A DNA stretch of 64,000 bases from contig JAGBOF010000012.1 of the NCBI GenBank assembly GCA_017633985.1, positions 34,662-98,661 on the forward strand. Direction: 5' to 3'. A program made the position numbers and the translations under genes. Under the pieces are notes generated by a model. It was given only the letters and a program-made list of their open reading frames with translations, had not been told where the DNA came from and did no database searches. The DNA is from Bacteroidales bacterium. Its GTDB lineage: Bacteria; Bacteroidota; Bacteroidia; Bacteroidales; P3. Shown piece by piece: positions 1 through 64,000 of this stretch; position 1 is the stretch's first letter, and every line of letters starts with the position of its first letter.

Positions 1-1481
<1,481 letters not shown>

Positions 1482-1507
1482 TTATAATTAATGTATAACT
1501 TGACGGA

Positions 1508-1786
1508 TTAGATTACAGCGTAAATATCACTTTCACGCATTATAAGGTATTTTTCACCCTCATAAGTAATCTCCGTTCCCGAATATTTGCCGTAAAGCAC
1601 CTTATCGCCTTTTTTAACAGTCATCGGTTCGTCTTTTTTACCTGTTCCGACTGCTATAACTTCACCTTCCATAGGTTTTTCTTTCGCTGTATCTGGAATA
1701 ATTATTCCGCTTGATGTTTTTTCTTCAGCTTCTGCAGGCTTTACAAGTACTCTGTCTGCAAGTGGTTTAATATTTAATTTTGCCAT
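1508..1786 (-). CDS. groES: Co-chaperonin GroES
   Basis: 10-kDa co-chaperonin, 92 residues, the lid of the GroEL folding chamber. The protein starts [20 protein letters not shown] and includes the mobile-loop region [21 protein letters not shown] and the [16 protein letters not shown] end typical of the family. It is the first gene of groES-groEL. The upstream region is about 1 kb long and contains closely spaced TGACA copies that may be a heat-shock control site. Full length, nothing missing. Confidence 0.98.
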
Positions 1787-1880
1787 TTTTTGTTTTTATT
1801 TTTATTGTTTAACTTATTATGATTTTCTTTTTTCAAAAACACATACGCTTTCTTCTAATTATGTGCCAAAATCTATTTCC

Positions 1881-1921
1881 TGACAAAATGACATACCGAA
1901 ATATTCCCATACCTATGACAT
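1881..1921 (-). promoter_or_regulatory. Candidate control site upstream of groES
   Basis: TGACA occurs at 1881-1885 and 1889-1893 separated by AAA, and again at 1916-1920; on the transcribed strand this reads TGTCA-TTT-TGTCA. It lies 95-135 bases before the groES start. The CIRCE operator of HrcA was not seen. The spacing is suggestive of an operator or a special promoter, but which protein reads it is unknown. Confidence 0.35.
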
Positions 1922-1966
1922 TTATTCCTGCCCCTACCCTTTTGATTGACGCCTTATATCGCTTGA

Positions 1967-2079
1967 CCGCCGCCCCGTGGCACATTATTTTGAAAAAAAC
2001 TGTTTTTTTACCCTAAAAAAACCCTTTTTTTGACTCAAAAAAACAGTTTTTTTCGGATTAATACGCCACGGGGCGGCAG
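1967..2079. repeat. Large palindromic element with three A7-NNN-T7 modules (copy 1)
   Basis: Outer arms GCCGCCCCGTGGC (1969-1981) and GCCACGGGGCGGC (2065-2077) are exact reverse complements. Inside are three modules of seven A, three bases, seven T, with centres CTG (1993-2009), CCC (2015-2031) and CAG (2037-2053), spaced 22 bp. The first and third modules are reverse complements, so the whole element can form one long hairpin or cruciform. A second copy with the same plan lies at 61881-61987. No coding function is visible. Confidence 0.85.
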
Positions 2080-2184
2080 CAACATGCTTTAGGGCGCAAA
2101 TTTTTCTTATCAAGGCTGCATTATCCTGCACTTTTACATCAATTAACAGCAATATCCGTCAAATCATTTAACATGCAAAAATAC

Positions 2185-2403
2185 AAATCACCGCAATACA
2201 TCTGCAAATCAGCATAATTTTTCAAAAAATCAGCATAAAATCTCCGTAAAATCAGCGTAATTTTTCAAAAAAATATGCGTATTTTCTTCGTAACCAAGCG
2301 TAATACCTCCGCAACTACGCACAATATCCCCACAAATCAACGTAACACTTTCTCAAATCAATGTAACACTTTCTCAAAACAGCGTAATATCTCCGCAACT
2401 TCC
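2185..2403. repeat. Degenerate 21-bp tandem array, about 10 units
   Basis: Units resembling AATCAGCGTAATNTCTCCGC recur with cores at about 2191, 2212, 2233, 2255, 2277, 2298, 2319, 2340, 2361 and 2382, steps of 21-22 bp. Two neighbouring units (2335-2376) are almost identical; others have drifted. There are no unique spacers, so this is not CRISPR. The AATCAGCG word also occurs in the modules of the arrays at 5661 and 42345, suggesting kinship. Confidence 0.7.
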
Positions 2404-2733
2404 TTTAATTGGCACTTATTTAACTTACTCTTTGCAATAAATCGGCGGAAATAAGCATCCGAATGCGTATCGGTTGCGGCAGGTTAACAAAAATCATCTT
2501 TGTTTTCAAATTCCTTTTTCTCAAAAATCTGTCTGCCGTAACGGTTATATGCTCTAACAAAGTTTAAACGATATTTCTATGCTGCAAGATGGCGCGCAGA
2601 AGCGATTATGATGATAAAGATTATATTTTTGTATTATTTCAGTTTCATAATACCTTAATTATAAGCAACAATTTGCGGTGCTTATCAAATATTATTATAG
2701 GGAAAAACTTTTTCTTACGGTCCGTATTATCAA
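2404..2733. other. Intergenic stretch, no gene recognised
   Basis: AT-rich sequence between the tandem array and the secG terminator. Reading frames are short and carry no recognisable protein; no tRNA or known RNA motif was seen. Confidence 0.6.
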
Positions 2734-2769
2734 AATAACGGTATTCTACTTACGTAAAATACCGTTATT
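2734..2769 (-). terminator. Terminator after secG
   Basis: AATAACGGTATT (2734-2745) and AATACCGTTATT (2758-2769) form a perfect 12-bp stem with a 12-base loop 20 bases past the secG stop. On the reverse strand it is followed by TTTTGAT, consistent with factor-independent termination. Confidence 0.75.
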
Positions 2770-2789
2770 ATATGTATGCAATATAACTG

Positions 2790-3113
2790 TTAGTTACCTT
2801 GCGGGGTTGCTGTGTTGTTGTTCTGTGTTGCAGCAGGTAAGTTAGTATTAATGTTCAATCCGCTGTTTGCAGAATCCTGCATTGTCTGACGTGAAGGAAC
2901 CAATGCTGCAGACAAAATACATAATACAACCATGGCAGCAGCCAATACCCATGTAGTTTTCTCTAGAAAATCAGTTGTTTTTCTTACACCCATCACTTGG
3001 TTTTGTGATGCGAAATTAGCAGCCAATCCGCCGCCCTTACCGTTTTGTACCAAAACTACGAAAGCAAGCAATAATGCTGCAAGCATAATTAATACTGTGA
3101 TTACTATAAACAT
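2790..3113 (-). CDS. secG: Protein-export membrane protein SecG
   Basis: Small accessory subunit of the SecYEG translocon in the inner membrane, 107 residues. Two membrane helices are evident (about residues 2-22 and 54-71), joined by the conserved cytoplasmic loop QNGKGGGLAANFAS and the following GVRKTTDFLEK segment. The C-terminal 30 residues are Asn/Thr-rich and low in complexity. It lies 31 bases downstream of the TPR gene and is followed by a strong hairpin, so the two probably form one transcript. Confidence 0.93.
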   Translation of the reverse strand: MFIVITVLIMLAALLLAFVVLVQNGKGGGLAANFASQNQVMGVRKTTDFLEKTTWVLAAAMVVLCILSAALVPSRQTMQDSANSGLNINTNLPAATQNNNTATPQGN

Positions 3114-3144
3114 TTTTGTACTGTTTTTTGGTTATTTATTTTAT

Positions 3145-3768
3145 TTAACTATTTTTCAATATCTCTATCTGATTGTTATAATACATCTCTTTTTTAGGAT
3201 TCTGCATAATAAGTTGCTGATAGATCTTCAATGCCTTGGCTTTGTCTCCCTGTTTGGCATAAACCTTTGCCATTGTCTCGGTAACGAATTTAAATTCTTT
3301 CTTTGCGCTCTCCTTAATCGCCCGCTCTATTGTTATATCATCCGATACGCTGTTTCTTTCGTCCTTATTGTCAATTTGCACCTTCGGATTCTCAATTTTC
3401 AAAAACCTTTCAAGCAATTCCTGCCGTGTAGGGTTATCGCTCAATTGTTCATCCTGATAAGAATTTATTTTAGTTATTATATCCTCTTTTACATTCTCCG
3501 ATTGCTGCGGTATCTTAACCTTGGGTGTTGTATCTATATTGTTTAATATATTTTTCAAATACTCTCTGTCGGTTATATAGATACCTGCCACATGCAGCAA
3601 ATTCGTTTTATTGAAACTGTTCAATATGTAAGCAAACTTAACTGACAACACCTTGAATACGGAACTGTACGGATATTTTGCAGACAACCTTTCCGTTGCC
3701 AGCAAATCCTGCATACCGACCATACTGTCATCCATTAATAATATTTCGTTAAGTTTGATTCTGTCCAT
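3145..3768 (-). CDS. Hypothetical TPR-tail protein upstream of secG
   Basis: A 207-residue cytosolic-looking protein without signal peptide or membrane segment. The last 45 residues (AKVYAKQGDKAKALKIYQQL) read as one tetratricopeptide hairpin, suggesting a protein-binding role; the rest is charged and helical, with no catalytic motif. Its neighbour secG hints at a link with export, but that is only context. A good -33/-7 promoter lies directly upstream (3791-3821). Function unknown. Confidence 0.75.
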   Translation of the reverse strand: MDRIKLNEILLMDDSMVGMQDLLATERLSAKYPYSSVFKVLSVKFAYILNSFNKTNLLHVAGIYITDREYLKNILNNIDTTPKVKIPQQSENVKEDIITKINSYQDEQLSDNPTRQELLERFLKIENPKVQIDNKDERNSVSDDITIERAIKESAKKEFKFVTETMAKVYAKQGDKAKALKIYQQLIMQNPKKEMYYNNQIEILKNS

Positions 3769-3790
3769 TTATCGCCCAATTTCAAGGGTG

Positions 3791-3821
3791 CAAAATTACA
3801 AAAAAATTAATTTACAGCAAA
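3791..3821 (-). promoter_or_regulatory. Promoter of the TPR gene and secG
   Basis: On the reverse strand, TTTG (3818-3821) lies 19 bases before TAATTTTG (3791-3798), matching the Bacteroidota -33 TTTG / -7 TANNTTTG consensus. The expected start of transcription is close to the gene's ATG at 3768. Confidence 0.75.
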
Positions 3822-3839
3822 AAAAAGTCCGAAAAAACA

Positions 3840-3869
3840 TTGCTATAATAAAAAAACTTCGTAATTTTG
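3840..3869 (+). promoter_or_regulatory. Promoter of rpmH
   Basis: TTG (3840-3842), a 19-base spacer and TAATTTTG (3862-3869) match the Bacteroidota promoter consensus, 45 bases before the rpmH start. It is back to back with the reverse-strand promoter at 3791-3821. Confidence 0.78.
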
Positions 3870-3914
3870 CAAACCGAATTTCAGAATAAATAATTTTAGA
3901 AAATATTATAAGCA

Positions 3915-4061
3915 ATGAAGAGAACATTTCAACCATCAAGAAGAAAAAGAGTTAATAAACACGGTTTTAGAGAAAGAATGTCTACTACAAGCGGAAGAAA
4001 AATCTTAAACGCACGCAGAAGACACGGCAGAAAAAAATTAACTGTATCTGACGAAAGATAA
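3915..4061 (+). CDS. rpmH: 50S ribosomal protein L34
   Basis: Ribosomal protein of 48 residues. The translation starts [19 protein letters not shown] and ends KKLTVSDER, matching the L34 family from end to end, with the usual excess of Arg and Lys. It has its own promoter (3840-3869) and terminator (4098-4128), so it looks monocistronic. dnaA and rnpA, the common neighbours in many bacteria, are not beside it here. Confidence 0.97.
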
Positions 4062-4097
4062 TTTTCCTAAACAACAGGTATTAACCGAAAAATTTTC

Positions 4098-4128
4098 AGC
4101 ATTGTAATTAAATTGCAGTGCTTTTTTT
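4098..4128 (+). terminator. Terminator after rpmH
   Basis: AGCATTG (4098-4104) pairs with CAGTGCT (4116-4122, one G-T pair) and is followed by seven T. It falls inside the longest reading of the next gene, which argues for that gene starting later, at 4188. Confidence 0.75.
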
Positions 4129-4187
4129 GTTTAAAAATTCCGATAATAAGCGATCTAAAGCAACAAAATCACAAAAAGCCTATATCC

Positions 4188-5606
4188 ATGGGAAGAAAAA
4201 AAGAAAAATACACACTGGAAAACATACAAATCACAGGATTTGCCGCCGAAGGTAACGCATTTGTAAAAACGGACGGCAAAGTTATTTTCCTGCCTTACGC
4301 AGTCCCGGGAGACATTGCGGATATTGAAGTATTCAAACAAAAGAAATCTTATTGCGAAGCGAGAGTTATTAAAATAAACTCTTATTCCGACAAACGCACC
4401 GAGGTTAAATGCCCGCACTTTTCTTATTGCGGCGGATGCAAATGGCAGATGCTTGATTACAATTGGCAACTTAACTATAAGCAACAGCAAGTCATTGACA
4501 ATTTGACACGCATCGGTAAAATCAATTGCGACAATATTTCGCCTATTGAAGGTTCTGACAAAATATATTATTACAGAAACAAACTTGAGTTCACGTTTTC
4601 CGACAAGGCATGGGTAAAAGATTTTGTTAAGGGGCAACAATCCGAACCTGCATTGGGATTTCATGTAAGCGGATTGTTTGACAAAGTGCTTAATATCGAA
4701 AACTGCGTCCTGCAAAAAGACATTTCCAATCAAATACGTAACTTTTTAAGGCAATATACAATCTCAAAAAACATACCTTATTATAATATACGCAACCACG
4801 AAGGCATGATGAGAACATTAGTTATCAGAACAACCGAAAATGATGACTTGATGGTGCTTGTAGCCTTTGCAAAAGATGACAAAGAAGTTATAACCGACGT
4901 TTTAACCGCCTTAAAAAAGCAATTCCCGCAGATAACATCGCTTCAATATTGCATAAACGACAAAATGAACGACTCTTTGGCGGACAGGGACTTCATATTA
5001 TTTGACGGAAAAGAGTATATAACCGAATATATGCCGCGTTACAAACAGCCCGACCAAGAACCGCTGAAATTCAAAATCCGCCCTAAAACTTTTTATCAGA
5101 CAAATGCTCCGCAGGCTCTCAAACTGTATACTTTTGCCGCTGATTTTGCTGACATAAACAGCAGCGACACCGTTTACGACCTCTATACAGGCACAGGGAC
5201 AATCGCTAATTTCGTTGCCCAAAGGGCAAAAAAAGTTGTAGGCATCGAATATGTGGAACAAGCAGTGGAAGACGCCGCAATCAACAGCCGCGAAAACGGA
5301 ATAAACAACACTGTTTTTTATGCTGGTGACATGGCTAAAGTTTTCACCGATGAATTTATCGCCTCAAACGGAAGTCCCGACATAATAATAACCGATCCGC
5401 CGAGAAACGGAATGGATGCAAAGGTGGTAAGTCAGATATTGAAGATTTCGCCCAAACGTATCGTCTACATCTCATGCAATCCTGCAACGCAGGCAAGGGA
5501 TTTAATGATGATGTCCCAGCAATATGATGTAAAAAAGATACAACCTGTGGATATGTTCCCGCATACCCATCATATAGAAAACGTTGTTTTGCTTGAAAAA
5601 AGGTAA
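4188..5606 (+). CDS. rlmD: 23S rRNA (uracil-5-)-methyltransferase, RlmD/TrmA family
   Basis: SAM-dependent RNA methyltransferase making 5-methyluridine. With the start at 4188 (472 residues) an N-terminal TRAM domain is followed by [4Fe-4S] cysteines C75, C81, C84 and C173, the SAM-binding YDLYTGTGT motif, the DPPRNGM segment and the catalytic Cys430 in SCNPATQ. A longer frame begins at 4113, but its first 25 codons overlap the rpmH terminator and do not resemble the family, which begins as MGRKKEKYTLENIQITG does. Which uridine (U1939 or another) it modifies cannot be told from sequence alone. Confidence 0.92.
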   Translation: MGRKKEKYTLENIQITGFAAEGNAFVKTDGKVIFLPYAVPGDIADIEVFKQKKSYCEARVIKINSYSDKRTEVKCPHFSYCGGCKWQMLDYNWQLNYKQQQVIDNLTRIGKINCDNISPIEGSDKIYYYRNKLEFTFSDKAWVKDFVKGQQSEPALGFHVSGLFDKVLNIENCVLQKDISNQIRNFLRQYTISKNIPYYNIRNHEGMMRTLVIRTTENDDLMVLVAFAKDDKEVITDVLTALKKQFPQITSLQYCINDKMNDSLADRDFILFDGKEYITEYMPRYKQPDQEPLKFKIRPKTFYQTNAPQALKLYTFAADFADINSSDTVYDLYTGTGTIANFVAQRAKKVVGIEYVEQAVEDAAINSRENGINNTVFYAGDMAKVFTDEFIASNGSPDIIITDPPRNGMDAKVVSQILKISPKRIVYISCNPATQARDLMMMSQQYDVKKIQPVDMFPHTHHIENVVLLEKR

Positions 5607-5660
5607 AAAAACGCACCTTTGTAACCGTCTGTATTTATGAATAATACAAACGGCAAAAAT

Positions 5661-5777
5661 AATCAGCGATATTAATAATTTTTTATCGCTGATCAGTAAA
5701 TTTTCGTCGCTGATTATTTTACTCAAACGGCGTTTTATTTTATTAAAACGCCGTCTTAATAATTGGGCATTGCGCCG
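5661..5777. repeat. 21-bp module array A, rlmD/thiH junction
   Basis: Module centres lie at about 5666, 5689, 5710, 5730 and 5751 (steps 23, 21, 20, 21). The first three modules are ATCAGCGAT/TCGCTGAT type; the last two are the palindromic AAACGGCGTTT and AAAACGCCGT type, which are mutual reverse complements and can pair. A drifted further module may lie near 5773. The array separates two same-strand genes. Confidence 0.8.
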
Positions 5778-5826
5778 CATATTAAAATTATCCCCGATAA
5801 TCCTTTAGAAATTGCATTAATTGTCG

Positions 5827-5834
5827 TAAATTTG
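5827..5834 (+). promoter_or_regulatory. -7 box upstream of thiH
   Basis: TAAATTTG matches TANNTTTG, 81 bases before the thiH start. No good -33 TTTG is present at the usual distance, so this is a tentative promoter. Confidence 0.45.
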
Positions 5835-5915
5835 CAAAACAAAAGCGATGTAACAATATTGCACTTTTGCTAAACTTCAAAAGATTATTTAAATACTAAA
5901 TACAGAATTAAGATT

Positions 5916-7025
5916 ATGGAATTCTACGATACTATAAAGGATTTGGTTTGGGAAGAAGTGACTGAAAGTGTTTATGGCAAGACGGACGCTGACGTGAGAA
6001 AGGCATTGGGAAAAGAGACATTGACTATAGAGGATTTCAAGGCGTTGATTTCGCCCGCTGCCGAGAAATATTTGGAACAGATGGCTGTAATGTCACGCCG
6101 TATAACGCAAAAACGCTTCGGCAAGGTTATGCAGTTTTACATACCGATGTACCTTTCCAACGAATGCAGCAACCATTGCATCTACTGCGGCTTCAACCAC
6201 AATAACGATATTGCCCGCAAAACGCTTAACGACGAAGAAATCCTTGAGGAAATAAAGGTGATTAAATCCATGGGATACGACAATGTTCTTTTGCTGACAG
6301 GAGAATTTCCGCGTTTGGTGGGTGCCGATTACATTGAACACGCCATAAAACTTTGCAGGGAGCATTTTTCTGCCATAAATTTGGAGGTTTATCCCATGAA
6401 AACGGAGGAATACAAACGTATGGCGGATGCAGGATGCAATTCAGTCTACATTTACCAAGAAACATTCAACGAAAAACGCTATAAAGTCTATCATCCCAAG
6501 GGCATGAAAAGCAATTACCGCTGGCGTTTGGGCACTCCCGAACGTATTGCACAGGCAGGAATGCACAGGGTTGGCATGGGAGCATTAATAGGACTGGAAG
6601 AATGGCGTACGGAAATGGTATATTTGGCTATGCACCTACGTTTTATGACAAAGAACTATTGGCAAACGAAATACTCCTTGTCATTCCCGCGTATGCGTCC
6701 CGCAGCGGGCGGCTACCAACCTAATTTCCTTATGAGTGAAAAGCAGTTTGCGCAGGCTTTGTGGGCGTTCCGTATATTTGACAACGACATTGAAATCAGT
6801 ATGTCCACAAGGGAAACGCGTAATATGAGAGATCATTTCATTACATTGGGCGTTACTTCCGTCAGTGCTGGCTCTCATACCGATCCGGGCGGATATGCTC
6901 ACCCTGATACCGAGTTGGAACAATTCCATATCAACGATGACAGAGATGTTAAGCAGATGGAAGAAATGGTAAGAAAGCAAGGTTACGACGTTATCTACAA
7001 AGACTGGGACCGCGGACTGAACTAA
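5916..7025 (+). CDS. thiH: 2-iminoacetate synthase ThiH (radical SAM)
   Basis: Radical SAM tyrosine lyase that makes 2-iminoacetate (dehydroglycine) for the thiazole ring of thiamine. The 369-residue protein has the cluster motif C84-x3-C88-x2-C91 (NECSNHCIYCGF), YPMKTEEYK, and GALIGLEEWRTE, and ends in IYKDWDRGLN as ThiH does. The extra C-terminal cysteines of the related HydG are absent. Its usual partners thiG, thiF, thiS and thiE are not in the window, so it stands alone here between two repeat arrays. Confidence 0.92.
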   Translation: MEFYDTIKDLVWEEVTESVYGKTDADVRKALGKETLTIEDFKALISPAAEKYLEQMAVMSRRITQKRFGKVMQFYIPMYLSNECSNHCIYCGFNHNNDIARKTLNDEEILEEIKVIKSMGYDNVLLLTGEFPRLVGADYIEHAIKLCREHFSAINLEVYPMKTEEYKRMADAGCNSVYIYQETFNEKRYKVYHPKGMKSNYRWRLGTPERIAQAGMHRVGMGALIGLEEWRTEMVYLAMHLRFMTKNYWQTKYSLSFPRMRPAAGGYQPNFLMSEKQFAQALWAFRIFDNDIEISMSTRETRNMRDHFITLGVTSVSAGSHTDPGGYAHPDTELEQFHINDDRDVKQMEEMVRKQGYDVIYKDWDRGLN

Positions 7026-7085
7026 AAACGCCGCAGAGGCTGTTTTCAGCGTTGTTTTCGGGTAAAACTTCCGCATTTTTGCGAT
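7026..7085. repeat. Weak 21-bp module array after thiH
   Basis: AAAACGCCGC, GCGTTGTTTT and CCGCATTTT cores fall at about 7031, 7052 and 7073, exactly 21 bp apart, but the modules have diverged from the consensus. Probably a decayed member of the array family. Confidence 0.45.
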
Positions 7086-7112
7086 TTAAAGAACTTTAAT
7101 ATTGTTAAAACA

Positions 7113-7718
7113 ATGAACAAAAGACGCAGTACAGTAATTTTAGTCGTTATCGGCGTGTTTTTACTTATTTCCGTATTCTGTTTAGTGCCTATAATCTTCG
7201 GCATATACGACAATATGTCACTTTGGCCTAATTTCTACGGAGCGTTGATGGGTGTTATCCTGACGGCAGTCACAACCGTTGTCCTGCTTTTGGGACAAAC
7301 TTCAAGCGAAGAAGAGAAAGAACGGAACACAAAGGTATTTGAAGAAAAAATAAACGTATATAAAGAGTTTTTGCAAATATTCTGCAAAATTATAGAGGAC
7401 GGAAAAATTGACAAAACAAACAAAATACAACTCCAATTCCAACTTTCTTACATTGCAATGCACACAAAAAGCGAGCATATCAAACAAATAAGCAGTCAGG
7501 TCAAGACTATCGTCCTTAAAATAACGGATGACAAGATTGAGAACTACATGCCGCAACTTTTTACAATCGTTCAGTCTTTCAGGGAAGAACTTTACGGCGA
7601 TAAATCCAAACTTTCGCAAAACGATATAAAGAATATTGACGCTGCTATCTCCAATTTCTCCGCTATAATGATGACCGAAAAAGAAAAAGCCGAATATTTG
7701 AGATGTCATAATTGCTGA
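7113..7718 (+). CDS. Hypothetical protein with two N-terminal membrane helices
   Basis: A 201-residue protein with two hydrophobic helices (about residues 9-31 and 41-61) separated by a short loop, then a charged, probably coiled segment EEEKERNTKVFEEKINVYKE and a helical cytosolic domain without catalytic motif. The YGALMGVILTAVTTVVLLLGQT second helix followed by an EKxxKVFEEKIxVYKEFL region resembles small Bacteroidota membrane proteins of unknown role. No operon partner is obvious; it ends 92 bases before the U32 gene. Confidence 0.7.
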   Translation: MNKRRSTVILVVIGVFLLISVFCLVPIIFGIYDNMSLWPNFYGALMGVILTAVTTVVLLLGQTSSEEEKERNTKVFEEKINVYKEFLQIFCKIIEDGKIDKTNKIQLQFQLSYIAMHTKSEHIKQISSQVKTIVLKITDDKIENYMPQLFTIVQSFREELYGDKSKLSQNDIKNIDAAISNFSAIMMTEKEKAEYLRCHNC

Positions 7719-7770
7719 TAAATTTTCACGTCTTTTGCTTGAATTATTACAAACGCATAAAAATAATGCG

Positions 7771-7778
7771 TAACTTTG
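7771..7778 (+). promoter_or_regulatory. -7 box upstream of the U32 peptidase gene
   Basis: TAACTTTG matches TANNTTTG, 32 bases before the start codon. The -33 element is weak. Confidence 0.5.
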
Positions 7779-7810
7779 CACTTTCAAATTTTAATACGTA
7801 AAATATAATA

Positions 7811-9067
7811 ATGAATATAGAGGATTTTGAAATTATGTCGCCCGTGGGGAGTTACGAATCCTTATCGGCGGCAATCCAAGCGGGTGCTGACAGCGTTTAT
7901 TTCGGAGTGGGCAGTCTTAATATGCGTTCCCACAGCGCTAACAACTTCAATCTTGACGATTTAAAGCAGATTTGTGAGATTGCAAAGACCAATAGCGTCA
8001 AAACTTACTTAACTGTCAATACCGTAATCTATGATGACGAAATTGAGTACATGCACTCTGTCGTTGATACGGCCAAACAGAGCGGTGTAAACGCAATAAT
8101 TGCCTCCGATATGGCGGTTATCTCCTACGCAAACGCAATCGGTATGGAAATTCACTTATCCACGCAATGTAACATCACCAATTACGAAGCGGTGAAGTAT
8201 TATTCTCAATTTGCGGACGTAATTGTTACCGCCAGGGAGTTGAGTTTGGACAAAGTAAAGGCCATCACCGAGCGCATAAAGGCCGAAAACCTGAAAGGAA
8301 AAGGCGGCAAACTGATGCGTATTGAGTGTTTTGTACACGGAGCACTGTGTATGGCGGTATCGGGAAAGTGTTATATTTCGCTCGATAACGCAAATATGAG
8401 TGCCAACCGCGGAGCCTGTTTGCAATTTTGCAGACGTCCTTACCGCGTAACGGACACTGACGGCGGTACGGAGTTAGTTGTTGACAACGAGTACATAATG
8501 TCGCCCAAGGATTTGAAGACTATTGATTTTTTGGACAAGATAATCGATGCCGGGGTGCGGGTTTTCAAAATTGAAGGGCGCGGACGTTCGCCTGAATACG
8601 TAAAAGTCGTTACCGAATGCTACAAAACCGCACTTAAAGCCTACATCGACGGCACTTGGAACGAAGAATTGAAAACGCAATTGAACGAAAAATTAAAAAA
8701 AGTCTACAACCGCGGATTTTGGGACGGCTATTATTTGGGCCGAAAAGTCGGTGAATGGAGCGAAAACTACGGTTCGCAAGCCACAACCACCAAGATTTTC
8801 GTCGGAACGGTGACAAATTATTTCAAAAATATAGGTGTAGCGGAGGTAAGAATGGAAACGGGGGATTTATCCTTAGGCGACGGGATTTACATCATAGGTC
8901 CGACGACGGGAGTTCAGGAAAACACAATCCGCGAGTTGCGTTTTGACTTAAAAAACGTGGAAAAAGCAGAAAAAGGACAGATGATTTCGCTTCCGACAGC
9001 GGATACCGTCCGCCGTAACGACAAAGTGTATAAAATAGTTCACAAAAAAGATGAAAATAAAGGCTAA
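7811..9067 (+). CDS. Peptidase U32 family protein (TrhP/RlhA-like)
   Basis: U32 proteins studied in bacteria take part in prephenate-dependent tRNA or rRNA hydroxylation rather than proteolysis. This 418-residue protein begins with the family's APVGSYES-like segment (MSPVGSYESLSAAIQAGADS), contains the cysteine set ECFVHGALCMAVSGKC and CLQFC, and the EGRGRSPEYV motif. The C-terminal 90 residues look like a small beta-barrel domain. It overlaps the next gene by 17 bases, so the two are translationally coupled. The exact RNA target is inferred only from the family. Confidence 0.88.
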   Translation: MNIEDFEIMSPVGSYESLSAAIQAGADSVYFGVGSLNMRSHSANNFNLDDLKQICEIAKTNSVKTYLTVNTVIYDDEIEYMHSVVDTAKQSGVNAIIASDMAVISYANAIGMEIHLSTQCNITNYEAVKYYSQFADVIVTARELSLDKVKAITERIKAENLKGKGGKLMRIECFVHGALCMAVSGKCYISLDNANMSANRGACLQFCRRPYRVTDTDGGTELVVDNEYIMSPKDLKTIDFLDKIIDAGVRVFKIEGRGRSPEYVKVVTECYKTALKAYIDGTWNEELKTQLNEKLKKVYNRGFWDGYYLGRKVGEWSENYGSQATTTKIFVGTVTNYFKNIGVAEVRMETGDLSLGDGIYIIGPTTGVQENTIRELRFDLKNVEKAEKGQMISLPTADTVRRNDKVYKIVHKKDENKG

Positions 9068-9932
9068 TTATCATTCGCATTCCACGTTCTGCGACGGCAA
9101 AAGCACAATGGAAGATATGGTTTTGTCCGCTGTAAATAACGGCTTTACGCATTGGGGATTTTCCGCTCACGCTCCCGTTTCTTATCCTAACACTTTCGCC
9201 TTAAAAAGTGAAGATTTCGATTCATATAAAGCCGAATACCTGCGGCTGAAAGACAAATACGGCAAACAAATCAAGCTTTACATCGGTTTGGAAATGGATT
9301 ACATTCCGCAACTTGCCGAAAACCTTAGGGAAAATGCAGAAAAGAATTACAAATTGGACTATTTCATCGGCAGCGTTCATCAAGTAAAAGAAAACAATCC
9401 GCAAATAAAAGTTACAAATGCCGATACTCAGACGTGGTTTATCGACGGCAGCAAAACGGAACCTTATGATGAGGGCTTGAAAACGCTGTTTGACGGCGAT
9501 ATAAAGCGGGCTGCGGGCTGTTATTTCACGCAGGAAATTGATATGATTAAGTTGTACCGTCCCGATGTGCTGGGTCATTGCGACAAAGTGGTAATGCACA
9601 ACAAAAACCGTTATTTCCGCATTGACGAACAGTGGTATAAAGATTTAGTTTACGGCCTTTTCGATGCAGTAATTGAGGCCTCAATTATCGTAGAAGTGAA
9701 CACACGCGGCATTTACCGCAAACGATATGAAGATTTCTACCCTTCAACGCCGTTTTTGAAGTATTTGATTGAGAAAAACGTCCCCTTAGTCGTTTCAACC
9801 GACTGCCACAAGGCCGAAGAAACCGATGCACTTTACAAAGATGCCGTTTTGATGTTAAAATCCTTAGGTTGCAAGGAACTGATGTACTTTGAAGATTCGT
9901 GGAAAGCCGAAAAAATCGATTGCTTTATATAG
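9051..9932 (+). CDS. PHP-domain phosphatase, histidinol-phosphatase type
   Basis: PHP-fold metal-dependent phosphoesterase of 293 residues. Metal ligands are visible as H8 and H10 (YHSHSTFCDG), the GLEMDYIP glutamate, the GSVHQ histidine, GHCDKV and the C-terminal STDCHK. This set matches HisK-type histidinol-phosphatase, which removes phosphate from L-histidinol phosphate. No other his genes are nearby, so the substrate is an inference. The start lies inside the U32 gene (17-base overlap). Confidence 0.82.
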   Translation: MKIKANYHSHSTFCDGKSTMEDMVLSAVNNGFTHWGFSAHAPVSYPNTFALKSEDFDSYKAEYLRLKDKYGKQIKLYIGLEMDYIPQLAENLRENAEKNYKLDYFIGSVHQVKENNPQIKVTNADTQTWFIDGSKTEPYDEGLKTLFDGDIKRAAGCYFTQEIDMIKLYRPDVLGHCDKVVMHNKNRYFRIDEQWYKDLVYGLFDAVIEASIIVEVNTRGIYRKRYEDFYPSTPFLKYLIEKNVPLVVSTDCHKAEETDALYKDAVLMLKSLGCKELMYFEDSWKAEKIDCFI

Positions 9933-9980
9933 ATGAAGGATGTTTTTGACGGTTTGAATGTCAAATAACAAAGCGTCGGT

Positions 9981-10066
9981 AAAATAACCAGGCAAATAAA
10001 AAAATTAAAGTGCGACAGAAATTTTTTTTCGTCGCACTTTAATTTTTTAAAACGCCTGATTATTTT
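9981..10066. repeat. Module array B with nested stems, convergent junction
   Basis: An 18-bp perfect stem (9999-10016 with 10031-10048, core AAAGTGCGAC/GTCGCACTTT) is nested in a 13-bp near-perfect stem (9981-9993 with 10054-10066). Core centres at about 9992, 10013, 10035 and 10055 keep the 21-bp step. Flanking A and T runs on both sides make it a plausible two-way terminator for the PHP gene and the biotin-carrier gene. Confidence 0.8.
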
Positions 10067-10341
10067 TATTCGGCAGCGTCAGGAATAATGTTAATCAAGA
10101 CATCGTTTTTAGAAACAGCCTGTCCCTTTTTGACATTTATCTTTTCTATCTTGCCGTCAACATTTGCGCAGATGTTATTGTCCATCTTCATGGCGTGCAA
10201 TGATAAAAGAGCGTCACCTTTTTTGACTTTCTGACCTTTCTTTACGAATATCTCCATTATATTTCCGGGTATAAAGGCATAAACTTCGCCCGCAGAAACC
10301 TGAACATATAATTGTCTGTAATGTTTTCTTTCTTCTGACAT
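10066..10341 (-). CDS. Biotin carboxyl carrier subunit
   Basis: Biotinyl domain protein of 91 residues; the biotin lysine is K52 in LHAMKMD. The flanking repeats GNIMEIFVKKGQKVKKGD and GKIEKINVKKGQAVSKND form the two half-barrels of the domain. It carries CO2 between the active sites of a biotin-dependent acyl-CoA carboxylase or decarboxylase. It lies 22 bases downstream of the carboxyltransferase gene, so they are one transcript. No Pro/Ala-rich linker or membrane anchor is present. Confidence 0.9.
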   Translation of the reverse strand: MSEERKHYRQLYVQVSAGEVYAFIPGNIMEIFVKKGQKVKKGDALLSLHAMKMDNNICANVDGKIEKINVKKGQAVSKNDVLINIIPDAAE

Positions 10342-10363
10342 AATTTTGTCCTCCTTTTATTTT

Positions 10364-11911
10364 TTAGAATGGCGGAAGTCCGTGTTTTTTAAACGGAGTT
10401 TCTTGCTGTTTATTCTGTGTCATTTTCAATGCATGCTCAATATATTTGCGTGTATCTTCCGGTCGGATAACCGAATCCACATATCCGTAAGATGCAGCAA
10501 CATATGGGTTGGCGAATTTCTCACGGTATTCGTCTATCTTCTCTTTACGCATTTTTTCAGGGTTGTCTGACTCTTTTATTTCCTTACGGAAAATAATGTT
10601 TGCAGCACCTTCAGGTCCCATAACTGCAATTTCAGCCGTCGGCCATGCAAATACGAAGTCTGCTTTCAAGTGCGAAGAACACATTGCTATGTATCCGCCG
10701 CCGTAAGCCTTGCGCAAAATAACCGTAATCTTCGGAACAGTGGCTTCAGAGTAAGCGTAAAGAATTTTTGCGCCGTGACGGATAACTCCTGCATGCTCTT
10801 GATCGATACCAGGTAAGTATCCCGGCAAATCAACCAAGGTAACAAGCGGAATATTAAACGCATCGCAGAAACGGATAAACCTTGCAGCTTTGTCAGATGA
10901 GTTGCAATCCAAAACACCTGCCATTGCACCAGGATTATTGGCAACAAAACCGACCGTTTCTCCGTCAATACGTCCGAAACCTATGGTTATATTAGGAGCA
11001 AACAGTTCCTGAATTTCCAGAAATTCGCTTCCGTCGGTCAAACCTTTGATAATATTTCTTACATCGTATGGCTGGGCAGGATCGGATGGGAAGATACCGT
11101 TTATTTTGTAGTCCTTACTGTTAGGTTTCTTACTTTCGAATCTGTCGGCTTTCTTTGTATTGTTCCAAGGTATGTAAGTAAACAAATCTTGTATCTGTTT
11201 GAAACATTCCTGTTCGCTTTCGGCAAAGAAATGTGCGTTACCGCTGACTTCTGCGTGCACTCTGGCTCCGCCCAAATCCTCTTTACTGATTTCTTCTCCC
11301 AATACGGTTTTGATAACGTCGGGACCGGTGATAAACATATTGGATATCTTGTCCACAACAAAGACAAAGTCCGTCAAAGCAGGGGAATAAACGGCACCGC
11401 CTGCGCACGGACCCAATATAACACTGATTTGAGGAATCACACCTGATGCCATAGTGTTGCGGTAAAAGATTTCGCCGTAACCTGCCAACGCATTAACGCC
11501 TTCCTGTATACGCGCACCGCCCGAATCATTGATACCGATGATAGGAGTACGCATTGCCATGGCGTGATCCATTATCTTGCAGATTTTTTTTGCGTGCATG
11601 TAACCCAAAGATCCGCCGCTTACCGTAAAATCTTGTGCATATATACAAACAGGATGTCCTTTTATCGTTCCCGTACCTGTTACAACTCCGTCGGCAGGCA
11701 GGATTTTTTTATCCATATCAAAATCCCGTCCCGAGTGTTGTATAAATAAATCATATTCGTGGAAAGAATCCTTATCCAAAAGAGACAATATACGCTCTCT
11801 TGCCGTAAGTTTGCCCGATGCTTTCTGCTTTTCAACGGCTTTTTCGCCGCCTCCCTGCAATGCTACCTGCATTCTTTCCTTCAATTCCTTTGTTTTACTG
11901 TTTATTGACAT
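10364..11911 (-). CDS. mmdA: Acyl-CoA carboxyltransferase subunit (methylmalonyl-CoA type)
   Basis: Carboxyltransferase of 515 residues that moves a carboxyl group between biotin and propionyl/methylmalonyl-CoA. Typical segments are GKLTARERI, the acyl-CoA site SGGARIQEGVNALAGYGEIFY, GPCAGGAVYSPALTDF, the biotin-site stretch LVTLVDLPGYLPGIDQEHAGVI and AYGGGYIAM. In Bacteroidota it belongs to the succinate-propionate route or to propionyl-CoA carboxylase. Neither a membrane decarboxylase beta subunit nor biotin carboxylase is adjacent, so the direction of the reaction is open. Confidence 0.9.
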   Translation of the reverse strand: MSINSKTKELKERMQVALQGGGEKAVEKQKASGKLTARERILSLLDKDSFHEYDLFIQHSGRDFDMDKKILPADGVVTGTGTIKGHPVCIYAQDFTVSGGSLGYMHAKKICKIMDHAMAMRTPIIGINDSGGARIQEGVNALAGYGEIFYRNTMASGVIPQISVILGPCAGGAVYSPALTDFVFVVDKISNMFITGPDVIKTVLGEEISKEDLGGARVHAEVSGNAHFFAESEQECFKQIQDLFTYIPWNNTKKADRFESKKPNSKDYKINGIFPSDPAQPYDVRNIIKGLTDGSEFLEIQELFAPNITIGFGRIDGETVGFVANNPGAMAGVLDCNSSDKAARFIRFCDAFNIPLVTLVDLPGYLPGIDQEHAGVIRHGAKILYAYSEATVPKITVILRKAYGGGYIAMCSSHLKADFVFAWPTAEIAVMGPEGAANIIFRKEIKESDNPEKMRKEKIDEYREKFANPYVAASYGYVDSVIRPEDTRKYIEHALKMTQNKQQETPFKKHGLPPF

Positions 11912-12013
11912 AATTCTTAAAATTTAAATCAACAAATTTTTAATTAGAATTGCGAAATTAATACATTTTATCCGAATAAAACTCCGTTTTGTCCAAAAAT
12001 ATACAAACTTTCA

Positions 12014-12048
12014 TGTGTTAAAGCCTGAATCAATTACGCTTTAACACA
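12014..12048 (-). terminator. Hairpin after the ABC exporter gene
   Basis: TGTGTTAAAGC (12014-12024) and GCTTTAACACA (12038-12048) form a perfect 11-bp stem between the ABC exporter and mmdA. On the reverse strand a T-rich stretch follows after a few bases. The rest of the 180-base gap shows no other structure. Confidence 0.6.
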
Positions 12049-12090
12049 CTTTAAACAAAACTAAAAATACTGAATATCACGCTGTAAGTT

Positions 12091-13923
12091 TCAGCCTACT
12101 TGCTGCATTTGATAGAGATTGTAATATATGCCGCCTTGGCGGTATAATTCCTCATGGGTTCCCTGTTCTTTTATCTCTCCGTTATCCAAAACTATAATTT
12201 TGTCGGCATTTACAACCGTACTTAAGCGGTGTGCAATTATTATTGTAGTACGGTTTTTGGATATATTGTCCAATGCAGCCTGCACTTTGCGCTCACTTTC
12301 CGTATCAAGTGCCGATGTAGCCTCATCCAATATAAGTATAGGGGAATTTTTCAGCACCGCCCTTGCAATGGATATTCTCTGCTTTTGTCCGCCGCTTAAC
12401 ATATCGCCTTTATCTCCTATATTGGTCTGGAATTTCTGCGGAAGCATCTCTATAAACTCCGTAGCATTGGCAGTAAGTGCTGCATTTTCTATTTCCTGCT
12501 GCGTATAATTACCTCCGAATGCAATGTTGGAAGCAACCGTATCGTTAAACAAAACAGTTTCTTGGGTTACCACCGATATATTCTTGCGTATATCCTCCCC
12601 TTTCAATTCATTTACCGAAATATCATCAAACAATATATCACCCTGACCGGCTTTTAACTGCCAAAACTTCTCAATTAAATCAGTCATTGTCGTTTTGCCG
12701 CTTCCCGAAGAGCCAACTATTGCCGTCGTTTTGCCTTTTTCAAATGTAAAATTAATGTTCTTCAGAACTTCATGCCCTTCAGTATAATTAAAATTAACGT
12801 TTTTAAACGTTATTCCGCTTTTTAAATCTTCAGGGAAAGGCTTTGGGTTCAATGGTTCTTCGATAATATTTTTGCTGTCTGTTATTTCCATTATACGGTT
12901 CATAGAAGCCGTACCGCGTTTGAAGTTATAATATGCCGTAGATGCGTCTTTGGCAGGTTTGATTATCAATATAAACAATATCAAATAGACAATAAACATC
13001 GTACTGCTCAAAGAAGACGACATAAAAACCTTATAAGACCCGAAAGCCAGCAAAACGGCTATCACGATGGATGAAAAAAATTCACTTTGGGGCGGAGCCA
13101 AATCAACACGTCTGTAAACACGGTTACGTATTTGCGTAAGCTTTTCATTAAAAGCATGGAAACGTTTGTTAACAAACGATGCTGCACCGAGCGATTTGAT
13201 TATTTTCTGTCCGTCTATGCTCTCCTCTATTGCGGAAATAAGAACCGCATTTTGGTCTTGCAATTCTTTGGAACTGCGGCGCAATTTCCTTGAAAGAAGC
13301 GATGTCAAAAAAGCAACCAAAGGGAATAACACCAAAGCGGCAACCGTAAGCAATGCGTCAATATACAACAACATTGCAAAATACAGCAATACCACAACAA
13401 CCGAATTGATCATCATCTGCACGGACTTAAGAACCGTTTCGTCAAATTCTATTATGTCCGAAGAAAAACGCGAAAGTAAATCGCCTTTCTTATATTTGCT
13501 TATAAAAACTATGTCCTGCAAAGAGAACTTTTTGAATATTGCCGAACGGATGTCACGTATGATATAATTGCGGGTGCGTCCTATCTGATATTGGCTCAAC
13601 CATGTAAAAACGTCTTTGAGAAAATATATTCCCAATATAATTAAGGTAAAGTAGATAAGGGCTTTTGTTTTACCGAATCCTAAAAACCATCCGTAAACCG
13701 TGTTCAACAAATTGTCAAGTTCCGATGATGACGATGCGGCAGCACCTGACGGAGTGAACAGAATTTGTAAAAAATTATTCAATGACAAAATGGAGCAAAT
13801 AGAAAACACACTCATCAAAACGACAAGTAAAAAATACAAAACATATTGCGATTTGTATCTGCCCGTAAACCGTGTTATAAAGTCCTTTTCTCCCTTTGTC
13901 ATTACCGTGTTATTTGCTTGCAA
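12091..13923 (-). CDS. ABC exporter, fused permease and ATPase (MsbA-like)
   Basis: Half-transporter of 610 residues. The N-terminal half has six membrane helices; the C-terminal half has Walker A GSSGSGKTT near residue 405, the signature LSGGQKQRISIARA, Walker B ILILDEATSALD and the switch histidine in IIIAHRLSTV. Such proteins work as homodimers that flip lipids or drugs; in this family lipid A flipping is the commonest proposal. It lies between an array (13926-14010) and a hairpin, so it seems to be a single-gene unit. Confidence 0.88.
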   Translation of the reverse strand: MQANNTVMTKGEKDFITRFTGRYKSQYVLYFLLVVLMSVFSICSILSLNNFLQILFTPSGAAASSSSELDNLLNTVYGWFLGFGKTKALIYFTLIILGIYFLKDVFTWLSQYQIGRTRNYIIRDIRSAIFKKFSLQDIVFISKYKKGDLLSRFSSDIIEFDETVLKSVQMMINSVVVVLLYFAMLLYIDALLTVAALVLFPLVAFLTSLLSRKLRRSSKELQDQNAVLISAIEESIDGQKIIKSLGAASFVNKRFHAFNEKLTQIRNRVYRRVDLAPPQSEFFSSIVIAVLLAFGSYKVFMSSSLSSTMFIVYLILFILIIKPAKDASTAYYNFKRGTASMNRIMEITDSKNIIEEPLNPKPFPEDLKSGITFKNVNFNYTEGHEVLKNINFTFEKGKTTAIVGSSGSGKTTMTDLIEKFWQLKAGQGDILFDDISVNELKGEDIRKNISVVTQETVLFNDTVASNIAFGGNYTQQEIENAALTANATEFIEMLPQKFQTNIGDKGDMLSGGQKQRISIARAVLKNSPILILDEATSALDTESERKVQAALDNISKNRTTIIIAHRLSTVVNADKIIVLDNGEIKEQGTHEELYRQGGIYYNLYQMQQVG

Positions 13924-13925
13924 AA

Positions 13926-14010
13926 ATAAAACGCTGTTTTATTTTATTAATCAGGCGTTTTAATTTACTGAAACGCCGTTTTAATTTCTTAAAACGCCTT
14001 CTTTTTTAAC
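13926..14010. repeat. 21-bp module array C, purB/ABC exporter junction
   Basis: Four modules with centres at 13934, 13955, 13976 and 13997, every step exactly 21 bp. Each has the AAAACGCCGTTTTAATTT type sequence with changes in one arm. It starts right after the purB stop and ends at the ABC exporter start, both genes reading leftward. Confidence 0.85.
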
Positions 14011-15360
14011 TTATTCATTATCAGGATATATTCCTATGTAATTTTGCGGGGTTATTTTACGCATTCTTTCCTTTATTTCTTCGCTTACATTCAACGTCTT
14101 GATAAACTCCTGAATGGAATCTTTGGTTATACGGGCGTTGGTGCGGGTTAAGGCTTTTAACGTCTCGTATGCGTTAGGGTAATCAATGCTCCGCAGTATT
14201 GTCTGCAATGCTTCTGCCACTACAGCCCAATTATTTTTCAAATCTTCATTGACCTTTTCTTCGTTAAGTATCAATTTGCCGATACCTTTCTTTATTGAAG
14301 CCAAAGCAATCAATATATGGGCGATAGGAACGCCTATGTTACGGCTAACGGTTGAGTCCGTAAGGTCGCGTTGCATACGGGAAATAGGCAGTTTCATCGA
14401 AAGATGTGTCAAAACAGCGTTTGCCATACCGAGATTTCCCTCCGCATTTTCGAAATCAATAGGATTGACCTTATGAGGCATTGCCGAAGATCCGACTTCA
14501 CCCTCTTTAATTTTTTGTTTGAAGTATTCCATTGAGATGTACATCCAAATATCGCGGCAAAAATCTATCAAAATGGTGTTAATACGCCTTAAATTGTCAA
14601 AATACGCCGCCATATTGTCGTAATTCTCTATTTGGGTCGTATAAAGTGAACGTTCAAGACCTAAAGACGCCACAAACTCATCGCCGAATTTAATCCAATC
14701 ATATTGAGGAAACGCAATATTGTGGGCATTGTAGTTTCCCGTTGCTCCGCCGAACTTTGCGTTAAAAGGAATCATTGCAAAATATGCCAATTGCTGCTCC
14801 AAACGGTATGCAAATACTTTAAACTCTTTGCCTAAAGATGTCGGAGATGCTGGTTGTCCGTGAGTATGTGCAAGCATAGGCACGTCCTTCCACTGACGGG
14901 CGTTTTCATTTATCAAATCTATAATCTCATTTAATTGAGGCAGCAATACGTTGTCATTACAATCCTTTATACTCAAAGGAACCGATGTATTATTCACATC
15001 CTGTGACGTTAAACCGAAATGAATATACTCCTTATGTGCAGAAAGTCCCATTTCGTCAAACCGCTGTTTGATAAAATATTCGACAGCCTTTACATCATGG
15101 TTGGTAATCTTCTCTATATCCTTTATTTTTTGAGCATCATCCAAAGAAAAATTGCGGTAAATATCCCTTAATTTCTCAAAATTGTCATGATTAAAGTCTT
15201 TCAAAGCCTCAAGCGGAATATTGCAAAGAGCAATGAAGTATTCAATCTCTACTTTTACCCTGTAATTTATCAAAGCCCGTTCGGAAAAATAATTTTCCAA
15301 TACCTCAACCTTATTTCTGTACCTTCCGTCAATAGGAGATATTGCACTTAAAACATCCAT
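14011..15360 (-). CDS. purB: Adenylosuccinate lyase
   Basis: Purine synthesis enzyme (449 residues) that releases fumarate from SAICAR and from adenylosuccinate. The fumarase/aspartase superfamily signature GSSAMPHKVNPIDFEN is present near residue 290, with LAHTHGQPASPT and HFGLTSQDVNNT giving the catalytic histidine and substrate-binding residues. The N-terminus SAISPIDGRYRNKV is typical of the E. coli-type long form. Arrays lie on both sides, so it is probably its own transcription unit. Confidence 0.96.
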   Translation of the reverse strand: MDVLSAISPIDGRYRNKVEVLENYFSERALINYRVKVEIEYFIALCNIPLEALKDFNHDNFEKLRDIYRNFSLDDAQKIKDIEKITNHDVKAVEYFIKQRFDEMGLSAHKEYIHFGLTSQDVNNTSVPLSIKDCNDNVLLPQLNEIIDLINENARQWKDVPMLAHTHGQPASPTSLGKEFKVFAYRLEQQLAYFAMIPFNAKFGGATGNYNAHNIAFPQYDWIKFGDEFVASLGLERSLYTTQIENYDNMAAYFDNLRRINTILIDFCRDIWMYISMEYFKQKIKEGEVGSSAMPHKVNPIDFENAEGNLGMANAVLTHLSMKLPISRMQRDLTDSTVSRNIGVPIAHILIALASIKKGIGKLILNEEKVNEDLKNNWAVVAEALQTILRSIDYPNAYETLKALTRTNARITKDSIQEFIKTLNVSEEIKERMRKITPQNYIGIYPDNE

Positions 15361-15421
15361 ATTGCTTATAATTTTATTAATCTGTTTACTTATAATTTTT
15401 TATCCGTCATCACACAAAATT

Positions 15422-15480
15422 AAAACGCTGTCTTATCTGAACGGAACGCTGTTTTATTCCACTAAAACGCCGTTTTAATT
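15422..15480. repeat. 21-bp module array D, before purB
   Basis: Three modules with centres 15428, 15449 and 15470, steps of exactly 21 bp, of the AAAACGCTGTCTTA and AAAACGCCGTTTTAATT types. It lies after the CpsB-like gene and before purB, both reading leftward. Confidence 0.82.
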
Positions 15481-15499
15481 CCTTTATTATGACTTATTG

Positions 15500-16231
15500 T
15501 TAAAACATACTGTTCATCAATCTGTCCGATTCCGTCAATTTGTATAAATATTTATTGGTTTTAGCCTTTGCAATTCCGTCCAAATGTTTTTGATGGTGCA
15601 AATCCGAACCTGCAATATCTATATAATCTTGCTTTATCAACCATTCGGCGAATTTTTGCGTAGGTTTGTCGTAAAAACCTATCAAAGAAAGTATATTTAA
15701 CTGAAACAAAATATTGGAATCGTGCAGATACTTTATCATATCTGGCTGTTCCCTCAAATACAAATACCTTTCGGGATGGGCAAGTATGAGATTGTAACCC
15801 GCAGACTGCAATTCAAATACCGTATCCTTTATTCCCATAGGCAGAGATGTGAAAGGAAACTCTATAAGAAGATATTTGTTCCGCCCGAAATGCTTCAGTT
15901 CACCTCTTTTGAAATGCCCATAAAAACCTTCGTCTATTGTGTGCTCGGCGCCTACCTCCAACTCCATAGGAATATTCACTTGCTCCAATGCATAACGCAC
16001 ATCCTGCAATCTGTTTTCGAATTCTCCCGTATCATTATCAAAAGAGCCGAACCTAACATGCGGAGTTATGATCATTTTTCTGTATCCTAACTCATACATT
16101 CCTTTGATTAAATGGACCGATTCCCTCATTCCGTCAGCTCCGTCATCGATTCCGGGCAACATGTGCGAATGTATATCCGTTTTCAAAAACGAAAAATCAA
16201 CTTCCTTCTTATTTCCGAATAACCATCCCAT
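15500..16231 (-). CDS. CpsB/YwqE-type tyrosine-protein phosphatase (PHP family)
   Basis: PHP-fold metalloenzyme of 243 residues. The motif DIHSHMLPGIDDGA (H21, H23) gives the first metal ligands; ITPHVRFG, AHPERY and GSDLHH provide the rest. In capsule loci this family dephosphorylates the tyrosine kinase that controls polysaccharide export. No kinase or capsule gene is close by, so its target is unknown here. It lies 9 bases downstream of rpe and is probably co-transcribed with it. Confidence 0.87.
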   Translation of the reverse strand: MGWLFGNKKEVDFSFLKTDIHSHMLPGIDDGADGMRESVHLIKGMYELGYRKMIITPHVRFGSFDNDTGEFENRLQDVRYALEQVNIPMELEVGAEHTIDEGFYGHFKRGELKHFGRNKYLLIEFPFTSLPMGIKDTVFELQSAGYNLILAHPERYLYLREQPDMIKYLHDSNILFQLNILSLIGFYDKPTQKFAEWLIKQDYIDIAGSDLHHQKHLDGIAKAKTNKYLYKLTESDRLMNSMF

Positions 16232-16240
16232 TTTTCATCA

Positions 16241-16885
16241 TCATTTTTTTAATTCATGTATTGTTTCCTTAGGATTTGGTGAAGAAAATACCGCACTTCC
16301 AGCTACCAAAACATCAGCTCCTGCTTGGTAAAGCAAATGCGAATTCTCTGTATTGACTCCTCCGTCTATTTCGATAAGGGTTTGAAGACCTCTTTCATCA
16401 ATCATTTGCTTCAAAAGGCGTATTTTACCGTACGTATTTTCTATAAACTTCTGTCCTCCGAACCCCGGATTGACTGACATAAGCAAAACCATATCGCAAA
16501 GAGGCAATATATCCTGCAAAAGTATCACCGGAGTATGCGGATTGAGCGCAACGGCGGGACGCATTCCTAAATCCTTTATTGCCGACAGACTTCTGTGCAA
16601 ATGCCTGCATGCTTCATAATGCACGCTCAATATATCCGCTCCGCATTTTTTGAAATCCTCAAAATATCTGTCGGGATCCTCTATCATAAGATGCACGTCA
16701 AGAGGCTGCAATGCGTGTTTTTTGATATGCTTTATTACAGGCTGTCCGAAAGATATGTTAGGAACGAATTTTCCGTCCATAACATCAACGTGAACCCAAT
16801 CGTTTTCACTTTGATTAAGCATCTCTATCTCCTGTTGCAACTTTCCGAAATCGGCACTTAACAAAGAAGCCGCTACCATTCCCAT
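16241..16885 (-). CDS. rpe: Ribulose-phosphate 3-epimerase
   Basis: TIM-barrel enzyme of 214 residues that interconverts ribulose-5-phosphate and xylulose-5-phosphate in the pentose phosphate pathway. Hallmarks are AASLLSADFGKL at the start, VHVDVMDGKFVPNISFG with metal-binding His and Asp, DVHLMIEDP, VLLMSVNPGFGGQ and the EIDGGVN phosphate-binding end. A second ATG two codons in is equally possible. A -7-like CAAAGATA (16939-16946, reverse strand) lies upstream. Confidence 0.95.
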   Translation of the reverse strand: MGMVAASLLSADFGKLQQEIEMLNQSENDWVHVDVMDGKFVPNISFGQPVIKHIKKHALQPLDVHLMIEDPDRYFEDFKKCGADILSVHYEACRHLHRSLSAIKDLGMRPAVALNPHTPVILLQDILPLCDMVLLMSVNPGFGGQKFIENTYGKIRLLKQMIDERGLQTLIEIDGGVNTENSHLLYQAGADVLVAGSAVFSSPNPKETIHELKK

Positions 16886-17149
16886 AATTTTATATTATAA
16901 ATGTTTATAATCAACAATACTTCGTACATTCGAATTTGCAAAGATACAAAAAATTATCATATTACTGATATCCGATGCAGATTTATTTAATTATAAAACA
17001 ACCGCTGCAGCATATAACCATACATATATATTATATAAAGGTATCTTTCAGTTTTAAAACGCAACTGAACATGCAAATGAAAAAAGAATGCACAAAAAAT
17101 AATTAGTTTATTTTTACGTTTATTGTCCTGAATAAATAAAGAGACAATT

Positions 17150-18052
17150 ATGTGGCTAAAAAAGCATAAAAGTTTACTGATGCCCGTATCTATGTTAATA
17201 GGTATTGTCGGTTACAAGCTGCTTGCCGGGCTGATGTTTATAGTTCCTTTTACCGTAGCAGTGATGTTTTTTCTGGCGTATTGCTCGGTGGATTTCCGAA
17301 GATTGAGTTTTACAAAAACAAACATCGCAATGCTTATCCTGCACATAGTGTTTATCTTTGTTTTCTACGGTTTTGCCAAACTGTTATTCTCCGATACGGT
17401 ATCCAAAGGTGTTTTGATGTGTGCAATATGCCCCGCCGCGGCATCGTCTTCGGCAATCATCATAATGCTTGGCGGAAACAAGGAAGTAGGCATCACACAT
17501 ATTATTCTGGATAATGTCTTGATTTCATTTTTAGCGCCATTGATTCTGTCGGCTGTGGAACCGCAGGCAGATTTTTCTTATATTATGTCGGTTATAGATA
17601 TTCTGAAAAAAATATTCCCGCTTTTGATTCTCCCGATACTGGTAACTGCGCTATTAAAACGTTTAAAACCCAAATGGACCGTTGCGATTGCCGAATACAA
17701 CTGGCTGTCTTTGCTGTTTTGGTCGGTGTCTTTGGCAATTATTTTCTCACGTACCACCGATATGATAGTAAATGCGTCCGCCCAAGACATGAAAGATATA
17801 ATTATAATGTCGTCTATTTCTTTGGTTGTGTGCATTCTGCAGTTCGGATTGGGAAAATATATAGGCAAAAAGCTGCATAATTCCGTTGCCGTCACACAAG
17901 GTTTGGCACAGAAGAACACTTCTTTGGGTATTTGGCTTGCCCACGCATACCTTGCCAATCCTTTGAGCATCATATTCTCGGCTGCGTATTCTTTATACCA
18001 AAATCTGATAAATTCATGGCAGGTTTACCGTCACGATAAGAAGAATAATTAG
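17150..18052 (+). CDS. Bile acid:sodium symporter (BASS) family transporter
   Basis: Integral membrane protein of 300 residues with about nine to ten hydrophobic helices. The segment MCAICPAAASSSAIIIMLGGN fits the first crossover motif of the family, and AVTQGLAQKNTSLGIWLAHAYL fits the second, with the Gln/Asn residues that bind sodium and substrate. The substrate is unknown; bacterial members carry bile acids, pantoate and other organic anions. It diverges from rpe and runs toward the DUF1294 gene, with array E between. Confidence 0.82.
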   Translation: MWLKKHKSLLMPVSMLIGIVGYKLLAGLMFIVPFTVAVMFFLAYCSVDFRRLSFTKTNIAMLILHIVFIFVFYGFAKLLFSDTVSKGVLMCAICPAAASSSAIIIMLGGNKEVGITHIILDNVLISFLAPLILSAVEPQADFSYIMSVIDILKKIFPLLILPILVTALLKRLKPKWTVAIAEYNWLSLLFWSVSLAIIFSRTTDMIVNASAQDMKDIIIMSSISLVVCILQFGLGKYIGKKLHNSVAVTQGLAQKNTSLGIWLAHAYLANPLSIIFSAAYSLYQNLINSWQVYRHDKKNN

Positions 18053-18097
18053 ACCTTTGTAAGCTATTTATTTTCACCTATCTGCATTTACCGAAAA

Positions 18098-18180
18098 TAA
18101 AACGCCGTTTCAATAAATTTTTATCGCTGATTAATAAATTTTTATCGCTGATTAATTTCGTAAAACGCCGTAATATTTTT
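18098..18180. repeat. 21-bp module array E, convergent junction
   Basis: Four modules with centres 18105, 18127, 18148 and 18168. The two middle modules are identical 21-bp tandem copies (18112-18132 and 18133-18153) of the TTTATCGCTGATTAATAAAT type; the outer two are AAAACGCCG type. It lies between the ends of the BASS transporter and DUF1294 genes. Confidence 0.88.
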
Positions 18181-18206
18181 TTCAGGTGCAACAAGAGGGA
18201 ATTTTA

Positions 18207-18476
18207 TCACAAAAAACGTGTCATAATAAAATACATTAACGCCAATTGAAGTAACACTATTACAGGCAAACCTATTCTGAATTTCTTATGACGCGTCTTA
18301 TGTCTGAACAAATCCATACCCAACAAAGCCCCTATGTTTCCTCCAAGTGCAGCAATGAGCAATAACGAAAATTCACTTATACGCCGCTGATTCCGTTTGC
18401 TTTTGTATTTATCAAATCCGTATAGTAAAAATGCCGCAACGTTAATCAAAACTAAATAAATGACTGAAAAGTGCAT
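18207..18476 (-). CDS. DUF1294 small membrane protein
   Basis: An 89-residue protein with a hydrophobic N-terminal helix, a YGFDKYKSKRNQRRISE basic stretch, the ALGGNIGALLGMDLFRHKTRHKKF segment typical of DUF1294, and a C-terminal helix. Three membrane segments are likely. The role of this family is unknown. It lies alone between array E and sodB. Confidence 0.85.
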   Translation of the reverse strand: MHFSVIYLVLINVAAFLLYGFDKYKSKRNQRRISEFSLLLIAALGGNIGALLGMDLFRHKTRHKKFRIGLPVIVLLQLALMYFIMTRFL

Positions 18477-18592
18477 GGAAATACCCGTTTAAAAAATCCG
18501 TTTATACAAAAAATTGTTTCAACCATTGATAAACAAATAAAAAATCCGTCTTTACTGCGACGGATATATATAATGTATAAGCAAAAAGCGTA

Positions 18593-19171
18593 TTAAAATC
18601 TTTCTTCTGCCTTTTTCCAATCAACAAGTTCCCAAAAAGATTCCAAATATTTAGGTCTTGCGTTTTGTTTATCCAAATAATATGCGTGTTCCCACACGTC
18701 ACAAACCAATATAGGGGTTAAACCGTCCGTTAAAGGGTTGCCTGCATTGGATTTTTGCACAATTGAAAGTTTGTTTTGGCTGTCTTTAACCAACCAACAC
18801 CAACCTGAACCGAATAAACCGACACTCATCTTGGTAAATTCGGCTTTAAAGTTCTCAAATGAGCCGAATGTTTCCTCTATTGCTGCTGCTAATTTGCCCG
18901 AAGGTGCTTTTTGATGATCGGGTGTCAAGCATTGCCAATAAAAATCGTGATTCCAAACCTGTGCGGCATTGTTAAAAATACTGCCTTTTGATGATTTGAC
19001 GATTTCTTCCAATGTCATGTCTTTGTATTCCGTACCTTCAATCAATGTATTCAACGTATTAACGTATGTTTGATGGTGTTTGCCGTAATGGAATTCCAAT
19101 GTTTTTTCGCTTATATGCGGTTCCAATGCATTAATTGCAAACGGTAATGCCTTCAATGTGAATTCTGCCAT
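18593..19171 (-). CDS. sodB: Superoxide dismutase (Fe/Mn)
   Basis: Cytosolic enzyme of 192 residues that converts superoxide to oxygen and peroxide. The metal ligands are seen as His28 (EFHYGKHHQTY), the NHDFYW histidine and the DVWEHAYY aspartate and histidine. The spacing and the AAQVWNHDFYWQCL stretch fit the iron or cambialistic group; the choice of metal cannot be fixed by eye. It has its own promoter (19216-19246), as an oxidative stress gene in an anaerobe would. Confidence 0.95.
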   Translation of the reverse strand: MAEFTLKALPFAINALEPHISEKTLEFHYGKHHQTYVNTLNTLIEGTEYKDMTLEEIVKSSKGSIFNNAAQVWNHDFYWQCLTPDHQKAPSGKLAAAIEETFGSFENFKAEFTKMSVGLFGSGWCWLVKDSQNKLSIVQKSNAGNPLTDGLTPILVCDVWEHAYYLDKQNARPKYLESFWELVDWKKAEERF

Positions 19172-19215
19172 AATATTATTGTTGTTTAGTGTTTTTATTA
19201 CTTAATTTACGGTTG

Positions 19216-19246
19216 CAAAGATAGAAATAATTTCCGTGTACAGCAA
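19216..19246 (-). promoter_or_regulatory. Promoter of sodB
   Basis: On the reverse strand TTG (19244-19246) precedes TATCTTTG (19216-19223) by 20 bases, close to the Bacteroidota consensus, 45 bases before the sodB ATG. Confidence 0.65.
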
Positions 19247-19330
19247 TTTTTCAGAAAAATATTTCGTAAAAATTGCATCATCATGGTTAATTAACCCGAT
19301 AATCCGCTGATGCAAAAAATTCTTATTTTC

Positions 19331-19362
19331 TTTTGTAAAAATAAATATTATTTATAATTTTG
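19331..19362 (+). promoter_or_regulatory. Promoter of pgi
   Basis: TTTTG (19331-19335), a 19-base spacer and TAATTTTG (19355-19362) match the Bacteroidota consensus, 28 bases before the pgi start codon. Confidence 0.75.
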
Positions 19363-19390
19363 TAATTCAATAACTAAAATATTTCATATT

Positions 19391-20692
19391 ATGAATTTTA
19401 ATGTAACATTTTGTGAAAAAGATAAACCGCTTAACAACGAAATAAATTTATTGAATGAAAAGGCGGTAAAATCACTTGAGTTGCTGAAAAATAAAAACGG
19501 GAAAGGTAACGGTTTTTTAGGTTGGGTGGATTTACCCGAAGAAATAACCGAAAAAGATCTGCAGGAAATTACCTCATGTGCCGAAGAAATCCGTAAAAAA
19601 TGCGATATATTTGTCGTAGCGGGCATAGGCGGTTCGTATTTAGGTGCAAGGGCGGTCATAGAAGCCTTGAAACATAACTTTGATTACGCTCTTGAGGAAC
19701 GAAAATCGCCTTTAATTCTTTACGCAGGCAACACCTTAAGCGAGGATTACACAAAAGATTTGTTGGATGTGCTTGACAAAAAAGATTATTGCCTTTGCGT
19801 TATCTCCAAATCGGGAACTACTACCGAGACTGCAGTAACTTTCCGCATATTGCGCCATCATCTTGAAAACAAATACGGTCACAGCGAAGCCGTCAAACGT
19901 ATTGTAGCCGTAACCGACCGTCAAAAAGGAGTATTGAAATCAATTGCTGACAAAGAAGGCTATAAAACATTCGTAATCCCCGACAATGTCGGAGGCAGAT
20001 ATTCGGTTCTGACTCCCGTAGGCTTGATTCCTATTGCCGTTGCGGGATTTGACATAAGCAAATTGGTAAAAGGTGCGTGCTATATGAGAAAAGAAATTCT
20101 TGAAAACACTGATTGCAAAACCAATATTGCACTTCATTACGCCGTTACACGCAACTATTTATACAACATAGGAAAAGAAATAGAGTTATTGGTCAATTAC
20201 CAGCCTAATTTGGTGTATTTCAGCGAGTGGTTCAAGCAATTGTACGGTGAAAGCGAAGGAAAAGAAAACAAAGGTCTGTTTCCTGCAAGTGTAAGCAATA
20301 CTACGGATTTGCATTCTATGGGACAGTACATTCAACAGGGAAAACGCCTTATGTTTGAGACGGTTTTGCACGTTGAAAACACGGATAAACATGCTGCATT
20401 GCCTGTTCAGGAAATTGATGACGACAAATTGAACTACTTAAAAGACTTTTCATTGACTCAAATCAATCACAAAGCAGAAGAAGGTACCAAAGCGGCACAT
20501 TTGGACGGCGGAGTAAGCCAATTGCAAATAAGTATTGACAGGATAAACGAAGAAAACATAGGACGGATGATCTATTTCTTTGAAGCGGCATGCGGAATAA
20601 GCGGATATATGCTGGACATTAACCCGTTTGATCAACCCGGCGTGGAATTCTATAAGAAAAATATGTTTGCCTTATTAGGAAAAAAGGATTGA
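19391..20692 (+). CDS. pgi: Glucose-6-phosphate isomerase
   Basis: Glycolytic enzyme (433 residues) that interconverts glucose-6-phosphate and fructose-6-phosphate. The SIS-fold motif VVAGIGGSYLGARAVIEAL, the KSGTTTET phosphate-binding loop, the TDRQKGVL segment and the C-terminal NPFDQPGVEFYKKNMF are all typical of the short bacterial form. It is monocistronic: a promoter lies just upstream and an array just downstream. Confidence 0.97.
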   Translation: MNFNVTFCEKDKPLNNEINLLNEKAVKSLELLKNKNGKGNGFLGWVDLPEEITEKDLQEITSCAEEIRKKCDIFVVAGIGGSYLGARAVIEALKHNFDYALEERKSPLILYAGNTLSEDYTKDLLDVLDKKDYCLCVISKSGTTTETAVTFRILRHHLENKYGHSEAVKRIVAVTDRQKGVLKSIADKEGYKTFVIPDNVGGRYSVLTPVGLIPIAVAGFDISKLVKGACYMRKEILENTDCKTNIALHYAVTRNYLYNIGKEIELLVNYQPNLVYFSEWFKQLYGESEGKENKGLFPASVSNTTDLHSMGQYIQQGKRLMFETVLHVENTDKHAALPVQEIDDDKLNYLKDFSLTQINHKAEEGTKAAHLDGGVSQLQISIDRINEENIGRMIYFFEAACGISGYMLDINPFDQPGVEFYKKNMFALLGKKD

Positions 20693-20750
20693 AATACCGA
20701 TTTTATCAACCTATAAACACGTTTTTTTACAGTAAAAAAACATCATAAAA

Positions 20751-20850
20751 AAATAAGACGCCGTTTTAATAAATTTTTATCGCTGATTAGAAAATTTTTA
20801 TCGCTGATTAATTTATTAAAACGGCGTTTTAATATTTTTTTACGCCGTCT
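20751..20850. repeat. 21-bp module array F, convergent junction
   Basis: Five modules with centres 20761, 20783, 20804, 20824 and 20845. ACGCCGTTTTAATAAATT (20758-20775) and its exact reverse complement (20810-20827) form an 18-bp stem whose loop holds two copies of the ATCGCTGATTA module. It lies between the ends of pgi and the MORN-repeat gene. Confidence 0.88.
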
Positions 20851-20901
20851 TTTTTCAGTCTTTTGTAACTTGCGGAATTTCAGACGGTAATTCCTGCTGT
20901 T

Positions 20902-21912
20902 TTAATCGCGGCTAAACAGCGAATTCAGAAGCTTTAATCCGTCTTTATCAGGCATGATTTTCTCTCCGCAGTCAAACGTTGTCTTAACACTGCCGTCGGC
21001 ATTCACGCCCTGCACAGTGTTTATATTAATATACAGTTCGCTTTTTTCGTTTATACGGTAGAAAACATTGTTATCCGTCAAAGGTATAATACTTCCCAAT
21101 GAATTAAAAACGTTTATCCTGTCTCCGCTTGTAAGAATGATTTGCGACTGTTTGCCTGCCTGTCTTATCACGGCAATATCGCTTTGCTCTGTTTCCTTAA
21201 CGCCTTGTTGAACGTTCAATAGCAAAAGATCGGACGTTAAAGAATCGTTTACATACGTCAATTTCCTAACAAGTACAGATGACATGTCGTACACATTCCA
21301 TTTTCCTTCTCTTTTACCGTTTTTGAACTGCCCCTGCGTTCTTAAAACATCATCAGGATAAAATTCTTTGTAATCTCCGTCCAATTCACCGTCCTTATAA
21401 TTGGCTTTTATGTAACCGTCTTCGTACAAAGTCTTGAAATAAGCTCCGTTTTTTACACCTTTAACATATTCTGTCTGCTCTATAAGGTCCTTACCCTGCG
21501 TATCCCACTTTTTTTCCGTACCGTCTTTAAGATTATTCTTGTAATTCTCCTGCGAAATCATTATACCCTTTTCTGTATAATACGTCCAAACGCCTTCCTT
21601 CTTCTTATTGAAGTAATCTCCTTCCGCTTTAATGCGTCCGTTAGGGTACATAAGTAAAGTATGGGTCTTTTTGCCACCGTCGGAATATATATTCTTCATA
21701 TCAACTGCACCTTTACGGTTGTAATATGTGAATGTATCCACGGGGATATCGTTTTTGAACTGTCCTTTGTATACAATTCTGCCCTTATCATCCTTTTTAA
21801 TCCATTCACCCTGCTTTCTGCCTTTATCATCAGTCACGTTCTGGGCATAAGAAGGCAATCCAGCGCAAACTAACAATCCAAAAGCCAAAATAAATGCCTG
21901 CTGTCTTTTCAT
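20902..21912 (-). CDS. Exported MORN-repeat (YwqK-like) protein
   Basis: A 336-residue protein with an N-terminal signal peptide (residues 1-23, ending SYAQ) and about seven MORN-type repeats such as GRKQGEWIKKDDKGRIVYKG, GRIKAEGDYFNKKKEGVWTY and GQFKNGKREGKWNVY. The last 90 residues form a separate domain with no recognised motif. Secreted MORN-repeat proteins are common in Bacteroidota and of unknown role. It is the last gene after gmhA and gmhB, 15 bases from gmhB. Confidence 0.8.
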   Translation of the reverse strand: MKRQQAFILAFGLLVCAGLPSYAQNVTDDKGRKQGEWIKKDDKGRIVYKGQFKNDIPVDTFTYYNRKGAVDMKNIYSDGGKKTHTLLMYPNGRIKAEGDYFNKKKEGVWTYYTEKGIMISQENYKNNLKDGTEKKWDTQGKDLIEQTEYVKGVKNGAYFKTLYEDGYIKANYKDGELDGDYKEFYPDDVLRTQGQFKNGKREGKWNVYDMSSVLVRKLTYVNDSLTSDLLLLNVQQGVKETEQSDIAVIRQAGKQSQIILTSGDRINVFNSLGSIIPLTDNNVFYRINEKSELYININTVQGVNADGSVKTTFDCGEKIMPDKDGLKLLNSLFSRD

Positions 21913-21927
21913 TTTATATTACGTTGT

Positions 21928-22464
21928 TTATTTGTTATTATCTTTTAATGTCTTTGCGTATGCAATCAAACTGTCAAAACACTCGTCCGTCAAATCCTTA
22001 TCTATATCCGTTTCAGTCTTATTGTCAATAAAAACCGTATGCATGCCGCATCTTTTACCGAAAAGCATATCCGACATACTGTCACCTACCATTACGCTGT
22101 CGGAAAATACAATCTGCGGAAAATCACGTGCAGCCATAAATGCCATACCCACATTAGGTTTTCTGTTAGGCGAAGACACGTCTTTCAAATCAGGACAATG
22201 ATAAACCTTATCTATCCTTCCGCCGCTTAAGCGTATATCTTCAAGCATCTTTTCGGTAAGACGTTCAAAATCCTCCTCGCTCATCAATCCTTTTCCTATA
22301 CCCTGCTGATTGGAAACTATAAATATACGGTCAAAACAGGAGTTAAAAATCTTCAAAGCCTCTTTTACGCCGTCTATAAACACGAATTCATCATATGAAA
22401 GGATGTATCCGCCCATTTTTCTGACGTTTATAACTCCGTCCCTGTCTAAAAACAAAGTTTTCAT
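21928..22464 (-). CDS. gmhB: HAD phosphatase, D,D-heptose 1,7-bisphosphate phosphatase type
   Basis: HAD-superfamily phosphatase of 178 residues. Motif I is FLDRDGVINV (D7 nucleophile, D9), motif II is IVSNQQG, and VMVGDSMSDM carries the last acidic residues. The zinc-loop cysteines of some GmhB proteins are reduced to a single HCPD. It is 21 bases downstream of gmhA, which makes the heptose-bisphosphatase role in ADP-heptose synthesis the best reading; the related histidinol-phosphatase domain is the alternative. Confidence 0.85.
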   Translation of the reverse strand: MKTLFLDRDGVINVRKMGGYILSYDEFVFIDGVKEALKIFNSCFDRIFIVSNQQGIGKGLMSEEDFERLTEKMLEDIRLSGGRIDKVYHCPDLKDVSSPNRKPNVGMAFMAARDFPQIVFSDSVMVGDSMSDMLFGKRCGMHTVFIDNKTETDIDKDLTDECFDSLIAYAKTLKDNNK

Positions 22465-22485
22465 AGTTGTATTAAAACACTGTTT

Positions 22486-23064
22486 TTACTTCTTATCCCC
22501 GAATAAAGCGCTTTCGGTCAGTTCGCATATAATATGACCTATCATAATATGCGCTTCCTGAATACGCGGAGTATCCAAAGAAGGTACATCAAGCAATATG
22601 TCCGCACAATCTTTCATCTTTCCGCCGCCTTTCCCCGTAAAAGCAATCGTATGCATCCCTTTTAGTTTGGCCTGCTGCATGGCAAGTATCACATTGCGCG
22701 AATTACCCGAAGTAGATATGCCAACAAGTACGTCATTCTGCCTTCCGCTGGCTTTGATCATTCGTTCGAAGACCTGATCATACGAATAATCATTGGCAAC
22801 CGCCGTAAGAAAAGAAGTATTTACATGCAATGCTTCGGCATAAAGCGGAGGTCTGTCAAAATAAAAACGTCCCGACAATTCCGCAGCCAGATGTTGGGCA
22901 TCTGCGGCACTTCCTCCGTTGCCGCAAAACAATACTTTTCCGTTTGCTTTATAGGTTGAAACAATCATATCGGCACATTGTTGTATTCTTTCTGCAAAAT
23001 GCGGATCTGACAATATATCCTGTTTCACTCTTATTGACTGTTCTATAGCCTGTTGTACTCTCAT
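22486..23064 (-). CDS. gmhA: Phosphoheptose isomerase
   Basis: SIS-domain enzyme of 192 residues that turns sedoheptulose-7-phosphate into D-glycero-D-manno-heptose-7-phosphate, the first step to the ADP-heptose of lipopolysaccharide core. Typical are LFCGNGGSAADAQHLAAELSG, TSFLTAVANDYSYDQVFERM and VGISTSGNSRNV. It leads a small unit gmhA-gmhB-MORN protein. The upstream array G separates it from the glycosyltransferase gene. Confidence 0.92.
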   Translation of the reverse strand: MRVQQAIEQSIRVKQDILSDPHFAERIQQCADMIVSTYKANGKVLFCGNGGSAADAQHLAAELSGRFYFDRPPLYAEALHVNTSFLTAVANDYSYDQVFERMIKASGRQNDVLVGISTSGNSRNVILAMQQAKLKGMHTIAFTGKGGGKMKDCADILLDVPSLDTPRIQEAHIMIGHIICELTESALFGDKK

Positions 23065-23093
23065 AACATTCTGTTTTTATATAATCTCAAAAT

Positions 23094-23175
23094 AAAACGC
23101 CTTTTCAGTAAAATAAAACGCTGTCTTAATTTTTTAAAACGCCGTTTTAATTTCTTTAAACGCCTTCTTTTTAAA
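23094..23175. repeat. 21-bp module array G, glycosyltransferase/gmhA junction
   Basis: Four modules with centres 23100, 23121, 23142 and 23163, every step exactly 21 bp, all of the AAAACGCCGTTTTAATTT type with changes in the right arm. The last module runs into the stop codon of the glycosyltransferase gene at 23171. Confidence 0.86.
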
Positions 23176-24127
23176 AATTAGTTTCCTTTTCAATTAAGTA
23201 ATTATTCCTTGTAGGCGAATTTCTGCCGATAAGTTCTGCCAGAAAGCCCACCAAAAACAACTGAATACCTATTGCAATAGTGCAAAGCGATATATAAAAA
23301 TAAGTAGTATCGGTTATACGCCGCATAGGCATGCCTATACAAATGGCATGCAGTTTTTGGATACCCAGAACCAATGCTGCAGCAATTCCTATTATAAACA
23401 TAATTGACCCAACCGCTCCGAAAAAGTGCATAGGCTTCTTACTAAATTTGGAAACAAACATTATACTCATCAAATCCAGATAACCGTTGATAAATCTGCT
23501 CATTCCGAATTTGGAAACTCCGAATTGGCGTTTGCGGTGCTGGACAACCTTTTCTCCGATATTTGTAAAACCAGCCCATTTAGCAATAACTGGTATGTAA
23601 CGGTGCATCTCGCCGTAAACTTCTATGGATTTGACAACCTCTTTCTTATATGCTTTCAATCCGCAATTGAAATCGTGAAGTTTGATTCCGCTTAACACTC
23701 TCGTAGTTGCATTAAACAACTTACTCGGAAGATTCTTTGCCAATTTGGAATCATATCTCTTTTTCTTCCAACCCGATACCAAATCATAACCGTCTTGTTT
23801 TATCATTCTGTAAAGCTCCGGTATTTCGTCAGGACTGTCCTGTAAGTCAGCATCCATGGTTATTACCACATCGCCACTGCAATGCTCAAAACCGACATTC
23901 AACGCCGCACTCTTACCGTAATTCCTGCGGAATTTAATACCTCTTATATTCGGATTGTTTGCCGATAAACGTTCTATCTCTTTATAAGAAGAATCCTTAC
24001 TTCCGTCATCAACCATGATTATCTCGTAAGAATATCCGTTTGAATCCATAACCTTTTTTATCCAATCGGTTAAAGGACCTATTGATTCTTCTTCATTGTA
24101 CAGCGGTACTATAACTGATATATCCAT
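23171..24127 (-). CDS. Family 2 glycosyltransferase, polyprenol-phosphate sugar type
   Basis: GT-A fold enzyme of 318 residues with two C-terminal membrane helices (about 230-255 and 275-300). The N-terminal VIVPLYNEEES, MDADLQDSPDE (metal-binding DxD region) and the RRNYGKSAALNVGF segment are typical of GtrB/DPM1-like enzymes that load a sugar onto undecaprenyl phosphate at the inner membrane. It follows two DUF4199 genes within 20 bases, a common Bacteroidota grouping. Confidence 0.88.
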   Translation of the reverse strand: MDISVIVPLYNEEESIGPLTDWIKKVMDSNGYSYEIIMVDDGSKDSSYKEIERLSANNPNIRGIKFRRNYGKSAALNVGFEHCSGDVVITMDADLQDSPDEIPELYRMIKQDGYDLVSGWKKKRYDSKLAKNLPSKLFNATTRVLSGIKLHDFNCGLKAYKKEVVKSIEVYGEMHRYIPVIAKWAGFTNIGEKVVQHRKRQFGVSKFGMSRFINGYLDLMSIMFVSKFSKKPMHFFGAVGSIMFIIGIAAALVLGIQKLHAICIGMPMRRITDTTYFYISLCTIAIGIQLFLVGFLAELIGRNSPTRNNYLIEKETNF

Positions 24128-24147
24128 TTTTATTATTCTGTTATTTT

Positions 24148-24693
24148 TTATTTCAATTTATTATTTTTATTTACCGTTTCGGCTTTCTCTGTTCTTAAGA
24201 AAACAGCCACAAGCAACGACCACAATACAGCCATTATCACATTATATATAATGGATTGCAATGCTATTGCCGAAGGTTTGGTCATTGCGGCAAACTGTTG
24301 CGGAGTATATTCTGCATATTCGGGTATTTTTTGCAGAGTCTGTCCGCATCTTAGCGGCATCTGCGTATCTATTGCGGCAGAATATAAATACATAAACATT
24401 CCGTATATAACCGCTCCGATAACTGCCGAATAAAATCCGATTAAAAAACCTTCTTTAAGGGTCATCTTACCTTGAGGCAATCCTGCTCTGTATAAATAAA
24501 CAATAACTACCGTAAATAGTAACAATGCTATATTGTCAGACATAGTTACAGGTGAGGACGGAAGGTAATTTAACAGATATTTCAACAATGCAAACAAACA
24601 AAGGGCAACACCCAATGCCAATCCGTATCCCAATGACTTCTTTTTATAATTTCCGTATATGACGGAATTGTATTTTCTCAAGATTCTTTTCAT
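24148..24693 (-). CDS. DUF4199 membrane protein (second)
   Basis: A 181-residue inner-membrane protein with four hydrophobic helices (near residues 22-42, 53-69, 83-103 and 155-175). The pattern of a helix pair, a KMTLKEGFLIGFYSAVIGAV segment and a long loop matches DUF4199. Function unknown. Its start codon directly abuts the stop of the preceding DUF4199 gene; the pair precedes the glycosyltransferase and may aid its membrane work. Confidence 0.8.
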   Translation of the reverse strand: MKRILRKYNSVIYGNYKKKSLGYGLALGVALCLFALLKYLLNYLPSSPVTMSDNIALLLFTVVIVYLYRAGLPQGKMTLKEGFLIGFYSAVIGAVIYGMFMYLYSAAIDTQMPLRCGQTLQKIPEYAEYTPQQFAAMTKPSAIALQSIIYNVIMAVLWSLLVAVFLRTEKAETVNKNNKLK

Positions 24694-25212
24694 CTATCTT
24701 CCGTAAATTTTTCTGTTAAGCGAAATAACGGCAGCCAAAAACAAGGTGTAAATCATGCTGCTTATAAAAGAAGTTATGTACATCGAAAAAACAAATGCCC
24801 CTTTAAACAACGGCATGGTCTGCGGAGTCAATATCTGCGAATAATCGGCATTAAAACCTGTTTTCATCACCTGCGTAACATTATTCATGTACACCTGAAA
24901 GAAAAGAGGGTCTAATTTAGTTATACGCAACAGAAAATAAACTGCGTAAAACAGCGCCACAATCAATGCGGAATAAAATCCCATGGACATAATCTTCGAA
25001 AACTTCAGTTGTTCCTCGATATGCTCCTTTTTATATGATATAATCATGTAACCTATCAGCAAAACATCGGCGATAAAATACAGGTCGTTGAAATACAACA
25101 TCCTTTCCCAACCTGTAAAGAAACCCGTTACATACCACATAAAGGTTACAAAACCTATTATGCTGCCCCATCTGAAGGTAAATTTCATATATTCTTTTCT
25201 GTCCTCTGTCAT
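24694..25212 (-). CDS. DUF4199 membrane protein (first)
   Basis: A 172-residue paralogue of the next gene, again with four membrane helices and the KFSKIMSMGFYSALIVALFYAVYF segment that corresponds to the GFLIGFYSAVIGAV part of its partner. It is the first gene of a DUF4199-DUF4199-glycosyltransferase unit. The duplication is old, since the two differ over most of their length. Function unknown. Confidence 0.8.
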   Translation of the reverse strand: MTEDRKEYMKFTFRWGSIIGFVTFMWYVTGFFTGWERMLYFNDLYFIADVLLIGYMIISYKKEHIEEQLKFSKIMSMGFYSALIVALFYAVYFLLRITKLDPLFFQVYMNNVTQVMKTGFNADYSQILTPQTMPLFKGAFVFSMYITSFISSMIYTLFLAAVISLNRKIYGR

Positions 25213-25263
25213 TAAAATCTCACTTTTTATATTCTAAAAAATCAACAAGGCTTATTTTAAAAT

Positions 25264-25326
25264 TAAAACAACGTTTCAGTAAAATAATCTGCGATATAAT
25301 TTCAGCGAAACGGCGTTTTATTTTAC
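25264..25326. repeat. 21-bp module array H, overlapping a stop codon
   Basis: Three modules with centres at about 25271, 25292 and 25313, exactly 21 bp apart. The last module, GAAACGGCGTTTTATTTTACC, includes the stop codon of the DUF4838 gene at 25318-25320, so array sequence reaches into coding DNA. Confidence 0.78.
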
Positions 25327-27570
25327 CGTTATCTCATCAAGGAATACCCAAGACGGTTTCGTATAACAATGATGCCATACAGGAAGCGTTTTAGTTCCCT
25401 TAACAATGAAGCGGATATAGCGGAAATTTCCGTTACTTTGGAATTTATATTCTTTAGTTGCAGGAGCATAGCGGTTATATCCGTCTCCGTCAATTTCTCC
25501 TAATGAAACAAAAGTCTTATTGTCCGAACTTACCTGACATTCCACCGACTTGGGATGAAGAATCCAGGCAGATGATTTGCAAAGTGATGATATGGCTATC
25601 TCTTTGTTGTTTACCTCCTGTTCTAAATCAACATCAAGTGTAACGTCTTCGCCCCACCATCCTAACCAAAGCATTTTGTAGTCATCCGATCCTATAACTC
25701 CGTCGGTCAAAGTTGAAAGTTTACCTGACGAATACTGCTCTGACGGCATTATATCGGCAGTTACTTTTTTACAAAATGCAAGATTGGAAGCCAAATCTGC
25801 GTCAAGCATACGTTTAGTTGTTGAGTAATATTCTTCAGGTGACAAACCCTTTTCGTTAATATCTGTAACATCATATTCAATGCAAGCTTTATGCATATTT
25901 TCAAGCTTTTGAGCCATATCTTTTCTGACAACCCATTTATCACCCTGCTTTTCAAACCAACCGTTTGCGCCGTACATATCTGTTTTTGCTATCTCCATAA
26001 CGGCATAATCCACAGGAATACGGCATATTGCGACACGGAGCGAATATACACTGTCTTCTTTGACAGCATCTGCCGCTTTATCAAACAACATTGACCATTT
26101 ATCCAAATTTTCTTTAGTTAAAATATTGTCTTTATACCGAATAGGCGAACCGTATATATCCAAAACTACCTGATGTTTATATTTAACAGCCGTAGACTCA
26201 ATATCTCTTATATATTGCAATACATAATCCGATGCTTTTCCGTAATAATTGCGGCAAAATTCCTCTACCGTGCCGTCAAAATCAACATTAGGATCCCACA
26301 ACAATTTAGCAATCAAATAATTCTTCAATTCCGCAAACTCATGTCCTCTGTCACAGTTGGCTTGTTGAAAATGTTGGTTAGTATTATTGGAAACAAAGAA
26401 TTGAATATTCGGTTGGAGTGTGTGCAAATTCGGAAAAGGACAGAAATAATAGTCAAAATCACATTCATAATCCCAAAGGAAGATGTTTTTTGCGGCTTTA
26501 CCCCATTGAACCAAATCATAACCGAAACTACCTTCCTTTTCACCCTGTTCTTCAATAGTAGTATTCCTGTCAACCTCAATACTGCACAACATAATCTGCA
26601 CATTGTCTTCTATTTTCATGTTCTCCGGACATTTCCTTGAGAAACGGTAAGCCAGAGTTGAAATAATCTTATCCGGAAATTCCTTTGCAATCTTATTAAC
26701 CAAATAAATAACCGGAGCGGCTGCCGACTTGTGCTCGTCAATCAGCTTTTGACATTTGTCACATTGACAAACAATGTCGTTATCTTCCTGCGAAACGCTC
26801 CAGACTTTGCCTTCAGGCTGAACAATCATAGCCATAACTAAATTGTCCTTAACAATATTGAACACATCTTCGTTGGTCCAGCATACTTGTTCCCTGCTAC
26901 GCTCGCCGTTTACCAAAGCAAAATATTCAGGATGGGTATCAAAGTATTCATGAGGAGAACAAATCCTCAAAATTGTATGAACATAATAGTCATACGCAAA
27001 CATTTCGTATGTAGTATTGGCTTTAAGCCAACGTTTCATATTATCATCCTTACGGACAAACAAACTATTTACATTTCTGTAAGAATTAGGGGTTGTATAT
27101 GTGTAAGAATCAAAATCTCTTAAGGTCAGATTGCTGTCAATAGGGAAATAGTCACAATCCCGTGTAAACTTACGTACGCCTAAATACTTTTCCATAAAAT
27201 CAATTACGGAATACATTGTGTACGCATCGTCTTTGCAATTGAAATATAAGGAACTGCCTTTGCGTTGTACGCTGATAGTGTTGTCTTGGGTGCAAAGAAA
27301 GGCATTAGGTGTTGTATTGCCTATATGTATTTCCTCTTTATGGGTTTTTCTGCACTTATTGACGATTGGAATTTTAGCACCGCTGATTTTATATATGTAT
27401 TCCTGCAATGTTTGTGCCGCATAAAGTTCATTATCCGTTGGCTTTGCGGGAATGATTATATGATATTTTGTAATGCCTTGCCTGCTAAATACCACATCTT
27501 TGCTTTTACGGGTACTTGAGCATGAACTCATCAAGACAGCTATTAATAATATTATAAAAATTCTTTTCAT
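25318..27570 (-). CDS. DUF4838 lipoprotein
   Basis: A 750-residue exported protein. With the start at 27570 it begins MKRIFIILLIAVLMSSCSST, a lipoprotein signal with the lipobox cysteine. Residues 40-140 resemble the N-terminal domain of alpha-glucuronidase and family 20 hydrolases; the centre matches DUF4838, and the last 130 residues look like an F5/8 type C carbohydrate-binding domain. A role on complex glycans is likely but no catalytic residue could be assigned. An upstream ATG at 27594 sits inside the -7 box and was rejected. Confidence 0.8.
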   Translation of the reverse strand: MKRIFIILLIAVLMSSCSSTRKSKDVVFSRQGITKYHIIIPAKPTDNELYAAQTLQEYIYKISGAKIPIVNKCRKTHKEEIHIGNTTPNAFLCTQDNTISVQRKGSSLYFNCKDDAYTMYSVIDFMEKYLGVRKFTRDCDYFPIDSNLTLRDFDSYTYTTPNSYRNVNSLFVRKDDNMKRWLKANTTYEMFAYDYYVHTILRICSPHEYFDTHPEYFALVNGERSREQVCWTNEDVFNIVKDNLVMAMIVQPEGKVWSVSQEDNDIVCQCDKCQKLIDEHKSAAAPVIYLVNKIAKEFPDKIISTLAYRFSRKCPENMKIEDNVQIMLCSIEVDRNTTIEEQGEKEGSFGYDLVQWGKAAKNIFLWDYECDFDYYFCPFPNLHTLQPNIQFFVSNNTNQHFQQANCDRGHEFAELKNYLIAKLLWDPNVDFDGTVEEFCRNYYGKASDYVLQYIRDIESTAVKYKHQVVLDIYGSPIRYKDNILTKENLDKWSMLFDKAADAVKEDSVYSLRVAICRIPVDYAVMEIAKTDMYGANGWFEKQGDKWVVRKDMAQKLENMHKACIEYDVTDINEKGLSPEEYYSTTKRMLDADLASNLAFCKKVTADIMPSEQYSSGKLSTLTDGVIGSDDYKMLWLGWWGEDVTLDVDLEQEVNNKEIAISSLCKSSAWILHPKSVECQVSSDNKTFVSLGEIDGDGYNRYAPATKEYKFQSNGNFRYIRFIVKGTKTLPVWHHCYTKPSWVFLDEITVK

Positions 27571-27591
27571 CGTCATTGTTGTTTTTAATTC

Positions 27592-27599
27592 CAAATATA
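27592..27599 (-). promoter_or_regulatory. -7 box of the DUF4838 gene
   Basis: Reverse-strand TATATTTG matches TANNTTTG, about 22 bases before the chosen start codon. The -33 element is poor. Confidence 0.55.
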
Positions 27600-27631
27600 C
27601 CCAAACTTATAATAACAGCATATATTTCTCC

Positions 27632-28720
27632 TTATTTCTCTTTATGCTTGAACGCAAGACTGTCACCCCATTCTTTATAAAGAATTTTGTGATTAACAGT
27701 GTGCATACGTATATCAAGACAATTATAACATTCCTCCGGTTTATCGTGAACACATGCTTTATCGGGATAAATTCCGTAATCCTCCCTGTTATCTTCGGGA
27801 GAAAGATTTGGCATTATAACATTTGCACCCGCAACAACAGCTTTTTCCCTTCCCAAATCATCAATGGTTTGATTGGCTGTTGCACTTACCATATTTATTT
27901 CAGGCATCATCAAACGCAATACGGCAATCATCTTAAGCGTTAACAGCATTCTCTCTTTCTTATCAGGAATCATATCTTTGTATTGCCATAAAGGTGTATC
28001 AGGATGCGGAATAAAAGGGCCCATACCTACCATTGCAACATTCTTTTGCTTGAAAAACAAAAGATCATCCGCCAAATCTTCGGTGGTTTGGAAAGGCAGA
28101 CCTATCATAACGCCCGTTCCCGTTTGATAACCTATTTTCAAAAGATTATCAATACAGTTCAATCTGTTTACATACGAATGTCTGTCATCCTTCGGATGTA
28201 TTTTGTAATACAAATCTTCGTTTGAGGACTCTATTCTCAATAAATAGCGGTGTGCTCCTGCTGCAAACCATCGCCTGTAAGTATCTTCGGTTTGTTCTCC
28301 GCAGGAAAGAGTGATCCCTAAAGTTCCTTGTGATATTTCTTTTATCTTTCTTACCAAATACTCCACCTTATCTGTAAAATAACCGTCCTGTCTTTCCCCG
28401 CATTGCAATGCTACGGAACCGTAATTAAGCTTCATTGCCAAACGGGCACACTCAAAAACATCTTCATCTGACAATTCATAACGGTTAATATTGATATTGT
28501 CTTTGCGTAATCCGCAATAAAGACAGTTTTTTATACATTTATTAGAGTATTCTATCAATCCGCGCAAACGGACATAATTATCCAAATATTTCAACTTCAC
28601 TTCCAAGGCTTTATCCATCAGTTTAACAGCATCCGCTCCCTTTAGAGAAAGCAGATAAATAATTTCCTCTTTTGTAAAGTCATGTTTGTCTAATATGCCG
28701 TCTATTTCAAGATTCATCAA
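27632..28720 (-). CDS. hydE: [FeFe]-hydrogenase maturase HydE (radical SAM)
   Basis: Radical SAM enzyme of 362 residues that helps build the dithiomethylamine bridge of the [FeFe]-hydrogenase H-cluster. The cluster motif is C62-x3-C66-x2-C69 (KCIKNCLYCGLRKDN); CGEQTEDTYRRWFAAGAHRYLLRIE, TGTGVMIGLPFQT and MGPFIPHPDTPLW are typical of HydE rather than BioB or PylB. The partners hydF and hydG and the hydrogenase genes are not in the window. It supports a fermentative, hydrogen-handling host. Confidence 0.9.
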   Translation of the reverse strand: MMNLEIDGILDKHDFTKEEIIYLLSLKGADAVKLMDKALEVKLKYLDNYVRLRGLIEYSNKCIKNCLYCGLRKDNININRYELSDEDVFECARLAMKLNYGSVALQCGERQDGYFTDKVEYLVRKIKEISQGTLGITLSCGEQTEDTYRRWFAAGAHRYLLRIESSNEDLYYKIHPKDDRHSYVNRLNCIDNLLKIGYQTGTGVMIGLPFQTTEDLADDLLFFKQKNVAMVGMGPFIPHPDTPLWQYKDMIPDKKERMLLTLKMIAVLRLMMPEINMVSATANQTIDDLGREKAVVAGANVIMPNLSPEDNREDYGIYPDKACVHDKPEECYNCLDIRMHTVNHKILYKEWGDSLAFKHKEK

Positions 28721-28785
28721 AACAGTGTAATATTTTACAAAATTACAAAAAAACAGTATAAAACCATAAATTTTCAGAAAAAATA

Positions 28786-28815
28786 TTGTCGAAATAAAAA
28801 ATTGTTGTAATTTTG
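28786..28815 (+). promoter_or_regulatory. Promoter of the SRP RNA gene
   Basis: TTG (28786-28788), 19 bases, TAATTTTG (28808-28815), then transcription expected about six bases on, exactly where the paired 5' end of the RNA begins. One of the best promoter matches in the window. Confidence 0.85.
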
Positions 28816-28820
28816 CATTC

Positions 28821-28924
28821 GGGTAAGTCTTGTACGACCAGCTCCCTTTGAACTTCCCCAGGTCTTGACCGAAGCAAGGATAAGAAGGTTGTAGCGGTGC
28901 GATATAAGTAGCTTACCTTTTTTT
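28821..28924 (+). ncRNA. ffs: Signal recognition particle RNA (4.5S/small type)
   Basis: A ~100-base RNA that binds Ffh and targets membrane proteins to the Sec translocon. The conserved tip is visible as CCCCAGGTCTTGACCGAAGC followed by AAGGATAAGAAGG, which holds the GGNC-type tetraloop region and the asymmetric internal loop. The ends GGTAAG (28822-28827) and CTTACC (28912-28917) pair, and seven T follow as a terminator. A consensus promoter ends six bases before it. Protein-coding reading of this stretch was excluded. Confidence 0.9.
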
Positions 28925-29067
28925 ATAGTCTTATATTACCTTACGACAAAAAGACAATTCTTTAATTATTCATCCCTATTATTTCCCATGGCAAAACATT
29001 TAATCATTCAAACAAAACCGCATATTTTTCACTAACAATTACGTAAAGTTCCGTCATTTTGCCGCTT

Positions 29068-30111
29068 TTAGTGAATACCACGCTGGTTCAATGCTTTTCT
29101 GTATCTATTTGCATTTTGCAGGTGTTGTTCCGGTGTTTTTGCAAAATTATGATAACCCGAGAAATCCTCTTTTGCACAGAAATAAATGTAATCATGTTTT
29201 TTATACTTGAGAACAGACATTAACGCATCCGCAGAAGGCAGACATATAGGTGCAGGCGGAAGTCCTGCATTCTTATAAGTATTAAACGGCGAGTCAATCT
29301 GAAGATGCTTGCCCGTAACTCTTTTTATTGAAAAGTCACCTACTGCGAACTTAACGGTAGGATCGGCCTGCAAAAGCATGTTTTTATTCAATCTGTTAAT
29401 ATAAACACCTGCTATAACCGGCATTTCGTCCTTTTTATTCGTCTCCTCCGTAACTATGGAAGCCAAAATAACGGCATCTTCTTTAGTTAAATTCAAAAGT
29501 TTTAACTTCTCTTTATTTTTTTGCCAAAATTTATCACTTTCTTTATTCAATTTATTTAATAAATCATCCGCATTAATATTCCAATACACCTCATAAGTAT
29601 CGGGAATCACATATTCGAATATTTCATTAGCGTATTTAAATCCTTTCTTATCTATTGCCGAGATGACATCACTTTGAGTTATCATAAGGGATTTACTTAT
29701 TTTTGCCGCAAATTCATCAGCCGTACGGGCATTTGTGATAACCAATTTAACGGGTTGTTGATTTGCAGCCCGCAGTTTACGTACCAAACCTATGATTGAC
29801 ATATTGGGCTTTATTACATAACGCCCTGTTTTTATATTATCCATATATTTCAAACTCTTACTGAATGCCATAAAAGAAGTATTGTTTTTGGATATAACAC
29901 CTGAATTGATCAATTTAGTTTTAAGGCTGTTTATATCATCTTCTGGATAAATCAACAATTCGGTATCACTAACGTTTTCCGTTTTTGAGTTTGTCAGATA
30001 AAGTCCGAATGATATCATTCCTATAACAAGCAAAACAGCAATAGCTAAAAACCATTTCCACAGATTGCTTTGATGCATAAATTCCGCCGTATCATCTTTT
30101 TTTGAGTTCAT
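29068..30111 (-). CDS. mltG: Endolytic murein transglycosylase MltG
   Basis: Inner-membrane enzyme (347 residues) that cuts nascent glycan strands and so limits peptidoglycan length. One membrane helix (about residues 19-39) is followed by a LysM-like region and the YceG domain with VIPDTYEVYW, the ILASIVTEETNK segment, AGVYINRLNKNMLLQADPTVKFA and PFNTYKNAGLPPAPI. By eye, the residue aligning with E. coli Glu218 is Thr221, with Glu222 and Glu223 next to it. It converges with the SRP RNA gene. Confidence 0.9.
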   Translation of the reverse strand: MNSKKDDTAEFMHQSNLWKWFLAIAVLLVIGMISFGLYLTNSKTENVSDTELLIYPEDDINSLKTKLINSGVISKNNTSFMAFSKSLKYMDNIKTGRYVIKPNMSIIGLVRKLRAANQQPVKLVITNARTADEFAAKISKSLMITQSDVISAIDKKGFKYANEIFEYVIPDTYEVYWNINADDLLNKLNKESDKFWQKNKEKLKLLNLTKEDAVILASIVTEETNKKDEMPVIAGVYINRLNKNMLLQADPTVKFAVGDFSIKRVTGKHLQIDSPFNTYKNAGLPPAPICLPSADALMSVLKYKKHDYIYFCAKEDFSGYHNFAKTPEQHLQNANRYRKALNQRGIH

Positions 30112-30244
30112 ATCAATAATATTTAATATTAAAATTCAGTTTGCAAATATACAACTATTATTTTAATCGGCGGACATCATGTCTGCATCTGTCAATATTA
30201 AAAATTTTCTGATTGCAATACAGCTTAAGCAACGGAAAATATGT

Positions 30245-30252
30245 TATTTTTG
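30245..30252 (+). promoter_or_regulatory. -7 box of the threonine aldolase gene
   Basis: TATTTTTG matches TANNTTTG, 33 bases before the ATG at 30285. It lies downstream of the first in-frame ATG (30213), which is therefore unlikely to be the start. Confidence 0.6.
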
Positions 30253-30284
30253 CAAACGGATATAATATTGAAAAATTTAATGTC

Positions 30285-31319
30285 ATGCTTAATTTTGAAA
30301 GTGATTATAATAACGGTGCACATCCTTTAGTTTTGCAACATTTAATACAAACTAACGATACACAATCGCTTACATACGGTTTTGATATATGGAGTCAACA
30401 GGCAAAACAAAAGATAAAACAAGTCTGTCAGTCTGATAATCTTGACATTTACTTTCTTTGCGGAGGCACTCAAACTAACGCCACGGTTATAGACGCATGT
30501 TTAAGAAATTATCAGGCGGTTATATCAGTTGATACGGGACATATTGCCGTCCATGAAGCCGGTGCGATAGAAGCATCGGGACATAAAGTCATTACTCTGC
30601 CTTCACATGATGGCAAAATGGATATTGAAGACCTTAAGGAATTCTTTTATGCCTTTGATAATGATGAAAGTAAAGACCATACGGCACAACCTGGCATGGT
30701 TTATTTGACTTTCCCTACTGAATTGGGTACTTTGTACTCCAAAAAGGAGATTGAAGACATTTATTCGCTATGCAAATCCCGTAAATTAACGTTATTTATT
30801 GACGGAGCGCGTTTGGGATACGGTTTGATGAGTGAAAACTGTGATTTTGATATCGCTTTTTTGAAAGACAACTGCGATGTATTTTATATCGGCGGCACCA
30901 AAACAGGTGCTTTATGCGGCGAAGCGGTCGTATTTTGCGATAAAAACAAAACACCCGAATGTTTCTTTTCAATAATCAAACGTCACGGAGCTTTGCTTGC
31001 CAAAAGCCGCCTTACGGGAGTGCAATTTGACGCTCTTTTTACGGACAATCTGTATTTCAATATAGCCAAAAACGCCATAGACAAAGCCAAAGAATTAAAA
31101 AGCATATTGCAACAGGCGGGTTTTGAGTTTTATCTAAACTCTCCTACCAATCAACAATTCGTTATAATTCCGAATGAGAAAGTCAAAGAATTGGAAAAAC
31201 AGGTTATTTTCACGCATTGGTTCGCTTATGACAAAAAAAGTACGGTTTGTAGGTTTGTTACCTCATGGGCGACAACTCAAAAAGAGATTGACGAATTAAG
31301 AAAAATTCTGTTGAAATAA
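30285..31319 (+). CDS. Threonine aldolase family PLP enzyme
   Basis: PLP-dependent fold-I enzyme, 344 residues with the start at 30285 (MLNFESDYNNGAHP). The Schiff-base lysine is K206 in YIGGTKTGAL; SVDTGHIAVHEAGAIEASGHK and LFIDGARLGYGL are the usual cofactor-binding segments of low-specificity threonine aldolase, which cleaves threonine to glycine and acetaldehyde. A longer frame starts at 30213 but spans the promoter. Beta-eliminating lyases are the alternative family reading. Confidence 0.87.
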   Translation: MLNFESDYNNGAHPLVLQHLIQTNDTQSLTYGFDIWSQQAKQKIKQVCQSDNLDIYFLCGGTQTNATVIDACLRNYQAVISVDTGHIAVHEAGAIEASGHKVITLPSHDGKMDIEDLKEFFYAFDNDESKDHTAQPGMVYLTFPTELGTLYSKKEIEDIYSLCKSRKLTLFIDGARLGYGLMSENCDFDIAFLKDNCDVFYIGGTKTGALCGEAVVFCDKNKTPECFFSIIKRHGALLAKSRLTGVQFDALFTDNLYFNIAKNAIDKAKELKSILQQAGFEFYLNSPTNQQFVIIPNEKVKELEKQVIFTHWFAYDKKSTVCRFVTSWATTQKEIDELRKILLK

Positions 31320-31330
31320 TCAGGCTAAAT

Positions 31331-31405
31331 TAATAAGGCGTAAAGAAAAATTAATCTGCGTGATTATTTTATTAATCTGCGAGATTAATTTTTTAAAACG
31401 GCGTA
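31331..31405. repeat. 21-bp module array I, convergent junction
   Basis: Four modules with centres 31338, 31359, 31380 and 31401, every step exactly 21 bp. The third is the perfect palindrome ATTAATCTGCGAGATTAAT (31371-31389). It lies between the ends of the threonine aldolase gene and the YD-repeat lipoprotein gene. A further ACGGC and GCCGT pair lies at 31414-31446. Confidence 0.85.
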
Positions 31406-31460
31406 TTATTTTTACGGCTTATCACACCGCTTTTTCAAGACGCCGTTTCAATGCCGTTTT

Positions 31461-32312
31461 TTATTTGTAATACTCTATTTGGCGGATAGTCAAATAAGCC
31501 GCATCACCGTTTATGAACGTTATTTTCTTTACCCAATTATTTTTCTTGTCATACGTATAAGAAAAAGTGTAATACAATGACGGCTGACCGTTCATTTCGG
31601 TCTTTGAAGAGATCATATCGCCGTATTCATTATAGGTATAATGTCCCGAAGAATTGACGCTGTTGTCCGCATTGTATATCGTCTGGCGTATAAGATTGTC
31701 TTTATTGTCATAGATATAAGAACTGCGGTACAAAAGAGCATTATAGGCGTCAAAAACGGAATCCTCCGTAAGATTATTCTTCTTGTACTTACACTTTGTT
31801 GTCCTGTAAATCAAATTATCTGAATCAATAAGTTTTTCTTCAACTATATTACCCCTTCTGTCGTATGAAGACAATATCTTGCTTTTAAGTTTTCCGCCTT
31901 CAAAATAATGATAGTATTCGGTAACATTGCCTTTTGAATCATAGATATACCGCGTGGAGTCCATAAGTGTATTATCCGCCGAATAATAATTGCCACCCAA
32001 TGCAATACCTTTGTCATTGTAGGCAAAAATCCACTTATCCAATTGAGTATTCAGATTATCGTAAGTTATTATCTGCAACATATTACCATCCGTATTGTAT
32101 GTTGCATAATAATTTTTATTATCCTGCGTCATTACGGCATCGCCTTGCACTATTGTATCTTGATTACCGATTGCCAGATAGGTTATCTCCCGTATGGATT
32201 TAACCTCCGATTTCAATCCCGCCTGTTGCAGTTCATTGGGTTTGTCTTTACAGGAGAGAGCAACAATTACAATAATGAAACAAATTGCCGTAAAAATCTT
32301 TTTTTTCATCAC
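31461..32312 (-). CDS. YD/RHS-like repeat lipoprotein
   Basis: A 283-residue exported protein. The N-terminus MMKKKIFTAICFIIVIVALSCK is a lipoprotein signal with the lipobox cysteine at residue 21. The rest is built of about eight repeats of the pattern Y-x-YDxKGNxxxxxxY (for example YIYDSKGNVTEYYHYFEGG, YIYDNKDNLIRQTIYNADNS), resembling YD/RHS repeats that form beta-hairpins. No toxin domain follows. Its stop is 16 bases after the PorE-like gene's start-strand neighbour ends. Function unknown. Confidence 0.75.
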   Translation of the reverse strand: MMKKKIFTAICFIIVIVALSCKDKPNELQQAGLKSEVKSIREITYLAIGNQDTIVQGDAVMTQDNKNYYATYNTDGNMLQIITYDNLNTQLDKWIFAYNDKGIALGGNYYSADNTLMDSTRYIYDSKGNVTEYYHYFEGGKLKSKILSSYDRRGNIVEEKLIDSDNLIYRTTKCKYKKNNLTEDSVFDAYNALLYRSSYIYDNKDNLIRQTIYNADNSVNSSGHYTYNEYGDMISSKTEMNGQPSLYYTFSYTYDKKNNWVKKITFINGDAAYLTIRQIEYYK

Positions 32313-32328
32313 CTTGCAGACACAATAT

Positions 32329-34314
32329 TTAATCTCTTATCTGTACGGCTTTGATTTCAATACGTCTTTCTTCCATTGATTGCGGTAAATAGACGCTGCT
32401 GCGTTTTTCTTCCAATGTTTCAGGATTTGGAGAAGTACTTTCCAATTTGCCTATAGCCAAATGTTCCGTCTCAAGTACAGGTTTACCGTCATTAGCAATG
32501 GAGTCCATATATTTGGCAAGCACACCGTCTTTGTAAATTCTCATATAATTTTCCAAACTTACGATACGCCTTTCCGCTAAATTAAAATTATAAGCTGTTT
32601 CATACAACGAAGAACAGTAACCGCGTATATGCACCGTCACTTTATTGCCTTTTTCTAATTTATCAATAATATAATCCAGCACATCATTGAGTTTATCGTA
32701 ATTTTTCTTAAGTTTATCCGTCATAAACTCATCAACTTCTTTCAATCTCTGCATTGCCGTTGAATCATCCATGCCTTTGGTTCTGTTAGCCTTGTACTGA
32801 TTGGACAAAGATGCGTAAAGTTTATAACAATCCCTGTATGTAAGTGTTGTTGTAGGCAAATGACTGCCCGCATCAGGCGAATCATTGTGGAAATACAATA
32901 CAATAGGCAATTCAACTGCAACGGCGGCTGGTTTTTCAACAGGCTTTTCCTCTTGTTTTACCACAGGAGTCTGTACTGGTTTTGCATTGAAACGGTAAAT
33001 ATCATTGCAGCATGTTTTATTATCCGCATTGTTGTCGGTAGGACGGTTGGATGTGAAATAACCTTCGCTTGCTCCGTCTTTGATATAAGGATACATATCA
33101 TTGACTGATGAATTTATAGGCATCATCATGTTCTCAACTCCGTGCCAAAGTTGCTTCCATCCCTGTGAACGGAATATATCAAATCCTCCGAAGCCCGGAT
33201 GGGTATCCGAAGCGAAATATAATGTTTTGTCAGTTGTGTCGTAAAACGGAGTAATCTCGTCTCCGGCAGTATTAACTGCCTGTCCTAAATTAACGGGTGC
33301 GGCTTTGGGATCAAACATATCGATATACCATATATCCATATTACCGAATCCGCCTTCCCTGTCGGAAGCAAAATACATCAAACATTCGCCGTTGTTATAC
33401 GCAATAACAGGATGGGTGTACGAATGGTTATCATCTTCCAATGGTTTGAAGATTTGCGGTTTTTGCCACTTATTGTCTTTAGTATTAAACGCACTGTAAT
33501 AAATTGCGGAAGTCTTTTTACCGTTTTTTACTTTGGAATAAGTAAAATAGGCTGTCAAAGTATTCGTATCAAAAAACAAATCACTGCAATCAGTCTTCTT
33601 TTTATTAATATCTCCCCATGCCAATTTCTTTGCAGGAGTGTAATAATCACCGTCAATATAAGAGAAATAAATACGGTTATATATATCGGTATAATATGTC
33701 TGTCCTTTGGAATATTTTGTTTTGTATTCAGGAGTTGTAAACAATATTATACTGTCTTTAAGAATGAAGGTATTAATCTGGGAGGTTTCATCGTTTATAT
33801 TTTTTCCCAAATTAGTTATATTAAAATCCTTTACATTGTCATTATCTATAATCCAATCTATTTTAGCCAACTCCTTTTTGCATTCTTTACGTATATTTAT
33901 ATCGTTACAATCCAACAAACATGTATTCAAAAAACTTTGCGCCTGAATTATGTTACCGTTACTTATTGCACTTTGTGCCAAATGCAAATACAAATCAGGG
34001 TAACGTTCGTTTATATTTACGGTATCGTTTTCTATTAATACTTTTTGATACCAATATTCAGCTTTGTCATAATCTTTCATCATCAGACAGGATTGTCCGC
34101 ACTTATACATAAGGGTCAGATTTTGCTTAAGGAACTTCCTACCCGTCATATAATAATCCAATGCCTGCTGATAATTACCCGCAGCATAAGCTTTGTCTCC
34201 ATGTTTTTCGTATTCCGTTGCATATTTTTCCTGTGCATATACATTGATACTGCACACTGATACAAAAGAACAAAATATTAATATTGCAAAAATTTTCTTT
34301 AAAATATTGGACAT
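32329..34314 (-). CDS. PorE-like OmpA-family protein with TPR and propeller domains
   Basis: A 661-residue exported protein: signal peptide (1-27, ending VYAQ), TPR repeats (about 30-165), a PD40-type beta-propeller region (about 190-430, with YFASDREGGFGNMDIWY and YFASDTHPGFGGFDIF), a Pro/Val linker, and a C-terminal OmpA-like peptidoglycan-binding domain (about 480-640, VHIRGYCSS and NLAERRI). The order matches PorE of the type IX secretion system, though the carboxypeptidase-regulatory-like domain of PorE is not evident. Its start overlaps the PorP/SprF gene by 16 bases. Confidence 0.8.
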   Translation of the reverse strand: MSNILKKIFAILIFCSFVSVCSINVYAQEKYATEYEKHGDKAYAAGNYQQALDYYMTGRKFLKQNLTLMYKCGQSCLMMKDYDKAEYWYQKVLIENDTVNINERYPDLYLHLAQSAISNGNIIQAQSFLNTCLLDCNDINIRKECKKELAKIDWIIDNDNVKDFNITNLGKNINDETSQINTFILKDSIILFTTPEYKTKYSKGQTYYTDIYNRIYFSYIDGDYYTPAKKLAWGDINKKKTDCSDLFFDTNTLTAYFTYSKVKNGKKTSAIYYSAFNTKDNKWQKPQIFKPLEDDNHSYTHPVIAYNNGECLMYFASDREGGFGNMDIWYIDMFDPKAAPVNLGQAVNTAGDEITPFYDTTDKTLYFASDTHPGFGGFDIFRSQGWKQLWHGVENMMMPINSSVNDMYPYIKDGASEGYFTSNRPTDNNADNKTCCNDIYRFNAKPVQTPVVKQEEKPVEKPAAVAVELPIVLYFHNDSPDAGSHLPTTTLTYRDCYKLYASLSNQYKANRTKGMDDSTAMQRLKEVDEFMTDKLKKNYDKLNDVLDYIIDKLEKGNKVTVHIRGYCSSLYETAYNFNLAERRIVSLENYMRIYKDGVLAKYMDSIANDGKPVLETEHLAIGKLESTSPNPETLEEKRSSVYLPQSMEERRIEIKAVQIRD

Positions 34315-35303
34315 GGTATTTTTGTTGTTTTTTGTCGTTGATAATAAGGATCAAATGCGTATGACAACCAAATTTCAAAAGCTCCGTAAGTAGCGGAGAC
34401 CTTATTTAATTTGGATATATTCACATCATAAGACATTCCCGCAATGAAATTATTATAACGGAACTTCGGGCTTACAACCAAAGCATCCGCATTTCTTAAA
34501 TAAAGTCCCAGTGAAAATATCTCACGTGTAAATATCATATCATTAATCTTTAAAAGAAATTCCCCGCCTATAAGAATCTCGTTAAATTTATGCTGATGTT
34601 GATAAAAAACCTGCGGGTTCAAACTTATTGTCTCGCTGTTTTTAAAAGGAAACATATAAGACAAATTGGCGAATAAACGCCTGTGTAAATATATATCATC
34701 ATTATCAAAATATGATAATGATGGTTGGTTTATATGAAAGCACGAAACACCTGCATACAACAAATGCTCGTCATCTGCGACATGTTGGAAAGAAACTCCC
34801 AAAGAGAGGTCGTAAGTATTCAAATTCTCATATTTGATTTCATCATTGTATATTCCCTCGGGATTAAACTCCGCATTAAGCAAATTCATAGACCAATTCT
34901 TACGCATTGCCTCACCGCCTACGGAAATATATGTCTTATTATTTCTGTCAAGTGAGAAGAAATAACTTCCTGCTATTGCGATATCTCTTTCTCCGAAGGA
35001 CAAAGATCCGGCTACATCACTTGTAAAACACAATCCCAAGCCCACCGCACGCGAAGCATCGACATTAGACCAAGGTTGCAGTTCAAATGCCGCAAAAAAA
35101 GTATTATATCCTTCCGATATTGTTTGCCATTGATTGCGGTAAATGGTAGATACACGGAATGTGTTATTCATAAAAGCCGTCATAGCAGGATTGAAAAACA
35201 TAGGGTTAAATCCGGTAGAAGAAAAATGTATATCCTGCGTCCGTCCCTGAAAAGACAGAATTAAGACTAACGCTAACATTATTTTCCTTTTGCCGTGTTT
35301 CAC
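34299..35303 (-). CDS. PorP/SprF family type IX secretion membrane protein
   Basis: A 334-residue outer-membrane beta-barrel protein. After the signal peptide (about 1-22) the mature start QDIHFSSTGFNPMFFNPAMTAF is the PorP/SprF hallmark, and the RVSTIYRNQWQTI segment also belongs to the family. Such proteins anchor secreted CTD-bearing partners, often with a PorE-like OmpA protein encoded next door, as here (16-base overlap). No cargo gene with a type IX signal was seen adjacent. Confidence 0.87.
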   Translation of the reverse strand: MKHGKRKIMLALVLILSFQGRTQDIHFSSTGFNPMFFNPAMTAFMNNTFRVSTIYRNQWQTISEGYNTFFAAFELQPWSNVDASRAVGLGLCFTSDVAGSLSFGERDIAIAGSYFFSLDRNNKTYISVGGEAMRKNWSMNLLNAEFNPEGIYNDEIKYENLNTYDLSLGVSFQHVADDEHLLYAGVSCFHINQPSLSYFDNDDIYLHRRLFANLSYMFPFKNSETISLNPQVFYQHQHKFNEILIGGEFLLKINDMIFTREIFSLGLYLRNADALVVSPKFRYNNFIAGMSYDVNISKLNKVSATYGAFEIWLSYAFDPYYQRQKTTKIPCPIF

Positions 35304-35372
35304 TTTATTTCATACTCTTAAAGCTTCAATAAATTTAAACTCTGAAAGAATAATACGTAACAAAACGGTCTT

Positions 35373-36071
35373 TTATTTCAATTTGGAAACTATCATATCA
35401 TAATCCCTGTTGATAAGTTCCTTTATCTTTATCATACCGTCCTGTAATGCCATATCGCCTGTTTTTCTTTGAAACTCATAATAACCGTGATATGCCGCCA
35501 TAGGATATTTTGCATATCCGCGTTCATTAAAACGGGCAACCAAATTATCTCTCAAATCATATATTTCCACAATTACTTCCAATTCCGTAGTGTTTGAACA
35601 CATAGGCATACCCATTGCATTGAAAATTCCCAACGTAAAACCGCTTAACCACGACCATCTGTAATTATTCTTACAATATATATTACCCGCACGTAAAACT
35701 ATATTACCCGCACGTCTTGTTGTAGGGTCGGATATATTTTCATACACGTCGTACACGAATATCCTACATGCATCCTGTATTCTTTTTTCCGCCGTATATA
35801 GTTCCGTATGTTCATTAACTTCATATACACCTTTACCGTAAGGGGTTTCCGTAAATCCGTAAGGATGGTCCAAATCGTCAGAAGGTTTTGCACTCCAAGA
35901 ATTCGCCCCGTACGCATTTTCAAACGAAGGTTGGTCTATCCAACAAGTAAGACGCGGCAATAAAACAGGATTTTGATAATCCGAATGGAATGTAGAATCC
36001 TCCAAAGATTTGCAAGAATTCAACAATATGGCTGATACAACAACCGTAAGTAATAAATATAGTCTTTTCAT
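35373..36071 (-). CDS. Lipoprotein of unknown function
   Basis: A 232-residue protein whose N-terminus MKRLYLLLTVVVSAILLNSC is a lipoprotein signal with the lipobox cysteine at residue 20. The body has no motif that I recognise; a short hydrophobic stretch (about 142-156) lies in the middle. A seven-residue tandem repeat RAGNIVL-RAGNIYC (about residues 119-132) comes from a 21-bp DNA duplication. A -7 box (reverse strand, 36094-36101) lies just upstream. Function unknown. Confidence 0.7.
   Translation of the reverse strand: MKRLYLLLTVVVSAILLNSCKSLEDSTFHSDYQNPVLLPRLTCWIDQPSFENAYGANSWSAKPSDDLDHPYGFTETPYGKGVYEVNEHTELYTAEKRIQDACRIFVYDVYENISDPTTRRAGNIVLRAGNIYCKNNYRWSWLSGFTLGIFNAMGMPMCSNTTELEVIVEIYDLRDNLVARFNERGYAKYPMAAYHGYYEFQRKTGDMALQDGMIKIKELINRDYDMIVSKLK
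35679..35720. repeat. 21-bp tandem duplication inside a coding sequence
   Basis: TATATTACCCGCACGT occurs at 35679-35694 and again at 35700-35715, a 21-bp offset, so the reading frame is kept and seven residues are repeated. Confidence 0.8.
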
Positions 36072-36176
36072 ATCACAAAATTCTAACCGATTGCAAATTT
36101 AAGAAAAATATTTCTATTATCTTATAAATTATATCTAATTTGTGTAAATTTTTTATGCTGTCTTATGTTTTAAGTT

Positions 36177-37502
36177 TCATATCACAAAAGCATCTTTACA
36201 TGTATTCAGCACGCAAAGCGTCTCTTTAGTTACGGTATTAACAAATTCAGCCTCAAAAGGACGCTCCGCCCTTATGTAATTATCCGAAAAACCGGACATC
36301 ATACCGTCTTTCTCACTTTCTTCCCACAGGATTGAAGCCTTATAACCTATATTCGCCTGATAAAACTGCCGTTTTTTACTTTCACTCAACTTTTGTAATA
36401 TCTCACTTCTCTTTCTTCTTTCATTAACAGGCACTTTCCCTGCAATTCTGTAGGCTTTTGTGTCGGGTCTGTCGCTGTAAGTAAAAACATGTATAAATGC
36501 TATCGGCAAAGATTCTAAAAAACTGTAAGCCGAAAGGAATTCCTCTTCAGTTTCTCCGTTAAATCCCGTCATAACATCACATGCAATAAAAGCATTAGGC
36601 AATACGGAACGGATATAATTAACTTTCATTGCAAAATCTTCACGTCTGTAATGACGGTTCATGTTTTCCAAAACCTTATTGCTGCCAGATTGCAAAGGTA
36701 TATGGAAATGCGGCATAAAAGAACGTGATTGTGCGCAAAAATCTATAATCTCTTTTGAAAGCAAATCAGGCTCTATGCTCGATATACGGTATCTTTGAAC
36801 GTCGGTCTTATCATCCAATGCCTTTACCAAATCAAAAAACGTTTCCGAAGTCCCTTTGCCGAAATCCCCTATATTAACTCCCGTCAATACTATTTCTTTT
36901 TTACCTTCCTTTGCCAACATTTTAGCGGATTCAACGGCCTGTGCAACACTGCAAGAGCGCGAACGTCCGCGTGCAAAAGGTATCTCACAATAAGAACAAA
37001 AGTAATCGCAACCGTCCTGCACCTTTAAAAAACCGCGTGTCCTGTCATCGAAAGACATACTCGGCGAGAAAGTCTTCAAATGCGATATATCGATAACATT
37101 ATTAGTTATATCAACGCTGTCTTCTGCCTCCTTATCAGCGCCGCCTTTTTGATTTTTGCGCTCCATGTAGCTGAAAACCTCATCAATCAATCGATTCTTA
37201 TCATCGTTACCCAATATAATATTAACACCTTCTATTTTCTCTATTTCCCTTGCATTAACCTGCGAAAAACAACCTATAACCGCTATAACGGCATCGTTAT
37301 TAAGTTTGTATGCCTGCCTGATTGCCGCCCTGCATTTCTTTTCCGCAACGGCGGTAACGGTACATGTATTAACGACATATACATCCGCTTTTTCGTGAAA
37401 TGATTTCTCACTAAAACCTCTTTCTTTGAACCCGCGCAAAAGATGTGAACTTTCGGCAAAATTAAGTTTGCAGCCTAATGTATGAAACGCTATGGAAGGC
37501 AT
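36177..37502 (-). CDS. mtaB: tRNA t6A37 methylthiotransferase MtaB
   Basis: Radical SAM methylthiotransferase (441 residues) that converts t6A to ms2t6A at position 37 of tRNA. The N-terminal cluster cysteines are C11, C47 and C78 (TLGCKLNFAES, NTCTVT, IGCFSQ); the radical SAM motif is C165-x3-C169-x2-C172 (GCDYFCSYCEIP). HIPLQSGSNKVLENMNRHYR and DVMTGFNGETEEEF are typical of the family, with a TRAM domain at the C-terminus. It reads away from ligA across array J. Confidence 0.94.
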   Translation of the reverse strand: MPSIAFHTLGCKLNFAESSHLLRGFKERGFSEKSFHEKADVYVVNTCTVTAVAEKKCRAAIRQAYKLNNDAVIAVIGCFSQVNAREIEKIEGVNIILGNDDKNRLIDEVFSYMERKNQKGGADKEAEDSVDITNNVIDISHLKTFSPSMSFDDRTRGFLKVQDGCDYFCSYCEIPFARGRSRSCSVAQAVESAKMLAKEGKKEIVLTGVNIGDFGKGTSETFFDLVKALDDKTDVQRYRISSIEPDLLSKEIIDFCAQSRSFMPHFHIPLQSGSNKVLENMNRHYRREDFAMKVNYIRSVLPNAFIACDVMTGFNGETEEEFLSAYSFLESLPIAFIHVFTYSDRPDTKAYRIAGKVPVNERRKRSEILQKLSESKKRQFYQANIGYKASILWEESEKDGMMSGFSDNYIRAERPFEAEFVNTVTKETLCVLNTCKDAFVI

Positions 37503-37525
37503 ATTTCAGTCCGTTTTATTTTTAA

Positions 37526-37621
37526 ACCGTTTGAGTAAATTTTTATCGCAGATCAGTAAATTTTCATCGCAGATCAATAAATTTTTATCGCTGATTAATT
37601 TACTCAAACGGCGTTTTATTT
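37526..37621. repeat. 21-bp module array J, ligA/mtaB junction
   Basis: CCGTTTGAGTAAATT (37527-37541) and its exact reverse complement (37597-37611) form a 15-bp stem. The loop holds three tandem 21-bp modules with ATCGCAGAT, ATCGCAGAT and ATCGCTGAT cores centred at 37549, 37570 and 37591; outer cores are at 37528 and 37611. The array ends at the ligA stop codon (37622). Confidence 0.9.
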
Positions 37622-40772
<3,151 letters not shown>

Positions 40773-40793
40773 TATAAGAATCTTAAATTAATC

Positions 40794-42233
40794 TTATTTA
40801 TAATACGTTCTCAAAAAATCAACTATAAGACGCAATCCGAAAGCCGTAGCACCTTTGCCGCGGTAGAAATCTTCCTTTTCGTTCATTGCAACGCCTGCTA
40901 TATCCAAATGTATGTAAGGATAAGAAGTAAAATATGCCAAAAACTTACCTGCCGTTATCATTCCCGCATAACTTTCGCCCGAATTCTTTATATCGGCAAT
41001 GTCAGAAACAATCAACTTGTCGTATTCTTCCCAGAACGGAAACTCTGCAATACGTTCATATACCTTTTTGCCGCAAGTTTTCATAACTTCCATGAAGTTC
41101 TCCGCATTCTTTTCCATTGCAACAATGCCGAATGGACCTATCGCACGTGATGCCGCTCCAGTTAAAGTCGCCATATCCACAACCAACGAAGGGTTAATTT
41201 TTTTGGCATACGCCAAAGCATCCGCCAATATCATTCTTCCTTCGGCATCGGTATTGACAACTTCCACGTTTGTGCCGTCGTACATATTGATTATATCTCC
41301 GCTGCAATAAGCATTATGATTAGGACGGTTATCAGTGGCAGGGAACAAACCTATTACATGAACGGGAAGTTTTAACATCGCTATTGCGTACAATGCACAT
41401 GCCATCGTTGCCGCACCAGCCATATCGCTTTTCATGTCATTCATGTAATTGCCCGTTTTTATGTTCAATCCGCCCGTATCATAAGTAACGCCCTTGCCAA
41501 CAAGTACTATCGGCTTGGAGTTATTATGCTTTTCGGGTTTGTATTCCATAATCGTAAAGGTAGGGGCATCCTCACTGCCGCGGTTTACAGCCAATAAACC
41601 GCCCATTTTCTCCTTCTCAATCTTTTCTTTATTCCAGATCTCAATATTGATGCCTGCTTCCTGTGACATTGATGCGAAGTTGCTTGCCAAAGTCTCTGCA
41701 TTAACCACCGTAACGGGTTCATTAACCAAATCCCTTGCCTTTTCGGTCGCTTCGCATATTATACGCAATTCCTCAATATCCTTTATGTCAATATCTTTGT
41801 CCACTATATGCAGATTGTCAAACGGATGAACCAAACGTTTAGGGTCCGTTTTGTACGAATCAAATATATAACTTGCATAAAGCATACCTTCTATAAAACC
41901 GAGTATGTTTTCCTTTTCCGCCAAAGTCACCAACTGGATGTCTTTGATATAATGCCTGTCGCAATATCTCAATATTTTGCCACCCAAACGTCTGTACAAT
42001 TCCTTGGTCTTATATCCCAATTCGTCTTCTTCGGTTATCGCAACGGCGTAATAGCGGTTAAGCATATTAAAGGTGAAAAACGTTTCACCGTTTGCTTCGG
42101 AATGTTGTCTTATATAATCACTTTGTTCCGGTGTACAGAACTTTGCCAATGATTCATTCAAATTTTCCCTGTTACAAATAACGGCAACGGAAACGTCATC
42201 CTTTAAAGTAACATACTTATCAATATTAATCAT
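40794..42233 (-). CDS. Leucyl aminopeptidase (family M17)
   Basis: Two-metal aminopeptidase of 479 residues that trims N-terminal residues from peptides in the cytosol. The C-terminal catalytic half has the metal-site motifs VGKGVTYDTGG, SDMAGAATM and the signature NTDAEGRMILADAL with the catalytic arginine. The N-terminal macro-like domain is divergent. It has its own -7 box upstream (reverse strand, 42259-42266) and lies after array K. Confidence 0.93.
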   Translation of the reverse strand: MINIDKYVTLKDDVSVAVICNRENLNESLAKFCTPEQSDYIRQHSEANGETFFTFNMLNRYYAVAITEEDELGYKTKELYRRLGGKILRYCDRHYIKDIQLVTLAEKENILGFIEGMLYASYIFDSYKTDPKRLVHPFDNLHIVDKDIDIKDIEELRIICEATEKARDLVNEPVTVVNAETLASNFASMSQEAGINIEIWNKEKIEKEKMGGLLAVNRGSEDAPTFTIMEYKPEKHNNSKPIVLVGKGVTYDTGGLNIKTGNYMNDMKSDMAGAATMACALYAIAMLKLPVHVIGLFPATDNRPNHNAYCSGDIINMYDGTNVEVVNTDAEGRMILADALAYAKKINPSLVVDMATLTGAASRAIGPFGIVAMEKNAENFMEVMKTCGKKVYERIAEFPFWEEYDKLIVSDIADIKNSGESYAGMITAGKFLAYFTSYPYIHLDIAGVAMNEKEDFYRGKGATAFGLRLIVDFLRTYYK

Positions 42234-42344
42234 AATACTATTGTTTGTTTTAATTTTGCAAATATACGACTTTATTTTAGAAATTGCCGAAAAATTTACG
42301 GATTTTTAACTTATTGACGCCCCACCTTATCAAAGCATGAAAAT

Positions 42345-42440
42345 AAAACGCCGTTAAAGAAAATTAATCAGCGACGAAAATTTACTGATCAGCGACGGAA
42401 ATTTATTAATCAGCGATAAAAATTTTTGTTAACGCCGTCT
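42345..42440. repeat. 21-bp module array K, before leucyl aminopeptidase
   Basis: Five modules with centres 42351, 42371, 42392, 42413 and 42435. The middle three are tandem ATCAGCGAC/ATCAGCGAT modules followed by AAATTTA; the outer two are AACGCCGTTAA and TTAACGCCGT, which pair except for one central mismatch. The modules are the reverse complement of those in array J. Confidence 0.88.
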
Positions 42441-42456
42441 TTTTTCCGCGGCTTGT

Positions 42457-44304
42457 TTACTTGTAAAATCCGTTCAGTATTTTGATGGCATCATTCAACT
42501 CTTTGGCTGAGGGAAACCAATCAGTACGGTTAAGATTTCTGTCAAAAACGGTCATATATCCCGCACCGTTTTTCTCGACAATCATATCGTTTTGGATAAT
42601 GAATGCATAATTGATGTCACTTCCCACGACAATCCAATTTCTCTGCGAACTGTCCCAAAGATACTTACCCATGGAATAATCTTCAGGGCTGTTGGTTATG
42701 CCAAAATTCATCTTCATTATTGTAGGTGACACATCGTAGTGCGTAGTTCGGTACTTAACCGTCTTGGGTGTGCATTCAGGATAATAAAATATGAAAGGTA
42801 CGCCTATCTGATGGATGGAGAAATTGCCGTCATGTCCCCAATAATTCTTTTTATTCTCATTGAATTCCTGTCCGTGGTCACCCGTGATAATTACAATGGT
42901 GTTATCAAGCAGATTTTTCTCTTTTAATTTATTTAAAACCATTCCCGCCAAAGAATCTATCTGATATACACAATTTCTGTACAAGTTCCAAAACGGCAAA
43001 GGGTCTGTAGTGTTGGATAATTTGGAATAATCGGGAAATTTCCACGCAGGCTGAAAATGCGTATTGTATTGTGCGGGCACCGAAATAGCATGTGCCAAAT
43101 CGTAAAATATAAACGAAAAGAAAGGTTTGGTTGTATCGGCTTTTTCTAAATCGTTAAGAAACATTTTTGTTATGTAACAATCCTTGTGATACGGCTTTTT
43201 GCCTTTTGATTCGGTGTTAATACCCGGAACATTTGAGAAAAACATTCTTGCAAACGGCGGATTATTGAACGTAGCCGACGGATAAACCTGAATATTGTAG
43301 TTATTATTGATCAAATACTCTATCAGCAACGGTTGAAGCGACGTATACTCAAAACTTTTCCAATAATAAGATGACAATCCCGTGAAAAGCCCGAACAGAG
43401 AGCCCCTCGTACCGTTGGAAGATGATATATGGTCGGAATAATACTCGGCATTACGGGCAAATTCCGTTATATTAGGCATGCACTGTTGGGTAAAAGAACG
43501 CTTATTCCACGAATCAATACCTATAATTACTATATTGTAAAGTTTTTTCTTATCCTCCTTCAATTCTTTTTTAGGATAATTCAAATCAGACTTACGTTCG
43601 GTTATTTTTATACGGTTTAAATCCTTGTAACTTATGATCCCCGCCTTTTTTAACAAAGAATTCATACTTACGGGAAAGTAATAAGGAATATAAGACGTTG
43701 TTTCCAATACGGAAATCTTCATTGCCGCTGCTCCGTATATATGCAGAATTTGTGAGAAAATAATAATGATGCCCAATGTCAGCAAACTTTTCTTATAAAA
43801 CTTATGCTCGGGTAATTTCTTATCCGCAACAAATGCAACAAACAGCAAAAACAATACAGCTATAACGGTAATCAAAAGAATAACCGCCGCTTTTATATAA
43901 ATAATTGTATCAAATACGAAAATATCTCCTGCTCCCGGTCCTGTAAGCAAGCTGATGATTATACCGTTTACGTGGAAATGATAAATACTGAACACATAAC
44001 GGTTAATGATAAGGAGTAACAAAATAATAATGTATAAGACCGATGTGACGATTCCCGATATCTTGGGATTGATTTTACAAAGTGTGAGCGGCAGGTATAT
44101 TATTATAAAAGGTATAAGGCAAACCAATGCCGCATGTGCGAAACACGATATGATAAAATACCCCCCCCCGAGCGTATCTACGAAAGACGTATCGGTAACT
44201 GTGAATATGTAACTTATTAAAACAAGACCTGCTAAAAAAGATACTAATAAATAATGAATAAAACCCACACGCAGCGGGCTGTAAAGGCTTTTTAACAATT
44301 TCAT
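42457..44304 (-). CDS. YejM/PbgA-like sulfatase-fold membrane protein with poly-G tract
   Basis: A 615-residue inner-membrane protein with about five N-terminal helices and a periplasmic alkaline-phosphatase-fold domain. IVIIGIDSWNKRSF, the SSSNGTRGSLFGLFTGLSSYYW segment, VIITGDHGQEFNE and WGHDGNFS fit the YejM (PbgA/LapC) branch, which senses or moves outer-membrane lipids, more than LtaS. The start at 44304 gives a normal membrane N-terminus; a longer frame (44427) runs into the upstream gene. A run of nine G (44161-44169) codes for Gly46-48 between helices 1 and 2 and is in frame here. Confidence 0.82.
   Translation of the reverse strand: MKLLKSLYSPLRVGFIHYLLVSFLAGLVLISYIFTVTDTSFVDTLGGGYFIISCFAHAALVCLIPFIIIYLPLTLCKINPKISGIVTSVLYIIILLLLIINRYVFSIYHFHVNGIIISLLTGPGAGDIFVFDTIIYIKAAVILLITVIAVLFLLFVAFVADKKLPEHKFYKKSLLTLGIIIIFSQILHIYGAAAMKISVLETTSYIPYYFPVSMNSLLKKAGIISYKDLNRIKITERKSDLNYPKKELKEDKKKLYNIVIIGIDSWNKRSFTQQCMPNITEFARNAEYYSDHISSSNGTRGSLFGLFTGLSSYYWKSFEYTSLQPLLIEYLINNNYNIQVYPSATFNNPPFARMFFSNVPGINTESKGKKPYHKDCYITKMFLNDLEKADTTKPFFSFIFYDLAHAISVPAQYNTHFQPAWKFPDYSKLSNTTDPLPFWNLYRNCVYQIDSLAGMVLNKLKEKNLLDNTIVIITGDHGQEFNENKKNYWGHDGNFSIHQIGVPFIFYYPECTPKTVKYRTTHYDVSPTIMKMNFGITNSPEDYSMGKYLWDSSQRNWIVVGSDINYAFIIQNDMIVEKNGAGYMTVFDRNLNRTDWFPSAKELNDAIKILNGFYK
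44161..44169 (-). repeat. Poly-G (9) tract in the YejM-like gene
   Basis: Nine C on the + strand, nine G in the sense strand, 45 codons into the gene. Gain or loss of one base would end the protein soon after the first membrane helix. Tracts of this length are prone to slippage. Confidence 0.9.
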
Positions 44305-44330
44305 TTCCGTGTCCTGTACTTTATTTCTGA

Positions 44331-45005
44331 TTATTGAATAAATACAAATTGCAGAATATTCGCACCCATCTGTAATGCTTTCTGATGTCTTTCCTCCGTA
44401 TCGCCGTGAACCGATGTATCCTCCCAACCGTCACCCAGATCGGTTTCGTAAGAATAGAAACATATCAACCGTCCTTCCCAAAACAATCCGTAACCTTTGG
44501 GTTCTTTGTTGTCATGTTCGTGAATCTTCGGCAGACCGTTAGGAAAATTATATTTTTGATGATATATCGGGTGCGAAAACGGTATCTCCGTAAAATCCAA
44601 TTCGGGAAATACTTTTTTCATTTCACGCCTTATGAATTTATCTAATCCGTAATTGTCATCTATGTGTAAAAAACCTCCCGCCAACAAATAATTTCTTAAA
44701 TTCTTCGCTTCACTCTCCGAAAATACCACATTGCCGTGTCCTGTCAAATGCACAAAAGGATATAAAAACAATTCGTCCGAACCGACATCAACCGTTGCAT
44801 AATCAGGCGAAAGTTTAGTTTTCAACTCTTGATTGGCGAATTTAATCAAATTTGTCAATGATGTAGGGTTGGCATACCAGTCTCCGCCGCCGTTATATTT
44901 CAAAAGAGCGATTGTATTTGCGCTCTGTGAAAAACAAAAAGGCGTTTGGGCAAAATAAAACGCTGTAATAATAAAATAAAACGCTGTTTTAAAAAATTTT
45001 TTCAT
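44331..45005 (-). CDS. DUF4159 exported protein with repeat-derived signal peptide
   Basis: A 224-residue protein with a signal peptide (about 1-28) and a DUF4159 domain: KYNGGGDWYANPTSL, FVHLTGHGNVVFSESEAKNL, GGFLHIDDNYG and WEGRLICFYSYETDLGDGWED. The domain resembles a class I glutamine amidotransferase-like fold; its role is unknown. Residues 6-26 are three copies of a heptapeptide (KTAFYFI, ITAFYFA, QTPFCFS) coded by a 21-bp array. The start codon overlaps the stop of rsmE (ATGA) and the stop lies 26 bases before the YejM-like gene. Confidence 0.85.
   Translation of the reverse strand: MKKFFKTAFYFIITAFYFAQTPFCFSQSANTIALLKYNGGGDWYANPTSLTNLIKFANQELKTKLSPDYATVDVGSDELFLYPFVHLTGHGNVVFSESEAKNLRNYLLAGGFLHIDDNYGLDKFIRREMKKVFPELDFTEIPFSHPIYHQKYNFPNGLPKIHEHDNKEPKGYGLFWEGRLICFYSYETDLGDGWEDTSVHGDTEERHQKALQMGANILQFVFIQ
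44936..44995. repeat. 21-bp module array O inside the DUF4159 signal peptide
   Basis: Modules with centres 44942, 44963 and 44984, each exactly 21 bp apart, of the same AAAACGCTGTTTTATTT type as the intergenic arrays. Because 21 is a multiple of three the array is read as repeated heptapeptides. Confidence 0.88.
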
Positions 45006-45706
45006 TGATTTAAAAAATGGATATTGCTTATTGCGTAAAGGGCTGCCGTTTCGGTTCTTAAGCGTTGCTCTCCCAATGTGATTAATTTACATCCCGCATC
45101 CTTGGCAAGCGAAATTTCTTTATCGGAAAAATCACCTTCGGGACCGATAAACAGAATCACATCTTCATTTGGTTGATAATCGTCTTTTATCAGTATCTTT
45201 TCTTCCTCGGAGCAACAACATAAATATTTCTTTTCTTCTTTAAGATTGTTTATCAGTGAAGAAAAATCAGTCAGTCCGTTCAATTTCGGTTTAAAACATT
45301 TGATGGATTGCTTCATTGCCGAAATGATTATCTTTTCCAGACGTTCCGCATTAATATTTCTTCTTTCCGAATGCTCGGTTACAATAGGCGTTATTTCATC
45401 TATGCCCATCTCCACCGCTTTTTCCAACAGCCATTCGATACGGTTAATATTCTTTGTCGGGGCTATTGCCAAATGAATTTTAAACTGCCGTTGCTGATAG
45501 TTTTGTTCAATACTTACGACCTTGACACTGCATCTTTTAGGCGTAGATTCCGCTATACGGCAAGTAAAAAGATTTCCCTTACCGTCAGTAAGGAAAATCT
45601 CTCCGCCTTCTTTCATCCTCAATACTTTTGAAATATGGGATGACTCCTCTTTATCAAGCGTTATTATATCATCTCCGCTGTAATCGGGAATAAAAAACAA
45701 TTGCAT
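45002..45706 (-). CDS. rsmE: 16S rRNA (uracil1498-N3)-methyltransferase
   Basis: SPOUT-class methyltransferase, 234 residues with the start at 45706 (MQLFFIPDYSGDD). The HISKVLRMKEGGEIFLTDGKG N-terminal PUA-like domain and the knot-forming LFIGPEGDFSDKEISLAK and LGEQRLRTETAALYAI segments are typical. A start nine codons earlier would overlap the end of the upstream gene and lacks family support. It is coupled to the DUF4159 gene by an ATGA overlap. Confidence 0.94.
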   Translation of the reverse strand: MQLFFIPDYSGDDIITLDKEESSHISKVLRMKEGGEIFLTDGKGNLFTCRIAESTPKRCSVKVVSIEQNYQQRQFKIHLAIAPTKNINRIEWLLEKAVEMGIDEITPIVTEHSERRNINAERLEKIIISAMKQSIKCFKPKLNGLTDFSSLINNLKEEKKYLCCCSEEEKILIKDDYQPNEDVILFIGPEGDFSDKEISLAKDAGCKLITLGEQRLRTETAALYAISNIHFLNQ

Positions 45707-45716
45707 CCGCGCCTTA

Positions 45717-46523
45717 TTATAAAGAATATACAAATCCTACGGAAACAAACGGATTCATCATTGCAGGGGAATCGTGCTCATGATACATTTCATAGTAATC
45801 GGCATCGATTCTGAATCCTTTATATTCGTCAGAGTATTTCATTTGGTATTCCATACCTGCCGCTATCCTTATTTTCCAATCCTGTGACAACTCCCTTACA
45901 TAACCCAATTGCAATCTGAAAGAAGGAATGATATGGGTTAGAGAAACATTGTTCTGATTTTTTTGAATGGAAATCACATCTACTTCCCTTCCGAATGAGT
46001 ATAATATGGATTGTTCTATATCCGCCGTGGATGAAGGACCTACTTGATTCAATGCTGCGTCTCTTTCTCCCAACATAAAATTAACTCCGGCAGACAAACC
46101 GATAAAAATATTACTTTTTGCAAAATTTAAATAAAAATTAACGTCTAACATGGCAGGTATCTCTGTATAAGATTTATAATTATCCCATGTTTGATTTAAA
46201 TTAGCACCCTCTGCATGAGTATCGATACCCTTTCCGAAATAGCGGGTTAATCCTAAATGTCCTCCGTAACCCACAGAACCCTTACCGTGAATAATACTCG
46301 GACGCATCTTATGCTCAAATGCAGCATTGAATCCCGCACCCCACGGAGTAGTATTCTTATAAGCTTCTGTCATCATAGGTATTGCTTCAATATTTATACT
46401 GAAAAGATTTTCCGACACATCTCTGTTCCAAATACCGGAACGCCAGTCTCCTTTGGCTTCGCTTGTAAAGCCGCTTGTAAGTGTAACAGTTGCAACAATG
46501 CAGACTATGAATAATTTTTTCAT
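45717..46523 (-). CDS. Outer-membrane beta-barrel protein
   Basis: A 268-residue exported protein. With the start at 46523 (MKKLFIVCIVATVTLTSGF) it has a signal peptide of about 22 residues. The remainder alternates in beta-strand fashion with aromatic girdles and ends in FVSVGFVYSL, as porin-like barrels of Bacteroidota do. It is the first gene of a unit with rsmE, DUF4159 and the YejM-like gene. Similar to PorT-type barrels in plan, but without a motif that proves it. Confidence 0.72.
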   Translation of the reverse strand: MKKLFIVCIVATVTLTSGFTSEAKGDWRSGIWNRDVSENLFSINIEAIPMMTEAYKNTTPWGAGFNAAFEHKMRPSIIHGKGSVGYGGHLGLTRYFGKGIDTHAEGANLNQTWDNYKSYTEIPAMLDVNFYLNFAKSNIFIGLSAGVNFMLGERDAALNQVGPSSTADIEQSILYSFGREVDVISIQKNQNNVSLTHIIPSFRLQLGYVRELSQDWKIRIAAGMEYQMKYSDEYKGFRIDADYYEMYHEHDSPAMMNPFVSVGFVYSL

Positions 46524-46571
46524 TGCGTTTTTATCTATATTTTTATGTTTTAATCCAAAAAATTCAAGGTT

Positions 46572-46602
46572 CAAAATTACAAATAATTATTTTATCTGCA
46601 AA
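46572..46602 (-). promoter_or_regulatory. Promoter of the barrel-rsmE unit
   Basis: Reverse-strand TTTG (46599-46602) lies 19 bases before TAATTTTG (46572-46579), an excellent consensus match. It is upstream of the ATG at 46523 and overlaps a possible earlier ATG, which supports the later start. Confidence 0.8.
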
Positions 46603-46640
46603 TTATTTTAAAAAAAATCTTTTGAAAAAATAAAAAATTA

Positions 46641-46648
46641 TAATTTTG
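46641..46648 (+). promoter_or_regulatory. -7 box of the glycogen enzyme gene
   Basis: TAATTTTG matches the consensus, 33 bases before the start codon. A TTTG (46621-46624) lies 16 bases upstream, slightly closer than usual. Confidence 0.6.
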
Positions 46649-46680
46649 TAAACTGAAAAACCGATAATAAATCTATTGTA

Positions 46681-49600
46681 ATGAATAATACTGATTTTAT
46701 ATTTGAAACAAGTTGGGAAGTATGCAACAAAGTCGGCGGAATACACACTGTACTTATGACAAAAGCATCTTCCGTTCATAACATTATAGGAGATAATTAT
46801 ATTCTTATAGGACCTGATTTAGTTCAAAACAACAAAGAACATTCCGAATTCATCCAAGACGACAGTTTGCTTAAAACATGGAAAACTTATGCCCTGCAAC
46901 AAGGTCTAAAAATAAGAACCGGACGGTGGAATATAAACTGTAAGCCCATTGTTATTTTAGTGGATTTCACTCAATATTTCCCTCAAAAAGATGAAATATT
47001 TGCTGAATTTTGGGAAAAATACGGTGTAGACAGTTTAACCGGAGGTTGGGATTACATAGAACCTTTCCTTTTCGGATATGCCGCAGCTAAAGTTATAGAA
47101 TGTTATTATAATTTTTATTTGGATGCAACAGATAAAGCCGTTGCCCATTTCCATGAATGGATGACGGGAAGCGGTATTTTGTATTTAAAATCCTCTGTGC
47201 CGCAAATAGCAACTGTTTTCACAACTCATGCCACCGTATTGGGAAGATGTTTGGCTGGCAACGCTGTCCCGCTTTACGGAGGAATACACAATTTTATTGC
47301 AAATAAAGTTGCAAAAGACTTTAACGTTGTTTCAAAACATTCTTTGGAAAAATTATCGGCAATCAATGCCGACGGATTTTCTACGGTAAGCGGTATAACA
47401 GACAAAGAATGCAAACAATTTTTCGGCAAATCAGCAGACGTTATTACACCTAACGGTTTCGAAGGTGATTTTGTCCCTAAAGAAAATGAATATAATCAGG
47501 TACGGAATAAAGCAAGGAACAAAATATTTGAAATAATCAAGCAAGCAAACGGATGTGATGTACCGCAGGATGCTTTTCTTATAATAAACAGCGGTCGTTA
47601 CGAGTTCAAAAACAAGGGTATTGATATCTTTATTCAGTCAATGGCCCAATTGAATAAATCTCAGTCGTTGAATAAAAAGATAATTGCCGTAATTGCCGTA
47701 CCCGCAGGAAATATGGGTATAAAACAAGAACTGTTTACCACTCATTGTTTGACAAATCCCGACAACGACCCTATACTTAATGCAATTAAACAATACGGTA
47801 TTACCAACGATGCCGTCGATAAAGTAAACATCATGTTCATTCCTTCGTATTTGGACGGCAATGACGGAGTTATCGACATGCCGTATTTTGATTTTATGAC
47901 AGCATTTGATTTAAGTATATTTCCTTCTTATTATGAACCGTGGGGATATACGCCTATGGAATCTATGGCTGAAGGCATTCCGTCGGTTACAACGTCTTTG
48001 GCAGGTTTCGGATTATGGGTAAAAGACAATATGGAAAACAAGCACAATGCATTAACGATTATTCAAAGAGATGATAACAATACACAGGAATGCATCAATC
48101 AAATTGTCCGCCGCTGCGAAGAAATCATTGCCTATAATGATGATCAGAAGCAAATATTAAAAAACGATTCCGTAGAAATATTCAAAAACGTTCAATGGTC
48201 GGAATTAATCAAATTCTATTTGCAACTTTACAACTTGGCATCGGATAAATCCTCCGCACGTTATAATATGTATGCACACAAAAAACCTATAAACTTAACT
48301 TCCGGTATAATAACTTCATGGGGAGAAAAACCTATGTGGAAAAAATTTCTGGTTAAACCGTCACTGCCTGAAAAACTTCAACCGCTTAACAAACTTGCAC
48401 AGAACCTGTGGTGGAGTTGGTATAACGACGCCTTTGATTTATTCTGCCAAGTAGATGAAGAAAAATTTTTCAAATTTGACCGTTCACCTGTCAGACTTCT
48501 GCAATCCCTGACAAAACAAGACTATGACAGACTGCTTGATGACAGTAAGTTCATGTCACAAATGGAAAAAGTATCGACTGAATTTGACAATTACATTGCC
48601 GCCAGAAAAAAGAAAGATACAGGCACAATTGCTTATTTTTCTATGGAATTCGGAATACATGACACATTGCAGATATTCAGCGGAGGTTTGGGTATGTTGG
48701 CTGGAGATTATTTAAAACAAGCTTCCGATTCCAATAAAAATATAATAGGTATAGGATTATTGTACCGACAGGGATATTTCAGACAACACATAACCAAAGA
48801 AGGAAACCAACAAAGCGAAAGAATATCACAAAAATTATCTTTGCTTCCTTTGCAAGCCGAAAGAGATAAAAACGGAGACTGGAAGAAAATAGTTATAAAT
48901 CTTCCGGGACGTTGCGTATATGCAAAAATATGGAGATGTGATGTAGGTGCCGTACCTTTATATTTATTAGATACCGATACTGAAGAGAATTCGCAGGAAG
49001 ACAGAGGCATTACACATCAGTTGTACGGCGGCAACAACGAAATGAGATTAAAACAGGAAATATTGTTAGGTATCGGAGGAATACGTCTTTTGCAACAAAT
49101 GAATATAAACGCCGAATTATATCACTCAAATGAAGGACACAGTGCTTTTTCTTCCTTGGAAAGACTTAACAATTATATAAACAATGATAAACTGTCATAC
49201 GGTCAAGCTTTGGAATTGGTACGCAGTTCAACCTTATTTACAACCCATACTCCTGTTGCGGCAGGCCATGATATGTTCGAAGAAGATTTAATGCGTGTTT
49301 ATTTTGCAGGATATTCTCAAAATCTTAATCTGTCATGGGATGAATTCATGTTATTGGGAAGAAAATCCAACGATGACAGAAACGATAAATTCTCATTAAG
49401 CGTTTTGGCAATCAATTGCTCCAATAATATCAACGGAGTAAGCAAGATTCACGGCAGAGTATCAAGGGAAATGTTTAAATATCTGTATGACGGATATTTC
49501 GCAAAAGAGATAAACATAGGATACGTAACCAACGGCGTACACCGTCCTACTTGGGCTGCAAAACAATGGTTAGATATTTACAGACAATACTTCACCTCTG

Positions 49601-50856
49601 CCTATGAGGCTGACGAAAGCAATAATGCCTATTATGCTCACATATATGACGTTCCTGATGAAATAATATGGCAGACCCATCAAACACTTAAGCATGATTT
49701 AACGGAGTTTGTGAAAAAACGTTGTCAAGAAGAACTACGCAACCGCGGAGAAAACCCTGATTTGTACGTCAAAACCGTAAATGCCTTGAACGATGAGGTT
49801 CTTACCGTAGGTTTTGCACGCCGCTTTGCAACATATAAACGGGCTAATCTGTTGTTTACCGATCTAAACCGTCTGGAATCAATAGTTAACAAAGGTGTCA
49901 GGTTTATTTTTGCCGGTAAAGCGCATCCTGCCGACATACAAGGTCAGGACCTGATAAAGAATATAATCAATATTTCAAAAATGCCGCAGTTTGCAGGTAA
50001 AATCATATTTATCGAAAACTACGACATGTATGTTGCCAAACACTTAATAAGAGGCGTGGATTTGTGGCTCAATACCCCTACCCGACCTTTGGAAGCCAGC
50101 GGAACAAGTGGCGAGAAAGCCGTAATGAACGGTGTAATTAATTTTTCCGTATTGGACGGCTGGTGGGCAGAAGGATTCAAAGAAGATGCAGGATGGGCGT
50201 TAAGCGAAACGCAAACCTACAGTGACAACAATCTTCAGAATATTTTGGATGCCCAAATGATATATTCTGCTTTCGAAAACGAAATTATTCCGGCTTATTA
50301 TTCGAAAAATGACGGCGGCATACCGACTCAATGGGTTAAAATGATAAAAAATACCATTGCAAAGATTGCTCCCGAATTTACTATGAAACGCCAAACGGAT
50401 GATTATTTTGATAAATATTACAATCCTATGTTCCGCCGCACAAAGATGATGAAAGAGGATAATTTTGCCGCAGCAAAAGAATTCGCTTTGTGGAAACAAA
50501 AAATCCGTTTGTGGTGGGACAGAATGGAACTGATAAGTATTCAGGTTCCCGACACATCACAAAAAACTTTCAGTATGGATGAACGGTTCAAAGCAAAGAT
50601 TGTTTTAAATACGGGAGCAATCCAACCTGAAAATATCGGCATTGAAATGATTATTACCCACAAAGAAAACGACGCAATAGAATCTTACGACAGGATTGAA
50701 CAGTTTGAATACATAGGAGGCAAGAATCAACGTGCCGAATACGCAATTGACATACCTGTAATATCCAACGGAGTGCATGATTATGCTTTCAGGATATATC
50801 CTAAACATGATTTAATGAACTCCCGTATGGACTTACCGCTTGTAAAATGGATATAG
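46681..50856 (+). CDS. Fused glycogen synthase and alpha-glucan phosphorylase
   Basis: A single 1391-residue chain with two opposed enzymes. Residues 1 to about 560 are a GT3-type glycogen synthase ([44 protein letters not shown]). Residues about 570-1391 are a GT35 phosphorylase ([67 protein letters not shown] with the PLP lysine K1146). Both active sites look intact. The two parts are separate genes in some relatives. The fusion would keep making and breaking of glycogen in equal amounts; control must then be allosteric. Confidence 0.92.
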   Translation: [1391 protein letters not shown]

Positions 50857-50861
50857 TAAAA

Positions 50862-50947
50862 ATATGACGGCGTTAAAAAAAATTAATACGGCGTTTGAGT
50901 GAAATAAAACGTTGTTTTAATTTACTCAAACGCCGTATTAATTTTAG
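50862..50947. repeat. 21-bp module array L with a 22-bp perfect stem
   Basis: Centres at 50870, 50891, 50912 and 50933, every step exactly 21 bp. Positions 50879-50900 and 50924-50945 are perfect 22-bp reverse complements (ACTCAAACGCCGTATTAA core). The loop holds its own palindrome AAAACGTTGTTTT. It lies between the glycogen gene and sbcD, both rightward. Confidence 0.9.
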
Positions 50948-50954
50948 CATAACA

Positions 50955-52133
50955 ATGAAAGTTCTCCACACTTCGGATTGGCATTTGGGCAATGTGCTGC
51001 ACGGTTATGACAGAACCGTAAGCGAAGCATCTTTTTTAGCACAACTTGAAGATATAGTACGCTCGCAACAACCCGATTGCATGATTGTAAGCGGCGATGT
51101 GTACAATGTCCCAGCCCCTTCCTCATCGGTGCAAAAACTTTATACCGATGCCATGCTTAAAATACATAATGCCTGTAAGGACATGACAATTATAGTCATT
51201 GCGGGCAATCATGATTCACCTGCCAAATTGGAAATCGACCGCAATCTGTGGAATGCATTCAATGTCTCGGTTATCGGAGGTTTTGAAAAAACTGACGGAG
51301 CTGTAAATTTATCAAAACATGTAATAGAAATAAAGGATACGAACGGCGACATAAAGGGTTATGTAGCTGCAGTTCCGTATTTTTACCGCAGGAACTTTCC
51401 TGATTTGTTTACTTCTTTGCAACAATACATCATTGAAATAAATAAAAACAATCTGCCTGTAATCCTTTCCGCCCATGCTGCAATTACGGGCAGTGAAATA
51501 AAGAGTAACAGTATCCGTATGCAGGATATGGAATTTACGGAATTGGAAAATTTGGGTGACATCTATGATTACATCGCCCTTGGGCACATTCATTACCCGC
51601 AGACTTTGCAAAATTCTGACAAAAAAGCACGTTATTGCGGCAGTAGCATTGCCGTGTCTTTCAATGAGGAATATAAACACAGCGTTACAATTGTTAATGT
51701 CGATAAAGGAGCGCAACCTTTGATTCAAACAATTGAAATAAAAGACGAAATGCCCGTTAAAACCGTTCCGCCTGCACCTTGCCCGATTGAATCTGTATTT
51801 GAATACGTCAATGAGAACAAAGAACAGCTTAAAAACTGTTTTCTGCGGTTCAATGTAACGGTTAAAGATTTTCTTCCGCCTGATTCCAAAGAAAAATCAA
51901 CGGAAATATGCAATCAAATAGGTGCTTATTTCTGCACTTTCGATATTCACAGGCAGAAAACTTCAACAGGTGAATATGAAAACAAGATTATAACTGCCCA
52001 GGAATTAAAACAGATGACACCCGTAACCGTTGCCGAAAACTATTTAAAACAAAACGGAACGGAATTAAGCGAAGATTTCAAACAGATGATAATTCAAATA
52101 ACGCAAACGGTTAATAAGGAGACTGAATTATGA
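50955..52133 (+). CDS. sbcD: Nuclease subunit SbcD (Mre11-like)
   Basis: Metal-dependent exonuclease/endonuclease of the SbcCD complex, 392 residues with the start at 50955 (MKVLHTSDWHLGN). Metal ligands are visible in SDWHLG, VSGDVYN, AGNHDSPAK, SAHAAI and ALGHIHYPQ. SbcCD cuts DNA hairpins and cruciforms, which is of interest given the many inverted repeats in this genome. The frame opens at 50895, inside array L, but the family N-terminus starts at 50955. Its stop overlaps the sbcC start (ATGA). Confidence 0.95.
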   Translation: MKVLHTSDWHLGNVLHGYDRTVSEASFLAQLEDIVRSQQPDCMIVSGDVYNVPAPSSSVQKLYTDAMLKIHNACKDMTIIVIAGNHDSPAKLEIDRNLWNAFNVSVIGGFEKTDGAVNLSKHVIEIKDTNGDIKGYVAAVPYFYRRNFPDLFTSLQQYIIEINKNNLPVILSAHAAITGSEIKSNSIRMQDMEFTELENLGDIYDYIALGHIHYPQTLQNSDKKARYCGSSIAVSFNEEYKHSVTIVNVDKGAQPLIQTIEIKDEMPVKTVPPAPCPIESVFEYVNENKEQLKNCFLRFNVTVKDFLPPDSKEKSTEICNQIGAYFCTFDIHRQKTSTGEYENKIITAQELKQMTPVTVAENYLKQNGTELSEDFKQMIIQITQTVNKETEL

Positions 52134-55102
52134 TTTTGAAGAAACTGATCATACACAATATTGCCTCCATTGAACATGCCGAAATAGATTTTCAGGGAGA
52201 TATTTTAAGGAATGAACCTTTGTTTTTGATAACAGGCGATACGGGAAGCGGTAAAACGACGGTTTTGGATGCCGTTTGTCTGGCTCTTTACAAGACAACG
52301 CCGAGAACATACGGCAAAACAAAAGAAACTTTGTCAGGATTTACAACCTACAAAAGCAAAGACAATAAACAGGAAACCGTAAGCGTAAATGACACAAGAC
52401 TTTTGTTAAGAAGAAACACCGTATCAGCATATTCTTCTTTGGAATTTGAGGATAATGCAGGTAAAACGTATATCGCCAAATGGGAAGTAAGAAAATCCTA
52501 CAACAAAGCGGACGGAAATTTACAGGCAGCTTCGTGGGAATTGTACAATGCCTCTGACGGCGAATACTTCAGGAAAGAAACGGAGATTGAGGAGCAGATT
52601 ATAAAATGTACGGGAATGACTTTCCAGCAATTTTGCCGCACATGCATGCTTTCACAGGGAGAATTCACCAAATTTCTTAAGAGCTCGGAAAACGAAAAAA
52701 GCGACATATTGGAAAAACTTACGGGAACGGAGATATATTCAGCTATAGGACGCGGTATATTCAACACTGCAAAGCAAAAAGACATTGATTTGGAAATAAA
52801 AAATACGGAATTAAACGCCGTAAAGCTACTGTCAGAAGACGAAAAACAAGATATAAACAAAGTACTATCCGAATCCGAAAACCTATTGCAACAAAAAACG
52901 GATACACAAAACCTGTTAATCAAAAAAATCAATCATCTTACCCAACTGAACCTGCTTACTAAAGAAAAAAAAGACAAAGAAAATGAATTAAGCCGCAGTA
53001 TTGCCATCTCGGAAAGCGAAGAAATAAAAACGCAAAACCGCATTATTGATTTATGGGACAAAACCGCCGAAGTAAGAAGCAAACTAAAAGATGCGGAATA
53101 TTATAACGGACTTTTGAATAAACAAAAACAAAATGTAAGCATCTATAAAAACAGATTCCTACAACTCAATGCAGGACTAAAGTATCATGAAAACAATTTA
53201 AAGCAGCAAAAAGAAATCCACGAAGACATAGATAAAGAAATTGATAAATTACAACAGGATTTTATCAGCACAAACGAACTGAAAAATTCATTTAACGAAG
53301 CCGACATCAATGCACAATATAGACTCAAATTGGCGGTAAAGGACAATATTACGCTTTTGCTTTCCAACCTCAAGTTATTTGAAAACAACAACACACAAAA
53401 AGAAATTTGCAAAAACAAATATGACGCTGCGGTCGTGACGGATAAATCCCTGAAACAGTCTGCAGAGGAAATTACTTCAATGATTGGAAAAGCCCGCATA
53501 GTATTTAACGAAGCAGACAGTGCTTATAAAAAAATCTGCACTTCGCTTGATTTATGGGCAAAGCAAACCCGTATGAATCTTACTGCAGGTGATATCTGCC
53601 CTTTGTGCGGAAGTAAAATTGAAACAATATTTTCAGACAGCGAATTTGAGAAAATCGTATTGCCTTTGGCTGAAAAAAGACGCAAAGCCGAGGATGAACT
53701 CAATGATTTGAAATTAAAACTTGCCCAAACGGAAGATGCCCGTCAAAAAAACATAAAAGAATCCGAACGCTTGGCTGTTGAGTACGCCAAAATCACCGAT
53801 GAATGCAATAAACAGGCGGAATATTTGTATAACCTTGCGGAACAATGCGGTATTAAAACAGACAAAGGACTTTTCCAAAGCGTTATAATTCCTGTAAAAG
53901 AAGAAATACAAAAACAAACGGATGAATTATTGTCCAAAATCAATGAAATAAGCGATCTGAACAAACGTTTGTATGACATACAAAAGCAAGAAAATGTTCT
54001 CAAAAACATTAAACACGGAATTGAAACCGAACAGAATTTAATTGAAAGCTGTCTTCAAGCCAAACTTTCGTTTATTGATTCCGTCAAAGCGTGGGATAAC
54101 GAACCGTGCATGCCGCAAAAAACGGATAATTTACTTAATCTTTGGAACGGATTGCGTGATGATTTTTTCAAATGGAAGAACAATATAGATGCTTTGCGGT
54201 ATAATATTGCACAATGTGAGCAACAAATCACCGATTTCTTGAATAACCACACCGACATTACAAAAAATCAAACCGAAGCATTGTCTGCCTATAAGGACAC
54301 GGATATTGAGACAATGAAAAACGCAAAGGAAAAACTCAAAACAACAATTAACGGACTTAACGGGGCATTAAAACAAATCCAATCGCAGATAGAACAATTG
54401 CAAAAGTCGGATATTTCCCTTCAAGAGGATGAAAATATTGACGGATTGCTGATGCAAAAAGATAATATAGGAAAAGAAATTCAGCAACTGCAGATTTCAA
54501 TAGGTGCAAACCGCAGCAGACTGAAAGAAGACACCGATAACCGTTTGCTTTTTGAAGAAAAACTTAAACAAAAAGAAGTTTTGCAACAACAAAGGGACAA
54601 ATGGAAAAGTTTAAGCGATATTTTCGGATCGGCAGACGGCAAAAAATTCAGGACCATTGCCCAAGGATTTATTTTAGGTGACTTATTGGACAAAGCAAAC
54701 TATTATTTAAAACGGTTTTCCGACAGATACGAACTCTGTTGCCGCAATTCCTCCTTATCAATATATATAAAGGACAAATTTGAAGGCGGATTATTGTCTT
54801 CGGTAAACGGTTTATCGGGCGGAGAAAGCTTTATGGTATCACTTTCATTGGCTTTGGGACTTTCAAAAATGAGTTTAAATAACGCTTTTTGCGATATTCT
54901 GTTTATAGACGAAGGATTCGGAACTTTAAGCAGCCAATATCTGAATACGGTAACCGAAACGCTGGAAAAACTCCATTCTATCGGCGGTACAAGAGTGGGA
55001 ATAATTTCCCATATCAACGAACTTAAAGAACGCATACCCGTACAAATTCAGGTAAAAAGGCTGGATGCCACAAAATCTTCGGTTAAAGTGGTAAGAATGT
55101 AG
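52130..55102 (+). CDS. sbcC: SMC-like ATPase subunit SbcC (Rad50-like)
   Basis: A 990-residue ATPase partner of SbcD. Walker A GDTGSGKTT lies at residues 36-44, long coiled coils follow (about 180-480 and 510-860), and the zinc hook C490-P-L-C493 is at their turn. The ABC signature LSGGESF and Walker B DILFIDEGFGTLS (near 920-935) close the head domain. It overlaps sbcD by four bases. Complete and of normal size. Confidence 0.95.
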   Translation: MILKKLIIHNIASIEHAEIDFQGDILRNEPLFLITGDTGSGKTTVLDAVCLALYKTTPRTYGKTKETLSGFTTYKSKDNKQETVSVNDTRLLLRRNTVSAYSSLEFEDNAGKTYIAKWEVRKSYNKADGNLQAASWELYNASDGEYFRKETEIEEQIIKCTGMTFQQFCRTCMLSQGEFTKFLKSSENEKSDILEKLTGTEIYSAIGRGIFNTAKQKDIDLEIKNTELNAVKLLSEDEKQDINKVLSESENLLQQKTDTQNLLIKKINHLTQLNLLTKEKKDKENELSRSIAISESEEIKTQNRIIDLWDKTAEVRSKLKDAEYYNGLLNKQKQNVSIYKNRFLQLNAGLKYHENNLKQQKEIHEDIDKEIDKLQQDFISTNELKNSFNEADINAQYRLKLAVKDNITLLLSNLKLFENNNTQKEICKNKYDAAVVTDKSLKQSAEEITSMIGKARIVFNEADSAYKKICTSLDLWAKQTRMNLTAGDICPLCGSKIETIFSDSEFEKIVLPLAEKRRKAEDELNDLKLKLAQTEDARQKNIKESERLAVEYAKITDECNKQAEYLYNLAEQCGIKTDKGLFQSVIIPVKEEIQKQTDELLSKINEISDLNKRLYDIQKQENVLKNIKHGIETEQNLIESCLQAKLSFIDSVKAWDNEPCMPQKTDNLLNLWNGLRDDFFKWKNNIDALRYNIAQCEQQITDFLNNHTDITKNQTEALSAYKDTDIETMKNAKEKLKTTINGLNGALKQIQSQIEQLQKSDISLQEDENIDGLLMQKDNIGKEIQQLQISIGANRSRLKEDTDNRLLFEEKLKQKEVLQQQRDKWKSLSDIFGSADGKKFRTIAQGFILGDLLDKANYYLKRFSDRYELCCRNSSLSIYIKDKFEGGLLSSVNGLSGGESFMVSLSLALGLSKMSLNNAFCDILFIDEGFGTLSSQYLNTVTETLEKLHSIGGTRVGIISHINELKERIPVQIQVKRLDATKSSVKVVRM

Positions 55103-55175
55103 CAATTTACCCGCATAAAAAGGCAAAATAAAGCGGCAAAATATCTGATTAAAAATCACGCTGTTACAAAAGGCA

Positions 55176-55262
55176 AAAATAAAACGCCGTTTCAGTAAAT
55201 TTTTAAGGCGTTTTATTTTATTAATCACGCAGAATAATTTCTTAAAACGCCGTCTTATTTTT
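55176..55262. repeat. 21-bp module array M, sbcC/bamD junction
   Basis: Four modules with centres 55187, 55208, 55229 and 55250, exactly 21 bp apart. AAAATAAAACGCC (55176-55188) and GGCGTTTTATTTT (55207-55219) form a perfect 13-bp stem. The stretch before it (55110-55175) contains looser GGCAAAATA-type repeats; no gene was seen in the 260-base gap. Confidence 0.86.
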
Positions 55263-55300
55263 ACAAAGAATTTTATCGGAAATAAAATAACTTGCATTGT

Positions 55301-55334
55301 TTTTGCGTTAAATGATAAAAATTCACTAAATTTG
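55301..55334 (+). promoter_or_regulatory. Promoter of the bamD unit
   Basis: TTTTG (55301-55305), a 21-base spacer and TAAATTTG (55327-55334) lie 31 bases before the GTG start of bamD. Confidence 0.65.
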
Positions 55335-55365
55335 CAAAAATTTTACGGATAAAGATTTTAAGATT

Positions 55366-56214
55366 GTGAAGAATATAGAAATAAAAGCAAAGTTAAATGT
55401 CTTATATCGTTTAATTGCTTTTTGCGGTATTGTTTTTGTGATGGGTGCCTGCCAAAGTTCCCAGAAAAAACTGCTTAAAAGCAATGACAACGAAAAAAAA
55501 TACGAAGTTGCCGTCAAAGCTTATAATGACGGAGACTATTACAAGGCTAACCAATTGTTTGAAAACCTGATTATGTACTTCCGCGGAAGGGATAAAGCCG
55601 AAGACGTGAATATGTATTACGGCAAAAGCCTTATGGCAGGCAAAGATTACTACTCGGCTGGTTATCAATTTGAGAATTTCGTACGCTGGTTCCCTTATTC
55701 GCAAAAAACGGAAGAAGCTTTGTTCTTGTCGGCATATTGTAAGTATATGGAATCTCCCGAATATTATTTGGACCAAACGCTTACCGTTGAAAGTATGAAA
55801 GCTTTTCAGGACTATATCAACCGCTATCCGCAAGCGGAAAGGGTAAACGAGGCGAATAAATATCTTGATGAGTTGCGTATGAAGCTTATTAAGAAAGATT
55901 ATACGAATGCTTATAACTATTATAAGGTAGGGCAATATCAGGCGGCATCGGTTGCATTGAAGGATTTCATCAATAAGTACTCCGATCAGACGCAATACCG
56001 TCAGGATGCTATGTATTATATAGTTTTGGCGGATTATTATTATGCTTTTGGGTCAATTGAAGAAAAGCAGGCGGAAAGATGGAACACCATGATATTGGAT
56101 TACGAACGTTATCAAGCCCTTTTCGAGAATTTTACAGACAAAACAAAAACAGAAGACCTGAAAAAGAAATATCAATACGCTAAAACAGAAGCGGAAAGAT
56201 TGCAAAAGAATTAG
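55366..56214 (+). CDS. bamD: Outer membrane assembly lipoprotein BamD
   Basis: TPR lipoprotein of the BAM complex, 282 residues, starting at a GTG codon. The N-terminus is a lipoprotein signal with the lipobox cysteine in VMGACQS (about residue 29). The repeats YEVAVKAYNDGDYYKANQLF, YYSAGYQFENFVRWFPYS and YQAASVALKDFINKYSD are typical BamD helices. It leads bamD-rpoZ-coaBC-porD, a gene order seen across Bacteroidota. Confidence 0.93.
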   Translation: MKNIEIKAKLNVLYRLIAFCGIVFVMGACQSSQKKLLKSNDNEKKYEVAVKAYNDGDYYKANQLFENLIMYFRGRDKAEDVNMYYGKSLMAGKDYYSAGYQFENFVRWFPYSQKTEEALFLSAYCKYMESPEYYLDQTLTVESMKAFQDYINRYPQAERVNEANKYLDELRMKLIKKDYTNAYNYYKVGQYQAASVALKDFINKYSDQTQYRQDAMYYIVLADYYYAFGSIEEKQAERWNTMILDYERYQALFENFTDKTKTEDLKKKYQYAKTEAERLQKN

Positions 56215-56246
56215 TTTTAAAATCAAAATAAACAATTATATCAATA

Positions 56247-56600
56247 ATGGATTACAAAAAAATCAAAGCTGACACAAGCATTAAAACAAGAAATTTAAAC
56301 GATTTCAGCAAATTGACGACTAATGTCTATGAAACGGTTTCCATGTTATCAAAACGTGCCGACCAGATAGCAAGCGAATTGAAGAAAGAATTGCATGAAA
56401 AAATCGAAGACTTCAGAATTGAAGATAACGGCGCAGAAGAAACCTTTGAGAACAGGGAACAAATAGAAGTTTCGAGATATTACGAGCAATTGCCGAAGCC
56501 TTATTTGATGGCAATAAAGGAATACGCTGACGATACGCTTGTTTACCGCAACGAATCATTGGGACACGGCAATATAGCATCGGTTCCTAACAAACAATAA
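56247..56600 (+). CDS. rpoZ: RNA polymerase omega subunit, Bacteroidota Rpb6 type
   Basis: A 117-residue protein with the TSIKTRNLNDFSKLTTNVYETVSMLSKRADQIASELKKEL pattern of the omega/Rpb6 fold as found in Bacteroidota, where it stabilises the beta-prime subunit. The acidic segment IEDNGAEETFENREQIE and the EQLPKPYLMAIKEY end are also typical. It lies between bamD and coaBC, the usual place. No catalytic role is expected. Confidence 0.85.
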   Translation: MDYKKIKADTSIKTRNLNDFSKLTTNVYETVSMLSKRADQIASELKKELHEKIEDFRIEDNGAEETFENREQIEVSRYYEQLPKPYLMAIKEYADDTLVYRNESLGHGNIASVPNKQ

Positions 56601-56626
56601 GACGCTTTATAAAACTTAAATGTGTA

Positions 56627-57835
56627 ATGGCATCTGTATTGAGCGGCAAAAACGTTTTAATAGGTATCAGCGGAGGAATAGCTGCATACAAAGCACCTTT
56701 TCTTATAAGACTGCTTGTAAAAAAAGGCTGCAATGTAAAGGTTACCGCTACTGATAATGCCTTAAAATTCGTAACCCCGCTGACCCTGCAGACATTAAGC
56801 GGCAATACGGTGTATAACCGTATGTTTGATTTGCCTTCACAGATGACTACCGAGCACATTACACTAGCACAATGGGCTGATTGTTTTGTTATCGCCCCTG
56901 CTACTGCTGATATCATAGGCAAATATGCCTCCGGCATTGCCGATGATGCCCTTTCTACGGTGCTGTTGGCCTTTGAAAAGGATGTTTTCGTTTGTCCTGC
57001 GATGAACTCGGCGATGTATTTCAACAAATCAGTGCAGCGTAATCTGACACTGTTGCAACAAGACGGAGTTCACATCATTGACAGCGATGAAGGATTTTTG
57101 GCATGTGGCACAACAGGCAAAGGACGTATGGCAGAACCTGAAGAAATTGTAGAAAAGTTAGAACAGTTCTACGGATGTAATAATGATTTAAACGACAAAA
57201 CCGTCACAGTCACTGCGGGACCTACACGGGAAAGCATAGACAGCGTACGGTTTATATCAAACAATTCGTCAGGTAAGATGGGATTGGCTTTAGCATACAG
57301 TTTCATTAGATGCGGAGCCAAAGTAAACCTTGTTGCAGGCCCTTTATCCGAAAAAATCACGCCTTTAAAAGGTCTGAACGTTATCAATACGGTATCGGCA
57401 GAAGATATGTACAAAGCAACCGTTGATGTCTTTGACACATCTGACATCACAGTTTGCGCAGCTGCCGTTGCCGATTACACTCCTAAAGAAAAACACACGG
57501 GCAAACTAAAGAAAAAAGAAGACAATTTGCTTTTGAATCTTGTGCCTACCAAAGATATTTTGGCGGAATTGGGCAAAAGAAAGAAACCTTCGCAGATTCT
57601 TGTCGGTTTTGCACTTGAAACGGATAACGAATTGGAGAATGCGAAACTTAAACTTCTCAAAAAAAATCTGGACATGATACTTCTGAATTCTTTAAAGGAT
57701 GAAGGAGCGGGTTTTGAAGTGGACACAAACAAAGTTACGGCTGTAAAAAAATCCGGGGAAATCATTTCCATGCCTTTAAAAAGCAAAAGGGAAGTTGCCG
57801 ATGATATTGTTAATTTGATTAAAGAGTTTTTATAA
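56627..57835 (+). CDS. coaBC: Bifunctional phosphopantothenate-cysteine ligase/decarboxylase
   Basis: Two steps of coenzyme A synthesis in one 402-residue chain. The N-terminal CoaC flavoprotein part (1-185) has GISGGIAAYKAP, the active-site region around EHITLAQWADCFVIAPATADIIGK and PAMNSAMY; the CoaB part (about 190-402) has VTAGPTRESIDSVRFISNNSSGKMG and AAAVADYTP. It lies 26 bases after rpoZ and 6 bases before the porD-like gene. Confidence 0.96.
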   Translation: MASVLSGKNVLIGISGGIAAYKAPFLIRLLVKKGCNVKVTATDNALKFVTPLTLQTLSGNTVYNRMFDLPSQMTTEHITLAQWADCFVIAPATADIIGKYASGIADDALSTVLLAFEKDVFVCPAMNSAMYFNKSVQRNLTLLQQDGVHIIDSDEGFLACGTTGKGRMAEPEEIVEKLEQFYGCNNDLNDKTVTVTAGPTRESIDSVRFISNNSSGKMGLALAYSFIRCGAKVNLVAGPLSEKITPLKGLNVINTVSAEDMYKATVDVFDTSDITVCAAAVADYTPKEKHTGKLKKKEDNLLLNLVPTKDILAELGKRKKPSQILVGFALETDNELENAKLKLLKKNLDMILLNSLKDEGAGFEVDTNKVTAVKKSGEIISMPLKSKREVADDIVNLIKEFL

Positions 57836-57841
57836 TCCGCC

Positions 57842-58753
57842 ATGAAGAAGTTAGTTTTGTTTATTCTGTTGACTGCCTGCACTAATTGGATTGTTACGGC
57901 ACAGGAATTCAAGATTCAAGTGAGCGTAAGTGCCGCCCAAATACAGGGATCTGATAAAGAAATATACAATACTATACAAAACACTCTTAACGGATTTGTT
58001 AATGACAGGCAATGGACCAATTACCACTACGAAGACATTGAGAAAATAGAAGGAAGTATCTCAATAAATGTCAAAGAACGCCCGACCCAGGAAGATTTCA
58101 AGGGTGAAATTTACATCCAATTACGGCGTCCTGTTTACGGTTCTACATATACGACAACTATGTTGAATACGCAGGAAAAAGACTTCCAGTTTAAATTCAT
58201 TGAAGGGCAAAATATTGAATTTGATGAGAACAATTATACCTCTAATCTGTTGTCTACAATTGCTTTCTATTTAAATTATTTTCTTGCATTGGACGGAGAC
58301 AGTTTTGCAATGAACGGCGGGGACAAGTATTTCCAGATTTGCCAAAATATAGTTACCGCTGCCCAACGCAGTCCCAATGAAGGATGGAAACGTGCCGAGA
58401 AAAACATTAACAAATATTGGATGATAGAAAATTATACCAATACTACGTACAGTGCAATGCATGACGTGTGGTATAAGTATCACCGTTTGGGACTGGATAT
58501 GCTTTCATCGGAAAACCAAACGGAAGCCAGAAACAGCATATATCTTGCATTAAAGGATTTAAAAGAAGTTAACGACGAACGCAGCGGCTTGATATGCGTA
58601 ACACAATTCATAGAAGCCAAAGCGGATGAGATTGTAAATATTTTCAAAACCGCTCCCGCTAACGAACAAAACGATGTAATCACTATAATGAAACAAATAA
58701 ATCCTGCGCAAGCTAACAAATATGAACAGATCAGCCAAACTGCCGCAAGGTAG
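57842..58753 (+). CDS. porD: DUF4835 protein, PorD of type IX secretion
   Basis: A 303-residue exported protein with a signal peptide (about 1-20, ending VTAQ). The body fits DUF4835: GFVNDRQWTNYHYEDIEKIEGSISINV, IYIQLRRPVYGSTYTTTMLN, FDENNYTSNLLSTIAFYLN and ARNSIYLALKDLKEVN. The Porphyromonas gingivalis member is PorD, needed for type IX secretion and gliding-type surface export. It ends the bamD unit; recN, the common next gene, is absent. Confidence 0.85.
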   Translation: MKKLVLFILLTACTNWIVTAQEFKIQVSVSAAQIQGSDKEIYNTIQNTLNGFVNDRQWTNYHYEDIEKIEGSISINVKERPTQEDFKGEIYIQLRRPVYGSTYTTTMLNTQEKDFQFKFIEGQNIEFDENNYTSNLLSTIAFYLNYFLALDGDSFAMNGGDKYFQICQNIVTAAQRSPNEGWKRAEKNINKYWMIENYTNTTYSAMHDVWYKYHRLGLDMLSSENQTEARNSIYLALKDLKEVNDERSGLICVTQFIEAKADEIVNIFKTAPANEQNDVITIMKQINPAQANKYEQISQTAAR

Positions 58754-58770
58754 TGCAAAGTAACGGGAAT

Positions 58771-58833
58771 AAAACGGCGTTTTAATAAAATAAAACAGCG
58801 TTTTAATTTTTTTTAAAGGCTTTTTAATTTAAC
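58771..58833. repeat. 21-bp module array N, porD/aminotransferase junction
   Basis: Three modules with centres 58777, 58798 and 58819, exactly 21 bp apart. The first is the perfect AAAACGGCGTTTT palindrome; the third has lost one arm. Both flanking genes read rightward. Confidence 0.84.
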
Positions 58834-58856
58834 GAAATAAAAACATAATAAAAATA

Positions 58857-60170
58857 ATGAATAAAGTACCATTAAACAGAGAGGCAGTTGATAAAATAAT
58901 TGCCGACAACAAGATAAAAAGTGTGGGAAAAGCCTCCATACGTGAAGTAAAAAAAATCATAGATGACGTAGAAAAAGCGTTTGATTTCCGATTCGTCCGC
59001 ATGGAAATGGGTATCCCCGGATTGCCTACCGTTAAACAGGGCGTAGATGCACAGATTCAGGCATTAAAAGACGGTGTCAGCGCAATATATCCCGATATTT
59101 ACGGAACGGCAGAGTTAAAACACGAAACCAAACGTTTCGTTAAAAATTTCTTAGACGTAGATGTTCCGGAAGATTCATGTGTTCCTGTAACGGGAAGCAT
59201 GCAGGGCAGTTTCGCATCATTTATGACGGTTACAAAAATGGATGCAAAGAAAAACAAACTTCTTTTCATCGATCCGGGATTCCCTGTTCAGAAACAGCAA
59301 TGCAAAATCCTTGGCATAGCAACCGAAACTTTTGATGTGTATCAATACCGCGGCGAAAAATTGCGTGCAAAACTTGAATCCTATCTTCAAACGGGTGAAA
59401 TAGCAGGCATAGTTTATTCATCGCCTAACAATCCTGCGTGGTTCTGCTTCAATGACGAGGAATTGAAAATCATTGCCGATTTGGCAAATCAATACGACGT
59501 TGTGATAATGGAGGATTTGGCTTACTTCGGAATGGATTTCAGAAAAGACATTTCCCAACCGGGCGTAGCACCTTTCCAACCTACGGTAGCAAAATGGGCA
59601 AAGAAATACATATTGATGATCAGCGGTTCAAAAGCATTCTCTTACGCAGGCGAGAGAATCGCTGTCATTGTCATATCTCCTGAATTGTACGCATGGCATA
59701 CTGATTACATGAAAACATATTTCGCACAGGATACCTTCGGACGTGCAATCGTTTTCGGAAGTATCTATGCTCTTTCATCAGGAACATCACACAGCGTACA
59801 GTACGGACTTGCTGCCGTTATGAAAGCATGCAACGACGGTACGTATAACCTTGTTGAAGCATTGAGAGACTACGAAAAGAAAGCCAAATTCATGAAAGAC
59901 GCCCTTGTAGAGAATGGTTTTGAAATTGTTTACGACAAAGACCAAGACGTTCCTATTGCCGACGGATTCTATTTCACGTTTAACTACCCGGGAATGACAG
60001 GTGAGCAAACATTGAACGAACTTGTTTATTACGGAATATCGGCTATCTGTCTTGATATCACTGGGTCCGATCAGCAAGGGCTACGTGCTTGCGTTTCTTT
60101 GGTACCTCACGAAATGTTGCCTGTATTTGCAGAACGTGTAAAGCAGTTTAATATCGATCATAAGAAATAA
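58857..60170 (+). CDS. PLP-dependent aminotransferase, class I/II
   Basis: Fold-I aminotransferase of 437 residues. The Schiff-base lysine is K259 in ISGSKAFSYAGER; YSSPNNPAW holds the conserved Asn and VIMEDLAYFGMDF the Asp and Tyr that bind the cofactor. The N-terminal MEMGIPGLPTVKQGVDAQ and the glycine-poor GTAELKHETKRF segments are close to aspartate/tyrosine aminotransferase types. The substrate is unknown. It stands alone between an array and two strong hairpins. Confidence 0.85.
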   Translation: MNKVPLNREAVDKIIADNKIKSVGKASIREVKKIIDDVEKAFDFRFVRMEMGIPGLPTVKQGVDAQIQALKDGVSAIYPDIYGTAELKHETKRFVKNFLDVDVPEDSCVPVTGSMQGSFASFMTVTKMDAKKNKLLFIDPGFPVQKQQCKILGIATETFDVYQYRGEKLRAKLESYLQTGEIAGIVYSSPNNPAWFCFNDEELKIIADLANQYDVVIMEDLAYFGMDFRKDISQPGVAPFQPTVAKWAKKYILMISGSKAFSYAGERIAVIVISPELYAWHTDYMKTYFAQDTFGRAIVFGSIYALSSGTSHSVQYGLAAVMKACNDGTYNLVEALRDYEKKAKFMKDALVENGFEIVYDKDQDVPIADGFYFTFNYPGMTGEQTLNELVYYGISAICLDITGSDQQGLRACVSLVPHEMLPVFAERVKQFNIDHKK

Positions 60171-60182
60171 AATTTATATAGT

Positions 60183-60226
60183 ATGTCAGATGCAGTATAT
60201 AATATTCGATATACTGCATCTGACAT
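60183..60226. terminator. Long hairpin after the aminotransferase gene
   Basis: ATGTCAGATGCAGTATAT (60183-60200) and its exact reverse complement (60209-60226) form an 18-bp stem with an 8-base loop, 13 bases past the stop. The T tract is weak, so it may be an RNA stabiliser instead of a terminator. Confidence 0.7.
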
Positions 60227-60234
60227 CTTATATT

Positions 60235-60280
60235 AACCGTGCAGTATATCATATCAATTACATACTGCACGGTTTTAATT
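60235..60280 (+). terminator. Second hairpin after the aminotransferase gene
   Basis: AACCGTGCAGTAT (60235-60247) and ATACTGCACGGTT (60262-60274) form a 13-bp perfect stem followed by TTTTAATTTTG. It shares the word TGCAGTAT with the preceding hairpin. Confidence 0.75.
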
Positions 60281-60432
60281 TTGTATCTTATTAACTTACG
60301 CCTAAAAAACTGTTTCCTGTGAAAATAACATGCAGTAAAATTGAAATTACATGCCGCAATGCGGGAATAATTCATCAAAAAGCCAACATTTCAGGGTGTG
60401 ATTGTGCAAAATAACGTAACTTTGCAACCGTA
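60281..60432 (+). other. Upstream region of the AraC gene, with -7 box
   Basis: TAACTTTG at 60417-60424 matches the -7 consensus, only 9 bases before the ATG at 60433, so the message may be nearly leaderless. Two degenerate ATTACATGC/ATAACATGC repeats, 21 bp apart, lie at about 60325-60355. Confidence 0.5.
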
Positions 60433-61254
60433 ATGAAGCACGATATTTTACCAATAAGTGAAAAGATTATAACAAATGCAGAGGATTTCAATTCTTTGCG
60501 TGATTTGTATGAAAACTATTGGCTGATAATCTATGCGGCAGATAAAAGTATTACATTGAAAATAGGTTTTGATACATTCAAATTAGAAAAAAACAGCGTA
60601 GCATTCCTTTCCAAGGATTTGTTCTGCCAATGCACTGATGCGGAAAACGGATTTAAAGGACACGGCATCGCAGTTGAAGAAGATTTCTTCAATAAAGCCA
60701 ATTACGGATTGCCGCCTGATTTTTATAATACGGTAAATCCACAACCCGTTATAACGATTAACCATGCGGATGCGGAGTTCTTTTATAATTTCTCCGCATA
60801 TTACAACAGCGTTATTAAGCGAAAATTAATTTATAAGGAGAAAATCCTTGCCAATCTGTTGAATAATCTAACGCTTGTATCGTTTGAACTTTGGAAAAAG
60901 CATCCGCAAAACAAAAAAACTACGCCGAATAATAATAACTTAACGCAACTGTGCCGCAGCTTCTATAATCTTGTCATGCAGGAATGTAAACATCAGCACG
61001 ATGTGGAGTATTACGCCGATAAATTGGCTGTAAGCCGCAACTATTTGACGCAAACGGTTAAGGAAATCACAAATATGACTCCCAAAGAGGCAATACAGCG
61101 TCAGCTTGTGAATGAAACAAAGAACCTTTTGCTGAATACCGATCTTACGATTAAGGAAATAGCCGATGAGTTGGGGTTTAACGACGCTTCCTACCTATGC
61201 CGCTTTTTCAAAACGAAGACTGGAAAGAACCTGACGGCATTCCGCAAAAAATAA
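60433..61254 (+). CDS. AraC-family transcriptional regulator
   Basis: DNA-binding regulator of 273 residues. The N-terminal part (about 1-160) resembles a cupin-type ligand domain; the last 100 residues contain two helix-turn-helix motifs, with VEYYADKLAVSRNYLTQTVKE as the first and TIKEIADELGFNDASYLCRFFKTKTGKNLTAFRKK as the second. The target is unknown; it is followed 26 bases on by the YdeI family gene, which may be part of its unit. Confidence 0.88.
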   Translation: MKHDILPISEKIITNAEDFNSLRDLYENYWLIIYAADKSITLKIGFDTFKLEKNSVAFLSKDLFCQCTDAENGFKGHGIAVEEDFFNKANYGLPPDFYNTVNPQPVITINHADAEFFYNFSAYYNSVIKRKLIYKEKILANLLNNLTLVSFELWKKHPQNKKTTPNNNNLTQLCRSFYNLVMQECKHQHDVEYYADKLAVSRNYLTQTVKEITNMTPKEAIQRQLVNETKNLLLNTDLTIKEIADELGFNDASYLCRFFKTKTGKNLTAFRKK

Positions 61255-61279
61255 TTCACATTCCGAAACATTAAAACGC

Positions 61280-61849
61280 ATGGAAAACATACTTGATTTG
61301 ACAAATATACAAGATCTGCGCACATGGCTGGAGAATAATTCGGCAAAAGAAAAAGAGTGTTGGGTAAAAAGCAGCCGCAATAAGCAATGTCCCGAAGATT
61401 GTCTGCCGTATTTGGCAATTGTGGAGCAGGCTTTGTGTTTCGGATGGATTGATTCTACTTGCAAAAAGATTGACGGCGGACTTTATCAACGGCTTTCTCC
61501 GCGTAAGAAATCATCGCCGTGGACGGAATTGAATAAAGAACGAATCCGCAGGTTGGAAAAATTGGGCATGATGACTGATAACGGCCGTAAGGTGCTGCCT
61601 GATATGAATGAAAAGCATTTTAAAATTCCGCAGGACATCAAAAAAGCATTGCAAAAAGACAAGACGGTGTGGCAAAACTTCAATTCGTTCCCGCCCTTAT
61701 ATCAAAGGGTGAAAATAAACAACATAGAATTTTACCGCACACGCGATATAAATGTATTCAATGCCCGTTTGGAGAAATTGATTCTTATGAGTAAGGAAAA
61801 TAAGATGTACGGTAATTGGGACGATAACGGCAAACTGTCTGCCTATTAG
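61280..61849 (+). CDS. YdeI/OmpD-associated family protein
   Basis: A 189-residue cytosolic protein. LRTWLENNSAKEKECWVK, AIVEQALCFGWIDSTCKKID, YQRLSPRKKSSPWTELNKERIRRLEKLG and AGM-like MTDNGRKV correspond to the conserved blocks of the YdeI family, sometimes described as bacteriocin-protection proteins; its biochemical role is unknown. It lies close behind the AraC gene and just before the second palindromic element. Confidence 0.82.
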   Translation: MENILDLTNIQDLRTWLENNSAKEKECWVKSSRNKQCPEDCLPYLAIVEQALCFGWIDSTCKKIDGGLYQRLSPRKKSSPWTELNKERIRRLEKLGMMTDNGRKVLPDMNEKHFKIPQDIKKALQKDKTVWQNFNSFPPLYQRVKINNIEFYRTRDINVFNARLEKLILMSKENKMYGNWDDNGKLSAY

Positions 61850-61880
61850 CCTTTCTTTGGCTTAACATCGCCGTTTACCT

Positions 61881-61987
61881 CCGCCCTATCGCATATTAAT
61901 TTCAAAAAAACCCTTTTTTTACCCTAAAAAAACTGTTTTTTTGATAAGAAAAAACCCTTTTTTTCAAATTAATATGCGACGGGGCGG
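61881..61987. repeat. Large palindromic element with three A7-NNN-T7 modules (copy 2)
   Basis: Outer arms CCGCCCTATCGCATATTAAT (61881-61900) and ATTAATATGCGACGGGGCGG (61968-61987) are near-exact reverse complements. Inside are three A-run/NNN/T-run modules centred on CCC (61912), CTG (61934) and CCC (61956), 22 bp apart, with the first spacer ACCCT identical to that in copy 1. The same plan as 1967-2079, with different module order. Confidence 0.85.
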
Positions 61988-61989
61988 AA

Positions 61990-62090
61990 AAATAACGCGG
62001 TAAGGCAAAGATTACATGCGATAAGGCAAAAATAACATGCAGTAGGGCAAAAATAATATGCGGCAGTGACGGCATGTTTTGCGGCAATAA
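61990..62090. repeat. Degenerate 21-bp array behind palindromic element copy 2
   Basis: GC steps at 61997, 62018, 62039, 62060 and 62081 are exactly 21 bp apart in units of the AAAATAACATGCGGTAGGGC type. No spacers and no coding sense. It parallels the array that follows copy 1. Confidence 0.7.
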
Positions 62091-62158
62091 CGAAGCAATT
62101 AAACACTTTGCAAAAATGTTTTTGGGACAAACAGCCCTGTTTTTATGCAAAATTTTCA

Positions 62159-62166
62159 TATCTTTG
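62159..62166 (+). promoter_or_regulatory. -7 box of the YbjQ family gene
   Basis: TATCTTTG matches TANNTTTG, 34 bases before the start codon at 62200. The -33 element is weak. Confidence 0.55.
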
Positions 62167-62199
62167 CAAAAGCAATTCACAATTTAAATATTCAGTTCT

Positions 62200-62517
62200 A
62201 TGATTTTAAGTACAACACCGACCGTTGAAGGTCACACTATCAGGGAATACAAAGGCATTGTAACAGGTGAGACAATTATCGGAGCAAATATCGTAAAAGA
62301 CTTCTTCGCAGGCATAAGGGACGTCGTAGGAGGAAGAGTAAGCAAATACGAAAAGGTATTGGCTGAAGCGAAAGACACATCTATGGAAGAAATGTGCGAA
62401 AGAGCCAAGGCGTTGGGCGCAAACGCTATCGTAGGTATCGATATCGACTACGAGACATTGGGGCAAGGCGGAACGATGCTTATGGTTGCTGTTTCGGGGA
62501 CCGCAGTTGTTATTTAA
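62200..62517 (+). CDS. YbjQ/UPF0145 family protein
   Basis: A 105-residue protein matching UPF0145 end to end: [37 protein letters not shown], the [15 protein letters not shown] turn and [18 protein letters not shown]. Members form pentameric rings and are often called heavy-metal-binding, without proven function. No partner is obvious; the next gene is 57 bases on. Confidence 0.9.
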
Positions 62518-62574
62518 AAATTGCGCTGTGCGTAATCACGCTACCTATTAAAATGCAAAATAAACTGAAACAAT

Positions 62575-63261
62575 ATGCGTAAATTACTTGTTATATTAGT
62601 GATGTGCATAGGTATTTTTACCGTTGATGCACAAATCTTGCGTACGGAGGAATTAGAGAAATACGCAAAGGAATATTACGGCAGCAATTGGACTGATGCG
62701 GCTGAAAACTTGTCAAAACAATTGACTTTAGACAAGAATTATGCCCTTACATACGCTGAAGTGATAGACTGCAAGGGACAAACAAAAGACCAATTGTATA
62801 CTAAATTGAATTATTGGTTTGCTTCAACGTTCAATGACGCAAACTCCACCATTCAGTTGAACGATAAAGAAAGCGGAACGCTTATCGGCGTTGGTTTTGT
62901 GGAGGCTATAGCTTCGCATACGGGAGGATTCAATCAGTATGTGGTGCATATACGCCCTGTTATCAAGGTTGATATCAAGGATGCGAAGATACGTGTCACT
63001 TATTCCGTACAATATTATTATGTTTCCAAGGTTGTCGGCGGCGGATGGATAAGCGGCGTGGAGAAAGAGGACCAAATGTACACTGAAGAGAAATGGCCGT
63101 TGAACAGTTGTTGGCCTTTTGTAGCCAAGGATACGCATCACGCAAAGAAAACATCAGCAAAATCGCTTGTTATGACACATGCTTATTCCAATGTCATAAT
63201 GGATAAGATCAAAGAGGCTGCTTTGAACGGTGTAGTGGGTAACGAAAACGACGATTGGTAA
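62575..63261 (+). CDS. Exported DUF4468 protein
   Basis: A 228-residue protein with a signal peptide (about 1-19, ending VDAQ). The domain from about residue 58 (YAEVIDCKGQTKDQLYTKLNYWFASTFNDANSTIQLNDKES-GTLIG) is DUF4468, a TBP-like fold common in Bacteroidota secreted proteins of unknown role. The C-terminus carries a helical segment (AYSNVIMDKIKEAALNG). A terminator follows at 63379. Confidence 0.82.
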   Translation: MRKLLVILVMCIGIFTVDAQILRTEELEKYAKEYYGSNWTDAAENLSKQLTLDKNYALTYAEVIDCKGQTKDQLYTKLNYWFASTFNDANSTIQLNDKESGTLIGVGFVEAIASHTGGFNQYVVHIRPVIKVDIKDAKIRVTYSVQYYYVSKVVGGGWISGVEKEDQMYTEEKWPLNSCWPFVAKDTHHAKKTSAKSLVMTHAYSNVIMDKIKEAALNGVVGNENDDW

Positions 63262-63378
63262 AAACAAACTTGCAAATAAACGCTTCTAATGACAAAACGG
63301 ATGTTTACATTTACCGTAAAGGATAATCACTCGGATAAATCCGCATTCAACATCAGTAAATTCACAAGATTTACAATT

Positions 63379-63412
63379 CAGGTGTAGGTTAATTCCCTGC
63401 ACTTGTATTTTT
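63379..63412 (+). terminator. Terminator after the DUF4468 gene
   Basis: CAGGTGTAGG (63379-63388) pairs with CCTGCACTTG (63396-63405, with G-T pairs) and is followed by TATTTTTATTT. No gene was seen between the DUF4468 stop and 63572. Confidence 0.7.
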
Positions 63413-63532
63413 ATTTATATAATTGTACGGTTTAAATAAAAACATCTATGATTTTATAGATTATTTCGATAAAATGATTTCTTCAAAAATGCAAAAATTA
63501 CCGAAAACCGCATCTTAAAAGAAACAATTTCG

Positions 63533-63540
63533 TAATTTTG
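63533..63540 (+). promoter_or_regulatory. -7 box of the TonB-dependent receptor gene
   Basis: TAATTTTG matches the consensus, 32 bases before the ATG at 63572. This supports 63572 as the true start of the poly-G gene. Confidence 0.65.
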
Positions 63541-63571
63541 CAAATTGAAACAATGTAAAAAATGATAAATT

Positions 63572-64000
63572 ATGTATATTTTTAAGAGTTTTAACACATC
63601 TCTGAAGATTGTAAACGAAACAAGTCGGAATAAGAAGCGATACTTTTACAATAAGATTGTATCTATTATTCTCATTATAAGTTCTTTAGGGGGGGGGATA
63701 TAAATGCCCAGACAGTTCGCGGAACAGTTAAAGACGTTCTTACAGGCGGACCGTTACCTTACGCAACAGTTGTCATAATTTCGCCTGACAGCACAATAAA
63801 CAACAATCTTGTTGCAATAACAGACACAAACGGAGTGTTTAAGATAAACAATGTTCCGCCGGGACGTTACTCCGTTGAGGCAAAATATGTAGGCTATGAA
63901 CCGCAACGTATGGTTGAAGTTTTGGTTGCAGGTTCAAAGACAACGGTGCTGAATTTCGGATTGTTGGAGTTGGCTACGCAGTTGGAAGGCGTGACAATAA
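63572..64000 (+). CDS. TonB-dependent receptor, N-terminus, frame broken at a poly-G tract
   Basis: Start of an outer-membrane TonB-dependent receptor. Residues 1-39 (MYIFKSFNTSLKIVNETSRN to IISSL) form an N-terminal signal. Nine G follow, and the frame stops at 63701-63703. With ten G the frame would run on through GGGDINAQ, a good signal-peptidase site, into TVRGTVKDVLTGGPLPYATV, the carboxypeptidase-regulatory-like domain that begins many of these receptors, and stay open to the window end (LATQLEGVTI). No in-frame ATG exists close after the tract. Read as a phase-variable gene in the OFF state; a sequencing miscount is the alternative. Confidence 0.82.
63689..63697 (+). repeat. Poly-G (9) tract in the receptor signal peptide
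   Basis: Nine consecutive G between the hydrophobic core of the signal peptide and its cleavage site. The gene is in frame only with 7 or 10 G (or another count of the form 3n+1). Confidence 0.92.

Follow-up and report, generated by a model that had tools for sequence, protein, structure and literature searches.

The genome studied here, that of an uncultured member of the Bacteroidales, belongs to the same bacterial order as Porphyromonas gingivalis. In the published account, BrickBuilt is an intergenic 23-nt tandem repeat within a MITE of that species, with 19 copies in strain ATCC 33277 and a single unit known from a single species (PMC4596501). Like the arrays described below, BrickBuilt is intergenic and dispersed, and its units, arranged head to tail, each span about two turns of the helix; it ends in a leader and a tail with small terminal inverted repeats (PMC4596501). 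Among the present arrays, the elements that we call B-type carry inverted arms. The arrays reported here differ in their periods of 21 to 22 bp (23 bp occurs in none of the 78 arrays of the studied genome, G000), in having several unrelated units per genome that are mostly different across the family, and in having hundreds of sites and dyad-symmetric cores, in a comparison made on descriptions of the two. The terms “palindrom” and “helical” are absent from the main text of that paper. A sequence-only reading of this DNA had held that no Bacteroidota element of this kind had been described, which is too strong given BrickBuilt. In the open-access literature, we found nothing on palindromic 21-bp intergenic tandem repeats in Bacteroidetes and nothing linking tandem repeats, helical turns, and nucleoid-associated proteins.

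REP/BIME elements occur within operons. REP units are described as hairpins of 20 to 40 bp with a GTAG or CGTC tag, often with a Y1 transposase, and they resemble the present arrays in being high-copy extragenic palindromes in mixed-orientation clusters, whereas the present arrays keep a 21-bp phase (PMC3733652). By eye, the consensus built from 90 units of the A-type, the class to which this inspection was confined, shows no such tag. The Y1 transposase family (PF01797) had no matches in G000 or in 13 other genomes of the genus, and a REP/RAYT reading was rejected on the absence of PF01797 from these 14 genomes. Plasmid iterons are direct repeats about two turns apart, with one protein bound on one face; unlike them, the arrays here are genome-wide, intergenic, of many unit types, and not at an origin. 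The 10- to 11-bp periodicity of A-tracts also places A/T runs in helical phase, but it is described as a signal spread along bacterial chromosomes (PMC3431218), while the arrays here are discrete, contain G+C cores, and have 21 bp as their fundamental period. The motif given in a paper on triplex repeats differs from the arrays reported here (PMC4666352).

Intergenic arrays and their step lengths

The original observation of intergenic arrays phased at about 21 bp is confirmed in the 64-kb window (the whole stretch of 64,000 nucleotides analyzed), and the phenomenon is broader than first described. All 15 loci listed by the sequence-only reading carry at least three cores ~21 bp apart; 14 of them have at least three G+C-rich cores with steps near 21 bp as called by script, the sequence also being read directly. 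At the weaker array at 25264 to 25322, the script calls only two cores (centers 25291.5 and 25313.5), and a third, A+T-richer core, AACAACGTTT, was spotted by eye with its center at 25271.5. A further locus at 7026 was not supported; its steps are 7 to 19 bp plus one of 43.5 bp.

We refer to these 15 arrays as A-type; all features are given without strand. Five cores each occur at 5661 to 5760 (ATC.GC.GAT type and then AACGGCGTT/AACGCCGTC; script cores spanning 5666.5 to 5752, with steps of 22.5, 18.5, 23, and 21.5 bp), at 20751 to 20855 (inverted outer modules, from script cores and folding; script centers 20760.5, 20783, 20804, 20824.5, and 20846), in the gap between ligA and the next gene at 37526 to 37620 (script centers 37528.5, 37549, 37570, 37591, and 37611.5), and at 42345 to 42442 (script). 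Four cores each were found at 13926 to 14003 (script centers 13934, 13955, 13976.5, and 13997; TRF period 21), 18098 to 18180 (AACGCCGTT outer and ATCGCTGAT inner; script centers 18105.5, 18127, 18148, and 18168.5), 23094 to 23170 (script), 31331 to 31410 (ATCTGCGTGAT type and AACGGCGTA), and 55176 to 55258 (script). The array at 50862 to 50945 likewise has four cores (script, eye, and fold), one of which is the weak fourth core AACGTTGTT at 50912, occupying a 42-bp step. Three cores each are present at 15422 to 15480 (15428, 15449, and 15470.5), 44936 to 44990 (script), and 58771 to 58833, the last lying between porD and an aminotransferase gene. By folding, the array at 9981 to 10080 is one nested inverted repeat, GTGCGAC/GTCGCAC within CAGGC/GCCTG, with script core centers at 9990.5, 10013, 10032.5, and 10055.5; both here and at 5661 the spacing is less strict, with steps from 18.5 to 23 bp. 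The sole Rfam match above cutoff in the window was an SRP RNA at 28814 to 28922, and no array was matched.

Step lengths elsewhere in the genome that were not centered on 21 bp would have refuted the sequence-only reading, and this check did not refute it. Across 464 kb of this genome, 109 module steps are ≤30 bp long, and 89 of these measure 20 to 22 bp, versus 1.3 of 10.9 in each shuffle. A strict module regular expression recovered 150 modules in 251 gaps versus ~18 per shuffle, and its steps of ≤30 bp were 20 bp (12 times), 21 bp (29), 22 bp (17), 23 bp (1), and 27 bp (1), while five shuffles gave none. Intergenic GC autocorrelation has maxima at 21, 42, 63, 84, and 105 bp. The proposed distribution of arrays across the whole genome was borne out by AAAACGCCGTTTTA with ≤1 mismatch, which has 457 sites genome-wide versus 14 for a reversed control. 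These results support phasing by two helical turns, with the cores predicted to lie on the same face of the DNA.

Whether steps are “exactly 21 bp” hinges on how the center is defined, since dyad centers also give steps of 20 and 22 bp; these arise at changes of module type and then cancel. Such steps do cancel, as the earlier description proposed (consecutive steps are anticorrelated, with a rho of −0.56, an n of 38, and sums of 41 to 43 bp), but a fixed offset from one module type to another explains this at least in part, and we dropped it as independent evidence. Where neighboring modules are ≥70% alike, the step is exactly 21 bp in 25 of 25 cases, and among unlike neighbors (<50% identity) 29 of 45 steps are still 20 to 22 bp.

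Unit classes and module symmetry

The interpretation offered with the original observation is partly supported: distribution, phasing, and a predicted common face stand, but a single family does not, and the claim of novelty goes too far. Modules with CGC/CGG cores are one class among several that share the period; A7-NNN-T7 modules, spaced at 22 bp and accompanied by inverted arms, form another, and there are also units such as AAAAATAACATGCGGTAAGGC. In G000, 77 of the 78 intergenic tandem arrays of period 15 to 30 bp have a period of 21 or 22 bp (58 at 21, 19 at 22, and 1 at 17), with several unrelated units among them. The same period of 21 to 22 bp is shared by 22 of 46 TRF rows within called open reading frames, at least some of which are spurious (e.g., 61902 to 62180).

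The A-type modules have a 15-bp dyad consensus, T-N4-C-NNN-G-N4-A. At positions where the finder accepts either A or T, T occurs at −7 in 79 of 90 units and A at +7 in 75 of 90. Among 75 unique units scored with a finder lacking a dyad term, 93% have complementary letters at ±3, where 59% would be expected (z of 7.0), and positions ±6 also show complementarity (z of 4.0); this covariation could reflect a mixture of two symmetric site types, so that coupled change is not thereby proven. A continuous stem within the modules was rejected, the values at ±5, ±8, and ±10 (z of −0.8, −4.7, and −2.8) showing pairing that is absent or below expectation; a negative value at ±4, where the finder allows one mismatch, is an artifact and was discarded. 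Dyad-symmetric sites in fixed helical phase are present in the A-type arrays of G000 and are weaker in the relatives G022 and G034, where palindromicity is weak (z of 0.19 and 0.72).

We postulate, with a probability of roughly 45%, that the 21- to 22-bp arrays are docking sites for a candidate dimeric DNA-binding protein of the nucleoid type. Such a protein would read the array sites, binding cooperatively as a dimer along one face of the DNA, and would locally compact or bridge the DNA or set up a topological boundary between genes. Copying or template switching off other arrays would give rise to new ones. A-type units that share an array resemble each other no more closely than do units from separate arrays (0.543 versus 0.542, P = 0.48, at positions ±5 to ±10, for 62 within-array pairs of 89 units, restricted to G000 A-type units with a 3-bp center; at ±4 to ±10, where the finder itself constrains ±4, 0.561 versus 0.556, P = 0.41). 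Local duplication alone therefore does not account for the phase, and each A-type unit looks as if drawn from one consensus shared across the genome, the pattern to be expected if a reader acts in trans. Local duplication also occurs, as in near-identical neighbors such as those at 18112 to 18156 (100%).

An alternative hypothesis, the main rival and one that we consider a genuine if rather unlikely possibility, is that the arrays are a non-autonomous, selfish MITE or minisatellite like BrickBuilt, with a 21- to 22-bp tandem core and inverted ends, which would be dispersed by a transposase or template switching and would have no host function. The BrickBuilt precedent (PMC4596501) speaks for it, as do the B-type elements. 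These are a dispersed family with inverted arms; the 464 kb contain no fewer than 21 of them, and pairs reach up to 91% identity over 115 bp. The B-type element at 1940 to 2110 has three A7-NNN-T7 modules at 22 bp (center 1993 to 2053) flanked by inverted, outward-pointing arms of 21-bp units, GCCACGGGGC and then AAGGC/GGGC cores. A second lies at 61830 to 62063 (center 61904 to 61964); its right arm is long and consists of 21-bp units resembling AAAAATAACATGCGGTAAGGC (61988 to 62063). Two more 21-bp arrays with different units are found by TRF within 2206 to 2387 (2206 to 2272 and 2333 to 2387).

The same hypothesis could explain why some A-type arrays at separate loci are 90 to 97% alike across 57 to 65 bp, and the hairpins that the arrays form, among which the relative G013 has one uninterrupted 42-bp stem. 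It leaves unexplained, however, why unrelated units keep 21 to 22 bp across many species and why unlike neighbors are spaced in phase. A-type arrays appear by eye to have no fixed ends or internal order, and the lack of greater likeness within arrays also counts against a mobile unit. The arms of one B-type element match each other no better than they match arms of other elements (P = 0.16, 0.56, and 0.73, for 19 of 21 elements); a long RNA or cruciform stem was rejected in view of this lack of covariation. One B-type element had no match in plasmids, and one A-type array had none in phages.

Curvature, gene ends, and folding

A function as intrinsically curved DNA, in which the A-run and T-run of a module lie ~10.5 bp apart so that their bends add, is improbable in our estimation. 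A wedge model gives 82 degrees for 61 G000 arrays versus 43 in shuffles. Curvature is also about doubled in G013, G081, and G082, A-tract phasing is raised in G016 and G022 too, and G000 and G013 exceed column-permuted arrays of equal period (mean ranks of 0.73 and 0.85). In G007 and G034, by contrast, curvature is not clearly raised despite the period (wedge z of 0.47 and 0.53, A-tract z of −0.65 and −0.05, and column-permuted A-tract z of −0.91 and 0.24, respectively), and we did not retain it as a family-wide property. Nor would curvature call for a G+C core that is conserved and recurs hundreds of times.

By eye, all 15 window arrays directly follow a stop codon, and G000 arrays fold better than shuffles (z of −3.07, versus −1.54 for other intergenic DNA), as transcription terminators or 3′-end RNA hairpins would. 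We rejected this reading, to which we assign very little likelihood, because it fails on a wider sample of gaps: the share of gaps with an array is 36 of 167 for tandem, 9 of 43 for convergent, and 8 of 41 for divergent gene pairs, with no significant bias toward gene ends (P = 0.42 for gaps of ≥80 bp). In L143 and L144, the array comes after a separate hairpin-plus-T terminator, and genes that stand close together in relatives are separated by arrays here. Terminator-like sites in positions 1 to 20000 of the window numbered 13 versus 17.3 in shuffles, and 1 of the 13 lay inside a listed array. Folding also weighs against the docking hypothesis, in that a purely double-stranded site needs no RNA fold, yet folding exceeds that of shuffles in five of five genomes.

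Period and turnover among relatives

Stretches sampled from 21 genomes of the family to which G000 belongs contain 198 arrays of period 15 to 30 bp. The period is 20 to 22 bp in 181 of them, and 16 of the 20 relatives have at least one such array. The units mostly differ from those of G000 while the period is kept, and the G000 core is scarce in most relatives. In five genomes from other families, two of eight arrays had a period of 20 to 22 bp. Since the conserved quantity is spacing and not sequence, ordinary homology searches overlook these arrays.

Under the docking hypothesis, the specificity of the reader would drift between species together with its sites. We speculate further, as a doubtful extension, that the arrays are a helical ruler wide across this Bacteroidales family, a fast-evolving chromosomal protein system with species-specific sites and a fixed two-turn spacing. 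If so, they would be a bacterial counterpart of centromere satellites, with sequence turnover under constant geometry. If a protein reads the arrays, this lineage would supply natural sites by the hundred across several genomes, along with relatives whose site sequences have changed, offering a chance to study the coevolution of a nucleoid protein and its sites and the in vivo role of helical phasing. If a repeat-generating mechanism were responsible instead, it would measure out two turns of the helix regardless of sequence, a property that simple slippage does not account for.

Arrays interrupt gene pairs that adjoin without an array in relatives, as the MITE hypothesis would predict. The 37526 array is missing from the pair formed by ligA and the next gene in relatives, and the 58771 array is missing between porD and the aminotransferase gene in six relatives. 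Loci are thus not kept over longer times, and no single array appears essential.

Between the sister species G081 and G082, an array is present in both in 12 of the 14 gaps having one in either (48 gaps), and 41 of 49 paired gaps differ by ≤3 bp. The other differences are 20, 22, 22, 42, 43, 63, 83, and 1112 bp, and each of the seven between 20 and 83 bp is a multiple of 21 bp to within ±1 bp. Slippage between repeats yields unit-length indels without selection, which counts against the docking hypothesis, and a unit gain and loop inversion between the sisters are compatible with hairpin-directed template switching of a MITE. Gaps with no TRF array account for three of these seven in-phase differences, which likewise counts against the docking hypothesis.

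Unit classes and 21-bp phasing in the source genome

The source genome (G000; 2.39 Mb, 36 contigs, 97.5% complete) was sampled as the window (C11:34662-98661) plus 400 kb (20 stretches of contigs C6, C9, and C35), or 464 kb, in which a crude longest-ORF gene map, whose gene starts especially may be wrong, left 251 intergenic gaps. GC autocorrelation within gaps peaked at 21, 42, 63, 84, and 105 bp. The sequence-only reading had listed 15 window loci of CGC/CGG-core (A-type) modules, plus a weaker one at 7026, as one 21-bp family. Each of the 15 does hold at least three cores spaced by about 21 bp; a script located them at 14 loci, and 25264 needs one core placed by eye. Locus 7026 has fewer than three near that spacing. 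A strict regex found 150 modules in the 251 gaps versus about 18 per shuffle; 58 of 60 steps of ≤30 bp fell within 20 to 22 bp, and five shuffles gave none. With a looser finder, the 464 kb yielded 350 modules (164.5 per shuffle), and 89/109 steps of ≤30 bp were within 20 to 22 bp (1.3/10.9 per shuffle). This spacing held for 25/25 steps between neighbors of ≥70% identity, 35/39 at 50 to 70%, and 29/45 below 50%.

The idea of a single family did not survive: Tandem Repeats Finder (TRF) and the unit sequences revealed several unit classes with a common period. Intergenic TRF rows (score ≥45, overlaps counted) had period 21 in 61/106 cases and 22 in 24/106; within called ORFs, at least some of them spurious, 22 of 46 rows had period 21 or 22. 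With overlaps removed, 77 of 78 intergenic arrays of period 15 to 30 were at 21 or 22. A-type units include AAAACGCCGTTTTA, ATCGCTGAT, ATCACGCAGAT and ATCAGCCTGAT variants; other units are TATAAAAACATCTTACGATGC (by eye) and GTAATACGTAATATGTAGTAT. B-type elements carry three A7-NNN-T7 modules at 22-bp spacing between inverted outward arms, built of 21-bp units with GGC at the end. Their count of 21 is a lower bound, since at least one further copy (in stretch L033) escaped the pattern. Where the pattern found two modules, the eye counted three. Arms showed no covariation inside one element (19/21 elements usable). In the B-type element with its center at 1993-2053 and the 20 others, the NNN triplets are mostly CTG, CAG, CCC, GGG, or CTA, and the linker pair is often one ACCCT/AGGGT plus one GACTC/GAGTC. 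The sole Rfam match at gathering score in the window is the Bacteroidales small SRP RNA (RF04183) at 28814-28922, which places the genome in Bacteroidales.

Dyad symmetry, folding, and curvature

Among 90 A-type units aligned on a 3-bp center, T occurs at −7 in 79 and A at +7 in 75, positions where the finder demands only mostly A or T. In 75 unique units from a finder without a dyad term, complementarity across the dyad was strong at ±3 and ±6 and none or negative at ±5, ±8, and ±10; a separate dyad analysis gave the same pattern. Given this distribution, a predicted symmetric protein site fits better than a continuous stem, and the ±3/±6 covariation would equally be expected from two mixed symmetric site types. 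Matches at ±5 to ±10 were 0.543 within and 0.542 between arrays (P = 0.48), or 0.587 and 0.575 for the 34 exact-pattern units (P = 0.39).

Curvature predicted by a wedge model was about twice that of shuffles in arrays of G000 and the relatives G013, G081, and G082, with no clear rise in G007 and G034 arrays. RNA folds of arrays were more stable than those of shuffles, with z scores of −3.07 (G000), −6.33 (G013), −2.70 (G081), −3.48 (G007), and −3.86 (G034); other intergenic DNA of G000 gave −1.54. Palindrome z scores against unit-column permutation were 1.41 (G000), 2.68 (G013), 1.11 (G007), 1.23 (G016), 1.21 (G081), 1.09 (G082), 0.19 (G022), and 0.72 (G034). In G013, of the same genus, four 22-bp units at L098:7630-7714 form an uninterrupted 42-bp inverted repeat or stem, and inverted outer ends of the kind TTGTTTTCAG/CTGAAAACAA recur, as judged by eye, in several arrays of this genome.

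Core and period among relatives

A-type core matches (≤1 mismatch, both strands) numbered 457 in G000, 296 in G004, 195 in G022, 130 in G024, 97 in G034, and 90 in G006, and at most 38 in each of the other 75 of 81 genomes, a few of which still exceeded the control (e.g., G010, 22 versus 1). The core is patchy across genomes; the 21-bp period is not patchy likewise. In a survey of uneven depth (12 to 464 kb per genome; L092, which duplicates L223, was excluded), stretches of 21 family genomes yielded 198 arrays of period 15 to 30. Of these, 181 were at 20 to 22, 77 of the 181 coming from G000, versus 2 of 8 in five genomes of other families. G015 was weak (2/4), and G004, G011, G017, and G018 had no period-20-to-22 arrays in the 12 to 40 kb read per genome. 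Units, some quoted in the shifted frame of the TRF unit, include AAAACAAAGTTTTAGAATTCT (G007), AAAAAACATATGTATTTTTAAA (G013), CATTTTTCCTAAGAGAAAATC (G016), and AAAGGCTGTTTCATTTTTACC (G034). They are not species specific: sisters G001 and G005 have units in common, and those of G006 and G022 resemble each other.

The period is constant while the sequence is free, many unlike units stay in phase, and A-type units look like draws from one consensus across the genome. All this is most simply read as the work of a putative trans-acting symmetric reader that would count helical turns. The strongest rival reading takes the arrays for selfish DNA of a MITE/minisatellite class, in which case BrickBuilt of P. 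gingivalis would be a known relative in kind. BrickBuilt's unit is 23 nt, whereas the G000 period is 21 to 22; because of this mismatch, we do not class the arrays with BrickBuilt MITE/minisatellites. The two readings would be compatible if a mobile repeat was co-opted as a protein site.

Gain, loss, and placement of arrays

The array at 37526 lies between ligA and the next gene; in 11 of 29 relatives read, the same gene (recognized by eye) follows ligA closely without an array, and in some others a different gene lies downstream. The array at 58771 separates porD from an aminotransferase gene, directly adjacent in 6 of 7 named relatives (L142 to L147). These seven, identified through PorD, are all assemblies from uncultured members of Bacteroidales or Bacteroidota, and the titles of two mention rumen or reticulum. 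At the gap matching 55103-55365, L143 and L144 (from G081 and G082, which look like G001 and G005) carry an array after a separate terminator, in the same place and nearly equal in length (289 and 288 bp), with changed cores.

Between these sisters, 49 of 74 G082 gaps were paired with G081; two more, with the other gap at 2548 and 5280 bp, were dropped. Lengths differed by ≤3 bp in 41/49 and otherwise by 20, 22, 22, 42, 43, 63, 83, and 1112 bp; each of the first seven deviates by no more than 1 bp from a multiple of 21. Applied to 1112, the test has no force. Excluding the 1112-bp gap, arrays were in both sisters in 12 pairs, in G082 only in 2, in G081 only in 0, and in neither in 34. Identity was 810/895 within arrays and 8320/8859 outside. 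One difference is the gain of a 22-nt unit. At G082:C23:23921-24098 (L213), compared with G081:C158, the loop between two inverted modules is seemingly inverted, as would be expected from template switching at a quasi-palindrome. From the hairpin tendency and one-event arm changes, we infer that arrays may be copied and homogenized through template switching between inverted units.

Arrays occupied 36/167 tandem, 9/43 convergent, and 8/41 divergent gaps of the G000 sample, so the after-stop-codon placement seen in the window is not a general rule. Ordinary terminators are present alongside arrays: inspection by eye of the gap at 60171-60432 showed no phased array but a pair of ordinary hairpins, of which one has a T-rich tail. 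Copies of another dispersed intergenic repeat, which seems to have no relation to the arrays, lie at L035:3429-3844, L035:15830-16543, L045:17896-18408, and L046:387-767. They are 72 to 86% identical to one another over 133 to 381 bp and may represent an RNA or the remnant of a mobile element.
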